Below, one piece after another: positions 1-64,000 of a stretch of 64,000 nucleotides of DNA. Position 1 is the first letter of the stretch. Each line of letters begins with the position of its first letter. The translations under genes and the position numbers were made by a program. The stretch covers positions 16,965,058 through 17,029,057 of the forward strand of contig NC_087081.1 in the NCBI RefSeq assembly GCF_026151205.1. The letters run 5' to 3'. Under the pieces are notes generated by a model. The model ran no database searches. It was not told the origin of the DNA and worked only from the letters and a program-made list of their open reading frames with translations. The DNA comes from Bolinopsis microptera (Eukaryota > Ctenophora > Tentaculata > Lobata > Bolinopsidae).

Positions 1-150
1 TCTGGCGTCAGTTCCGTTCAGATTTAGAGACACGTTCAAATAATCTGGCGTCAGTTCCGTTCAGATTTAGAGACACGTTCAAACAATCTGGCGTCAGTTC
101 TGTTCAGATTTAGAGACACGTTCAAACAATCTGGCGTCAGTTCCGTTTAG
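1..150. repeat. 43-bp tandem repeat, about 3.4 copies
   Basis: Units start at 1, 44, 87 and 130 with TCTGGCGTCAGTTCCGTTCA and are nearly identical. The array may continue left of the window. No coding content is seen. Confidence 0.9.
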
Positions 151-3100
151 ACGTGAAGGACGTAGTGTGTTCAGTTAGGTGCTTTAGTCACACAGTAGTA
201 TTGGTCAATTGCACGAGGTCTCGTGATCTGAAGTATTGGTCACACGATTGGAAGTGTTTTAAAGTTTCAATAAGAAACTGACTAAGGCCCTTGATGATCG
301 ACGACAAGAAATCACACCAGGATTGCATTTATATTTTAGTATTTTGTGTCTGATTCTGTGTTGACATGAGTAGATCACGGGGGTAGTCTGTTCCCCCGAC
401 ACAACTATTACACGCTACAGGGATCTGACCGTCCAGCGTAAGGATTCCAGATCTGCCAGATCCCTAACAGATATTTAGTGTTCATCATCTCTGAGCTTTA
501 TGAAATGTTAAACCATGCCCAGCTGCCCAGTAATGCCGGATATCATGATTTACCGAGAAAATGTTGAGAGCGCTTCCTTTTTTGACAGCCTCGGCAAGCT
601 TGAGACTGTGATTGGTATAAATGTGTTAAAAGTAGGACTAGTTGTAGAGCGGATTGTTGTTAAGTATAAAAAAGGCCGATGAAAAATCTGCTGAAAAGGC
701 TTGTAGGTTTAACAAGTTAGTAGATCCACGCAAGCTTTCGACACCATTCACGGAGTAAGGTAAACCCTGAAACAATTGTAAAGTTTCAACATCTGATATT
801 GATAAAATTGTTTATAACATCACCTGCAGTAACACGAAACTCTGATATATAACTGTTGTGGAGAACACGCCACAACTACTACAATCTACAGCTGAGATAT
901 ATTAAACTTGTGGTGGGGGATTGGTAGTGGGTACCACTCTGCTCATAGCACCGTACCTTGATCATCCCCCGCACAATATCCTCTCAGAGCCAGTGAGATC
1001 TTGAAACGATTTTTAACACCAGTATTCACATACTAGCCAATCAACTCGAGTCAGTGCGCAGTCACGTGAGTGAGGGAGCCAATGCGGAGGGCGTCACCTT
1101 GTCACGTGACCTACGAACATCCAATCCGGTATTTGATCTATGGTTTCACAAGCTCCCGCAGCAGGATCTATCGAAAGTTTTTCATCACGATTTTTAAAAA
1201 CACTATCCTGTTGTCAACGATCAATCACGGCCCAGGGCAGTTTTATAGCTTCACCAGTGCCTGGCTAGAATTGATCTTTTAAAACTTGATAATATACCTT
1301 GCCGTATATTTTTATATTTTATATACCATATGTTCATTAGAATTATCCTGCAAATCTCCGAGAGTTCTGTGTTGGTAAGCTGCCTGTCGTTGACATGTTG
1401 CCCCGAATTTTTTCAGTTTCATGCCACGGTTTTTATTGTCCGCACACCGAATCTAAACGACTTCACAGCTGCTACCGATATGCTTTGAAGCCGATACTGC
1501 CAGCATTACTGATTTTCCCATTAACACTTGCCATCAGGCCACGTGGCTAGCTAGCTAATCTGAGCCCAGATTACAGCCGATGGCATCGCTTGGCACACAT
1601 TTTAAACTTTTGCGGACCAGGACTTGAAACCGGGGAAAGGTTATTTACTGGATGGGAATTTTCGTTCTAGTGTTTGTACTGACTCCTTGACAGTGATCAG
1701 TTCGCCTTGTAAGTTTGGTAAGTTTTGTACTGAGCTCTCTAAGATAAGTGAGATTGGCCTGACGTTTTGGAACCCTGTAAATGTGTAAGTTTGGACTGAC
1801 GTTTTGAGTCCTGTCAGTTTAGTATGATGTTGTATTACTAGTACACTGTTAGAGAGCCCGGTGCGAGGCTTCAGCACGGTCTAAAATGATGGACCCGATA
1901 TCTAGCGGTCGTTAGCTGGGGTGGAGGGATCGTTCGTTTAATGGGTGTTTAGTGAGTGGGGTATCAGGTCCGTTTACTTGTAGCAGCGTCTAACTGTCCG
2001 TGCTCTCACGGGTATTTGTTACTGTGTCGCTACTACTAGTACTACTTGATCGGGGGAGTCCGCACAGGATCGTGTGTCCGGTATGCTGCTCTTACGCCCA
2101 AATATTTTACTGCGCATTTCTACTGGGTTCAATCATTGGAATCAGTCTCCTGTACCACTAATCTAATAAACAGCATAATTTGAGAGACAAGATAAGCAAT
2201 TTTAAGTCGGCTGGATTTTAAATTTTTCCGATCGTTTCAACTTGTGGGAGATTTTTTAAGGATATAATTGTCTTCAGCTCCTTTCAGTTTTGCTTTAGTT
2301 TTTATTGATGAGCAAATTTCAGTTCAATGCTTCTTGTAATATTGTTTTCCATAACTCTGCGTTCTGACAGCTTTAAAGAGCTGAACTATCTTTTGATTGC
2401 ACCTGAATACTTTACCAATTCAATCGCCCTTCAATAAGTCAGAAAGTTCGACATTTGTAATACTGGTAATAAGTATTTAATTATTATCAGCAGATGTTTG
2501 CTAACTTCCCCCTTTCGTAGACTCCGTAATTACTCCGCTACTTAACGAGTAGAAGAGAGTATGTAAACACAAGCTAGCAGTTGGACGGTAGTGTTTCCAA
2601 TACGCAGATAATATATCGCACTTGTTTAACTTTCTAAAAACGCAATATTTGAGTTTCGTTACTGTGAATCTAGAGCTGCAAAATAGATCTCATCAGCTCA
2701 CTCATCTCCGGGGAGACCAGATGTCAAGTGTCAAGGTTCCGGATCGGACCAGTTTAATGAAACCTAATCAATGAACGGAGAATTACTCCTCCGGCATTTA
2801 TCATATAATATGCATACCGGCTGGCTCGTCAAAAAGGATGATGGACGTCTTGGGAATTTGGATGGTGACTTTATCCGCTCAATTATAGGACGAATGACAG
2901 GGGATTAAAATGATAAGTTTGTTCATTTGTTGATTGCATAAGTTATATTGAATAGGAAGACCGCCTAAGCCCGATAAGTAAAATATAATTACTTCTTCTA
3001 GAGTAAGGAATACTTTGATCTCAATAGATATTCCAGGACAGGTTGACTCCCAGTTTTTAAAGAGTAAATCTGATCATCACGTGTTCACGTGTTGATCACG

Positions 3101-6100
3101 TGTTGATCACGTGTATCTAAATCTAACGAATCTTTTCGGCGGATCTTATTCTTCGATATATACGGCAAATATGTCAATAATATTTAAAATGTTGTTATAT
3201 GAATAGGGACTCTCGTGAATTTGCGCATCTCATTCACAAGATTAATAGCCATGTTCCAGTATTTGGAGCTCATGAAACGTACTGGCAGTCATACTCAGCG
3301 TTTTATTTTTAAGAGAATTCTTATCAAGCTATGAAACATTATTACAATAGTCTAATTAAGAACAAACAGCTCTCAATATAACCCAGTATTATTTTACTAA
3401 TGATTCGCAAAACCTAAGTGGGGCATGTTTAACAGTTTAACATACTGCGAGGATGAGGAGGTGTACAGAAGTGGACTTCCAGGGGCCAAAAGTGACATGA
3501 TATCACACTATTCAATCATCAGCTCATCAGGCACTTACAAAACGTGCTCTTTTTGATTTTGCACCACGCACAAAATCCTGTTTTCACAATTTCATGCCCT
3601 CTTTTCAACAGATTCCTTTCTTCAGCAGAACCCTTGATATTATGATAAATATTAATAGATTTGGACGGGGACGGGGGGCCGGGGGGTGAACAACCTTTGT
3701 CTTGACATATGACGTGGTTCCGGAATTTGATTGGTCAACAGAAGGTGAAAGAATAATAGTCACGTGTAAGACAAATACCTCAGCTCCAGCCAGTAACAAG
3801 TGCTTTTATGAAGAGATCGACGTTTAGATGCCAACTTGTAATGTAGCATGATTACTACTACTACTACTACAGGTAGATAGGGCGCCTTATGGAGGTTGGG
3901 CGCTTGCCAGGGCAGGAACTGACGCAAGTTTCTTCACTGCCTACTGTTGAGTAGTTCAATGGCCACCGTGGTTTAAATGCTAATTGTACGTGACTGATAC
4001 AGCGCACGAAATAATAGACGAGCTGGGTGGGATTTTCCAAGATTTGAGGAACAAATAGGAGTGGTGAAGGCAAAACATAGCAAAAACAATTAGCCAAATC
4101 GGACTAACTTTGCCGGCGCTATTAGTGACGTCTGGAGACATTAGTTAAACTTAATAATTTCACGGTTCAATCCGAGCACTGGACGGGACTACTTTGCTGA
4201 ATGATACCCGGAGGATATGACGCCAAATCGCACTTAAATCACAACGAATATCAAGGTCACGGCTTCCCAGCAGCGGATAAGATAATCGCTCGATTTGGAG
4301 AACGGATTTATTATACGGAAAATTCGCCATAGGCTATCAGTAGTACTTCTAATGGGTGGAATTTGTAACTCGGAATAACGAACTAAGGAAGTTAAGGGTT
4401 TTGCAATCTGCTCAGAGCATTATATAAATACATTTTTTAAACCAGGCATTTTTGGTTCGTAAAGTCTAGAAAAATAGTTCAGCGACTTTTAAACATAATC
4501 TTAAAGTGTAGTTTTGTAAGATCTTGCCCCGAAAGATTTAAATATTATTTTATAACTAACATAAGGGATAAGTTTAGCAGTCACGTGATGCCCATATAAG
4601 GAATAACCTAGATAGGACACCAGCTCTTCTTCTGCAGAATTCCCTTGCACCACATCTGACTAGTAACGTATAGGATATCTGGAACCATTAAACTTAATCT
4701 ATTAGATAAGGGCGTGTCGTGAATAATGCATGCAATCAATTATAGTCCTTGGAAATATGAGCATGTAATGAACTATTATCAACGTTTTAAAAAATGTATA
4801 TCATTCATTAGCCAAAGTTGCGCTTAGAGGTAAAATTCGTAGCAGCGTTAAATCTAGAATTAGGCTACTTGAGGTGTGCATCTTATTTTGTGGGCCGTGA
4901 ATAAGTAAATACGGTTAGACCCATCAATAAAAATAACATAGCGGGAACTATATCTACTTATATTATATGCGATTGTGTGTCAGCAAACTTTTCTGATTCA
5001 TTAACAAACGAATCGTGAAGTACTCCAGTATCACTCTCTAGCTCAATAGAAATCATTGCTCTAGTCACGTGGGGAGGTCACGTGGTCATGGCACGTGAGT
5101 GAAACATGCTGGGACTGATCATCATGCTGACTTCAGTAATCATTCACTTTGAAGATGCTTTAAACAATACAGGATTGAACATAGTGGGAAGTAGACCAGG
5201 TGATTGGCTTGTCATGTCACGTGGTAGCGAGGTAGTGCCGTGATTGGCAGGATGGATCGTAAGATCAATATCTGATCGGAGACGCAGTGTGTATGAACGA
5301 TGTTTAAAGTTTTTTTTGACAATCGTGCTCCAGATTTCAGCGTTATTTCGTTGTTTTACCGACCTGTGTTCCGCTTGATGTTGGATAAAAACAATCGCTT
5401 CATGTTTTTCGCAAATTCGAACTGTCAACAGATTTTCAAAAAGTTGTCATCCAAACTTATTTGGGTTTTGCGTGACAAGAATTTGCAATTTTCGAGGAAA
5501 AACGCTGACAATGGCCAATGACGAAGGATCAATTTATAATGATTCGTTACCTCCCTTCTGTGTGCTTTTCCTGGCATTCCTGGGACATCATCAATTGTTA
5601 TCGCTCATAAAAATTATTGTTAAACAGGAAATTATTCTTCTCAACATTTTCAACACCGAAGAGGGTTTATATATTTTTGACATGCCTAATCGGCCTATAG
5701 ATATTTCAACATCACTAAGTTCACCAACTCACGGCAAGCACTACTTTTGAAGTAGGCACGATAAACCGCTCAATATCCTCCGACTATCTGCAAAGTTATT
5801 TACCCTCCGCAAAGTTATTGCCACAGATAACACAAGCCTCCGCAAAGTTACTACCAGGGATAAGGTTGGACGAATCAGGCAGTTGAGCTGGAGATGCTGG
5901 TGATTAGGACACTAATTGGGGACGTGTCAGCAGAGCAGTTATACCAATACTTCAGCCTACCCTCTCCACCGCGCTCAGGTGAATCTCCGTGTAGTACTGC
6001 TTGAAGCCACCCCTGTGTCATTCCCTGTTTAGTTTAGGGGTGTTGAAACCTCAGTCCACCCCCCAGCTGCTGGGAGTTCAGACCTGGTTCAGGGTCAGGC

Positions 6101-9100
6101 AGTTAAACGGCGGGCGGGTAGTGTCACGTGATACGACAGGGCTAATCATTCCCGGGGTCTTGTGATCATCAGAGCTGGGCGGGAGGTGAGTAGTTGAAAT
6201 TATCACGATTAGCTCAGCTACTTAAGGCTTGACAACCAATTAAACTGCCCAGAAATCGCCACGTGACAATTGTTTTACCCAATAAAAACTCGGGCTAATT
6301 TCTGATAGCCAACGAGAGTGAAGTATGGGAGGCACGTGGCCAGATTGAGCCAATGAGAGCGGGCGAGGAGGTTTAGATGATGATAGGCGGCCTAGGAGAT
6401 GTGCACGTGGCCCTCTCTGTCGACAGCCTGAACAATCTTTTGAAAAACTTTTTCATCCTGCAACGTGATGATTGATACCTGCTATCACATGACAACTATA
6501 TACTCTTACATGATTGCTACTTTAAGTTTCACTTGGTGTACAGCCTAACCCGAGTAACCAAGGAGTTTGATCCTAATTCTTGTTTACTCTCTCTCGCTCT
6601 GTGCTGCATCTCTCCTTCAAACATACCTCTACATCGTGCCAGTATTACTGCTATATTATATTCTGCCCGTTCTATTGGCGATGGAATTTACTCTTCCCCA
6701 CTTGACCTTGGCTTGTTTGGGCGATTGTCTTCTAATTGGAGGAGAATTAACCCGCTCAACAACTTCAACACATACCGAGATTTATACAGGGCATTCCTCC
6801 ACAGTCACTTCACCTCAAACTATTCCTAGTTTCATCGCGGTAAGGGGATGCTGGCGGCAGGGCTGCCTCCAGGACACTCGGATTGGGATCAGCTTTGTGA
6901 GCCGGACTTTATCCGGTGGATAGGGTCGCATCCTGTACGTTTTAGGTCATCTCTGTTGATATTGGTCCAATCTTGCGGGCTTGATATGTTCTTGACAAGG
7001 TTGTCGGCTGTTTATATATAGGTGATATACCTTGTGGCTACATCACGTGGATTTACTGTGCTTTTCTTGCAGTACCAGCGCTGTGTTAGCAATTGAATAA
7101 AGTAACGTCACCTTTTTTAGGTTTTCAAAGCTCTATCTTCTATTTCTTGGTTTTCTCGACACTCTGATAGCTGTTTGTTGCTTAAAGTTGAGCATTGACA
7201 GACTGTATAAGGAATAAGAGCTTGGTTTTAAATCTTTCCGCCTTATCATTCTGCGACGACAGTGTTTTAGTGTTAAAATTGGTTGAATTCTATCAGCACC
7301 CAAAAAGTTTAGTCATTCGTTAAAATGTTGTGGCTTTAGATCGAGGGAGAGAGAGAGACTAGATCGAGGAGTATCTTGAAAAGGCATGGTGTCGGTATCA
7401 TTCCTTTTCACTGTCTCAAAATGGCGACCCCTGTCAAAGAGTTTAAAATATAGCCTCACACGGGACCACTGCTCTCACGTCACATGACAAGCCAGCAACA
7501 TTTCTAATCTGTAACAAAAGTTTGCATCTGGTCTGCCCGTTCCTTCAAAGATTTAATACGATTAGCAATTTTCCGTTTTTTTTTCTGATTACAGATTATG
7601 TTTGCTACATGTGGAACACTGATTTGGCACGATTCTAAAAATGATTTACAATCATATTAACTCTGACCTCTTCATGACCTCAAGAAGGTGCCGCCAGTAT
7701 TGATTAACCTCCACGATCCTGTATAGATCATTGATCATGTGATTTCAAACCATATGAAATAATAAGCACAAAAACGATAGCGAGATTGGTTCCTATATTT
7801 AATTAAAATGCAGGCTGCTCTTATCAGAACCACATCTGTTATCAAGACCCCAGTTTAAACCAGCCAATATTGTGCCTTTTCCAGTGATCACGTGGTGACA
7901 TGCCCCCAATCACGAGGCAGGACTCCAGGAGGTGGGCCAATGGGGGACCAGTCACACATTACGTCGGAACCTGTAACCGTATACATTGGGCAAAGATGAT
8001 CTGATAAGACTTTGATCGGTACGGTGAGCTCGTGGTAACGTTATACCTGATAATAACTTTGCAAAGCAGGCGAGTCATCTGATCGAACCTTATCAGTTGG
8101 AGGTAAATTGTATTATATGCAAGATTATGGTGGGTCTCAGGCAGTATTGTAAGCCAAGCCCTCCGCTTTGTCCGGCGACATTGTGGCGCCTGTATCCCTG
8201 CGGTTTTCGCTCCCACTTTCCATGCACTTTCAACTTCCATGTTTTTCTTGATTTCATTCGGGCGGATTAAGTTTTATGTTATCATAACTTAATTTAAACG
8301 TTAATTGAGACGCCCTGCTTTCCTATAGTTCGTTTTTAATTTTATCTTTTAAGTTTTTGACCACAATCGATGTGGGAATATAACCGAAACGTGGCTTATT
8401 TTAGTCTGGAAAGACTGGAAAATAAACTCACGTTGTGTTAAATACATCAGTGATGACCACGCAGACCACAACCAACTTCAAAAAGTTCCAATTTCACAAA
8501 TACTCCGTGATAACTGATATAGGTTACTTAATTGATTCACCGCAATGAACACGCTGTAATTGGTGCAAACTAAAATGCTCTAGTAATTGGCCCGTCTGTC
8601 GGTAGCGGTTCAGCCCAACATGTAACTTCTTCTGCTTTTATCCTCGTTCTATCATCATACGAATTAAACTTTTTCAGGTCGCAGAAGATTTATAATTCGA
8701 AAATTAATTACCCCAATTTTCACTTTCCAAATCATGGGCAGTCATCTCTTGAAATCCTAGAAAATTGCGGTATGAGCGACGGTTGATGACAGAGTCGTAT
8801 TATGATAATTCCGGTGGTTCACAATCGTAATGATGAGGCTCCGAGTGTTCTTCCTTTTGCAATTGTAAGCAGGTACGAGCCTCCTCTTTCTTAATATATT
8901 CTATATTAGCTGTTTTATAATTCCGGATAGCTATCTTTTCATGTATTTTTTAAATCTTATCGGTGAACACAAACAGTCATACATCTCATCCTTAACTTTT
9001 AGCTGTTCAAAATTTAAGCTTCTTGCTATTTACCGCCTATCTTGTATCTTTTCACTCGATTTGTTTGACTCGTAGTAAGTTTTCAAGGCTAACTTTTAAA

Positions 9101-10221
9101 CTGGGTCTTAGTGCCACGTAGAGAAGTACAACTGTGGTAAACACTCCCTGAAATCTAGCACCTGGTACCCACCCTGGTCCCTACTTCGTGGTCACGTGCC
9201 TCCCCCGCCCCAATCTCAAACCGGATTGATTAATGATTTTATTTAATAAATACGTAGAAATAACCTCTGCATCCTGCTTGTAGCCTTGCCGAAGCTATTC
9301 TTTTTATAAAAATCATTTAGTTCTTAATGAAATGAACTGAAATCCTTTCCTATGGTGCTAATCGAATCACGTCGAACTGTCAACCGGGCAATTAACCAAT
9401 CCCTAGCAATTATCTGACCCACGTGTCCCCGTTTAGCCAATCAGGGCACGATATCCTACTGTCACGTGTCTTCAGAGAACCAATGGGCTACCTCGTTCTA
9501 CTAGGATGGGTGACTCTATAACATCCAGTAATCCTGGTGGGCAAAATCTCAGCACTGAGCAGCGCTCTTCAAAGCGCACTGAAACACTGTAGTTGAGAAC
9601 CAGCCCCGGAAGTGGTTCTTGTCACTAGGTCACGTGGTCCGACGTCACGACGGCACGTGACCGTATCACGTGATAAAACCGAGAACTGCATGCGCCGATA
9701 AGAAGAGCTCGCTCGGATCATTTTACTTTTAGCGGTGTTAAGGCGAGTATTTTAGGTGCACACACGGTTATTTGTCTTCCACACCTTTTAGATTATATAA
9801 TACTCTAGCTACGTGATGACTGAACGTGTATTTAAATATTGTTGCGTTTTAACTAGATAACGGACCATCTCAGCTTACAGATTCCCTACTCAGAGCAGTA
9901 TTACACGGAGGTGGTTTTCCTTTAAATTGAGTGGTAGTCCCTCTTAACTTGTAGCCCTCTTAGTGTACTCCCTCCATTTTCTTTTAAAAGTCATGTACAC
10001 GTACAGTTACGAGTATTTTTTAACTTGCACCGACCTGCGTTTACACCAAAACAGTTACCTTTTTGCTTTTTGCTGCTTTTATGGTTCAAATTTGTTTATT
10101 TTATTTTGGTTCTTCACCCGGTTTGAACTGGTACATTTTATTTTTGTTAACTCTGGAACAAGTTCTGGGTGCTGTATTTTATTTTGGTTAAATCGGGAAC
10201 AAGTTCTGGGCGCTCTATTTT

Positions 10222-10407
10222 AGCTCATCTAACTGATACAACATCAACAAGGCGGCCTGACGTGACGTCATAACACGTGGTGTGACGTCATAACACGTGG
10301 TGTGACGTCATAACACGTGGTGTGACGTCATAACACGTGGTGTGACGTCACTGAAACACTGTAGTTGAGCTCATCTAACTGATACAACATCAACAAGGCG
10401 GCCTGAC
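10222..10407. repeat. CRE/E-box 20-bp array flanked by a 40-bp direct repeat
   Basis: The unit TGACGTCATAACACGTGGTG occurs about 4.5 times from 10262 to 10350. Each unit carries a full CRE (TGACGTCA) and a full E-box (CACGTG). A direct repeat of about 40 bp beginning AGCTCATCTAACTGATACAA lies on both sides (10222 and about 10367). The short string CTGAAACACTGTAGTTGA just right of the array also occurs near 9578. Confidence 0.9.
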
Positions 10408-12639
10408 ATTTCTTAATTCGAACAATTCCCAGCAGCGGATTGTAACAATGACTTAGGGAGATAATTAATCAGCACACTAGAAAACCAATGCAAACAAGGG
10501 AACACCACGTCACGTGATAAAAATGAGAGCTGATGACCAATGGGCGGCAGTGAGCTAATATGGATGATGTGAGCCCTCTCTGCTTTTGCTGCTCTATTTA
10601 CATGTTTTACTGTAAATTTCCCCCAGCTATTCTCTCAATTGGCTACCAGGTCTGAGCTTCATTTGTAATTAATAATTAAGCTAAAAGGCTTGATTTTAAT
10701 TAACCAAATTCTATCAGTAAAATTCGGACCCATACAACTGCCCGACCACCACGCTCCTCTCCCAATGATGTTGCTCACTCGGGTCAGTGCCATCCGGGCA
10801 GCTCTATCCTCTCTGCTCTGAACAGCAGGGCGCCGCTCATGAGGCTTCGGTCCTTGACTTCCGGAGAAAGGGGTGGCATATGAGAGGTTGCAGCCTGCTT
10901 TCAGTTCTCCTTAGTTCTAATCGTGTTAGCAGCACCTTCTAGTTCACCCTACCCTCACTTATTGCTGTAGGAATACCGCTCTTTAAGATCATTTCAATTC
11001 TAGTTGAAGCCTCTTTAGTGACTGTCTTTGTGGCGAGAAAGCCCTCCGTGATATCATGTAATAAATATTTGAAGATCAATTCACCTTTAACCCTACTATC
11101 ATCTCACTTTATCCGATCAGAGCTTTGAATAAAATGGTGATTTTTATATTATCTTAACGAAATGATTCTAGGCGTTCTGTTTAACATCAGCTTCAGAGAT
11201 CGATAAAACGAATTAATACCTCGCAATACCATTAAGATGATCACCCAGGATTATTTATTCCGTAAATCTAATGTTGTTGCACACCCAGCATTTTTATAAT
11301 AAATCTTGCACCAACTTTTAAAACTTTATCATATTGATACTGCCAACTATTTCTTAAATTTAACTCGAGATTTGCAAAGTTAATTTACTATTTAATCATT
11401 GTTGTCGGTTTCGTCTTCGTTACACACCAAGCCTATCGTTTTGTAGTTGAAATTGCACTTTTCTCGTAGCCTTACAAATACAGGAAATTTTCATCAGCCT
11501 GCTCAAAAAAGAAAAAAGGCGTCAAAGTTAGCTCCAATTGATTAAAGCGATTGAACACAAGATCTAAGGGTGCAACTATTGAACACGTGACAGCGGTCCA
11601 GCAATCTGGTTGGCTAAAAGGGTGAACTATCGGACGGCTTGGCTGGCGAACATCAGCTGCATCCTCTAACGTACCGGAAATGTAAAAATCAGAGGGGTCA
11701 GGAGCCTAATTGTTAAATAGAATCAATCAAGGGCGCTTGTGTCACGTGACAAATCTCTTCAGTCACGTGAGTTACTCCGAGCAGCTGATTGGTCGCAGGT
11801 AATCGGAGTGCAGCGGGTACCACTTGCCAGGTTTCCACTTCTTCCTCTGGGATTTGCGTGGATTCCATCCTAGTCAGAATGTTATTCAAACTCCCTCATA
11901 GATAATGTCGCATTCTTCTCCTTAGTAGCTCCTTCATTAAACTCATGATCGCGCTTTTGGTCGTTCATTTTCTACATGCAAGTTAAAATCTAGCCAAAAT
12001 GAAACAGCTGACATCCAATTAGCCACTCCCAGGGTCTCCCCCGCGTTTTTTCATTAGTTCACAGCATTAAGATGAGCAAAGTTTAGATTGAACGTGTCAC
12101 GTGACTTGGTCTAACAGGATGCACAAATGGAGGGTTCAGATAATCTTATTGTCGAAACTAACACTTGTAGGTTTTGAGAAGAACGGATTGCAATAAACAA
12201 TGATGCTGCCCGAGTGTTTAATAATTGCAGTTCTGTGTTCTGCTGTTTCTCGTAGGTTTGTGTAAATCGTAACGTTTATTTGAAGTCTGTAGTTACGTTT
12301 GATTCGAGTTTAAGAATGTTCTAAATTGGATTTTTTTAACGCATCACTTGTGATTTACCAGATCAGCTTTAATTTCTAGGAGACAATCCTGCCCACAATT
12401 TAACACAATCACATATCACGTGTCCGAATGTGACCCAATTAAAAGCCAGAAATATTTGATATTTTTCACATACCGGTACGAACAGGATATGTTATTAGAA
12501 GTGGATCATCATCATCAGTCCATTAAGGAGCAAGTAATTAAAAGACTCAGCTCATGTTATTCATACAGAAGAGTAACTTTTGGTCGTATTTTCTACGTAG
12601 TCAGTTGTGTTACATACAAATTATTGATATTGATAATTT

Positions 12640-12734
12640 CCATTACTCTATAATTGCGGTGTGCCCTCTAACCCTTTAGTTCCAACTCCATTACTCTATA
12701 ATTGCTGTGTGCCCTCTAACTTTAGTTCCAACTC
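12640..12734. repeat. 46-50 bp tandem duplication
   Basis: Two adjacent copies begin CCATTACTCTATAATTGC and end TTTAGTTCCAACTC, differing by one substitution and a small deletion. Confidence 0.8.
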
Positions 12735-13536
12735 TAAGAGTTGTTTTAATATGAGCTACATCTGTGGAGATTGGAAACATTGTTAGGTTTCCAGATCAGT
12801 AGACTAGAGGTTGGTTAAAGGGGCGTGGTCCACAAAACCAACATGTACCTGACTAAGTGCCTGCTGGGTAGAACTATAACTGTACTGCTCCCTCGCGGAT
12901 ATTAGCTCACATCTGTTTAGTTAGTAAGATTTACACTACACTCTCTCTCTCTCTCTACATACTTCCTTCTACAACTCTCTAGAAAAACACAAAATACAGT
13001 GAGTTAGACAGTAGCAATATGACAGCAGATAGAGCATGAGTTAACTCCAATCAGAGAGGGGTCATTACACGGATGAGGCAAGGATTAAAGATGGATAGTG
13101 ATGATAGGATAAATTGGAGTTAGCTTTGATGATGATAGACTAGATGATAGACCTGAGCTAGTTGTCAGTAGTTGCTGGGCGAGCTCGACGTGAGGGAGGA
13201 GGCTCGTTGTGACAAGTAGCCCAAACAAACTTAAACAAATAATCATTGTTCAAGGAAATCCAGGGTTAGGCAGGGAGGCGCGTGGTTGGTGGAACCCGGT
13301 CACGTGGGCGGATTACTGGGCGCTGATTGGGTGTTGCCGGTTAGGTCCCCGTGTGAAAGTGTTGTTGGTCTGTATCAAGAGCTGGGATCTTGTATGTAGA
13401 GACGGCTGGAGCTGCTGATTAGTTCCACTTTTAACTCTTTCCTTAACGTTACTCTTCTCACTGCACTCTCCTTCTTGTTTTGTTCGCACTTCGTAACCTT
13501 TTGTAGTCTCTGCCAAATTGCTTTTATTTTCAAGCG

Positions 13537-16500
13537 ATGAATGAAATCTTTTGCCGGCTAAATACTACATCTTCACACGTTTCCCGTTTTACTAACGCCA
13601 ATACTCTTAAAGCAATGGAGGTGATGGCAACACACAATATCTCGCACGAGACGCTAAACTCCGAGCCCCTCCAACTCCCACCCACACCGGACTCAGAGAC
13701 AATGCACATGAGTAGTGGTGCTACTACAATGCACATGAGTAGTGGTGGTACTACTACTAGCTCCCTACCTGAGGGGAACAGTTCTATAGGGTGCCAGACT
13801 GCACTCAGCTACCCTCGTCAGGACACGCTAGTGCCGCTTACTGCCCTCTTGCAACTCGTTAACAATTCTATTCTTACTGTCATGGAGAATATTGGTGAGT
13901 TCACATCGTTCTGTCTATAATTATTGTACACTCTAAAACATAATACAAACGTTAGAGAAACAGCTGGTGTATTTTAACCATCCTGTCCCCCGTTGTAGTT
14001 ACTCCCTTATTTGGACATCACGTTGCTAACAAGTCCTTATTTGGGCATCACGTTGCTAACAAGTGCTTATTTGGGCATCACGTTGCTAACAAGTGCACTG
14101 TTTTCAGAGAAAGTTCTGTTAGTTAATTCTTCAGAAGAAGGCCTGTTTTCAGTGGACGGTATTAACACTGTGTGGAACCTGGCTAACCTAGCTAACAACA
14201 ACTCTCTCGCTACTTCACCTACTAACTCAGGTACGCTGCACGCACAACTGACTTTTATTGACTATAGGGCATCAGCTTGAATAGGAATTCTAGAAGAATC
14301 TTATATATAGGGCATCTCATGATAGGAATCACGCTTAGTTCACCGTAAGGAATATAGGGTATTTTCTAATTTGGTTTTATAACTATCGACACAAAACTTA
14401 CAATGGTTTCCTAAAATACGGCTGATAAATTTTAAACCGTTATGTTACGATACAGTACAATAATTGAGGTTCAATCAAGTACCTCATTAGCCAATTAATT
14501 AATTAATTAATTAATAACCCAGGTCCCCTAGAGAGATCATCCCCCTCCACCTTTCCTGAGAGCAGAGAGTCTGATTCAATGGGGGAGGAACCTAACGAGG
14601 TCCAGGGAAACGACAAACTACTCCGTCCCATCGTTATTCAGGTACACCATCACGACATGGTACAGCAGGTACAGCATCATGTGCCATTATAAGGTTTATT
14701 TCAAGATATTATGGTCTGATCAAGTAAGTGTTGACGTATCTGTAAAGGCTTATCTAGAGAAAGCCACACTAAACCAGAACACAATGTACCAACTGTAAGC
14801 TTCTAACCTCTTGTTTCAGGACCGGTTTAGAAACAGTCTGGAGATCCCAACAAACGAAGCAGATCCAGCAACCCAGCCTCCAGAGAAGAAGATGTGTCCT
14901 GACACTGCAGTACCTGGTCTGGATAACCAACATCGTCCTCAAGCTAACTACTCCGTTCAACAGGTACATTTCACAACCTACAATATCGTACTGTAATTCT
15001 TCAAACATTTTTTCGCTTAATAGTTCACCCAATTATTTGGAGATATCTAAGCAATGCTGCACGGTAAAGTAAACATAGCACTAAGTTATAATACTGCACT
15101 CGAGTAACCCTCCTCTCTGTACAGGAGGACTGCTCCCCGGGTACCCCCACCTCCCAGGACCTCCGAAGACAGGACCCCTCCCTCTCTCCCACTGTTAACG
15201 TGGCCGGATCTCTCACTAAATACATATGCCCTTACTGCTACAAAGTGTTCAACTGGAAAACAAACATGAACAGGCACATATCTGTAACTCATCTGATGAA
15301 ACCGAAACCTACCATCAAGGTTAGATTAACAACCATTTTACTTAAGTTAATGTTAATATATTATTGAGTATGTGTTATATATTATATAACTATGTTAATG
15401 TGAGAGTCTACCGCGAGTCTGTTTTATTTAGGAGAAACTGGTAATTTAGGAACATTAGGGCTGCTCCTTTAAACTAGGGTATAGTATCTTACGTTTGTGT
15501 CTTCGTAGGTGTGGGGAGAAGGGGGCAGTTATCCAGATCAGGTACCACTGCTGTTCAGGGCATGTAACCAGGTAACCAGGTAACCGGGTAACCAGGTAAC
15601 CAGGTAACCAGGTAACCAGGTAACCAGGTAACCAGGTAACCAGGTAACCAGGTAACCAGGTAACCAGGTAACCAGGTAACCAGGTAACCAGGTAACCGGG
15701 TAACCAGGTAACCAGGTAACCAGGTAACCAGGTAACCAGGTAACTCGTAGGTGTGGGGGCAAGGTGGCAGTTATCCAGATCAGGTACCACTGCTGTTCAG
15801 GGCATGTAACCAGGTAACCAGGTAACCAGGTAACCAGGTAACTCGTAGGTGTGGGGGGAAGGTGGCAGTTATCCAGATCTGGTACCACTGCTGTTCAGGG
15901 CATGTAACCAGGTAACCAGGTAACCAGGTAACCAGGTAACCAGGTAACCAGGTAACCAGGTAACCAGGTAACCAGGTAACCAGGTAACCAGGTAACCAGG
16001 TAACCAGGTAACCAGGTAACTCGTAGGTGTGGGGGGAAGGTGGCAGTTATCCAGATCAGGTACCACTGCTGTTCAGGGCATGTAACCAGGTAACCAGGTA
16101 ACCAGGTAACCAGGTAACCAGGTAACCAGGTAACCAGGTAACCAGGTAACCAGGTAACCAGGTAACCAGGTAACCAGGTAACTCGTAGGTGTGGGGGGTA
16201 GGTAGCAGTTATCCAGATCAGGTACCACTGCTGTTCAGGGCATGTAACCAGGTAACCAGGTAACCAGGTAACCAGGTAACCAGGTAACCAGGTAACTCGT
16301 AGGTGTGGGGGGAAGGTGGCAGTAATCCAGATCAGGTACCACTGCTGTTCAGGGCATGTCTTTGTGAGATAAGGTTTAAAACCCAGTTCGGAATGTTTCA
16401 TTGCCCAAACAAGATAAGAGGTCCAGAGAGATAATAACATAACAACACTGCACAGGTCCCGATAATGAGGAAATCTAAACCGTACACCTGTCCTATTTGT

Positions 16501-18088
16501 GGGAACACATTCGCGTGGCGCAGCAACATGAACAGACACATTCTCCACCTCCACAAGATCGACCACAAGCAGCTCAACAAACTCCTCCTCTCTGGTAAGT
16601 TCCTTACTTTACAGTACATTTAACATTAGGCAATCACCAGCTCATTATAAGACAACACCCTTCAGTAACCACATACTGCATCGCTGAAACACGCAACATA
16701 ATTTAGTCTAGCTTAACTTTCCTTTGAAGCTTTAAGCAATCTTATATTCACAACATAAGGTCGAGTGTTGCTATATTTTTGGTTATTTCAGCCTATTTGC
16801 CAGATATCCGAGGTAACGGGCAGGCTAACACGGTGCCCAACATGAACAACCAGCCTACTGTTGTGAGCAGTGAACCTGAGTCCTACAGCTCTCTGGGGTC
16901 CCTGACCATGCTCCCCCAGGTAATTGTGAGTACTACTACTTTCTTATCTTCTTTTGTTAGCCAGATTGAATTTTATCATAGAGCCGGTTTTGCGTGATAT
17001 TGAGGAAGAATATGAAACTAATAGATTCAAGTCCTAATTCCTATAATGTCGAAGCGTCTGAAGACTAACCCCTCTAATTTTCCCTCAGAACAGCTTCAAG
17101 ACAGTGTCTTCCAGCCCCCCTCCCACCTCAGTATCAAAACCTCCTTCGCTCCTAACTCCCCTGATCATCTTACCTTCCTTTACAGGAACCATAAAGCTCT
17201 GCTCGAGAGTGTAAAGAAAGAACAGGTAAGATTAATGTCTAGATTTAGTGTTGTTTTGAGGTAGATCTGTTCAGTTTGTGAGCTGAACAAAGTATGATCA
17301 AGTTGTTAACTGTGCAACGATAAGCCGACTGCCGAGAGAATCTATTCAACTTTTAGACAATTCTCTAATTTGTTCTGGTTAGAAAATTGGCAAATTCCCT
17401 TGTCACCTATCCTCCATAATTTCTCGAGAATATTACTTCGCTCTCTTCTTCAACCTACTTGTTGAAAATAGTCGGGATTCCGGAATTTACGTTTAATTTT
17501 GATGCGACTTTCTCAGCAACATTATTGCCACGATACCGACATCTTAATTGAGATACCATAAACTAAGATGCCATACGACTAATACGGCTACTCAAGATAC
17601 TTAACACAATGACCCAGGGCCCTGCCCACACAATTATCATGTTCCCCTGATAAACGTTTTACTTTTGTCAGGTCCCTATACACGTAAAGGAAGCCGCCCT
17701 GACCTCGTTCTACCAGAACAACAAGGGCTTGTTTGAGGGCACTACCAGCAGTGCCCCCTACACCCCCACCTCCTCCTCTATCCTCGCCTCCCCCGCTAAT
17801 ATTGGACTCCTCACTCCCCCCAAATCAGAACACAAGTTCTCGCCCCCCACCAGTATGAACAACCTGTCTGCACTGTACCAGAAGGCACTGTTAGAACAGC
17901 GCGGCATCAGCACCAGCGCCGGGGCCCCCACCACTGACATCACCAGTATATACCAGAACCACCGCGCTATGTTGGACACTGTCAGTCTCCTCTCCAATCT
18001 CAACTCTATGAATGTGAGTAACGGAGGAGCTGGCTCTCTCTCTCCCGATGTGGACGTGGGTATAAAGTTGGAAGGAGCTGAGAAGTGA
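13537..18088 (+). CDS. Two-finger C2H2 zinc-finger protein, nine exons
   Basis: Predicted exons: 13537-13894, 14108-14230, 14523-14641, 14820-14963, 15125-15319, 16456-16594, 16792-16919, about 17064-17225, 17672-18088. All junctions are GT-AG and the frame stays open for about 594 residues. Exon 8's start is uncertain: the AAG at 17054 or 17063 keeps frame, while the better-looking CAG at 17089 does not. Two zinc fingers occur, CPYCYKVFNWKTNMNRH in exon 5 and CPICGNTFAWRSNMNRH in exon 6, both C-x2-C-x12-H-x4-H. Their helices are almost the same (WKTNMNRH, WRSNMNRH). The rest is Ser/Pro/Asn-rich. The C-terminal third repeats a short motif four times: YRNHKALLESV, YQNNKGLFEGT, YQKALLEQRG, YQNHRAMLDTV. 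It is probably a nuclear DNA-binding regulator. The family is not recognised. Translation could start at 13537 or at 13615. Confidence 0.8.
13995..14095 (+). repeat. 30-bp tandem repeat with branch-point-like core before exon 2
   Basis: Three copies of a unit containing CATCACGTTGCTAACAAGT end just upstream of the exon 2 acceptor (TGTTTTCAG at 14107). Each copy carries TTGCTAAC, a good match to the branch-point consensus. Read as coding, the array opens a frame that runs into exon 2, but splicing at 14107 preserves the frame from exon 1, so I treat it as intronic. Confidence 0.75.
15545..16355. repeat. Compound minisatellite: (AGGTAACC)n blocks in a longer unit
   Basis: It lies in intron 5 of the zinc-finger gene. 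Blocks of the 8-bp unit AGGTAACC (a few to about 20 copies) alternate six times with a spacer of about 70 bp that includes GGTGTGGGGGGAAGGTGGCA and CAGGTACCACTGCTGTTCAG. Blocks differ in 8-mer number while spacers are nearly identical, so the higher-order unit was amplified and the inner block then changed length. Long open frames on the minus strand here are repeat by-products. Confidence 0.92.
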
Positions 18089-19260
18089 GCTGATAATACT
18101 CTACTACTAACTAGTAGCACTACTAATATAATAAGTAGTAGCACGTTATAACAGATTTATTTGAGACATCAGAGTTGGTCTCCTCCAAGCATGCCAGAAA
18201 GTGAGACTGAGTAGCCAGAGGGTGGACTGATGACGTCATAGACATTACAGTGACGTTAAATTTGGCATGGTGACGTCATTAAAGCACTGATGAAGACTAA
18301 AACTGTAATGAACAGATTTTACGCAATTAACAAACACTTAATCGAAGTTATATCTGTGGTCGTTGTTTATAATGATGAAGTAATTATTTGTGGAACTTAC
18401 TGATAATATCTATCGTATTTGTACCGGTTTGCTCGAGCTTATATTATATCGAACGTTTTCTTTTTTTATTTTTTAGACTTTTCTACATTTTATATCTACA
18501 CTATTATACAATGTTAGTTAAGCTTGAGGGTATTAGACACGTGATCTGAGTATTGTATTAAAATGGGTGCATGTTATTTTAGGTATCTGTTATTTAAATA
18601 GACTCTTCATCAACAAAACATAAGTTATAGTTAGACTTATAGTAATTTATAGGAAATATGTTGTTACAGTAGTAAATAAGGATAAATTAACTGTGGTTAC
18701 TTGTACCGAATTAATTGTTAACGTGTGGTTTTAAGGGGACCCCCCCGGCCCCCTTAATGAAGTAACCGATTCCTAAACTATGTAACACTCTTGTTACATG
18801 TAACATATGTAACACTCACATTTGTAACACTCTTATTACATGTTATGTAACACTCACAATTGTAACACTGGTGACGTATTAGTCTATTTTTGTAACGTAA
18901 AACCTTCATGATTCCTGTAAACTGTAATTCCAAGTCTGGGTAACTGATTAAGTGATGACGTAATCCAAATTAGTTAGCTATCATGTATAAACAATCTATT
19001 AAGTAAGTTGTAATTTGTTCTGATATTATAATTAATTTTTATTTGTTATTCTACAAGTTGTATGTGTGTAAGATGATTTTAAGTAATATATTATTTATTG
19101 TGGTTGAAAATGCGTCTATTTTGTCAGAGTTTTCTTTATCTCAGAACAACGTAATTATTATTCAAGTAAAAGTATTTTAAATTCTACAAAAATTGCGTAG
19201 ATTACTAGAAACAGTATAAATTGGTAAATGGTAATGGTACAAACAAAGCACAGACAGATA

Positions 19261-19298
<38 letters not shown>

Positions 19299-19640
19299 AT
19301 AAATAAGTAATAAAGTTATAAACAAGTAATAATAGATAAACAACAGACATAAAACAGATAGCGAACAAACAAGGGACAGACACTATAATACGCTCTAGTT
19401 ACTTGGAAACTTAATAAAGTTAATCCAAATTTGGACATAGTTCGATTTACATGAAGAATTTGGCGTAATGATTCATAGAGCGATAGATTTATCGGCAACA
19501 ATTCTATTCGATCTTGGTAAGTGTTGATAACTGGAATGGAGTAGAATCACACATGATGCGATGGAATTTTACAATGGAATGTATATTTCACAGTTCGATC
19601 AACTTTATAATATTATTGGAAAAGTTACCAGTGATGTGAA
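18089..19640. other. 3' flank of the zinc-finger gene, AT-rich, no exon seen
   Basis: It holds the likely 3' UTR of the zinc-finger gene. There are two CRE-like TGACGTCA sites (near 18231 and 18271), a cluster of short TGTAACACT repeats (18780-18870) and a pure G run (19262-19295). No coding exon was recognised on either strand. Confidence 0.5.
19262..19295. repeat. Homopolymer G tract (about 34 bp)
   Basis: An uninterrupted G run. Its true length is uncertain because sequencing handles such runs poorly. It could form a quadruplex. Confidence 0.85.
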
Positions 19641-19649
19641 GGATCACTG

Positions 19650-19772
19650 TGACGTCACACCATGTGTTATGACGTCACACCATGTGTTATGACGTCACAC
19701 CACGTGTTATGACGTCACACCATGTGTTATGACGTCACACCACGTGTTATGACGTCACACCACATGTTATCC
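19650..19772. repeat. CRE/E-box 20-bp array, opposite orientation, six copies
   Basis: The unit is TATGACGTCACACCACGTGT and variants. It is the reverse complement of the 10.26-kb array unit. Several copies have CATGTG instead of CACGTG, so the E-box half varies while the CRE half is constant. Confidence 0.9.
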
Positions 19773-20118
19773 TGAAGGATCACCTCTCAGCTGCACAGCA
19801 AGTAAGTTTATATGGAAATTGTAATAATTCCTTTCATAGTCGATGAGTGATAAGAATTAAGAAATATTTGTCGACTTAGATACGATTTTCATTGAGCATC
19901 ATCATAACGTAATAACCTCGTAGTAATTTGGAGTTACTATCCCCACAGAGCGTACATCTGTACTAAATCAGGGTAATATATTAAGAAGCTTTCAGAAGTC
20001 AGCATCTCGTGCCATTCTGAATTTATCCGTTTTATCACATTCGATCGTTCTGCTAAAGCATTATTTGAAGGCAAGGTTTAAATCGTAGAGGAGAGGTCAG
20101 TTGTTACACTGCTTCTAC

Positions 20119-20142
20119 CCCCCCCCCCCCCCCCCCCCCCCC
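20119..20142. repeat. Homopolymer C tract
   Basis: A pure C run of about 24 bases in non-coding DNA; the true length is uncertain. Confidence 0.8.
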
Positions 20143-20234
20143 TTCCACTGCTATTACTACCATTACAACAGTTCTAGTATCAGTGGTCGGTGGTATGTTT
20201 ACTGTTTTCAAGTAACAGTATACAGTAATACCCC

Positions 20235-20495
20235 TATTTATCGCGGAGTTTGGGGAAAGGAAAATGCTGCGGTGAATCGGGGTTTTGGGTAAATCGGGGT
20301 TTTGGTTGTTTACATTATAATTATGTATGCTAATGTTATGTACATTGTGTATGTTAATCCTTATTTGGGGAAAGGAAAATGCCGCGGTGAATCTGGGTTT
20401 TGGGTAAATCGGGGTTTTGGTTGTTTACATTATAATTATGTATGCTAATGTTATGTACATTATGTATGTTAATCCTTATTTGGGGGAGGAAATGG
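20235..20495. repeat. About 125-bp tandem duplication
   Basis: Two and a partial third copy of a unit containing TGGGGAAAGGAAAATGC, GGGTAAATCGGGGTTTTGG and a TATGTATGCTAATGTTATGT tract. Confidence 0.85.
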
Positions 20496-20944
20496 CCGCG
20501 GTAGACCGGGCACGGTTAAATCTTGCTGTTAAGAGCAGCAGAAGATTTCACTGAGGTTTAACACAGCACTAAAGGTAAGCAGCGCTGTTAAATATGTAAA
20601 GATGGAATTTCTTGATTTCTGATTAGATCCAGAGCTAGAGCAGAGGTTAACTTTATTATCTAATCCGCACTAAACTCGACCTAGGTTAAACCTCTTTAAA
20701 ACAAATTACAAAATATAAAGTTAGTATCTCGGTTATTAATACAGGGTCCCCTACACAGTGCACCAAGCATTAGAGCAGTTTTATAAAGTTTCATTTTAGA
20801 GAAGAAAATAATAGTGAATTAATTATCAAGATAGAATTAATTAACTTTTTGATCCTGTAGATTGAAGTTACTCGGATTTTGAAATTTTAAAATTTACGAT
20901 GTTAACTTTTCAGTTTTCATGTCGTTAGAGTCCATTCGCTTAAG

Positions 20945-22275
20945 TTATGAAGATTTAAGATGACCGGTAAGCGTTAAAATGAGGCCGGTTTTAAGTTGTG
21001 AAGATTTAAGATGCCCGGTAAGCGTTAAAATGAGGCTGGGTTTAAGTTGTGAAGATTTAAGATGCCCGGTAAGCGTTAAAATCAAGCCGGGTTTAAGTTA
21101 TGAAGATTTAAGATGCCCGGTAAGCGTTAAAATGAGGCCGGGTTTGAGTTGTGAAGATTTAAGATGCCCGGTAAGCGTTAAAATGAGGCCGGGTTTGAGT
21201 TGTGAAGATTTAAGATGCCCGGTAAGCGTTAAAATGAGGCCGGGTTTAAGTTGTGAAGATTTAAGATGCCCGGTAAGCGTTAAAATGAGGCCGGGTTTGA
21301 GTTGTGAAGATTTAAGATGCCCGGTAAGCGTTAAAATGAGGCTGGGTTTAAGTTGTGAAGATTTAAGATGCCCGGTAAGCGTTAAAATGAGGCCGGGTTT
21401 GAGTTGTGAAGATTTAAGATGCCCGGTAAGCGTTAAAATCAGGCCGGGTTTGGGTTGTGAAGATTTAAGATGCCCGGTAAGCGTTAAAATGGAGGCCGGG
21501 TTTGGGTTGTAAAGATTTAAGATGCCCGGTAAGCGTTGAAATGAGGCCGGATTTGTGATATGAAGATTTAAGATGCCCGGTAAGCGTTAAAATGAGGCCG
21601 GGTTTGAGTTGTGAAGATTTAAGATGCCCGGTAAGCGTTAAAATGGAGGCCGGGTTTGGGTTGTAAAGATTTAAGATGCCCGGTAAGCGTTGAAATGAGG
21701 CCGGATTTGTGATATGAAGATTTAAGATGCCCGGTAAGCGTTAAAATGAGGCCGGGTTTAAGTTGTGAAGATTTAAGATGCCCGGTAAACGTCAAAATCA
21801 GGCCGGGTTCGAGTTGTGAAGATTTAAGATGCCCGGTAAACGTCAAAATCAGGCCGGGTTCGAGTTGTGAAGATTTAAGATGCCCGGTAAGCGTTAAAAT
21901 GAGGCCGGGTTTGGGTTGTAAAGATTTAAGATGCCCGGTAAACGTTAAAATGAGGCCGGGTTTGGGTTGTAAAGATTTAAGATGCCCGGTAAACGTTAAA
22001 ATGAGGCCGGGTTTAAATTGTGAAGATTTAAGATGCCCGGTAAGCGTTAAAATGAGGCCGGGTTTAAGTTGTAAAGATTTAAGATGCCCGGTAAGCGTTA
22101 AAATGAGGCCGGGTTTGGGTTGTAAAGATTTAAGATGCCCGGTAAACGTTAAAATGAGGCCGGGTTTGGGTTGTAAAGATTTAAGATGCCCGGTAAGCGT
22201 TAAAATGAGGCCGGGTTTAAGTTGTGAAGATTTAAGATGCCCGGTAAGCGTTAAAATGAGGCCGGGTTTGGATTG
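20945..22275. repeat. 51-bp tandem repeat, about 26 copies
   Basis: The unit begins GAAGATTTAAGATGCCCGGT and ends ATGAGGCCGGGTTTAAGTTG. Because 51 is a multiple of three, long open frames result (17-residue repeats such as MRPGLSCEDLRCPVSVK). A three-unit variant block near 21490 recurs near 21643, showing higher-order duplication. It lies beyond the last detected COPA exon on the minus strand. I see no splice-junction sequence in this unit, unlike the array next to it. Confidence 0.92.
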
Positions 22276-22980
22276 TGAAGTGAGGCCGGGTAGTTTAAGT
22301 CTAAATATATTTTACCTCGTGGCTGCTTGATTTAACAAGTTAAAATGAGGTCGGGTAGTTAAAGTCTAAATATATTTTACCTCGTGGCTGCTTGATTTAA
22401 CAAGTAGGCCGGGTAGTTAAAGTCTAACTATATTTTACCTCGTGGCTGCTTGATTTAACAAGTAGGCCGGGTAGTTAAAGTCTAACTATATTTTACCTCG
22501 TGGCTGCTTGATTTAACAAGTTAAAATGAGGTCGGGTAGTTAAAGTCTAAATATATTTTACCTCGTGGCTGCTTGATTTAACAAGTAGTTTAAGTCTAAA
22601 TATATTTTACCTCGTGGCTGCTTGATTTAACAAGTAGGCCGGGTAGTTTAAGTCTAAATATATTTTACCTCGTGGCTGCTTGATTTAACAAGTAGGCCGG
22701 GTAGTTTAAGTCTAACTATGTTTTACCTCGTGGCTGCTTGAGGCCGGGTAGTTTAAGTCTAACTATGTTTTACCTCGTGGCTGCTTGATTTAACAAGTAG
22801 GCCGGGTAGTTTAAGTCTAACTATGTTTTACCTCGTGGCTGCTTGAGGCCGGGTAGTTTAAGTCTAACTATATTTTACCTCGTGGCTGCTTGATTTAACA
22901 AGTAGTTTGGCCGGGTAGTTTAAGTGTAAATATATTTTACCTCGTGGCTGCTTGATTTAACAAGTAGTTTTCCGGAGCTA
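22276..22980 (-). repeat. Splice-donor array at COPA exon 10
   Basis: About eleven copies of a 46-70 bp unit. On the minus strand each has TTAAATCAAGCAGCCACGAG followed directly by GTAAAATATA. That is the last part of COPA exon 10 (KSSSHE) plus its 5' splice site. The array therefore repeats exon end plus donor. Copies differ in whether they keep the start of the unit. Confidence 0.88.
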
Positions 22981-25900
22981 TCCAGAGCAGCGTACCTGTT
23001 TCGTGCTACCCAAACAGCGGTCACACCTTTCATTCTCTTACCTGCACGGTTTTCATTATTCATGCCTGGACATTTTACAAGATTATTCAGAAAACCAGGA
23101 TCTAGTAACTAGGGGGGGGGGGGGGGCGGGGGGGAGGGGGGCCGGGGGCCGGGGGCGGGGGGGGGGGGGGGGTTTTGGGGGATCAGGTACTAAGTATAAT
23201 ACCAGGAACTACTGTTTCTAAGTAAACTAAGCTTTAAACTTCAGAGTGGATCTAAGATTTATTTTCAGATATTTGGTACCTTTTACAATGGGTTTAAATA
23301 TGTTTGAACTTTAAACAAGTTTTAACAAGTTTCAATATTCGATATTGTATGTGTCTAAAGTACAGATTCCATATTCAGTGATCTAGAACAAGCATTAGCT
23401 TGGTGTTCATGTTATTAGAGGGTACGGGGAATTTTTGGGAACTTTTTTTGGATGACAACTTCTCTTGGATAAGGTCACGGTTTAGTTAGTAAAACGAGTA
23501 CCTTCACCCATCTGAACGTCATTTCTATCACCTCTATCCTTGCCTATCTGGTACACCTCGTAGTAGGTGGTGCCTGCATTCTTACTGCTGTTTACAGTGG
23601 ACACTATAATACTGCTCTCAGCGGGGTTGTAGGACAAACAGTTGGGCTGACAGTTGCTGTCTCCTGCAAATAGTGTGTGTTTATAGGTGTGTTTATAGGT
23701 GTGTTTATAGTGTGTTTATAGGTGTGTTTATAGGTGTGTTTATAGGTGTGTTTATAGGTTTATTTATAGGTGTGTTTATAGGTGAGTTTATAGGTGTGTT
23801 TAATGTTTATAGGTGTGTTTATAGGTGTGTTTATAGGTGTGTTTATAGGTGTGTTTATAGGTGTGTTTATAGGTGTGTTTATAGGTATAGCGGGTTGGAA
23901 ACAGGTCATAACAAGGATTATAAAAAGGTCTGTATAGTGTATCTACTGAGTACTGACCGTGTTTGAGCTGCAGTACAGCAACATCCTTGCCACTACCGAA
24001 GGTGTATTTTCTCAGGAACCTGTCCTTGATGAAGAAGACAGAGTTCTCGTGGACCACACTGGCTGGTCTCTCCCGCTCCAGCTTGAATATTATCATTCCG
24101 TTATCATGACCTGGACAAGAACTGGTAGTAATAACTAATATGGTATACACTGACAGTGCAGTGTAACACTGACAGTGCAGTGTAACGCTGACAGTGCAGT
24201 GTAACACTGACAGTGCAGTGTAACGCTGACAGTGCAGTGTAACGCTGACAGTGCAGTGTAACACTGACAGTGCAGTGTAACACTGACAGTGCAGTGTAAC
24301 GCTGACAGTGCAGTGTAACACTGACAGTGCAGTATAACACTGACAGTGCAGTAGTGTAACATTGTATACTATATAGGGAAGCTGTATTTATTTCCATGTA
24401 AACAACCGGGTACGGTTTAGCAAGTGAAATGTGAACTTGTCGTGTTAGTAGTCACTAGTCAGGTAACTACAGACTACTTAAGAGATGAAACCTGCAGCAA
24501 ATAAGTTGAGAGCAGGGTGAGCAGTTATACACCAGTATCTATCTTCTCCTCTGAAGGTATTTACACAGTTCCTCTTGTTCAGGTCCCACAATCTGGGAGT
24601 TTATCGTAATTAGGTGGGTTTAAAGTAATAGTTTGATATAATTTAATGACTTTTGTATGACTCCCCCTTATAAAATTTGGATTGGTTTACGCAGAATTAA
24701 TATAAGTTGAAAATATTATGTTAAAGCCGCTCTACATGAAAACAGCAGTACTATTAATCCTAATCTTGAAGTACTCACCTAATGCTCTTATCCTCGGAGT
24801 TAGAGATTATAATCTCATTTCTAGGATGGAAGATAACATTGCTGACATTGTTGTAATGCCCCCTGCACGTGTCCACCTCCCATGCGCGCGCCTCGTTAAA
24901 CCTCCACAACTTCACCTGTCTATCGTCCGCTCCTGGTGGGCTTATCTTAGCTTCACATTGTTAAATATCTCATTCCTATAGCATTTCTAGTTCGTTCTCT
25001 GACGAATGTTCCTGATCAGTGTGGGATATAATATCTATATATTATATAGATATATATTATAGTCTCTCTGAAGTGAGATATAGCCTCTTCCGACGGAGAA
25101 ACCCTGTATATTATATCAGACTAACAGAAATATAACTCAGCCTGCAACTTATTATGGTAACGATATAAATGGCCGCATTTCTGATGATAATTGTTTGAAA
25201 CATTTGTTTAAATCACGATTCTGTGAATTAGTAAGAGGAACTCTTCCTTAATGACAGGTATATAATATCGATATTTTAATGTTTCTGCACAATCCTACTA
25301 TATATAAAATATCCTCCTCTGATAATATGTTAAATGTGAGAATCACTCCTTTGTAAATATTCCTGTTAAATCTCCCAAAATCATCACTGTAAGCTCTGTC
25401 AGACGGAAACTTGTTTAACATAAATACCGTGAGATTCGGATGACGTTACAGAAAATTAAAATAATTACGAAGCCAAAAACTCCCATACTAATTGTTTCTG
25501 ACAAGTAAATAAGATACTACATATATAAGATACCAGATACGCTTCATTAGTTACAGGATACAATCTTCTTGACAGGAACTCAAAATTAGAAGCGCGCCCG
25601 ACCAGAGCAATATCACCATAGTAACCAGAGCAACTTAAAGTCATTACCCATAAGATCCGACCATTGGAACTAATTGAACGTGTACTGTGCTGACAGGTAG
25701 TAATATCGTCATGTGAACATGTGCAGAACTAACCACAAACTAACCTCTAACTAAGCACTAACTAACCTCTAACTAACCTCTAACTAACCTCTAACTAGCC
25801 TCTTACTAACCAGTAAGTAACCTCTAACTAGACTCTTACTAACCAGTAACTAACCACTTACTGCTGTTTATTACTTACATAATGTGAATAAAACTTGTGG

Positions 25901-28900
25901 AGTTTACAACCATTCAATTAATTTCCGATCGATACAAATGGGAATTACCTCTCTCCCCCTCTACAAAGTTGATTAACTTGCCGCTAACAATTAGAGGTTA
26001 AGTAGGACGAAAGTGGGCCCAGTTAACTTACCGCTAACAATTAGAGGTTGGGTAGGACGAAAGTGGGCCCAGTTAACTTACCGCTAACAAAGTAACAATT
26101 AGAGGTTGGGTAGGACGAAAGTGGGCCCAGTTAACTTACTGCTAACAATTAGAGGTTGGGTAGGATGGAAGTGGGCCCAGTTAACTTACCGCTAACAATT
26201 AGAGGTTGGGTAGGATGGAAGTGGGCCCAGTTAACTTACCGCTAACAATTAGAGGTTGGGTAGGACGAAAGTGGGCCCAGTTAACTTACCGCTAACAATT
26301 AGAGGTTGAGTAGGATGGAAGTGGGCCCAGTTAACTTACCGCTAACAATTAGAGGTTGGGTAGGACGAAAGTGGGCCCAGTTAACTTACCGCTAACAATT
26401 AGAGGTTGGGTAGGATAGAAGTGGGCCCAGTTAACTTACCGCTAACAATTAGAGGTTGGGTAGGATGGAAGTGGGCCCAGTTAACTTACTGCTAACAATT
26501 AGAGGTTGGGTAGGATGGAAGTGGGCCCAGTTAACTTACCGCTAACAATTAGAGGTTGGGTAGGATGGAAGTGGACCCAGTTAACTCCTCGGTCGTGTCC
26601 CTCCAGCACGTGCTTCACGAGCGCATCACTCTGTCCAAACAGATCTATCTGACCTGGTGTTTGGGTGCGAAATGTATCGGCTGAAATTATTACATTGAAT
26701 TCACTTAGTCACTAACATGTGACGTCACTTCAACCAGAGATAAGATTCACCACCATCTACTCGTAGACGACATAACAAACATTCTTACCAGATCATTCCA
26801 TGCCCATCATTAATCATCAATCAGGGGGGGTCCCCTCTCAATCAGTAATACAAATAATTACCGCTCCAGTTCTTGACAAAACACGGAAAATAACATTGAT
26901 TTTATCAACATGACAGAAAGCTGAATCTATGAGTTGATTGTATTGATATTAAATGACACGTTAGTGACTAACACGTGACTAACATGTGACTAACACGTGA
27001 CTAACTCACCTGACCCAGGCTGAGCTCTCTTCCTTCTCAGTCCGGTAATGTCCCAGACTCTTACTGTCTGGTCCAAACTAGCGGACACTACAAGGTCCTG
27101 TTTAGGGTGGAACTGCGCGCACATCACGTAGTGGTTATGTCCTGTTAGTACACTGAGAGTGGGGTTGTTAGATCTGGAGACAAACATGTCCTGTTAGTAC
27201 ACTGAGAGTTGGGTTGTTAGAGCTGGAGACAAACATGTCCTGTTAGTACACTGAGAGTGGGGTAGTTAGATCTGGAGACAAACATGTCCTGTTAGTACAC
27301 TGAGAGTGGGGTTGTTAGAGCTGGAGACAAACATGTCCTGTTAGTACACTGAGAGTTGGGTTGTTAGAGCTGGAGACAAACATGTCCTGTTAGTACACTG
27401 AGAGTTGGGTTGTTAGAGCTGGAGACAAACATGTCCTGTTAGTACACTGAGAGTTGGGTTGTTAGATCTGGAGACAAACATGTCCTGTTAGTACACTGAG
27501 AGTGGGGTTGTTAGAGCTGGAGACAAACATGTCCTGTTAGTACACTGAGAGTTGGGTTGTTAGATCTGGAGACAAACATGTCCTGTTAGTACACTGAGAG
27601 TGGGGTTGTTAGAGCTGGAGACAAACATGTCCTGTTAGTACACTGAGAGTTGGGTTGTTAGAGCTGGAGACAAACATGTCCTGTTAGTACACTGAGAGTT
27701 GGGTTGTTAGAGCTGGAGACAAACATGTCCTGTTAGTACACTGAGAGTTGGGTTGTTAGAGCTGGAGACAAACATGTCCTGTTAGTACACTGAGAGTTGG
27801 GTTGTTAGAGCTGGAGACAAACATGTCCTGTTAGTACACTGAGAGTGGGGTAGTTAGATCTGGAGACAAACATGTCCTGTTAGTACACTGAGAGTGGGGT
27901 TGTTAGAGCTGGAGACAAACATGTCCTGTTAGTACACTGAGAGTTGGGTTGTTAGAGCTGGAGACAAACATGTCCTGTTAGTACACTGAGAGTTGGGTTG
28001 TTAGAGCTGGAGACAAACATGTCCTGTTAGTACACTGAGAGTTGGGTTGTTAGAGCTGGAGACAAACATGTCCTGTTAGTACACTGAGAGTTGGGTTGTT
28101 AGAGCTGGAGACAAACATGTCCTGTTAGTACACTGAGAGTGGGGTAGTTAGATCTGGAGACAAACATGTCCTGTTAGTACACTGAGAGTGGGGTTGTTAG
28201 AGCTGGAGACAAACATGTCCTGTTAGTACACTGAGAGTTGGGTTGTTAGAGCTGGAGACAAACATGTCCTGTTAGTACACTGAGAGTGGGGTTGTTAGAT
28301 CTGGAGACAAACATGTCCTGTTAGTACACTGAGAGTTGGGTTGTTAGAGCTGGAGACAAACATGTCCTGTTAGTACACTGAGAGTGGGGTTGTTAGAGCT
28401 GGAGACAAACATGTCCTGTTAGTACACTGAGAGTTGGGTTGTTAGATCTGGAGACAAACATGTCCTGTTAGTACACTGAGAGTTGGGTTGTTAGAGCTGG
28501 AGACAAACATGTCCTGTTAGTACACTGAGAGTGGGGTTGTTAGAGCTGGAGACAAACATGTCCTGTTAGTACACTGAGAGTGGGGTTGTTAGAGCTGGAG
28601 ACACACATGTCCTGTTAGTACACTGAGAGTGGGGTTGTTAGAGCTGGAGACAAACATGTCCTGTTAGTACACTGAGAGTGGGGTTGTTAGAGCTGGAGAC
28701 ACACATGTCCTGTTAGTACACTGAGAGTTGGGTTGTTAGATCTGGAGACAAACATGTCCTGTTAGTACACTGAGAGTGGGGTTGTTAGAGCTGGAGACAA
28801 ACATGTCCTGTTAGTACACTGAGAGTTGGGTTGTTAGAGCTGGAGACAAACATGTCCTGTTAGTACACTGAGAGTTGGGTTGTTAGAGCTGGAGACAAAC

Positions 28901-31850
28901 ATGTCCTGTTAGTACACTGAGAGTGGGGTAGTTAGATCTGGAGACAAACATGTCCTGTTAGTACACTGAGAGTGGGGTTGTTAGAGCTGGAGACAAACAT
29001 GTCCTGTTAGTACACTGAGAGTTGGGTTGTTAGAGCTGGAGACAAACATGTCCTGTTAGTACACTGAGAGTTGGGTTGTTAGAGCTGGAGACAAACATGT
29101 CCTGTTAGTACACTGAGAGTTGGGTTGTTAGATCTGGAGACAAACATGTCCTGTTAGTACACTGAGAGTGGGGTTGTTAGAGCTGGAGACAAACATGTCC
29201 TGTTAGTACACTGAGAGTTGGGTTGTTAGATCTGGAGACAAACATGTCCTGTTAGTACACTGAGAGTGGGGTTGTTAGAGCTGGAGACAAACATGTCCTG
29301 TTAGTACACTGAGAGTTGGGTTGTTAGAGCTGGAGACAAACATGTCCTGTTAGTACACTGAGAGTTGGGTTGTTAGAGCTGGAGACAAACATGTCCTGTT
29401 AGTACACTGAGAGTTGGGTTGTTAGAGCTGGAGACAAACATGTCCTGTTAGTACACTGAGAGTTGGGTTGTTAGAGCTGGAGACAAACATGTCCTGTTAG
29501 TACACTGAGAGTGGGGTAGTTAGATCTGGAGACAAACATGTCCTGTTAGTACACTGAGAGTGGGGTTGTTAGAGCTGGAGACAAACATGTCCTGTTAGTA
29601 CACTGAGAGTTGGGTTGTTAGAGCTGGAGACAAACATGTCCTGTTAGTACACTGAGAGTTGGGTTGTTAGAGCTGGAGACAAACATGTCCTGTTAGTACA
29701 CTGAGAGTTGGGTTGTTAGAGCTGGAGACAAACATGTCCTGTTAGTACACTGAGAGTTGGGTTGTTAGAGCTGGAGACAAACATGTCCTGTTAGTACACT
29801 GAGAGTGGGGTAGTTAGATCTGGAGACAAACATGTCCTGTTAGTACACTGAGAGTGGGGTTGTTAGAGCTGGAGACAAACATGTCCTGTTAGTACACTGA
29901 GAGTTGGGTTGTTAGAGCTGGAGACAAACATGTCCTGTTAGTACACTGAGAGTGGGGTTGTTAGATCTGGAGACAAACATGTCCTGTTAGTACACTGAGA
30001 GTTGGGTTGTTAGAGCTGGAGACAAACATGTCCTGTTAGTACACTGAGAGTGGGGTTGTTAGAGCTGGAGACAAACATGTCCTGTTAGTACACTGAGAGT
30101 TGGGTTGTTAGATCTGGAGACAAACATGTCCTGTTAGTACACTGAGAGTTGGGTTGTTAGAGCTGGAGACAAACATGTCCTGTTAGTACACTGAGAGTGG
30201 GGTTGTTAGAGCTGGAGACAAACATGTCCTGTTAGTACACTGAGAGTGGGGTTGTTAGAGCTGGAGACACACATGTCCTGTTAGTACACTGAGAGTGGGG
30301 TTGTTAGAGCTGGAGACAAACATGTCCTGTTAGTACACTGAGAGTGGGGTTGTTAGAGCTGGAGACACACATGTCCTGTTAGTACACTGAGAGTTGGGTT
30401 GTTAGATCTGGAGACAAACATGTCCTGTTAGTACACTGAGAGTGGGGTTGTTAGAGCTGGAGACAAACATGTCCTGTTAGTACACTGAGAGTGGGGTTGT
30501 TAGAGCTGGAGACACACATGTCCTGTTAGTACACTGAGAGTTGGGTTGTTAGATCTGGAGACACACATGTCCTGTTAGTACACTGAGAGTGGGGTTGTTA
30601 GAGCTGGAGACACACATGTCCTGTTAGTACACTGAGAGTGGGGTTGTTAGAGCTGGAGACAAACATGTCCTGTTAGTACACTGAGAGTGGGGTTGTTAGA
30701 GCTGGAGACAAACATGTCCTGTTAGTACACTGAGAGTGGGGTTGTTAGATCTGCAGACAAACATGTCCTGTTAGTACACTGAGAGTGGGGTTGTTAGATC
30801 TGCAGACAAACATGTCCTGTTAGTACACTGAGAGTTGGGTTGTTAGAGCTGGAGACAAACATGTGTGTTAATATTTTACGTAATATTAATATTATTCTGT
30901 AAAAACACATTATATATTTGTTTCCTGGATCCCTAACATGTTTAACACTAACACAGGATTATAATCTACTATATAAACCCGGAATTACAGACACCTTACC
31001 TACCATTACTCACCTTGTACTAAATGTACATATATCATAATAAAAGGCTGTCAAAGTCCAGATACGAAACATTATACATTGCAGAAAACGGAGTAATTAA
31101 TTAATTAATTAATTAGTAATTAATAACTGAGTTAGTCTGTAAATAAGTTTTACAGGAGAAGTAAGTGATCTCTAACCTGATACAAGAGCGGCTCTGCCAG
31201 TTCCAGATCCTGATGGTCTGATCGTCAGAACAGCTCACTATCCAAGGGTGCTCGTCGTGGAAGAACGTGGTCCGAATGTAATCGAGGTGACCCAACATTG
31301 TGAACAGACATTTCCTTTGCTTGTAGTTCCAAACCTGCAGTGAAATGGTTTTAATTGGGTGAACAACTCCAGATGCATGAACGTGCTTTGAATGTCGAGG
31401 AATAAAATGAACCATTCAGTAAATGAATCTGGAAAAGATCACCAAATATGCTTGAACTCTTAATATCGTATAAAAGAACTAAGAAGAAGTAAACCTTGAT
31501 CTTGTAATCATCACCACCAGACACAAACAATGGTTGAGAGATGTGGAAGTGAACTCCTCTAACAGGACCGTCATGTTCGTCAAACTTCTCTATCAGGGTA
31601 CCCATCCTGTAGTCCCAGAGTTGGATTACTCCAGAGTGGAGCGAGGCTAGAACCCATGGTCGTGTTGTGTGGAATGATATTCCTGGTTGAAAGGAAACAT
31701 TTAGGTGGTGACTTTATCTGTGGACTTTCATTAACAAGTATTTAAAACTTCAAAATTTGGTCCTGAGAAAGCTTCATCACTAATCAAGTGTTTTTAAAAT
31801 TTCGTTTTACCTTTAACACGGGCAGACTTGGTCTTGAACTTGTCAAGCAT
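22941..31850 (-). CDS. COPA: Coatomer subunit alpha (alpha-COP), N-terminal WD40 part; 3' exons not found
   Basis: Ten exons: 31811-31850, 31495-31682, 31177-31334, 27010-27152, 26540-26653, 24779-24932, 24492-24592, 23958-24110, 23502-23663, 22941-23041. Frames join at every junction and give 438 residues, starting [14 protein letters not shown]. Alpha-COP is a large subunit of the COPI coat, which carries cargo from Golgi to ER; its N-terminal WD40 propeller binds dilysine signals. WD40 landmarks seen: [85 protein letters not shown]-like region at [13 protein letters not shown], and [13 protein letters not shown]. Alpha-COP is usually about 1,220 residues, so about 780 are missing. Four introns carry large arrays. 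Exon 4 could also start at 27173, adding seven residues, but 27152 matches the conserved length. Confidence 0.93.
23110..23175. repeat. G-rich low-complexity tract
   Basis: Almost pure G with a few C and A, in COPA intron 9. The reading is probably not exact in length. Confidence 0.75.
23673..23890. repeat. 12-bp tandem repeat (TGTTTATAGGTG)n in COPA intron 8
   Basis: About 18 copies. On the minus strand it reads (CACCTATAAACA)n and ends at the acceptor of COPA exon 9 (CACTATTTGCAG), so it makes up the 3' end of that intron. Confidence 0.9.
24147..24355. repeat. 19-bp tandem repeat in COPA intron 7
   Basis: Eleven copies of CACTGACAGTGCAGTGTAA and a CGCTGACAG variant. Each unit contains the partly self-complementary string CACTGACAGTG. 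The intron is otherwise short (24111-24491). Confidence 0.92.
24933..25980. other. COPA intron 5, left part: AT-rich, no exon seen
   Basis: AT-rich intronic sequence with a short AT palindrome near 25030-25055 (TATCTATATATTATATAGAT) and a CTAACTAACCT array at 25737-25860. No coding content was recognised. Confidence 0.6.
25737..25860. repeat. Degenerate 11-bp repeat (CTAACTAACCT)n
   Basis: About ten imperfect copies on the plus strand, inside the COPA intron between exons 6 and 5. Confidence 0.8.
25978..26582 (-). repeat. Splice-donor array at COPA exon 5 (50-bp unit, about 12 copies)
   Basis: On the minus strand each unit reads CACTTCCATCCTACCCAACC, then TCTAATTGTTAGCG, then GTAAGTTAACTGGGCC. 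That encodes [11 protein letters not shown] followed by a strong donor (G|GTAAGT). The first copy (26540) completes conserved COPA sequence ([17 protein letters not shown]). The others repeat exon end plus donor downstream. One unit has an eight-base insertion near 26090. Confidence 0.93.
26962..27006 (-). repeat. Donor-adjacent 11-bp repeat at COPA exon 4
   Basis: Directly after the exon 4 donor (minus strand AG|GTGAGTTAGTCAC) follow three to four copies of GTGTTAGTCAC, which resemble the donor sequence itself. A similar (CACGTGACTAACTGA)n repeat occurs at 47513-47550. Confidence 0.7.
27120..30865 (-). repeat. Splice-acceptor array at COPA exon 4 (49-bp unit, about 75 copies)
   Basis: On the minus strand each unit reads GTTTGTCTCCAG, then ATCTAACAACCCCACTCTCAG, then TGTACTAACAGGACAT. 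The second AG matches the expected exon 4 acceptor, since what follows encodes VLTGH of COPA. Each unit also has CTAAC and TACTAAC, both branch-point-like, and a second acceptor (CTCCAG). So every unit is a nearly complete 3' splice-site module plus about 16 bases of exon. Unit variants (GGGGTAG/GGGGTTG/TTGGGTTG; AGATCT/AGAGCT; ACAAAC/ACACAC) show a higher-order repeat of 34 units (1,666 bp). Confidence 0.95.
30866..31176. other. COPA intron 3, AT-rich part
   Basis: AT-rich intronic sequence with a (TTAA/AATT) tract at 31094-31125. No exon is seen. Confidence 0.6.
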
Positions 31851-34310
31851 CCTAAACGATTGGGAGCTGTTAAAATGAGTTAATACCTTATAATAGAATA
31901 TGTGGACACTTATCACGTTTCTAAGCAAACATTTTAATAGGAATTAGTATCATATCTGAAACCTCATGCCATGGGTAAAACAACCCAATTATTGACAATT
32001 ATTAGCAAGACAGTTTTAACAATTTGTGGACTTGATTTCTTAACTGGCAGTTATCTATAGTTAACTATGGTTATCGTTGCTGAAAGGAGTCTGGGAAAAA
32101 GGGCGAAACTGGTTTTTGTTAATAGCAGTTTTAGAGCATCATTTTATATTTCATTGGTTGTAGGATATGAACTTCAGAAGCAGTGAGACAATTTCCAGAC
32201 TTTTAGTGTAGCCATAAAGTGTTTTTAAATTGTCTGAGATTAGGTGGTTAGTATTGGGGGAGGGGGGGGGGGGGTGGGATGTTGAACACAGTGACTACCA
32301 GTGGGGGGTGTGATACTGAATTGGAATAGTCTACCAGTGGAATAGTCTACCAGTATGTATCCGGCAGTCAGAGCGGATTTCTACTTTTAGGGCCAGACTG
32401 ATCAAGTATCTCTGGGCTGCCGATACAGTCTGGCCAGATTAGCTTTCCAGAAATGTGTTTTTTGTTGGTTATAATTCTGTCCGTCCGATTTCCCGTCCAC
32501 TTGTCTCCCTTATTTTTTCCATTTCACCCTTTTGTAAAAAGGCAATAGTGAATATGGTGTCATTCCTTTCGTTCGTTCGTTAGTTACCATGACAACTTAC
32601 CGGGCGCGCGAGGATTGCTTGCGGAGATGTGGTGTATAGCTAACTTGTGGTCAATGAATGCGCAGCACGATTTTATTGTATACTATGTTATGTATAGTAT
32701 TAGGTAATAAGCCCAATTTGTACATGGCGTTTAAATAGCACGTGTAGTGTACTGATGTGTTTCAATATTATTATTATAAAGTGAGCTGATTAGAGCTTAT
32801 ATTTATAGTTATAGGAAATGGAAATCTAGCGTTTGCCAAAACGAATAACGGGCGCAATTCTTGTTCTTGTTCTCAGTTGTGACAGAATTGTGATGAGCAA
32901 AATACTTATAACTATTTATGATATGTTTGATTTCTTGTTATTGTTTGTCATTCAAATTTGGTAGACAGCCCCAATGTTAATGTGGCTCTTGCTATGTGTT
33001 GGTTCAGCTGAATTAATTATTATACAAGTTTATTTTTCTTTTTTAGTTAGTTGTCATCCCGCCACACAATAAGCAACTTATATTGCAGCACCATTTACAA
33101 TTAGCTTGGGCCAGCAGTTGAATCATGCTACGAGTGATAGATGATACCTATTGCTCAGGATTTACGATTGTGCTCTGCCAATTGCATCACTTGATTTAAT
33201 TTATTGTATATATTGATATATGACATCTTTGATAGGATAGATGTGTCTGTGTTTAATAGGAATAGTTATGTAAGTTATATGAAAGAGAATCCATTGGTAG
33301 CTAAGAGGAAGAAGGTTAATATCAAAGGTATTTAGTTGAATTTTTTTAAAGTTTGTAATTATATGGTTTCAAACGTAAAGTGTTCATTTTCTATGAATTT
33401 CTTTTTGAGATGCCCAGAGAGGCATTATAAATCATTTATAAATCATGATTTAATTTGTATCAGGTAGCTATATTTTTCAAGGATAACAGTGCCCCAGATG
33501 CAAACGGTAAAATTTGTTGCTTTGAGGTAGAGTAGGTGCAATTTTATGTTGTTTCTGTTTCCACTGCAAAATTATTAAAAGTGTATTATTGGCATCTTCA
33601 TATATTAAGACGTCAAGGAAGACTAGCAATTTCTTACTTATGTTGATACTCTGCAGCTATATATTTTGTTTAAGACTGCAGTGGTGTAACGTTGCATGTA
33701 GGCACCCCCCCCCCCCCTGTTGGCGCCTCCTCTCCCTCTTAATGTAAAACGTAAAATTGGACAAATTAGGTGATTTTAGTATCACAACATTAGTAAAGTA
33801 AACATCTCTTGTGCACAACACTTTACTGCGGTTCTGTTGGTTCTGGAAAACATTTTTGATTAAAAGAAAATACACTGACCACACTATTACCACAATGCTG
33901 GCCGTTACAAAATCCTGATTCCAAATTTTTGTTGCCATTTCCAATTTATTGTTCGATTTTGATTCCGAATCACTGCAAAACCGTATATACCTTGACACAC
34001 ATTGCATTTCCCAAGGGTTGCCAGGTATTTTAACTTTTGCTGAGGTTTAGAATAGCCATGCCGACCAAACGTCTTTAGCTTTATGGCTTCAGTTGGAGCC
34101 AATAATAAAAACAAAAGCAGAAATTCAAGGTTGATGCAGCTATCCTGACAGGTGTTTCTCAGTTCAGTCCTAGAGCACAAATAGTTCAATCTGGAATGAA
34201 CCTGACAGGACTGAAGGTCGTTGTTGCAGATGGTATGATATAAATGGGGATCGTTCACATAACATAACATGTATTGTGTATGCTATTTTGGGCTATGTTA
34301 GACCCCCGCC
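31851..34310. other. Upstream flank of COPA and AT-rich mobile-element ground
   Basis: The COPA promoter should lie just right of 31850; I see no clear TATA or CCAAT arrangement to define it. A G-rich tract occurs at 32257-32279 and a C run at 33704-33717. No supportable exon was found. The short motif TGTGCTCTGCCAATTGCATC first appears at 33169 and recurs further right. Confidence 0.4.
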
Positions 34311-34315
34311 CCATC

Positions 34316-34500
34316 CAAGATAGGTGGGCTAGTGGTTAGAGCTTCTGCCTTCTGTGTAAAAGGTCCAGGATTCGAATCCCAGTGTCACCCAGTCTAGGGA
34401 GTACATAAGGATTCGTTGGATCTAGAGATCTCTTCCGTCGACTCGGTCGATGATAGGAAACTTGACTGAGGGTTAAATTAAGAGGGGTGCCTGTGCCATT
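34316..34500 (+). mobile_element. tRNA-derived SINE-like element
   Basis: An A-box-like string TGGGCTAGTGGTTAGAGC (34325-34342) and a B-box-like string GGATTCGAATCCC (34368-34380) are spaced as in a tRNA promoter. The flanks do not fold into an obvious acceptor stem, and a non-tRNA tail follows (TAGGGAGTACATAAGGATTC and onward). This is the usual layout of a tRNA-derived SINE head and body rather than a working tRNA gene. Confidence 0.6.
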
Positions 34501-34562
34501 TACATACAAAAGACCTCACAGACCTGATTATCAACCAGCAAAACACCCTTGAACATTACAAC

Positions 34563-35468
34563 ATGTCAATTCAAAATGACACTATAAAAAGTCTCAAGGC
34601 AATCAAGGAGAAACACTTATTTACGGTTAGCAAATCAATAGAGGACAGTGTAAGAGATCCCAACCTAAAGAGATCCCTCCAGTTCATCAAAGAGAAAGGT
34701 TCAGGATGTTGGCTTACTGCACTTCCATTGAAGAGATTTGGCTACTCCCTGAACAAGATTGAGTTCCGTGATGCTCTGTACTTGCGTTATGGTTGGGAGA
34801 TCCCTAACACCCCATTTCACTGTGCTTGTGGAGATAGAAATAATGTGAATCACACACTTATATGCAAGAAAGGTGGCTATGTTTCTATGAGACACAACAA
34901 CATCCGCGATCTAAATGCAGAGCTGCAGCGTGAAGTATGCAGAGATGTAGTGACTGAGCCAGCATTGATACCCCTTGATAATGAAGAAATTGTTGGTACC
35001 AATGCTGATAGAGCTGCACCTGATGTATCCTCACGAGGTCTCTGGAGCACATTTGAACGAACATTCTTTGATGTCTGTGTTACCCACCCCAACTCACCCA
35101 CATATGACAAAAAAGATATGGAACAGATCTATAAAGCTCATGAAATGAGGAAAATGAAAAAGTACAACAACAGAATCATCCAGGTGGAAAAAGGCACCTT
35201 TACTCCACTTATATACTCAACAAATGGCGGATGGGGTCCACAAGCCACAAGATACCACAAGAGACTCGCTGAAAAACTATCCCAGAAGAGAGGAGAAGAC
35301 TATGCGGCTATTATGTGTTACATGCGCACCAGGATTAGATTCTCAATCCTCAGGAGCACCCTGATAGCGGTCAGGGGTGAGAGAGGGAGACGGCAATCGT
35401 ATACATTGCCAGTCAGTGTAACTTCGTTTAACTTGATACCTGCCACCATGGACTATGAATGTTTCTAG
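34563..35468 (+). CDS. Mobile-element ORF with CCHC knuckle and PD-(D/E)XK-like nuclease motif
   Basis: An uninterrupted 301-residue ORF. A zinc knuckle CACGDRNNVNHTLIC (C-x-C-x7-H-x4-C) lies at about residues 88-102. It is followed by APDVSSRGLWSTFERTFFDV, a PD-x15-D arrangement like the restriction-like endonuclease at the C terminus of R2-type non-LTR retrotransposons. A conserved-looking tail contains TPLIYSTNGGWGPQA and MRTRIRFSILRSTLIAVRG. The reverse transcriptase domain expected upstream is absent; a SINE-like sequence is there instead. It is probably the 3' part of a truncated retroelement. The intact frame suggests recent insertion or retained function. Similar domains may occur in other element classes, so the R2-type link is tentative. 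Confidence 0.6.
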   Translation: MSIQNDTIKSLKAIKEKHLFTVSKSIEDSVRDPNLKRSLQFIKEKGSGCWLTALPLKRFGYSLNKIEFRDALYLRYGWEIPNTPFHCACGDRNNVNHTLICKKGGYVSMRHNNIRDLNAELQREVCRDVVTEPALIPLDNEEIVGTNADRAAPDVSSRGLWSTFERTFFDVCVTHPNSPTYDKKDMEQIYKAHEMRKMKKYNNRIIQVEKGTFTPLIYSTNGGWGPQATRYHKRLAEKLSQKRGEDYAAIMCYMRTRIRFSILRSTLIAVRGERGRRQSYTLPVSVTSFNLIPATMDYECF

Positions 35469-36600
35469 ACACTATCCTTTTGATATTGAGATATTGGCAT
35501 TTCAGATCACGTGTACATCGTTCCTTTTTTTACGACACAGTAATTTATTGACACTCACAGCTATAATTTTAATCATTGAATCAGTATTTTTATCTGTGCT
35601 CTGCGAATGCATCACATGAATCAGTTTTTTAATCTATTAACTTATTACACATTTGTGCTCTGCTTTAGCATCACTTGACTATTTAAAAAAAATTGTTTGT
35701 TCAGGCCATGACCTTATAGTCAGCCAATTGGCCATTGCTATATTATGTGTATATTGTTTGAATATTCTTTTCTTACTTTTTTTACATTGTAGTGTACTAT
35801 AATACAGTGTACACAAGGGCGGTCGAACTATTCGAGGTTATACGCCCTCTTATATAAACCATCTATATGTGGTACTGTGGTACTGAAGGGTACCCTTATA
35901 TTATACCTGCTACAAATGTTTGCAGGTTTGGTTTGGTTTTTAGGATCGTTTCGCTTGTGTGGCTCAATTTCACGTTTTAAAAAAATATTGGTAATTATTT
36001 GTAAAAATGTATTGTGCTTTGCCAATTGCAACACTAACAAAATTTGACTGTGCTCTGCCAATTGCATCACAGTTTTTGCAAGATGTAATTGAATGTATAT
36101 ATATATACTGTAATTTCACGTTGCTGATGGGTGTTTTAATTATATTATAAACTTAGCTGTTCTATTCAAACAAACCGAATTGCGGATGCACAATCAATTT
36201 TAACAGTTGTAGCGCGATGCACTACTGGGTCGCGCGCGCGCATCCAATAATGCTTCTCGCAACCACTTATGCAAATCGGCGAAATGCGAAGAATTCACAT
36301 CGTGAATCAATTTTAACAGATACCCGTCACATTATTATTCTCCAATTACAAAAATGTCCCAATCAGTCCGGTTGAGCTGCGAGTCAGCCATAAAAATATG
36401 CATTAGGACCTTTTGTTCTTTTAACCAACAACCTTATAATTACAAGGCCAGGTTCGCCTTACCTGGCACGCCATTCCCAATGCGCGGCGCTCTTTTCGAT
36501 TCCCAATTTCGCGGCGCTCTTGCTATAGTTACTAGTAAGCTGATAGCTAGCAAGCTAAAGTAATACGTGACGCGCTTGTTTCACTTGACGGATGTAACTC
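35469..36600. other. AT-rich flank with copies of the TGTGCTCTGCC motif
   Basis: No exon was recognised. From about 36210 the sequence becomes richer in CGCGCG and joins the GC-rich module region. Confidence 0.5.
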
Positions 36601-38470
36601 GTCTAAATTTCTTCGAAGTAGCGCGCGCCGCTTTCTTCTCGAAATGTTGGCCCGATGGCACGAGCTACGAAGTAGCGCGCGCCGGGCCAGATCATTAACA
36701 ATGGTTAATTGTTTCACAAGTGGTGGAGAACTGGAGAGTTGTGAGCAAAACACTATCAGGCGCAAAAAAGTACAAATTTTTACCGTTAAAAATCAAAATT
36801 ATATCACATATCAACAGTCAACGTTTACAAAATTAAATCAGGGTTTGTTTGTTTAATCATAATCTGGGGACCCCAGGCTGATTTTGTATCACGTCGTGAC
36901 CCTATGGTGGAGCTACGATACAGGGGGAACCGCTTCGCGCGCGAAAAGTGGCATGCAACGTATGTTTAATTGACGATGTCAATTCATGGCAGCTCGGAGC
37001 GGCACAGTAGCGCATCTCGCCGATCTAGCCGATCTAGCGGCGCGGCACAGTAACGCATCGCGCTGCAAAACGTATGTCAACGGCGGGTCATACAACGTAC
37101 GACAAGGCTGATTATAATTACAGGGGATACACGTAAAATATTTGTTTTAAATATTTAATATTTCAGGACCGTCGACAAGTCCAACTCGGCGCACATTTTG
37201 GTAAGTTATACAATATAAACCTACAAGATTATAATGTTTATTGTAATTGGAGGACGTCGCGGGTTGCCGATTCGACGCGTCGGGGAAACTTTGTTATACG
37301 TTGTACATTGTATGACCTTGTCATACGTTGTATGACCCGCCGCGCAATAGTGCGCGGCTCCCCTGTATCGTCGAAACTTTATAGTGAAGCGACTGTGGGG
37401 GTCACCACGTGATACAAATTTCTTCGAAGTAGCGCGCACCGCTTTCTTCTCGAAATATTATGGCCCGATGGCAAGTGCTACGAAGTAGCGCGCGCCGGGC
37501 CAGACTGCATTAACAATGGTCAACGCGTAGTCACGACGTGATACAAGGGAAACTATAAAAGTGTAACTATCATGATTGTTTTTGGTTTTGCAGACTGCAG
37601 AGTAACGATCTCGCGGAGGACGTTGACATCGTTTGTATCACGTCGCGTCGTTATCCCCACAGTTGTTTCATATTTCACTTTTGTTCTTACGATACAGGCG
37701 GGTCGAATACAACGTATAACAAAACATCGTCAGTCAAGCCGCACGCTACTGCAAGGGCGTTGGCCTGGTTAAAGTTGTCATAGTCATACGTTGTACTTGT
37801 ATGACCCGAAGGGGCCATCTACTTAGAACGTCCACCAAAATCGCAAATTTTCAGACCACCCCCTCCCTCTGTCCGGGTGTGTCCGAATTTTCAAAACCAC
37901 CCCCTCTGGCCCCGGACGTCCGGATTTCCAGCTAATTTTAAGAGGACGAATTAAACTCGGCTCTCATGAGCTGCTCTGGGAATTTCGACTTCTCGTTCAA
38001 AATACAAGGATCTAAACTTACTAAGTAATTAGTGTCAGAGTTGAAATATATGGGACTTTTTCGTTAATTCTGCCAAAATTTCCGGACGTCCGGATTTTCA
38101 GAAACCACCCTTTTCCCCTGTCCGCGTCCGCGGATTTGTCCGAAATTCAATAACCAACCTATTTGCCGGACGTTCAAAGTAGATTGCCATGCCCCGAAGG
38201 TGGTTAAGTTACGAGTAATAGTTTTTAAACAATTTCTAATCCCCCTCGTCCGGCCCTCCGTCATCAGTTTTACACATAGCTACAATTGTGTCAAAATTAC
38301 ACTAGCGTGATCGCGTAATTGCAAATTGGTAATCATTTTGGCTTTGCTCCCACTAAATCTTGTATCACGTCGTGACCCCCACGGTCGTTCTTACGATACA
38401 TGACAGGGGGAGCCGCGCACTCGTGCTCAGCGCGGGTCATACAATGTACAACGTATGACAACTAGTACTA
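36600..38470. mobile_element. Shuffled GC-rich repeat modules (possible non-autonomous elements)
   Basis: Two module types recur. Module 1 starts TTGTATCACGTCGTGACCCC, continues through TTCTTACGATACA and GGGGAGCCGCGCACT, and ends near GGTCATACAACGTATGACAA. Copies or parts occur at 36883 (+), 37394 (-), 37525 (-), 37633 (+) and 38360 (+), and outside at 41022 (-). Module 2 (CGAAGTAGCGCGCGCCG, TTTCTTCTCGAAAT, GGCCCGATGGCA, ATTAACAATGG) occurs at 36614-36705 and 37421-37520. Both orientations are present and no long ORF is shared. Palindromic CCGGACGTCCGG-type strings lie at 37910-38170. They look like ends of non-autonomous DNA elements inserted into one another; no family is recognised. Confidence 0.65.
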
Positions 38471-39600
38471 AAGTCAAAGAGAGTCTCTAGTTTCTACATA
38501 GTGAAAGAATGAAGACTCGTCCGCTCATAAAAGTAAAGCGTAAAAAATCCATTGACAAATCAATTCTAAAAGTAAACAGTAACATAATACGTAGTCGAAG
38601 TAAAGGGCCCGTTGAAACATAAAAATAGATTTAAATTAAAAACGTGAACCGTGATTTTTACTAAAACAGATTTAATCATCAAAACGTTTATAAGTGATGG
38701 TTAAAAGTAAAACTAGTGAAAATAAAGCCCCGACTGCCGACATCAGACAATTTCTATCCTCTGTTACTTCCAGCGAAAGTTTTTTAATTATTGTGGGCTA
38801 CATCTGATCATATAACCGATAAATTGTAATTTGCACATAACCAATACACAATAGGGGGTTGGATATACGTGGACATGTGATACGAGCAACCCGAGAGCCT
38901 ATTATCTATGTGCAGTCTATGGAATTCCTTGGAATAACCCATTCAATCCAAGTTCAACCTAATTATTATTGAGTTTCAAACATTACAACTGAATTATCAA
39001 AATAGCTGTCAAGATAGGCTTAAATCCAATTCCTCTTATTAAAGTCAAGGTAAACGGGCCCATGTATTCTTCCAATAAACATTAATTATTTTTCTACCGT
39101 GCACATTTCAAATTTCTGTAATTTTAGTAAAATATTGAAAATTTGCATTTGCATTAATCTTAATCTTAATAAAAATAAAACTAAGAAGAAGGAACAGTGT
39201 AATGTAGCACATTGTACTGTAGTGTAATGAAGCACAATGTACTGTAGTGTAATGCAGCTGGAACAGACAGTGGCCTACATTAAGGAAACTGTTTACTGGT
39301 TTTCACACAGTTCAAGGTTTATAATTCATCTCTAAATTCTCCTTTCAGATAGAATAGGAGTTAGCATCTCCTTCGCCTATCCACACTCTACCCCTCAAAT
39401 GAGCTGAAATTTGTCACGTGTCTATTGAAAATGTCACGTGTCTTGTCATGTGTCATGTCACGTGGTCCCCAGACTAGCGTAAATAGGCACCTCTATTTCT
39501 TGGTTATCTTCTTGTTTTCTGGGCTGGAAATTATTTGGTGTTAAGGAATTTAAGTGGTCGTGCTTTTAAAGTATTTTTAGCATTTTGACAAGTTGGATAT
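38471..39600. other. AT-rich DNA downstream of SIX1/2, E-box cluster at its right end
   Basis: No exon is seen. Three CACGTG and one CATGTG site lie within 39413-39470 (GTCACGTGTCTATTG, GTCACGTGTCTTGTC, GTCACGTGGTCC). Confidence 0.45.
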
Positions 39601-39629
39601 GGATAATGAGTTTCATCACTCGGAAGTCG

Positions 39630-39990
39630 GAGGTAGAGTAACCCCGGTAACCCCTATAATAACCCCGGCAACCCCGGTAACCCCTATAATAACCCCGGTA
39701 ACCCCTATAATAACCCCAGTAACCCCGGTAACCCCGGTAACCCCAGTAACCCCGGCAACCCCGGTATAGTAACCCCGGTAACCCGGGTTATAACCCCGGT
39801 AACCCCGGTAACCCCGGTAACCCCTATAATAACCCCAGTTACCCCGGTAACCCCGGTAACCCCAGTAACCCCAGTAACCCCGGTAACCCCGGCAACCCCG
39901 GTATAGTAACCCCGGTAACCCGGGCAATAACCCCGGTAACCCGGGTAATAACCCCGGTAACCCCGGTAACCCCGGTAACCCTACTACTAG
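39630..39990. repeat. Minisatellite of GTAACCCCG units overlapping the end of SIX1/2
   Basis: Units of 9 and 15-21 bp built from GTAACCCCG and CCTATAATAACCCC. On the minus strand the SIX1/2 reading frame enters this array and is read as repeats such as [11 protein letters not shown] and LPGLPGLLG before stopping at 39839. Confidence 0.9.
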
Positions 39991-42900
39991 GACCACGTGC
40001 AATCACTTCCACACGAACCTGATTATTGTTCATCCCATTTCCCCCGTGATCTGAGAGCTTCTGTCGCTTTGTTCTGCTGTTATCTGTATCCTCCATTATA
40101 CCCCTCTGATTATCTAGACTGGGCGTCTCCAGCTGCTGTTCGGGAGAAGTGACTATTCGCTGGGAGGATGACGTCATCAGAGGGGGTAGTGACGTCATAC
40201 CATGTGGTGACGTGTGGGTTGTCATGGGAACGTAAGGTGATTCTAAGACGGTGAACTGGGAATCGGAGGGAGCGTTTATTCGGGAGTTAGGTTCCACCTG
40301 GTGGGAAGTAATCTGAATAATTAATATTATATCTACACCTCATCAGTCAAGAAAGGTTGTTATCACTAGATATACTGTATAGTATACAGTATATCTAGTG
40401 GTAACAACATACACAGTGTATACTAGATACAGAGAAAGGAGAAATGTTCCTTTTCTTCCACTACCTTGATTTTAGTCTCCTCCTCTGGTAGGGACCCCTC
40501 ATCAGAGCTGTTGCGTGGTCTGCCGCTCCCTGGGTCTGAGCCGTCCCTGAAGGTTAGTTCTTATTTAGCTTCCTCTTATGATACTTATCACGAGATCTAA
40601 AGGTTCAATGGTATTATCTATGCTATCTGTTCATATCCTGTAGTGTAGTGTGTGTGTAGCCATACTACACACACACACTACACACTACTACACTACACAC
40701 TACACCTACCTCTCCTTGCTTTCTGCCGCCCTGTCTCTCTGTCTTCTGTTCTTAAACCAATTGCTGACCTGTTACAATTATTTAAACGTTATTAAATTGA
40801 ATATTTAATAACGATAAAAATTAAGGAAATATGTCGGCAGGTTGGACCACTATATATAGAGCTTACACACTAATAAATCAAGTTAAGTATATTCAAAAAG
40901 AAGTAAATATTTAAATTAAAGTAAATATTTAAAGCAAAGAAACCTACGTAAACGTTGCCTCACTTTGTAGGTTCGCCGCGTACGAGTGCGCGGCTGTATA
41001 CCACTAAGTGTAATGACAATGGGGGTCACGACGTGATACAACGAAAACTTTGTGCCTTGTGAAAGTGAAAGTGAAAGTGAAAGTAACCTGCGTTGTGGTG
41101 AGCCCAGTTCCCTCCGCTAATTCTCTCTTCTCCCGGGGGGACGGATAGGGGTTGTGCGCGTACCAGTCTCTAAGAACTGTTCTAGACTTTTCCTGGTGAT
41201 AAAATTGGAATTCTCTAAAGGAAACAAGTGATGATCATTTAGACTTACAACAGTGGGGATATAACAAAGCGAGGCACATATATATGAAATAAGAACAGTT
41301 CACGAAGAAACAAATAAGAAAGAGGAGTTACTAGTGTATACTGTATAGTATAGTCAGTGTAATAAGCGCCAAGCGCGAGCACAGAACTTTTTTCTCCGAT
41401 TTCGATAAATTTGGTACCAAAAGTTGTCTAAAAATGTGAATAAAATAAATTCACCGTGTAGCAATTTTCGGAAAAAATGCTACACGGCGCTTGTTCGCCG
41501 CGCGTGCTTTTTTCGCGCAAATTTTTAGTTTTTGGCCTATAACTTTCACATTTTAAATTATTATCGCATAGTTATTATGGTATCGTAATCAGCTCATCGA
41601 GATGAAACTTTTAGTAATAATATTTTAAGATTTAAAGGAATTTTTTTTTCAAAAGTTTTTAATCTGAACACAAGGGTCCCCCCTTGTGTAAAATTTTGAA
41701 CAAATTTTCGAAAAATTTGGTGCTTGAAATATTATAATTTTGGTACCAAAAGTTGCGTCTGATTAAGCTCATTACGATTCTGTAAGAATTATTTCAAAAT
41801 ATTCAATATTTTAGGAGTTATAGGCATTTTAAGCAATAGATTAACCATTTTTCGTCCATAGTACACTTTTGCAATGCACAGGAGGCCCACATACATCTCA
41901 ACGAATCGTGCTACACGGTGAATTTTCATTATTCACAGTTAAAGGCAACTTTTGGTACCAAATTTATCAAAATCAGAGACAAAAAATTCTGTGCCAACTC
42001 ATGGCGCTTATTACATAGACTAGTATACCCTAGGAGGTACCTTGAAGCAGTAGCTAGTTTCGTCACCATCCCATATTGTTCTAGGAAGAGGGAACTTTTT
42101 CCGGACACGATATTTTCCCACAGCTCCCAGGGACCTGATTTATAGAAAATAATGTGTTTTGTGTTTTTATAGAGTAGAGAGTATAAAGAGGCATACGGCA
42201 AAACATCTAATACTGTTCAAACCATATCTCTAAGAAAACCTTATCTCTTTTCCTTATGCTACCGTTTAGAGATAACGTACCTTCCCCTCAGTTTCTCTGC
42301 CTCCATGTAATGTGCTTTTAACCAAATGTTTTGTAGTTTGGGATGACTAGAGGGACTGAAGTTGTTGTTCTCCAATATCCGATACAGTTCCTGATAAAAC
42401 AGAGAATAACAATCTGTTGCTAGCTAACAGAGAATAGTTATTAAATAAACAACAGACTATTCACGGTTCTCATTACCAAACGTTAATGTTTTCCCCTTCG
42501 GAAGCAGGAAAGTGAATAGTTAAATATTGTGTTCATTTTCCTTTCAGTCCCACAACAACCCACACACCTTGAAGTTTCCTCTGTGAAAGGCGACCACTGC
42601 TTTAGCCTTTAGAACACTCTCGTTCTTGTGTAGATGATCACAGGCAGGCAGGGACCAGAGAAACCGTGCTAGTCTCTCCATACTGCCACCCTGAGACAGA
42701 ACCTGAAATGTTAACATTAGTTAACATTAGTTAACATTAGTTAACATTAGTTAACATTAGTTAACATTAGTTAACATTAGTTAACATTAGTTAACATTAG
42801 TTAACATTAGTTAACATTAGTTAACATTAGTTAACATTAGTTAACATTAGTTAACATTAGTTAACATTAGTTAACATTAGTTAACATTAGTTAACATAAG

Positions 42901-45900
42901 TGTTAACATAGTGATACAGTTGCCATGGTATCACAGTGTAATAGTGATACAGTTGCCATGGTATCACAGTGTAATAGTGATACAGTTGCCATGGTATCAC
43001 AGAGTAATAGTGATACAGTTGCTATGGTATCACAGTGTAATAGTGATACAGTTGCCATGGTATCACAGAGTAATAGTGATACAGTTGCTATGGTATCACA
43101 GTGTAATAGTGATACAGTTGCCATGGTATCAGTGTAATAGTGATACAGTTGCCATGGTATCACAGTGTAATAGTGATACAGTTGCCATGGTATCACAGAG
43201 TAATAGTGATACAGTTGCTATGGTATCACAGTGTAATAGTGATACAGTTGCCATGGTATCACAGTGTAATAGTGATACAGTTACCATGGTATCACAGTGT
43301 AATAGTGATACGTTTGCAGAAAGAGATGGGATCTAGGAAGTGTGTCTGCAAAGTAAGCGTATCAAATGTGGGATACACCTCACAACACACCGCAACACAC
43401 GCAATATTGCACTTTACTTCTCATCTCTTGTTTTTACTGCTTCTTTAAAATGACTTGTTGGGTCGGAGCAACGCTACTTATATTATCTATCAACATTGCT
43501 TCAGGTAAAGAAGTATTTTAACACTACAATATTTCTAATGTTGTATTTCATAAAAACTCTGCCAGAAACTATGAATGTTTGTGATCACTTTTAACAAATG
43601 AACCCTTTGTTTTCAGGCACTGAACTAGTTTATGAGATCACTTTTAACAAATGGACCCTTATTTTCAGGCACTGAACTAGTTTATGTGATCACTTTTAAC
43701 AAATGGACCCTTTGTTTTCAGGCACTGAACTAGTTTATGTGATCACTTTTAACAAATGAACCCTTATTTTCAGGCACTGAACTAGTTTATGAGATCACTT
43801 TTAACAAATGAACCCTTATTTTCAGGCACTGAACTAGTTTATGTGATCACTTTTAACAAATGAACCCTTTGTTTTCAGGCACTGAACTAGTTTATGAGAT
43901 CACTTTTAACAAATGAACCCTTATTTTCAGGCACTGAACTAGTTTATGTGATCACTTTTAACAAATGAACCCTTATTTTCAGGCACTGAACTAGTTTATG
44001 TGATCACTTTTAACAAATGAACCCTTATTTTCAGGCACTGAACTAGTTTATGAGACGATAGTGTTCGGGGACCCAGAACTTTGGGGAGATGAGGGTAGTG
44101 AAGCTTACAAAGACTACCCAGCGTACACTCTGGAGGAGGAGGATGTGACTGGTAAGCTGGTGGCCAGGCTGCCCGCTGCTAATGATGTGTTCTTCAAAGA
44201 CAACGAGAAGTTATTGAAGTTCAAGACAAACAATAATCCGAATATTAACATTTGGTTCAGGAGATCTAGCGATCATGAGCCAAGATCGCACATCCAATGG
44301 AGGTATTTAATAAATAAGCAGTGGAAACGGATCTATCATATATGTATAATATCATAATTCCCTTTTACAATTATCTTCCATATCACTTAAACTATTGGCA
44401 TTAAAGATTCCAGGTTTTTAAAACCTTCATATTTCATATAATTGTCTCAATGACTCCTCTATTTCAGTCCCGCGAATTACAAAGTCTCGGTATCAGGTTG
44501 TACTGATGATGAAGCGGATGATGATTCAGCGCATCGTCCTGCAATGACCAACGTTCCATCTGCAACGGCAAAAGTGTGGACACTCACAAAAAAAGAAGGA
44601 CATCTGACGATAGTCTGCAACAACATAGTAGTATTAGATTGGAGTACCCCAGAAAGTCCCCCAGATGAGGATTTGTGTAAACAATTAGGTTCAACATCCT
44701 TTAAGGTGTGGTTCCTGAAGAATAAGAACTGGAACACAGGTACCATGGCATTTGCAGGATCAGACTACGAGCTGTTACAGTACGGAGCCATGGCAGTGCA
44801 CCTCGGAGAAGCTGTGTTGTTATGTCAGGTCCTCCTGCCACTAGCAGGAGGAGATGATGTAAACTACGATACTGTGGGGGAGAACCCCAAGTGGACACTT
44901 CTACCTTCAGCTCAAATAACATCTACACCTGCTGAGTCCATAGCAGGCTTCACGGCCGCCTTCGACAAGGACACAAACAAGTTCACTTTAACTGTGAAGG
45001 AGTCACCAGACTTCAGCACCAACTGGAAGTGCGAGTTTCAGTTATCAAAAGGAGCTGGAAGTGCAACAACAGTTACAAGTACTGCCGATATCACGGTGGT
45101 AGGCATGACAATGAGTAAGCCCTGGATACTGGACGCTACTGATCTGATAGTAGTGTGTGTGATCGGTAATGGAGCAGCAGCAGTGAGTGATGTCTCCTTC
45201 ACGTGGGGGGAGGCAGTGTACACTTCACAAACAGCACTAGCTGCAGGACTGAAGATGGTAGTGAACGCGGGCAACATTGCGGAGAACACACGGACCCTCA
45301 CACTGGACATACCTAAGAGTAGAGTGAGTATTGACATGGAGACAGCCTTCAAGTGCAGTGCTAAAGTAGATGATGCCATTACAGTAGAAGCAAGTGGAAC
45401 AGCAGGAGTGTTAGCGTACATAGTGCAGCCTGTAAGTAGTGCGGCAGTGGAGACGATGGAGCACCAGATAAACTGTACAATAGCAGCTAATAGTGAGGAG
45501 GGGACTGTGGAATGGTATAGAGAGGTTAGAGATACAGCCACTACTCCTGCTCAATATACCTTCACACAATACGGAAAATTCCCAAACACTGTCCCAAAAA
45601 CGGACCACAATTCCAAGATCACGTTCAGCTCTATAGCTATCGGGGACGAGGGGTTCTACTCCTGCAACATAACCTACAAGAAAACAGGAACCTTCCCCGG
45701 GGGCAGCATTATATCAGACACAGCAGCCGTTACAGTCATCCAGCCCGGTACTCTCAACATCTGCGTGATAAAGCACTGCGACGCTCCAGACGTGAACTGT
45801 ACTGGCCAGTTCTACGACATAACCACACCTGCACCTAAACCATGTACCTACCAGATCTCTCTAGAGAAGGGGAACAACAGGTTAGTGATACTAGGTACTC

Positions 45901-48900
45901 CTGTGTAATTGTGACGTCATAACACGTGGTGTGACGTCATAACACGTGTATATATGCAGACTAAAGTATGCTTAAGTAAGTAATTAGATTAAATTGATTA
46001 TGTAAGTAATTAATTAACTTACATTAACAACAGGAAGACTACCACCACGTGCGAGGAACCCTCTAAAGGGTGTGCTATCACTGCCACCCAGCTCACGGAG
46101 GCTACTGTTAATGTTACTGGAGCTGCTAGCTCTGTAGACAGCAAGGGGGCTAGTTTATCTACACTACGTGGTGTGGGAAACAAGGTTATCTTTACACTTG
46201 ATAAGATGGTGGACCCGTCAAGTAAATCAAAAAGAACGGAGGGTGAAGGAACGACAGAGTACATCCCAAACTACCAGAACAAGATTTATGTGACATGTCC
46301 AGATTCTGCAAGTACTGAGGACGCCTGTAAGATTGTTACTAAGAATGGTTCTTACAGCGAGTACTACTGTACCGGTCCCTACTGTTCTGTGGATTATCAG
46401 TCCACTCAGATACAATCCTACGACAAGGTAAACTGCACGGGGGTGTTCTGTTCTATCAAAGATACCAAGAGCAAAGGAAACAACTACCAGTGCAGTGGTA
46501 ACAACTGCTCCATCACATCAGAAGAGAGTCACTCCAGTAACTACTACGTAGCAATAGGCTCTCTGGAGGCCAAGATAACCGCCACCAAGGGACAGGATCT
46601 AGAGATACAGACATACGGAGATAACAACCACACACTGATAACAATAACAGATAGTCTGTACTCTGATGGGTTATGCAGGGGCGCCTTCTGTAATGTTACC
46701 ATTACTGACAGTGAGAACTCCAGACCTACTTGTATAGGATACAACTGTACTGCTTACGGTAAGCGAGTGACAGCTGGGAACTTAGCACTGAAGATAAAGT
46801 GTGAGGGAGAGCTGTGTTTAGCTAAGTGTGACAACAGTAACAATTGCACGGTGTACTGTAAGGGTCCCAAGTGTATTGCTAAATGCTACAACAACACACT
46901 GTGCCAGGCTATCTGTGAGGGAGAGGAATGCCAGGCTAGCTGCAGGGAGGCGGCTGGGGGCCGGTGTGAGAGGTCTCTGCATCTCCCTAAGAAGTCGCTC
47001 TGTCAGAACTGTCTGCATGCGCCTAGTATCTGGGACTGGTCAGTGTGCCGCGCTAGTGAGACAGAGTGTATGAACTGTTACACTGCTCACTGGGACCTGC
47101 TGGGGCTGAACTTGTATAGATTGGGGTGCCTGGATAATCAGACAGAGAGTGACGTGTGCGGGGTTAACCAGTTTATAAAAGCTTGCTATGTGTATACCTG
47201 CCAGGATGATCTCTGTACTCTTAAGAAGATGAAGGAACTGATAAACCCTGTGAGCACAACAGCGCGCGCTCACACTCTCACACACATGGGCGCTAGCTTT
47301 ATTATAGTGGTTCTACTTTACTTGTTTAGTGTTTGAATATAATAGTGTCTGATGTAAAGGAATGTGAAGTGTGAACCTGTTTTGAAAATGTTTATTCTAA
47401 ATGAATATACTCTGGTCATGTTGACGAATGACACACGAGACAAAAGTTCATATGTTGACCAATAAGAACGGCATATGACAGAGATATCAGCCACTTTGTA
47501 TAAAGAAGTGACTAACTGACACGTGACTAACTGACACGTGACTAACTGACACGATGCACCTGTTAACTTGGCTTATAAACCTTGTGAAATCCATATAAAT
47601 ACAATTTTGCAGTTATTTTTTAAGGTCACTAACTAAATAACTATAGGGTTAAAATATAAATTAAATGAGCCACCTGTGATAGCATGCCATTGATGGGTTC
47701 ACTGATAGAGTACTCCGAGCACCTGCTCGGTCATGTGCTATGCCGTATCACGTGACATCACGGGGTCACGTGGTTCCACCTTAGTCAGCCACCAGGTGCT
47801 TTGCTACCGAAATATTAAAATAGCGTATCGAATTCCGGCAAAACACCTACACTCGCCCGATTAACATATGCCAGCTGTGCAGCGCTAATAACCCCCGCTG
47901 GACCAATCACAGAGCGAGAAATAGCGCACGTGATCTCCAAATATGGTCATGTGACGGAGGTTGGCGGGGTGGATGAGGGTATCAAGTGGCAGGGGCCTCT
48001 CTAAAGAGTGTATTGTGTGGCGCTTGTGCACCCTCGGCCGAGATAAAATGTCAGATTTGTGGAAGACAATCCAGGGGATGAAAATAATATGGGAGGGTAA
48101 AGGGAGGTAGCGTTACAGGAGGGAAGACAAGCCGTTCTACTGTTACTGGAGATGGGGAGGCGGTGTTACTGGAGAGACAACTCCATAACACCATGCCCGG
48201 TCATTTGGTGCAGGCTGTTCTTGCAGCCCGCTTCTTGCACTCCCATTCTTGCACTCCCATTCTTGCACTCCCACTCTTGCAATTTCTTATACCCAAATTT
48301 GTAAAGTTTCTTGGAGAGTTTTCTTACAGTCAAATTCTTGTCGTTTCTCAAAAAGGTTTATGTAAGAGTGGACCTAATTTCAGTGGACTTTTAGCTTAAA
48401 ACCGTAGAACACAGTATTCGTAACATTTGAGCAGACTATTAGTAACAGAGGCTATTAGATTTAGAAAACATTTTGAAATACAATTATATGAAGACTGATC
48501 GCCCTAAAGGAAGCTCCTCATTTCTTAATAACAATAAATATACCCTAACCAGTAAACATTTACTGATTAGCTCAGAACAGCATATCAGGACTGGGAGAGA
48601 TCTAAAACTAAAAGTAGAATAACGGTATCAAACTTAGAGACTTAACGAAGGGGCGGGGGATAGTTAGTTTTATTTTCGAGTACCAGTGTCCACATAACCC
48701 ATGTGTACTGGACACTGTCCAGTACACATGGGTTATGCCGTTGATGGAACTTTATACCTGGAAATTCTGAATCCTTCATCTCGCCACAATAAAATTGCAT
48801 TTCCCTATGGTATATTTTCAGTATTTGCTAATAATTATTCCGCGTTGTCAATAACCATGTGTACTGGACACTGGTATCTCTCTTATCAGTATCTCTAGTC

Positions 48901-51374
48901 TCTGCAGCTTGATACAATTAAATTTTCACGATATTTTTACTTTGAGATTGTGTTTTAATTTACTTACATACGTTTTAAAAGGAGAAATAAACTGTACAGT
49001 TTATAAAATGAGCCTAAGTTTAGTTTGCAAATGTAGGAAACAAATAAACCCCTACAAAATGTCCCTACCTCGCAAACACAAGCCACTTGCTCCTGTGTGA
49101 ACCCATAGCTGGGATTTAGGTGGTAACTAGGTGGTAACTAAGTGGTTACTAGGTGGTAACTAGGTGGTTACTAAGTGGTTACTAGGTGGTAACTAAGTAG
49201 TAATGTCCCTACCTCGCAAACACAAGCCACTTGCTCCTGTGTGAACCCATAGCTGGGATTTAAACCTTGTACAGTGTGTCGGTGCTCTGAAACAGAGAGG
49301 TTTAATGTTGTGTGGTAAAATAGAGCCTAGCTGAGGTAGGGCGTTAAAATAACAATAAATGTATAAAACAACGATACAAGTATTCAATTCAGCTTTATAA
49401 AAGTAAAATAAAAGCAAAAATCGTTAGGTCATATCATCATTTGAACACATTTTTGAAAACTACCAACCTTCGTCAATTCTCAATCTTATCGAGAAATTAT
49501 CATGTTCCATAAAATTTTTTGAAGAAGGTGCAACCAAAAACACTATTTTCTTTAAATCGTTAACGGGCAGCACATGAACAAATTATTTTTCAACAAAGTA
49601 TGTTAAAATATTCCATCTGAACACCATGTGTGTTTGTTTATTGTTTAAAATGTGTCTTCCAAATTTTGCACCAAAACTTTCAGGGAATTACATAGTCCCC
49701 TCTTTTGCATACCGAAAAGATAGATCATAAAATAACATTTAAATATAGGACTGTCCAAAGTTTTATCAATACCAATTGTTGAATATTCTAACTAAGCCCC
49801 ATCAAATGTCGATATGATTTATGTTCAGAACCTTTGCAAAAGTAATAAAGAGAATAAAAACAAAAGTAAAGAATTGAGTTAAGTTACAAACCAGGTTCAT
49901 TAGGGTGCATTACAGATAACTTCGGATCATAATGTCCTCTGACAGCTTGATGTCTGTCCTGCGTGTAGCTAGATCGGGCGTTGAAGTGTGCTGGACTATT
50001 CTGGGGAGGTGGGGTTGAAGTGAGCTGGACTATTCTGGGGAGGTGGGGTTGAAGTGAGCCGGACTATTCTGGGGAGGTAGGGTTGAAATGAGCTGGACTA
50101 TTCTGGGGAGGTGGGGTTGAAGTGAGCTGGACTATTCTGGGTAGGTGGGGTTGAAGTGAGCCGGACTATTCTGGGGAGGTGGGGTTGAAGTGAGCTGGAC
50201 TATTCTGGGGAGGTGGGGTTGAAGTGAGCCGTACTATTCTGGGGAGGTGGGGTTGAAGTGAGCCGGACTATTCTGGGGAGGTGGGGTTGAAGTGAGCTGG
50301 ACTATTCTGGGGAGGTGGGGGTTGGAGTGAGCCGGACTATTCTGGGGAGGTGGGGTTGGAGTGAGCCGGACTATTCTGGGGAGGTGGGGGTTGAAATGAG
50401 CTGGACTATTCTGGGGAGGTGGGGTTGAAGTGAGCTAGACTATTCTGGGGAGGTGGGGTTGAAGTGAGCTGGACTATTCTGGGGAGGTGGGGGTTGAAAT
50501 GAGCTGGACTATAATTCTGGGGAGGTGGGGATTGAAGTGAGCTGGACTATTCTGGGGAGGTGGGGGTTGAAGTGAGCTGGACTATTCTGGGGAGGTGGGG
50601 GTTGGAGTGAGCCGGACTATTCTGGGGAGGTTGGGTTGCAGTGAGCCGGACTATTCTGGGGAGGTGGGGATTGAAGTGAGCTGGACTATTCTGGGGAGGT
50701 GGGGTTGAAGTGAGCCGTACTATTCTGGGGAGGTGGGGTTGAAGTGTGCTGGACTATTCTGGGGAGGTGGGGTTGAAGTGAGCTGGACTATTCTGGGGAG
50801 GTGGGGTTGAAGTGAGCCGTACTATTCTGGGGAGGTGGGGTTGAAGTGAGCTGGACTATTCTGGGGAGGTGGGGTTGAAGTGAGCCGGACTATTCTGGGG
50901 AGGTGGGGTTGAAGTGAGCTGGACTATTCTGGGGAGGTGGGGTTGAAGTGAGCCGGACTATTCTGGGGAGGTGGGGTTGAAGTGAGCCGGACTATTCTGG
51001 GGAGGTGGGGTTGAAGTGAGCTGGACTATTCTGGGGAGGTGGGGGTTGGAGTGAGCCGGACTATTCTGGGGAGGTGGGGTTGAACTTTGAGTGAGCCGGA
51101 CTATTCTGGGGAGGTGGGGTTGAACTTTAAGTGAGCTGGACTATTCTGGGGAGGTGGGGTTGGAGTGAGCTAGACTATTCTGTGGGGGTTAAAGTGAGGG
51201 GTGATCTAGTGTTGAATTTAAACTGGAATCTGACAAGTACTCACGGGTACAAGGGGTGAGGGAGGGGGTCTGGCGGCATGGTAAGCAGGAGGTGAGCCAG
51301 CTTGTCCTCTGTGATAGTTACTGTTAGGGGCGGTGGGGGGCTGTCCAGCACGGTGGTGCACTAGTGGAGACAAC
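39839..51374 (-). CDS. six1/2: SIX1/2-class homeobox transcription factor (5' end not resolved)
   Basis: Ten exons: 51245-51374, 49892-50000, 49213-49286, 42568-42702, 42281-42390, 42041-42134, 41088-41192, 40710-40768, 40465-40546, 39839-40312. Frames join at every junction. SIX proteins are DNA-binding regulators that work with EYA and DACH in sensory and muscle development. The SIX domain begins [13 protein letters not shown] and continues [38 protein letters not shown] and [20 protein letters not shown]. The homeodomain has [40 protein letters not shown] and [19 protein letters not shown]. The ETSYCFKEKSR signature separates SIX1/2 from SIX3/6 and SIX4/5. Introns cut both domains. A Pro/His-rich extension of at least 80 residues precedes the SIX domain, longer than usual. 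The start codon lies further upstream. Confidence 0.92.
40357..40408. repeat. Near-perfect 52-bp palindrome in a SIX1/2 intron
   Basis: TTGTTATCACTAGATATAC and GTATATCTAGTGGTAACAA form the arms around a centre rich in ACTGTATAGTATACAGT. It could extrude as a cruciform or be a relic of a foldback element. Confidence 0.8.
41358..42015. mobile_element. 658-bp foldback element with about 100-bp terminal inverted repeats
   Basis: The left arm (41358-41465) and right arm (41907-42015) are inverted copies. Shared strings are TGTAATAAGCGCCA at the ends, then GATAAATTTGGTACCAAAAG, GTGAATAA and ATTCACCGTGTAGC at the inner ends. The centre is AT-rich and holds no ORF. It lies in a SIX1/2 intron, about 26 bp from a coding exon. 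I cannot define a target-site duplication with certainty, so the superfamily is open. Confidence 0.85.
42711..42905. repeat. 10-bp array (TTAACATTAG)n at a SIX1/2 acceptor
   Basis: About 19 copies, almost perfect. On the minus strand it reads (CTAATGTTAA)n and ends six bases before the acceptor TTTCAG of the SIX domain exon starting at 42702. Each unit carries CTAAT, a branch-point-like core. Confidence 0.93.
42908..43315. repeat. 33-bp tandem repeat upstream of the Ig-like gene
   Basis: About 12 copies of GTGATACAGTTGCCATGGTA plus TCACAGTGTAATA. One unit has lost three bases near 43130. The unit is partly palindromic (TGATAC...GTATCA around CCATGG). Its length, divisible by three, opens frames on both strands; they are not genes. 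It ends about 135 bp before the Ig-like gene's start codon, so it may form part of that promoter. Confidence 0.92.
43450..47336 (+). CDS. Secreted Ig-like, cysteine-rich protein, probably GPI-anchored; nested in a SIX1/2 intron
   Basis: Four exons: 43450-43504, 44035-44302, 44468-45880, 46034-47336; 1,012 residues with all frames joined. Exon 1 alone encodes a signal peptide ([19 protein letters not shown]). An N-terminal region ([34 protein letters not shown]) resembles ligand-binding domains of the farnesoic-acid-methyltransferase type, but only loosely. The middle has Ig-like strands; the best is [17 protein letters not shown] with [11 protein letters not shown], the D-x-G-x-Y-x-C signature. 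The last exon repeats C-x-G-x2-C about eight times (CTGPYC, CTGVFC, CSGNNC, CRGAFC, CIGYNC, CEGELC, CKGPKC, CEGEEC) with many N-glycosylation sites. It ends in a hydrophobic tail with no cytoplasmic part ([15 protein letters not shown]), typical of a GPI signal. A cell-surface recognition role is inference; the family is not recognised. Confidence 0.82.
43600..44050 (+). repeat. Splice-acceptor array at exon 2 of the Ig-like gene (about 53-bp unit, nine copies)
   Basis: Each unit reads AACAAATGAACCCTTATTTT, CAG, then GCACTGAACTAGTTTATG. The last copy's AG (44034) is the true acceptor and GCACTGAACTAGTTTATGAG begins exon 2 (TELVYE). The eight upstream copies keep the acceptor and 18-20 exon bases, then revert to intron sequence. 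Using an upstream acceptor reads [11 protein letters not shown] or similar and meets a stop (AAATGA), so only the last is productive. Confidence 0.94.
45906..45950. promoter_or_regulatory. Two CRE/E-box units in intron 3 of the Ig-like gene
   Basis: TGACGTCATAACACGTGGTG followed by TGACGTCATAACACGTG. It is the same 20-bp unit and orientation as at 10.26 kb. Confidence 0.85.
47337..49062. other. 3' flank of the Ig-like gene inside the SIX1/2 intron; E-box/CCAAT cluster
   Basis: Holds a (CTGACACGTGACTAA)n triplet at 47513-47550. A promoter-like cluster lies at 47690-47960 with GTATCACGTGACATC, GGTCACGTGGTT, GACCAATCAC and GCACGTGATC. A 15-bp repeat TTCTTGCACTCCCAT occurs four times at 48219-48285. 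No exon is recognised. The cluster could serve an internal promoter of SIX1/2 or an enhancer. Confidence 0.45.
48680..48878. mobile_element. Short foldback element (about 195 bp)
   Basis: Ends TACCAGTGTCC (48681) and GGACACTGGTA (about 48876) are inverted. At the left end lies an almost perfect palindrome with arms of 22 bp, CATAACCCATGTGTACTGGA and its complement, separated by one to three bases. The right end repeats ATAACCATGTGTACTGGACA. No ORF, so it fits a miniature non-autonomous element. Confidence 0.65.
49063..49212 (-). repeat. Duplicated exon end plus donor, SIX1/2 exon 3
   Basis: The last 49 bases of the exon at 49213-49286 and its donor (TGTTTGCGAG|GTAGGGACAT) recur at 49063-49118, 137 bp downstream on the minus strand. 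The two copies are separated by degenerate GGTAACTAGGTGGTTACTA repeats. The copy encodes [16 protein letters not shown] again. Confidence 0.9.
49287..49891. other. SIX1/2 intron, AT-rich
   Basis: No exon or repeat of note in this stretch. Confidence 0.6.
49983..51195 (-). repeat. Splice-acceptor array at SIX1/2 exon 2 (34-bp unit, about 35 copies)
   Basis: On the minus strand each unit is CTTCAACCCCACCTCCCCAG followed by AATAGTCCAGCTCA. This is a pyrimidine-rich acceptor plus the first 14 bases or more of the exon starting at 50000 (NSPAHFN). The unit nearest the exon is continuous with coding sequence. Exon sequence CACTTCAAC itself joins the pyrimidine tract of the next unit, so the repeat unit is partly built from exon. 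Confidence 0.94.
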
Positions 51375-51414
51375 CTGTAACAAAACTCAGTTAGCTTGTC
51401 TGTGTGCCTCTTAC

Positions 51415-51515
51415 TGGGGGAGGGGTGCACCCCCTTAATGGGGGAGGGGGTGCACCCCCTTACTGGGGGAGGGGGTGCACCCCCTTACTGGGGGAGGGGT
51501 GCACCCCCTTACTAT
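51415..51515. repeat. About 30-bp tandem repeat with inverted halves
   Basis: Four copies of GGGGGAGGGGGTGCACCCCC plus TTACT. Each unit is self-complementary around GGGTGCACCC. Confidence 0.85.
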
Positions 51516-51854
51516 TTTACTTACAAGTTAGTTTATAATAAGACGGTTAGATAGAACAATTGAAACTGAAATCATCCAACATGCAATACAAGTTTTCGTT
51601 ACTTTTAATAGGAATTGTGATCGTTTCAATTTTAAACATGCGTTTATTAACGTGGTTAAAGTTAACACAATATATTAGGTCTGAGGAAACCCTAAATTTC
51701 TAGCCACCCATCAAGGTTTGCAAAAACTCCACCCTCAATCAAACAAAGTTTAAAATCGCTCCAAATGCTCAAAAAACCCCGGCCCCGCCCGTACTATCCA
51801 GGGAAACCCAACCCTGAAGCCCCCTTATGCCCAAAAGAGAAAAGAAGGGGACCT

Positions 51855-51917
51855 ATGATCGTGAGTAGGTCTGTAATACGCTGCTGAAACAGGTTGTCTA
51901 TCGTTTGCAGCTTCATA
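51855..51917 (-). CDS. Possible first coding exon of SIX1/2 (unproven)
   Basis: An ATG at 51917 opens MKLQTIDNLFQQRITDLL and lies downstream (minus strand) of a CCAAT/E-box promoter-like block. A donor with the phase needed to join the exon at 51374 is weak (GG|GTTGGG is one choice), so I could not confirm it. Other upstream exons are possible. Confidence 0.2.
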
Positions 51918-52069
51918 CATATCGCGTTATAGTTCAACCAACAAATAGCGATATTAAATATCGTTTCGTTGAAACATAAGGAGGGAAAGGCAACTCAATA
52001 CTCATATAATGGTCGTCATTAATCGTTCCCTCGCTCCTACTCTCTCTCAACCGCTCATCTGGCCACATC

Positions 52070-52205
52070 AGGTGGCGCGTCCTATTCTGCCTTCTCATTG
52101 GCTGCCGTGATTCTGTCCTGTCTTCTCATTGGTCGGTGCTGTACCACGATGGGTTTTACGGTGCTGTGATTGGCTGCACGTGGTGCACGTGGCGGCCGTC
52201 TTGCA
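52070..52205 (-). promoter_or_regulatory. CCAAT / E-box promoter-like block upstream of SIX1/2
   Basis: Three ATTGG boxes (CCAAT on the minus strand; near 52098, 52129 and 52168) and two CACGTG sites (TGCACGTGGTGCACGTGGCG, about 52177-52195) within 130 bp. Position fits a minus-strand promoter for SIX1/2. Inference only. Confidence 0.4.
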
Positions 52206-53295
52206 CTCTTGTATACTCTCGTGTGTTTTATAGCTTTACAGTTTTGGCGGTTTCCATTTCAACTATTTGTCTGGGTCAGAAAACTTGGAACACATTTCCA
52301 TTGGTCGTGGGTTACAAAGGGACATACTATAATCTTATCAATAGGGTTGGTGATTCCTTGTTTAATTTTATTGTGTTTCAACGTCGCCAGAACACACTAC
52401 ACGTCGCCAGAGTAAGTTACTCAAATTATGGACGGACTATTTGAGACAACATTAAATATTGCAAAAACCACACAAACCTGACCTGGTTGCTGGTAGGTGA
52501 GTCAGCACCTGGTGCGCTTGGAACTGTTATCAGCACGAAAAACAGTGCACGAGAATATTGTCGAATATCGGGGAAGCTGGTTACTGGTATTAAGAGTTGT
52601 GATAGTGAGTGTAACAAGGTGACCAGTGTGGAAACAGCACTTGGTCAATAACGACTCTGTTAAAACACTGAAAAAACTCTGGAAACCCTCTCCCAGAAGG
52701 AGTTAGGTTAGTGTCAAATAAAAGTATGGTTAAAAGATTTTTAGTAATTGTTAATATGTTCAAAAAGTTGCGTCTAATTACAAAAATAAGATCTAATATT
52801 GATGGAGGGGAGTCTAGCTCACACCAAATCTAGTACTTCTTTTAGTTAATGATAAACATGTAATAAAGATTATTCATTTAATCTTGTTAAAAACAATAAT
52901 TGTTTAACAAATTTGTACGTGAATTTAAATTTCAGCTGACCCAAAACCTGGCATCATATGTAAACAATTCTTACCTTGACGAATCAAAAAATCAAGAAAC
53001 TGAATTGAAAGAATGTACTATGAATTATGTCCTAATTTGTCCTAATCTTGTCCTAATTTGATGAAAGTTGTAAGGTAGGACATACTTCTTGGCCGACCGA
53101 ATTATGGCATTTGGAATTTTCATTTATACCGCTACAATCAGTAATCACGTGACCTCGTGAATAATAATATTTTAGTCGAACATTTCGTAAGTGACCTTTA
53201 TATTCATGTAGTGTACCCAGTACCGCTGTTAGGAAATAGTGGCAGATAATTCTGTGCTTGTGCAGAAAACATTCGTCGGCAGTTTCGCGCAAGTC
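52206..53295. other. Intergenic DNA, no exon supported
   Basis: Short open frames on both strands have no recognisable content. One CACGTG at about 53145. AT-rich from 52700. Confidence 0.5.
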
Positions 53296-53512
53296 TTTCT
53301 CTTGACTATTATTATTATGAATTAGTAAGTCTTTCTCTTGAATAATTTAGTAAGTCTTTCTCTTGACTATTATGAATTAGTAAGTCTTTCTCTTGACTAT
53401 TATGAATTAGTAAGTCTTTCTCTTGACTATTATGAATTAGTAAGTCTTTCTCTTGACTATTATGAATTAGTAAGTCTTTTTCTTGAATAATTTAGTAAGT
53501 CTTTTATCTTTA
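53296..53512. repeat. About 32-bp tandem repeat (AGTAAGTCTTTCTCTTGA...)n
   Basis: Seven to eight copies of AGTAAGTCTTTCTCTTGACT plus ATTATGAATT, two with an AATAATTT variant, directly left of the TIR element. Confidence 0.9.
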
Positions 53513-53518
53513 TCTTAA

Positions 53519-54651
53519 CTACCTTAGTGCAAGAAATATAGGCGGCAAGAATATAAGGCGCTAGAAATTAAGGCGGCAAGAAATTAAGGCGATATTTTTT
53601 TCGGAAAAAATACGATTTTTGATCGCAAATTTGGTTATAGTTTTGGTCGAAATAGTGTCAATTTTATTCTTTTATCAGTCTATAAAGCATAGAAATCTGT
53701 TTAAAAATACGATATATTGGACATTGGTCACATAAAAACTAAATGGTGCATGCACATTATATTTATAGTGATTGCTGTTCTGTCGTCTAAGTTTATAATT
53801 TTAAATTAGGTAGACATCCACTACATCAGCAAACTGCAAGTCAATTGGTATATTCATTGCATTTGACAAAATGATAGTGCACATTCTGTACGCGGCAAGG
53901 AATTTTTATGTATGTATACTACATATCATCATTAAAATTAAAAATTATTTCTTTTTAAAATTAAAACTCGATTTAAAGCTTAAAAATGAAATGTAAAATT
54001 GTACGAACATTCGAATTTGAACTGACATTAATAACACATGTACTGCAGTTTAAAGAAATATCACGAATTGTCTACTTTTCGATTGGTCATGGCTGCTCCT
54101 ACAAAGTAAAAGTCCTGGAGGAGAAACCTGCACGTTCTCCTCTTACACAGGGCGGCTTAGAAGTGAAGTGCTCTGTAACTGCTTCATGGACCAATGAGAA
54201 GGGAATAACGCTCCTCAAGAAGTTAGTCGACGAAAAGTACAGCTTCGACAAACGTTTGGAGGATGAATCAGCTGATATTATCAAGAAGCTATTTCCAGAC
54301 ACGACGGAGCAAGATGACGACGACTATCTTGGTTATGGATTGCAGCTGCTGGAGATATATGACTCTGATGAAGAAGGAGAAGACGAGAATATTAATTGAT
54401 ATATTAATGTATTTAGACTCAAGTTAATTTATTTTAAATATGTATTTCATTGAATTCTAGCAAATAACGAAATCGACATGTAAATTTAAAATAATAAAAT
54501 CACACGAAAATTTCTTATGAAAAAATCGCAAGAAAAAAAATTAAGGCGGTTAGAAATTACGGTGGTCAGATATTAAGGCGGCAAGAAATTAAGGCGATTT
54601 TGTCAGAATCGCCTTAATTTCTTGCCGCCTATATTTCTTGCACTAAGGTAT
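53519..54651. mobile_element. 1.13-kb DNA element with terminal inverted repeats
   Basis: The left end TACCTTAGTGCAAGAAATAT and the right end ATATTTCTTGCACTAAGGTA are perfect inverted copies extending through GGCGGCAAG. Flanking TA on both sides would fit a TA target-site duplication. Subterminal direct copies of GGCGGCAAGAAATTAAGGCG occur several times inside both ends (53545-53595, 54540-54600). One ORF lies inside (53986-54399). No DDE transposase is seen, so it is probably non-autonomous or carries captured sequence. Confidence 0.88.
53986..54399 (+). CDS. Hypothetical 137-residue protein inside the TIR element
   Basis: A single open frame starting MKCKIVRTFEFELTLITHVL, with an acidic C terminus (DTTEQDDDDYLGYG, YDSDEEGEDENIN). 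A middle segment, KCSVTASWTNEKGITLLKKL, looks like folded protein. An acceptor-like CAG sits near 54047, so the true start may be internal. No family is recognised. It could be the last exon of a captured host gene or an accessory protein of the element. Codon composition is ordinary rather than random-looking in the second half (54100-54399), which suggests coding history. Confidence 0.4.
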   Translation: MKCKIVRTFEFELTLITHVLQFKEISRIVYFSIGHGCSYKVKVLEEKPARSPLTQGGLEVKCSVTASWTNEKGITLLKKLVDEKYSFDKRLEDESADIIKKLFPDTTEQDDDDYLGYGLQLLEIYDSDEEGEDENIN

Positions 54652-55475
54652 TGTAAATAGGTAAATCAGCTGCGTTGCTTTTCTAAACGCTCGTTATGTG
54701 TGAATGCGGTGTGTTTACTCGGTAGATTAATTAATCGTGCCTAATGTAATTCGAGGGTACAATATAAATAATAGGTTTCGTCTATTTAAGGAACAGCCTA
54801 AGCTTAAGCTCTTGTTATTGTTCGTCGCAGAGAAATGTTAAGATTAATAATTTTTCCGTTGATTTCTTCATTGTAATGGTTTGATAATGGATTTTGATAT
54901 TTTAACAAAATAAAGGGAAGACTTCTACAAAGTGACCTATAAATGTTTAACGTTATAAATCTCATAAACTTCAGGAAGTGACCATGAACACATACAAACA
55001 GAACAACAGCTAACCCAGATTATATACCTGACGAAGAGGATATGTCAATAAATTATAAAGGACAGTTTTTAAATATTAATTGCCGGACTAGCAAAATCTT
55101 CTTCAGTAATTCCGAAATATATAATCAAAATATTGATACGTTTTTTCATTTTTTCACCACGCAAAATAGCACCATTAAATTAAGGGCACTGATCAGGTTT
55201 TATTGTTTTAGTTTGAACTCATGTTATGAAATTAGTTATCAACCATTTGTATCATGGCTCTACAGTGTTATAGAGCCATGATACAAATCGTCTATACCTG
55301 GTTCTACCCACTATTCTTTATCAGCCTTCATCGCAAATTATATTTCACCAAGTGTCCCATAGAAGTTATATCAGCTGTATAAACTCCAATTTCAATATCA
55401 AATCAGGAACATTGGTAGCAATAGGAAACTGAATAAATGTTATATTCGAATGTTCTACAAAGATCTATTTCGATT
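54652..55475. other. AT-rich intergenic DNA with a hairpin
   Basis: A hairpin at 55247-55288 has 17-bp perfect arms (TTTGTATCATGGCTCTA and its complement) and a short loop. No exon is seen. Confidence 0.55.
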
Positions 55476-56138
55476 TTATGAGTCATCAATCTCGTTCCAT
55501 TCGTGAAACTGGTCAGCAATCAGAGACTCGATGTTAGCAACGCTGAGAGGATCAGAGTGACGTGACAGGTCGTCACCCTCACCCTCAACATGTGACAGGT
55601 CGTCACCATCACCCTCTACACGTGACATATCGTCACCCTCCACACGTGTCATACCCTCCACACCCTCTCCCTCACTCTCGTCACCTGGTGGCTCCCCCGT
55701 TAACACCGTCCTCAACATGGCGTTCCTCTTCCTCAGCATCATTACCTCCTCCTGTATTGTTACACTTGTCAACTAACAACACCACTGTATTGTTACACTT
55801 GTCAACTAACAACAGAGAAATTAAAAAGTTAATTATTGTTTAATGGGATATCTAAAAGTGTATTAAATAAGGAGTAAACTAAAAGTAAAATGTGTGATCT
55901 AAAATGTGACCTGGAGATTGGAGATGGTAAAGTTGAGAACCATAGTTTCCTCCCTGAACCGGACCTCTAGTTCCTCAACCTGGCCTGTCAGAGCCCGTCT
56001 CTCTCCCCTGCTCCGCTCCAGCTCCCGGTTTAGCTGGGTGATCTGGTTACTGTGACACTTGTTCTGCAGCTTCAGCAGATTGTACTTCGTCTCCAGAAGT
56101 TCGGCTTTGTTAGCACTTTCTAGGTCCTCGTGTAACAC
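55476..56138 (-). CDS. Coiled-coil protein, last two exons
   Basis: Exons 55911-56138 and 55476-55751, phase 0 at both ends; 167 residues to a stop. The first begins VLHEDLESANKAELLETKYN and continues with heptad-like LNRELERSRGERRALTGQVE, a coiled coil of about 65 residues. The second begins EEVMMLRKRNAMLRTVLTGE and then becomes acidic with three repeats around VEGDGDDLSHVEGEGDDLS. The end (LIADQFHEWNEIDDS) is acidic. The upstream exons are not located, since the region is filled by the acceptor array. The protein is not recognised; many cytoskeletal or centrosomal coiled-coil proteins look like this. Confidence 0.72.
55750..55815 (-). repeat. Duplicated acceptor of the last coiled-coil exon
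   Basis: Two copies of a 33-bp unit which on the minus strand reads GTTGTTAGTTGACAAGTGTA then ACAATACAG. The second copy ends at the acceptor of the exon starting at 55751. Confidence 0.85.
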
Positions 56139-58152
56139 CTGGCCAGGAGTGTTATTCAGGGGGGGGGGGGGGTGTAACACCTGGCCGGGGGTGTTATTCA
56201 GGGGGGGGGGGTGTAACACCTGGCCGGGAGTGTTATTCAGGGTGGGGGGGGGGGGGTGTAGCACCTGGCCGGGGGTGTTATTCAGGGGGGGGGGGGGGGG
56301 TAACACCTGGCCGGGAGTGTTATTCAGGGGGGGGGTGTAACACCTGGCCGGGAGTGTTATTCAGGGTGGGGGGGGGGGGGGGGTGTAGCACCTGGCCGGG
56401 GGTGTTATTCAGGGGGGGGGGGGGGGTAACACCTGGCCGGGAGTGTTATTAAGGTGGGGGAGGGGTGTGACACCTGGCCGGGAGTGTTATTCAGGGGGGG
56501 TGTAACACCTGGCCGGGAGTGTTATTCAGGGTGGGGGGGGGGGGGGTGTGACACCTGGCCGGGAGTGTTATTCAGGGGGGGGGGGGGGGTAACACCTGGC
56601 CGGGAGTGTTATTAAGGTGGGGGGAGAGGTGTAACACCTGGCCGGGAGTGTTATTCAGGGGGGGTGTAACACCTGGCCGGGAGTGTTATTCAGGGTGGGG
56701 GGGGGGGGGGGGGGTGTGACACCTGGCCGGGAGTGTTATTCAGGGGGGGGGGGTAACACCTGGCCGGGAGTGTTATTAAGGTGGGGGGAGGGGTGTAACA
56801 CCTGGCCGGGAGTGTTATTCAGGGGGGGGGGTGTAACACCTGGCCGGGAGTGTTATTCAGGGGGGGTGTAACACCTGGCCGGGAGTGTTATTCAGGGGGG
56901 GTAACACCTGGCCGGGAGTGTTATTCAGGGTGGGGGGGGGGGGGGGGTAACACCTGGCCGGGAGTGTTATTCAGGGGGGGGGTAACACATGGCCGGGAGT
57001 GTTATTCAGGGGGGGGGGGGTGTAACACCTGGCCGGGAGTGTTATTCAGGGGTGGGGGGGAGTGTTATTCAAGGTGGGGGGAGTGTAACACCTGGCCGGG
57101 AGTGTTATTCAGGGTGGGGGGGTGTAACACCTGGCCGGGAGTGTTATTCAGGGGGGGGGGGGGTGTAACACATGGCCGGGAGTGTTATTCAGGGTGGGGG
57201 GGGGGGGTAACACCTGGCCGGGAGTGTTATTAAGGTGGGGGGGTGTAACACCTGACCGGGAGTGTTATTCAGGGTGGGGAGTGTAACACCTGGCCGGGAG
57301 TGTTATTCAGGGGGGGGGTGTAACACCTGGCCGGGAGTGTTATTCAGGGGGGGGGGGTGTAACACCTGGCCGGGAGTGTTATTCAGGGGGGGGGGGAGTG
57401 TAACACCTGGCCGGGAGTGTTATTCAGGGTGGGGGGTTGTAACACCTGGCCGGGAGTGTTATTCAGGGTGGGGTGGGGGGGGGGGAGTGTAACACCTGGC
57501 CGGGAGTGTTATTCAGGGTGGGGGGTTGTAACACCTGGCCGGGAGTGTTATTCAGGGGGGGGGGGGGGGGTGTAACACCTGGCCGGGAGTGTTATTAAGG
57601 TGGGGGGGGGGTGTAACACCTAGCCGGGAGTGTTATTCAGGGTGGGGGGTGTAACACCTGGCCGGGAGTGTTATTCAGGGGGGGGGGTAACACCTGGCCG
57701 GGAGTGTTATTCACGGGGGGGGGGTGTAACACCTGGCCGGGAGTGTTATTCAGGAGGGGGGGGGGGGTAACACCTGGCCGGGAGTGTTATTAAGGTGGGG
57801 GGAGTGTAACACCTGGCCGGGAGTGTTATTCAGGAGGGGGGGGGGGGTAACAACTGGCCGGGAGTGTTATTCAGGAGGGGGGGGGGGTAACACCTGGCCG
57901 GGAGTGTTATTCAGGAGGGGGGGTAACACCTGGCCGGGAGTGTTATTCAGGAGGGGGGGGGTAACACCTGGCCGGGAGTGTTATTAAGGTGGGGGGGGGT
58001 AACACCTGGCCGGGAGTGTTATTCAGGGGGGGGGGGGTAACACCTGGCCGGGAGTGTTATTCAGGGGGGGGGGGGTAACACCTGGCCGGGAGTGTTATTA
58101 AGGTGGGGGTGTAACACCTGGCCGGGAGTGTTATTCAGGAGGGGGGGGGGTA
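56128..58152 (-). repeat. Splice-acceptor array of the coiled-coil gene (about 36-45 bp unit, dozens of copies)
   Basis: On the minus strand the unit is (C)n tract, TGAATAACACTCCCGGCCAG, then GTGTTACAC. The copy next to the exon has CTCCTGGCCAG|GTGTTACACGAGG, where GTGTTACAC encodes VLH at the exon start. So each unit holds a pyrimidine tract, acceptor AG and nine exon bases. The C/G runs vary from six to about 20 bases, giving several open frames on the plus strand that are not genes. Confidence 0.94.
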
Positions 58153-58469
58153 CCAATGGCATAGAATGGAGACAAATGGCATAAAATTCATCAAATGGCA
58201 TAGAAATTTCATGGCATAAATGGAAATTTTGTTTGGCCAATTCTCCATTTATGCCAATTTATGCCATGAATTTAGGTCTTCATATTTGACCTTTAGGATG
58301 ACTTTAAATTCGCAAATATTATTAGTACTTGAATAAGAGACATGTTTCATGCTTTATAACGCTTGGAATGATCTTTAAAGATTCATATGACAAATAAAGA
58401 AAATAGAAATGTATTATATCAAACATATACCAAACATTTGACTATTCAAGAAAAGCAAATTCGAAAGTA

Positions 58470-58660
58470 GGACCCTAGAGCGGAGTCAAATCGCCAGGGT
58501 AGGACTCTAGAGCGGAACCCCCTTACCGGACCCATACTATGAGGACCCTAGAGCGGAGTCAAATCGCCAAGGTAGGATTCTAGAGCGGAACTCCCTTACC
58601 GGACCCATACTATGAAGACTCTAGAGCGGTACCCACATGCAAATTTTAGAGCGGTTAGAA
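58470..58660. repeat. 90-bp tandem pair with CTAGAGCGG motifs
   Basis: CTAGAGCGG or close variants occur seven times. Two long copies share CGGAGTCAAATCGCCA, TACCGGACCCATACTATGA. Such subterminal motif clusters are common in DNA transposons. Confidence 0.75.
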
Positions 58661-58786
58661 ATTTGAGAGTAAAGTTAGTTTTGAAGATTGAGCTATGTTT
58701 TTTAATCAATGATTGATAATAGTCGTCACATAATGATGATAGAATTGATACAACTTATTAAACATTAATACTGCGAATCAAATATC

Positions 58787-59317
58787 TTAAAATAGTTCAC
58801 TCAGTTCCTCGACCATCACGTTCCTCAACATGTCAAGGTGGGAGAGTGAGACAATGTCATGATCGTCGTAGACTTTTACTAAATGTGCCAGTCGGCTATC
58901 CTTGGTACGCTGACGGGCTCGTTTTGCAGGAGGAGCATCCCCGTAACTCTCCTTGAGCATCATCTCATCTGTAGTGGACTGTTCTATGTAGACGGCTTGA
59001 AGAAAGGTCCAGATAGTTGGGTAAGAGTGTCCCAACATTGCTGCAAACTTTCTGTTAAAGGCCTCTGCGTAGTTGAAGTTGCAGGTAGTCCGGTCGACGA
59101 GGTTCCAGGATTGCGGAGGAAAGCGGGCAGGTTTGGTGCTACGAGCGGTGGAAACTCCCTGTACCCAATTCGTCATGAAGTAGTTAAGGAAGTCGTCGAG
59201 GCCAAGGTGGGAGGGCATAAGATCTATGAGCTCCATGAAAGAAGGGAGAACATCGTCCACTGGGTGAAAGGCAAGCTGCATAGTGCATAAGTCTACATAT
59301 CCACACTCGAACAGGAC
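58787..59317 (-). CDS. MULE-type transposase, C-terminal fragment
   Basis: An open frame of 177 residues; it can begin at the acceptor CTTCAG|GTCC (59317) or at the internal ATG (59281). It has LCTMQLAFHPVDDVLPSF, then FPPQSWNLVDRTTCNFNYAE, then AFNRKFAAMLGHSYPTIWTF. In MULE transposases of animals the same order is found (LAF.P...V..AF; W.......RTNN..E.WN..F....G..HPTIW), after the DDE core. The usual Asn-rich stretch is NFNYAEAFNRKF here. The N-terminal part with the catalytic residues is not recognised, so it is probably an incomplete copy. A basic, Ala-rich tail (PPAKRARQRTKDS) follows. Confidence 0.65.
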   Translation of the reverse strand, partial: VLFECGYVDLCTMQLAFHPVDDVLPSFMELIDLMPSHLGLDDFLNYFMTNWVQGVSTARSTKPARFPPQSWNLVDRTTCNFNYAEAFNRKFAAMLGHSYPTIWTFLQAVYIEQSTTDEMMLKESYGDAPPAKRARQRTKDSRLAHLVKVYDDHDIVSLSHLDMLRNVMVEELSELF

Positions 59318-60055
59318 CTGAAGTCCAGGAATTGGTAAGGGGGTCGTTAATTCCTTCGTCGTAGTCCTTCTTCAGTCCGTTCTCCCGTACCCATCTCAGC
59401 TGTTCGTCCCCGGATGAAGACGGCCTTCTCAGGAAGAGTTAAGTAATAACTGTTACTCAGCATATTGTAGATAGTTGTGAAGAGGAGTAGGAATCGAATG
59501 TGATATACTAAACTAAATTCTCTGTGACATTTATACTGCACTATCGAAATCACTAACAAGAACCGCTATGCGATGGGATCTGATCTGGAACATACCCTGT
59601 CACTAGACTGAACATGAGATACCCTTAGTAGGTGCTAAAGTGTCACGCGATGAGATCCTCATTCCTAAATGATCTGCTTGAGTGCACGTACTTGGTCGGT
59701 ATTTCGCTTAGCGAAATCACATCGACCAGTTCATAATTATACCTCTTTATCAAAGAATCTTTTTGCATTTTAGAGTAGCATCAGGATATTTCAGTCAAAT
59801 GGAAGAAGTTTATACCGAACAATTGTCTAACGTATCTAAAAATTACAATATGATATGATGTATAATATAAATAATCTAGGACAATTTTCTGCTTCAACAA
59901 CTCCATGAATTATTCTAATCTCACCCTTTCATATGTCAACTGCTCGTTATACTCTAATCTGACAGAGCGCCTCTCTACAGTCCATCTCAACTGATTTGTC
60001 TAACCTTGCTCAACAAAATACTGTAGGTTACACCTTGTCCTAACACAGAGAATTA

Positions 60056-60340
60056 AGTTATTATTGTTAATGGGATATTAAAAGTTATTAAATAAGGAGT
60101 ACTAACAGTCAAAATTGTGATCTAAATGGGGCCTTTGGAGATTGGTGGTAAAGTTGGGTTCCATTAGTTTCCTCCCTGGACCGGCCCTCCAGGTCCTACT
60201 GGCCAGTCGCATAGCCAGTCCCCCCTCTACCGCTCCAGCCCGGTTTGTGGTGATGGTTCTGGAACTTTTCTGCAGCTTAGCAGATTGTACTTTTCGAAAT
60301 GGCTTAGGACTTCTAGTTGTTGAAACATGCCAGAGTGCTT
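60056..60340 (-). pseudogene. Degraded duplicate of the coiled-coil exon (55911-56138)
   Basis: Segments TAATGGGATATTAAAAG, TTAAATAAGGAGTA, GTTTCCTCCCTGGACCGG and GCAGATTGTACTT align in order with 55840-56100 of the intact copy, with many small deletions and substitutions. The frame is broken, so it cannot encode the coiled coil. Single-base deletions dominate. Confidence 0.8.
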
Positions 60341-61015
60341 TTAGGGTGGGGGGGGGTAGGGGGGGATGTAACATGTCCATTATTTTGTAAATGGAAGGAG
60401 TATTTCAGGGGTGTGGGGTGTATCATGGCTGAGTGTTAATTCAGGGTAGGGGGGGGGTGATTAACATTGGACGGTTTATCAGGGGTAGTTGAACACAGGC
60501 CAGTGTTATTCAGTGGAATGGTTGTTTAAAACTGGGGGTTATTCAGGGAGGTGCGGGGCGATATGTGAAACACCCAATGATTATTAAAGGTTATCGAGTT
60601 GGTTGTAACAGGGTTCACTGTTATTTGGAGGGGGGGGTCATGGCGAGTGTTTCAGGGTTTACGGTGTGTACGGGGGGGTATACACTGGCCGGATTGTTAT
60701 TCATGTGAACATCATGCAGTTTTTTCATTTGATATACACCTGGCCCGGGAAGTTTATTTCATGAATGGTGCTGGGTATGTTGGGATTAAACTGGGGAATT
60801 GATGTCAGTAGGGAGGGGAATAGTGATAAACTGGGGACTGTACTAGGGGGGCAGACAATTCGTTCAATTAACCATGCCGAGTTTTATTCATTTTCGGTGG
60901 CTAAATGGAGAAAATGGCCCAGTGAATTATTCAGAGGGTGGGAATTCATGGCCTGAAGTGTTTTGGTGGCCACATTCTCCAGTAGTCCATTTATGCAGGG
61001 GGGGTGACCCCCCGG
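60341..61015 (-). repeat. Degraded part of the coiled-coil acceptor array
   Basis: Recognisable but broken units (GAGTATTTCAGGGGTG, CCAGTGTTATTCAGTGG, ACACTGGCCGGATTGTTATT) continue from the degraded exon toward the clean array. Confidence 0.75.
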
Positions 61016-61016
61016 G

Positions 61017-61056
<40 letters not shown>

Positions 61057-62096
61057 AACACCTGGCCGGGAGTGTTATTCAGGGTGGGGGGGTGTAACAC
61101 CTGGCCGGGAGTGTTATTCAGGGTGGGGGGGTGTAACACCTGGCCGGGAGTGTTATTCAGGGGTGGGGGGTTGTAACACCTGGCCGGGAGTGTTATTCAG
61201 GGTGGGGGGTGTAACACCTGGCCGGGAGTGTTATTCAGGGTTGGGGGGGTGTAACACCTGGCCGGGAGTGTTATTCAGGGTGGGGGGAGTGTAACACCTG
61301 GCCGGGAGTGTTATTCAGGGTGGGGGGAGTGTAACACCTGGCCGGGAGTGTTATTCAGGGTGGGGGGAGTGTAACACCTGGCCGGGAGTGTTATCCAGGT
61401 GTGTAACACCTGGCCGGGAGTGTATTCAAGGGGTGTAACACCTGGCCGGGAGTGTTATTCAGGTGGGGAGTGTAACACCTGGCCGGGAGTGTTATTAAGG
61501 GTGGGGGAGTGTAACACCTGGCCGGGAGTGTTATTAAGGGTGGGGGGAGTGTAACACCTGGCCGGGAGTGTTATTAAGGGTGGGGGAGTGTAACACCTGG
61601 CCGGGAGTGTTATTAAGGGTGGGGGGAGTGTAACACCTGGCCGGGAGTGTTATTCAGGGTGGGGGGAGTGTAACACCTGGCCGGGAGTGTTATTAAGGGT
61701 GGGGGGAGTGTAACACCTGGCCGGGAGTGTTATTAAGGATGGGGGGTGTAACACCTGGCCGGGAGTGTTATTAAGGGTGGGGGGAGTGTAACACCTGGCC
61801 GGGAGTGTTATTCAGGGTGGGGGGAGTGTAACACCTGGCCGGGAGTGTTATTAAGGGTGGGGGGAGTGTAACACCTGGCCGGGAGTGTTATTCAGGGGGG
61901 GGGGAGTGTAACACCTGGCCGGGAGTGTTATTAAGGATGGGGGGTGTAACACCTGGCCGGGAGTGTTATTAAGGGTGGGGGGAGTGTAACACCTGGCCGG
62001 GAGTGTTATTCAGGGGGGTAACACCTGGCCGGGAGTGTTATTCAGGGTGGGGGGGAGTGTAACACCTGGCCGGGAGTGTTATTCAGGATTCCCGCA
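61016..62096 (-). repeat. Second clean copy of the acceptor array, about 27 units
   Basis: Starts with a G run (61020-61055), then units of GTAACACCTGGCCGGGAGTG plus TTATTCAGGGTGGGGGGA, mostly more regular than the first array. It ends at TTATTCAGGATTCCCGC (62096). Confidence 0.93.
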
Positions 62097-63105
62097 CTAT
62101 ATACTATTACTGTTATTAAGGGTGGAAGTGGGAAAAGTAAGGAGATTGAGCAGGAACTGTTTCTATGTTTGTTTGTTTTCTGTGGCCCGCTCGTTTCGCC
62201 CGCAATAATATGTCCGAAATCAGTATTAGTGATCTCGGACATACAAATCTTGAGTGTGACGTCATAACACGTGGTGTGACGTCACCATGCTCGCATCGAG
62301 AAATACCCTTACAATTGTCTAAAGGAGTGTAAAATATAACTTTAGATAGATCTTACATTCAAAAGTAAGATTGCTTTGTTGGAAAAGTACTAGTATATAG
62401 GACACTAGGACGCCCCCTCCCCACTAGGACACGGAGCAGCCCCGAGAAGCGGGATCTGAGGGCGCGGCCCCGAGGGGCTAAATAAAAGGTTTCATAAAGA
62501 TGTGTCCAACAGTAGAATATGTTTTTTAAAGATACCAATCGCTAAGTAAGAATAAATATTGTTTCGTAGGATAAAGGAGCAGAAGGTCAATAAGCGGGGA
62601 GCGTTATTATAGGGGATAGAATTAGAACCTGGCGTCTGAGTGGGGGATATGGGCTTCCCAGATCCTCAATTAGAACCTGGCCGCAGGCCGACTGAGTTAG
62701 CTAACCATGTTCTCAGGTAAACGAAAAACCACAACATTTTATCGGTATGACTTCATATTTTAGATTCTTTGGTTCCTATTAGTTATTTAAAAAAGTAAAA
62801 CTTTCGATATTGCAAAGAATAGCAAAAATAGAATAAAGGTTTACAAAAACTATTAACTCCCACGGTAAGATTTAAATTAATTTACATCTCATTCTTATAC
62901 TATATACTATATATGTTATAGTCTTTACACGCACAGCTTCATAAAAGTAGATTAGTTCCCAAAGTAGTAAAGTTATAAATAAGTAATGTATCCTGGGTGT
63001 TCCTATTTAGGGTTCCTATTTAGGGTTCCTATTTAGGGTTCCTATTTAGGGTTCCCAATGTCAGCTCGGTATTTGCAGCTCTGATCATACTTAACAATAA
63101 CTTCT
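62097..63105. other. Intergenic DNA
   Basis: Contains one and a half CRE/E-box units at 62257-62285 (TGACGTCATAACACGTGGTG then TGACGTCA) and a 14-bp repeat GTTCCTATTTAGGG four times at 62998-63053. No exon is recognised. Confidence 0.55.
62257..62285. promoter_or_regulatory. CRE/E-box unit
   Basis: TGACGTCATAACACGTGGTG followed by TGACGTCA, the same unit as at 10.26, 19.65 and 45.9 kb. Confidence 0.85.
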
Positions 63106-64000
63106 CTAATGAAATACAAGCAAGGAGGTGAGCAGTAGTGAGGTAACCACCAGAGAAGAGAAGCTAGTTAGACATCCAGCAGATTCAACATTGCTGCCAT
63201 CTTCGTCCGTCTCATCCTTCTCATCTTCACCCGTCTCAACTGTCTCATCCGTCTCAACTGTCTCATCCGTCTCAACTGTCTCATCCGTCTCAACTGTCTC
63301 ATCCGTCTCAACTGTCTCATCCGTCTCAACTGTCTCATCCGTCTCAACTGTCTCATCCGTCTCAACTGTCTCATCCGTCTCAACTGTCTCATCCGTCTCA
63401 ACTGTCTCATCTGTTTCATCCGTCTCAACTGTCTCATCTGTTTCATTCGTCTCAACATTGGTCTCATCTGCCTCGGTGAGATCATTGTTAACTGGTATAT
63501 TCTTAACAGGGGTTGGTGCAACAACCGGGGCCTCAAGAACAGTTGGGGCCTCAGGAACAGTTGGGGCCTCAGGAACAGTTGGGGCCTTAGGAACAGTTGG
63601 GGCCTCAGGAACAGTTGGGGCCTCAGGAACAGTTGGGGCCTCAGGAACAGTTGGGGCCTCAGGAACAGTTGGGGCCTCAGGAACAGTTGGGGCCTCAGGA
63701 ACAGTTGGATCTTTCTCGAAAGGAAAAGGCAGGGCATCCCCTAAGCTCTCAATTATATGGTGCATACAATTGGTGTCTTGGTTGAAGTCGCACAAACTAC
63801 TAGCAGGAGCGCAGACGTTGGAAATGTTGCGAGTGTTGTCCGGATCTTGACTATGCAAACACACCTCAGGAAGAGGGCAGTCCGTATCACAATCCTCAAT
63901 ATACAGTACCGGCCCCTGATACTGGCCTGGAGCTACTTCTAACATAGGCATCCCGTGTTGAGCCTGGTCGAAATGGCATTTCGTTGAGCACTGATTACCT
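63106..64000 (-). CDS. Probable GPI-anchored surface protein with hexapeptide repeats (C-terminal part, runs off the window)
   Basis: The frame is open from the window edge to a stop at 63106, about 298 residues. The visible N-terminal part is cysteine-rich ([48 protein letters not shown]). It is followed by ten copies of PTVPEA and then about a dozen copies of TDETVE, each coded by an 18-bp repeat. The end is [20 protein letters not shown] then VFH, a hydrophobic tail without cytoplasmic part, typical of a GPI-anchor signal. The two repeat blocks would form an extended, strongly acidic stalk. The signal peptide and start lie outside the window. Function is unknown. Open frames on the other strands here come from the same repeats. 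Confidence 0.72.
63218..63705 (-). repeat. Two coding 18-bp minisatellites
   Basis: GACGAGACAGTTGAGACG-type units (63218-63450, DETVET) and GGGGCCTCAGGAACAGTT-type units (63525-63705 on the plus strand, TVPEAP). Both keep the reading frame. Confidence 0.9.

Follow-up and report, generated by a model that had tools for sequence, protein, structure and literature searches.

The window, a stretch of 64,000 nucleotides of Bolinopsis microptera (GCF_026151205.1, contig NC_087081.1, positions 16,965,058 to 17,029,057), contains a COPA gene, a SIX gene, an Ig-like gene and a coiled-coil gene, in which tandem arrays lie at or near intron-exon borders; positions given below are those of the window. 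Exons 2-10 of COPA, numbered on the presumption of one further exon upstream, are located on the reverse strand at 31682-31495, 31334-31177, 27152-27010, 26680-26540, 24932-24779, 24592-24492, 24110-23958, 23663-23502 and 23041-22941, and were placed by joined frame and protein alignment. Joined at GT-AG (22941-31682), they form one frame without a stop codon; the two remaining frames contain 28 and 33 stops. Residues 1-431 of the 433 residues of the translation align with residues 15-441 of coatomer alpha chains (E 9.7e-207), and the alignment is ungapped around the exon 4 acceptor and the exon 5 donor. As judged from the frame and this alignment, the exon borders of COPA are firm.

Three COPA borders lie within tandem arrays on the reverse strand. 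The array at the exon 4 acceptor (27137-30864; 76 copies of a 49-bp unit), delimited from the Tandem Repeats Finder listing and by reading of the strand, repeats a branch-point-like TCTAAC site, a CTCTCAG acceptor and up to 16 exon nucleotides; it overlaps the exon at 27152-27010 by 16 nt, with the authentic copy last in gene sense. The array at the exon 5 donor (25973-26586; 12 copies of a 50-bp unit) contains 47 nt of the exon at 26680-26540, counting in a 6-nt overlap, followed by GTAAGTTAA, so that the unit is mostly exon sequence; the authentic copy is the first. The array at the exon 10 donor (22281-22970; 12 copies of a unit of variable length, approximately 58 bp) begins with 30 nt of the exon at 23041-22941, followed by GTAAAATATA..., and again has the authentic copy first. 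An 11-bp array after exon 4 (26964-27005, reverse strand) begins 4-5 nt inside the intron (donor 27010/27009) and leaves the border outside.

The borders of the Ig-like and coiled-coil genes were placed on the basis of frame and GT/AG only. On the forward strand, the putative exon 2 acceptor of the Ig-like gene lies in an array at 43580-44052 (9 copies of a 52-bp unit), which reads TTTTAACAAATG...TTTTCAG and continues for 18 nt into the exon starting at 44035. The open reading frame has a Pfam V-set match (27 bits, cut-off 26), and is the only one to reach a Pfam cut-off among the 10 open reading frames of the window that were scanned; the short first exon that precedes exon 2 reads as a putative signal peptide. 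A search with exon 2 for an array-less paralogue yielded a single match, exon 2 itself. In the coiled-coil gene (reverse strand), an acceptor array (56130-58152; 52 border copies of a C-rich unit, approximately 38-42 bp long) holds 9 nt (GTGTTACAC) of the exon at 56138-55911. A two-copy, 33-bp acceptor duplication in the same gene (55752-55814, reverse strand) ends exactly at the next exon (55751) with zero exon bases inside.

A second coiled-coil array (61042-62087, reverse strand) has the same unit as the one at 56130-58152 (95.5% over 67 bp); after it, in gene sense, the coiled-coil exon and intron recur in an error-rich form (approximately 60340-60040; 251/319 identical). Given the shared unit and this damaged exon-intron copy, the array is, on the sequence comparison, no independent case. 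Over the 319 columns, 25 deletion events and 4 insertion events stand beside 24 substitutions, an indel-dominated pattern more reminiscent of unpolished reads than of old divergence; the copy at 60.0-62.1 kb is possibly a real decayed duplicate.

The SIX gene was named by its Pfam SIX1_SD and homeodomain matches, and the exon starting at 42702 matches SIX1_SD. Its 10-bp TAATGTTAAC array (42710-42901, reverse strand) stops 7 nt upstream of this exon and includes no exon base. Towards the 3' end, an array of a 9-bp GTTACCGGG-type unit (39638-39981, reverse strand) is entered by an open frame, and reading of the coding strand at these positions for an exon 3 donor allowed none to be placed. The initial annotation had listed eight arrays in these four genes ("at least seven") as repeating a splice site together with exon bases. 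Five of the eight are independent and contain a real border with exon bases, namely the three in COPA, the one in the Ig-like gene and the first of the two coiled-coil arrays; the error-rich second coiled-coil array and the two SIX arrays drop out.

These arrays belong, by their anatomy, to a kind that already has a name, so that the earlier remark that no named class exists does not hold; their splicing would be predicted to agree as well. Minisatellite-like duplications of intron-exon borders were described as 'mirages' in the globin and Adh3 genes of amphioxus, where, according to that report, splicing is seemingly undisturbed, length is unstable and a model of intron gain was suggested (PMC3087553). 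A further report adds TnC and PGBD5 to the comparison, the latter being similar but imperfect (PMC3902484). Regarding the features held in common, the mirages of Adh3, BflGb6/BflGb9 and TnC are border-spanning tandem repeats of donors or acceptors with AG or GT present in many copies, and in the five window arrays and seven further arrays from an independent intron sample (see below) the unit likewise comprises the border with both exon and intron bases, at eight donors and four acceptors. The amphioxus mirages differ in occurring in a lancelet rather than a ctenophore, in copy number (6 and 3 units in the two haplotypes of BflGb6, up to 76 copies here) and in having been studied for splicing and length instability, while the ctenophore arrays are known from the sequence of one assembly. 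A literature search of titles and abstract openings yielded no report of border-spanning arrays in ctenophores, but reports from lancelets only.

Three other systems resemble the arrays in part. In the Rogers model of intron gain at AGGT proto-splice sites, as outlined in PMC3087553, a tandem duplication likewise carries a splice site, but a new intron arises within an exon, whereas the copies found here lie in an intron that was already present, with the exon left as it was. Ordinary intronic minisatellites overlap with the arrays in unit length and copy number; what sets the present arrays apart is that a whole splice site and some exon bases form part of the unit. Mobile intron elements (introners) are near-identical units dispersed at many loci. 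Here the units are mostly private: of the 70 minisatellite arrays found in 344 kb, only seven pairs share a unit, four of them inside one sampled locus, two inside the window and one between two genes, which speaks for an origin in local sequence.

The intron sample was assembled from Pfam exon matches of eight conserved families; the kinase search yielded few introns. Of 210 bracketed introns (model gaps -16 to +13, one wider on each side than the range fixed beforehand), 178 with confident borders were kept (113 in sample 1, 65 in sample 2), and 32 were dropped by the frame or score filter (15/128 and 17/82). The near-identical gene copies L007/L008, L009/L010 and L073/L074 were retained, none of them with a border-spanning array; the kinesin copies L007 and L008 were considered as a candidate pair with and without an array, but their difference is an insertion and not a mirage. 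The sequence of sample 2 spans only 170 bp around the introns, so that more distant copies would be missed. Median intron length is 226 bp in sample 1 (n=113) and 199 bp in sample 2 (n=65).

Arrays are frequent in these introns (79 in 87,184 intron bases, versus 3 in 58,341 bases of exon matches), and about 16% of the sampled intron bases lie within them; the Hormiphora paper gives 13% tandem repeats for that ctenophore genome. Of the 79 arrays, seven cross a border and include 8 or more exon bases; they lie in seven of the 178 introns and on four chromosomes. Six of the seven are in kinesin genes (6/53 introns, versus 1/125 in the others; Fisher P 0.003). Arrays account for 25.7% of the bases of the window and 11.8% of those of the sample, and the five independent cases in the window exceed the number predicted from the sample rate, the window having been picked for them. 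Border 30-mers (15 exon and 15 intron bases) are repeated nearby in 8/356 instances (7/226 in sample 1, 1/130 in sample 2), compared with 809/4484 for 30-mers of the intron interior (641/3130 and 168/1354), a figure inflated by long arrays.

All ten arrays with at least 8 copies have the authentic site at the end that adjoins the exon, as the first copy for donors and the last for acceptors. Across the twelve arrays, 297 of 301 copies, counting the authentic ones, retain an intact GT or AG core; copies were found by likeness to the border, and a spurious match at L027, 4 kb off, and the pair at L021 were left out of the sum. The latter consists of the border and one extra partial copy 158 nt away and was scored as a repeated border, not as an array. 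Only two of the twelve nominal unit lengths are divisible by 3 (33 and 21 bp), and use of most decoys would therefore shift the frame. The overlaps between unit ends are 4 (COPA exon 4), 6 (COPA exon 5), 0-3 (COPA exon 10; 7 by eye) and -5 to 1 (coiled-coil) in the window, and 0 (L016), 1 (L023 donor), -2 to 0 (L023 acceptor), 3 (L026), 1 (L027), 1 (L030) and 4-7 (L071) in the sample. A microhomology signature at the unit ends was considered and rejected, the overlaps being too mixed.

It had been argued that chance placement would not put the border inside the unit so often, which the sample does not establish. Under the formula fixed beforehand (array density times unit length times borders), 7.9 border-spanning arrays are expected and 7 were observed (P 0.68); with the formula matched to the criterion of 8 nt, the expectation is 3.3 (P 0.05). 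With founding units placed uniformly and introns collapsed to one unit per array, 3.25 are expected (P 0.018; rate ratio 2.15, interval 0.87-4.4), and for arrays with at least 3 copies 1.52 are expected and 5/30 observed (P 0.007). Arrays across or within 10 nt of a border number 18, compared with 10.9 expected (P 0.011). If ancestral introns are capped at 200 bp, which is realistic because the median introns measure 226 and 199 bp, the expectations rise to 5.5 (P 0.29) and, for at least 3 copies, to 3.1 (P 0.17). The collapsed-intron null, the copy-number subsets and the 200-bp limit are post hoc choices. Since the expectation varies with the null (7.9, 3.3, 3.25, 5.5), chance is a fair explanation; arrays may arise preferentially at splice sites, but the sample does not establish this.

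A genome-wide hint comes from donor-like words. The pattern AGGTAAGT-N15-45-AGGTAAGT has 1655 matches genome-wide, versus 39 for the reversed word, while single words in the 344 kb of gene-rich loci number 19 and 10, respectively. Among the matches listed, the ones on contig C1 come from 13 places in all, and a few large arrays dominate, two of them with one unit. Donor-bearing arrays are thus numerous across the genome; how large the excess is per array is uncertain, and their relation to used splice sites is putative. The earlier suggestion that sequence bias favours slippage at splice sites finds a hint of donor-like pull in this asymmetry, and remains uncertain as regards an excess per array.

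The arrays are probably neutral minisatellites, that is, mirages whose founding duplication straddled a border by chance, without any need for targeting. A tandem duplication of about 20-65 bp, with 0-7 bp of end overlap, would link the end of an exon to the start of the intron and would then expand by slippage or unequal exchange. As the anatomy described above displays, the original site stays in the copy closest to the body of the exon, and exon definition together with proximity would lead to its choice, all other copies ending up in the intron. Duplications within an exon would mostly be purged by selection, and those straddling a border would be as harmless as intronic ones; arrays at borders would be tolerated since the genuine site next to the exon is retained. 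Several percent of introns could acquire a repeated border untargeted because many introns measure 100-250 bp and minisatellites are very frequent. This neutral origin is supported by the terminal position of the authentic copy in 10/10 arrays, the 79 intron versus 3 exon arrays, the short introns, the private units, the agreement of 7 observed cases with 7.9 or 5.5 expected, the lower frequency of repeats among border 30-mers, and the seemingly undisturbed splicing of the amphioxus mirages. Against it stand the nominally significant excesses under the collapsed-intron null (P 0.018 and P 0.007) and the 1655 versus 39 donor words; the clustering of six of the seven sample cases in kinesin genes, which plain chance does not predict, also counts against it, as does the number of cases in the window, albeit one chosen for them and richer in arrays.

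The excesses under the collapsed-intron null and the donor words speak for targeted birth, in which the local duplication rate would be raised by splice-site sequence, be it AGGTAAGT-like donors or acceptors rich in pyrimidines, or by structures formed during transcription, e.g., R-loops, as does the number of arrays near or across a border (18 versus 10.9). We nevertheless regard such targeting as unlikely, given that no excess appears with the density formula or with ancestral introns of at most 200 bp, that border 30-mers are repeated far less often than interior ones (the latter inflated by array length), and that the listed donor-word matches come mostly from few large arrays. It is rather doubtful, too, that ctenophore splice junctions are birth hotspots of minisatellites, through co-transcriptional DNA damage or slippage at donor sequences, with thousands of arrays of intact decoy sites that repeat the lancelet case in a far-removed animal lineage. 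It had also been proposed that the copies form a functional system of decoys, kept for the tuning of splicing, e.g., by slowing it or by favoring intron retention. The intact cores agree with this, and core mismatch is below the unit mean in 10/10 arrays with at least 8 copies (Wilcoxon P 0.002), in an alignment anchored on the border and thereby favoring the core; circularly shifted windows of the same unit vary as little as the core (Fisher P 0.49), and maintenance of decoys is therefore not demonstrated. Recent expansion accounts for the identity of the copies, few unit lengths keep the frame, and a functional role is very improbable. Equally remote is an artefact, in which misassembly or gap filling would have made or lengthened the arrays: the methods text for B. 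microptera names TGS-GapCloser for the closing of gaps, with the type of PacBio reads for this species unspecified (PMC10232365), and the copy at 60.0-62.1 kb has the indel-dominated error pattern; the COPA arrays, however, are flanked by intact exons, and border-spanning arrays recur in 7/178 sampled introns on four chromosomes.

The question of whether splice borders are hotspots of duplication could be answered with existing data. If the rate of 7/178 holds genome-wide, B. microptera would possess a large natural set of introns in which 2-76 nearly identical splice sites compete, and with it a direct test of site choice by proximity and exon definition. Mirages would then extend from lancelets to a lineage for which a sister position to other animals has been argued.

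The array at the exon 10 donor of COPA (window 22281-22970, reverse strand) is abutted by a 51-bp array of 26 copies (window 20943-22280), and the segment CCTCATTTTAAC is common to this 51-bp array and to some copies of the donor array, as if one of the two had grown out of the other. A 20-bp unit consisting of TGACGTCA and CACGTG, which we take to be two transcription-factor-like motifs, occurs in the window at 10262-10350, 19650-19770, 45910-45948 and about 62250-62287, in one case as a short piece and otherwise forming small arrays of its own; it is a dispersed minisatellite. The four-fold TTAGGG word was matched 2242 times on the forward and 2031 times on the reverse strand of the whole B. 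microptera genome (G000), and the first of the matches listed for contig C1 are at interior positions.

A compound GTAACCAG array (window 15564-16296) lies in an intron (window 14900-18088) of a gene that reads by eye as a zinc-finger gene. The longer unit of this array contains a 33-nt stretch between AG and GT (GTGTGGGG...CAGATCAG), possibly a repeated micro-exon. Two adjoining 18-bp arrays (window 63198-63456 and 63527-63708) are situated in frames open on both strands (245 aa forward and 190 aa reverse) and are possibly coding minisatellites. Elsewhere in the genome, at locus L034, two adjacent stretches (G000:C3:9154012-9154203 and 9154255-9154485) match myosin-head positions 105-167 and 102-167, respectively, and on this evidence resemble mutually exclusive exons.

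Among the sampled introns, kinesin genes held six of the seven arrays whose unit includes the exon-intron border with exon bases (loci L016, L023, L026, L027 and L030), as well as 13 of the 19 larger intronic arrays. Within one kinesin gene (L021), a 21-bp unit is common to arrays in two different introns (unit identity 100% over 41 bp), as if it had been copied from one intron into another. Two near-identical kinesin copies located 87 kb apart (L007 and L008) differ by an insertion of approximately 930 bp (L007 about 1041-1971), whose ends are inverted and which contains 11-bp TTAAGACAACA-type arrays; this insertion is a fold-back-like element that carries minisatellites along.
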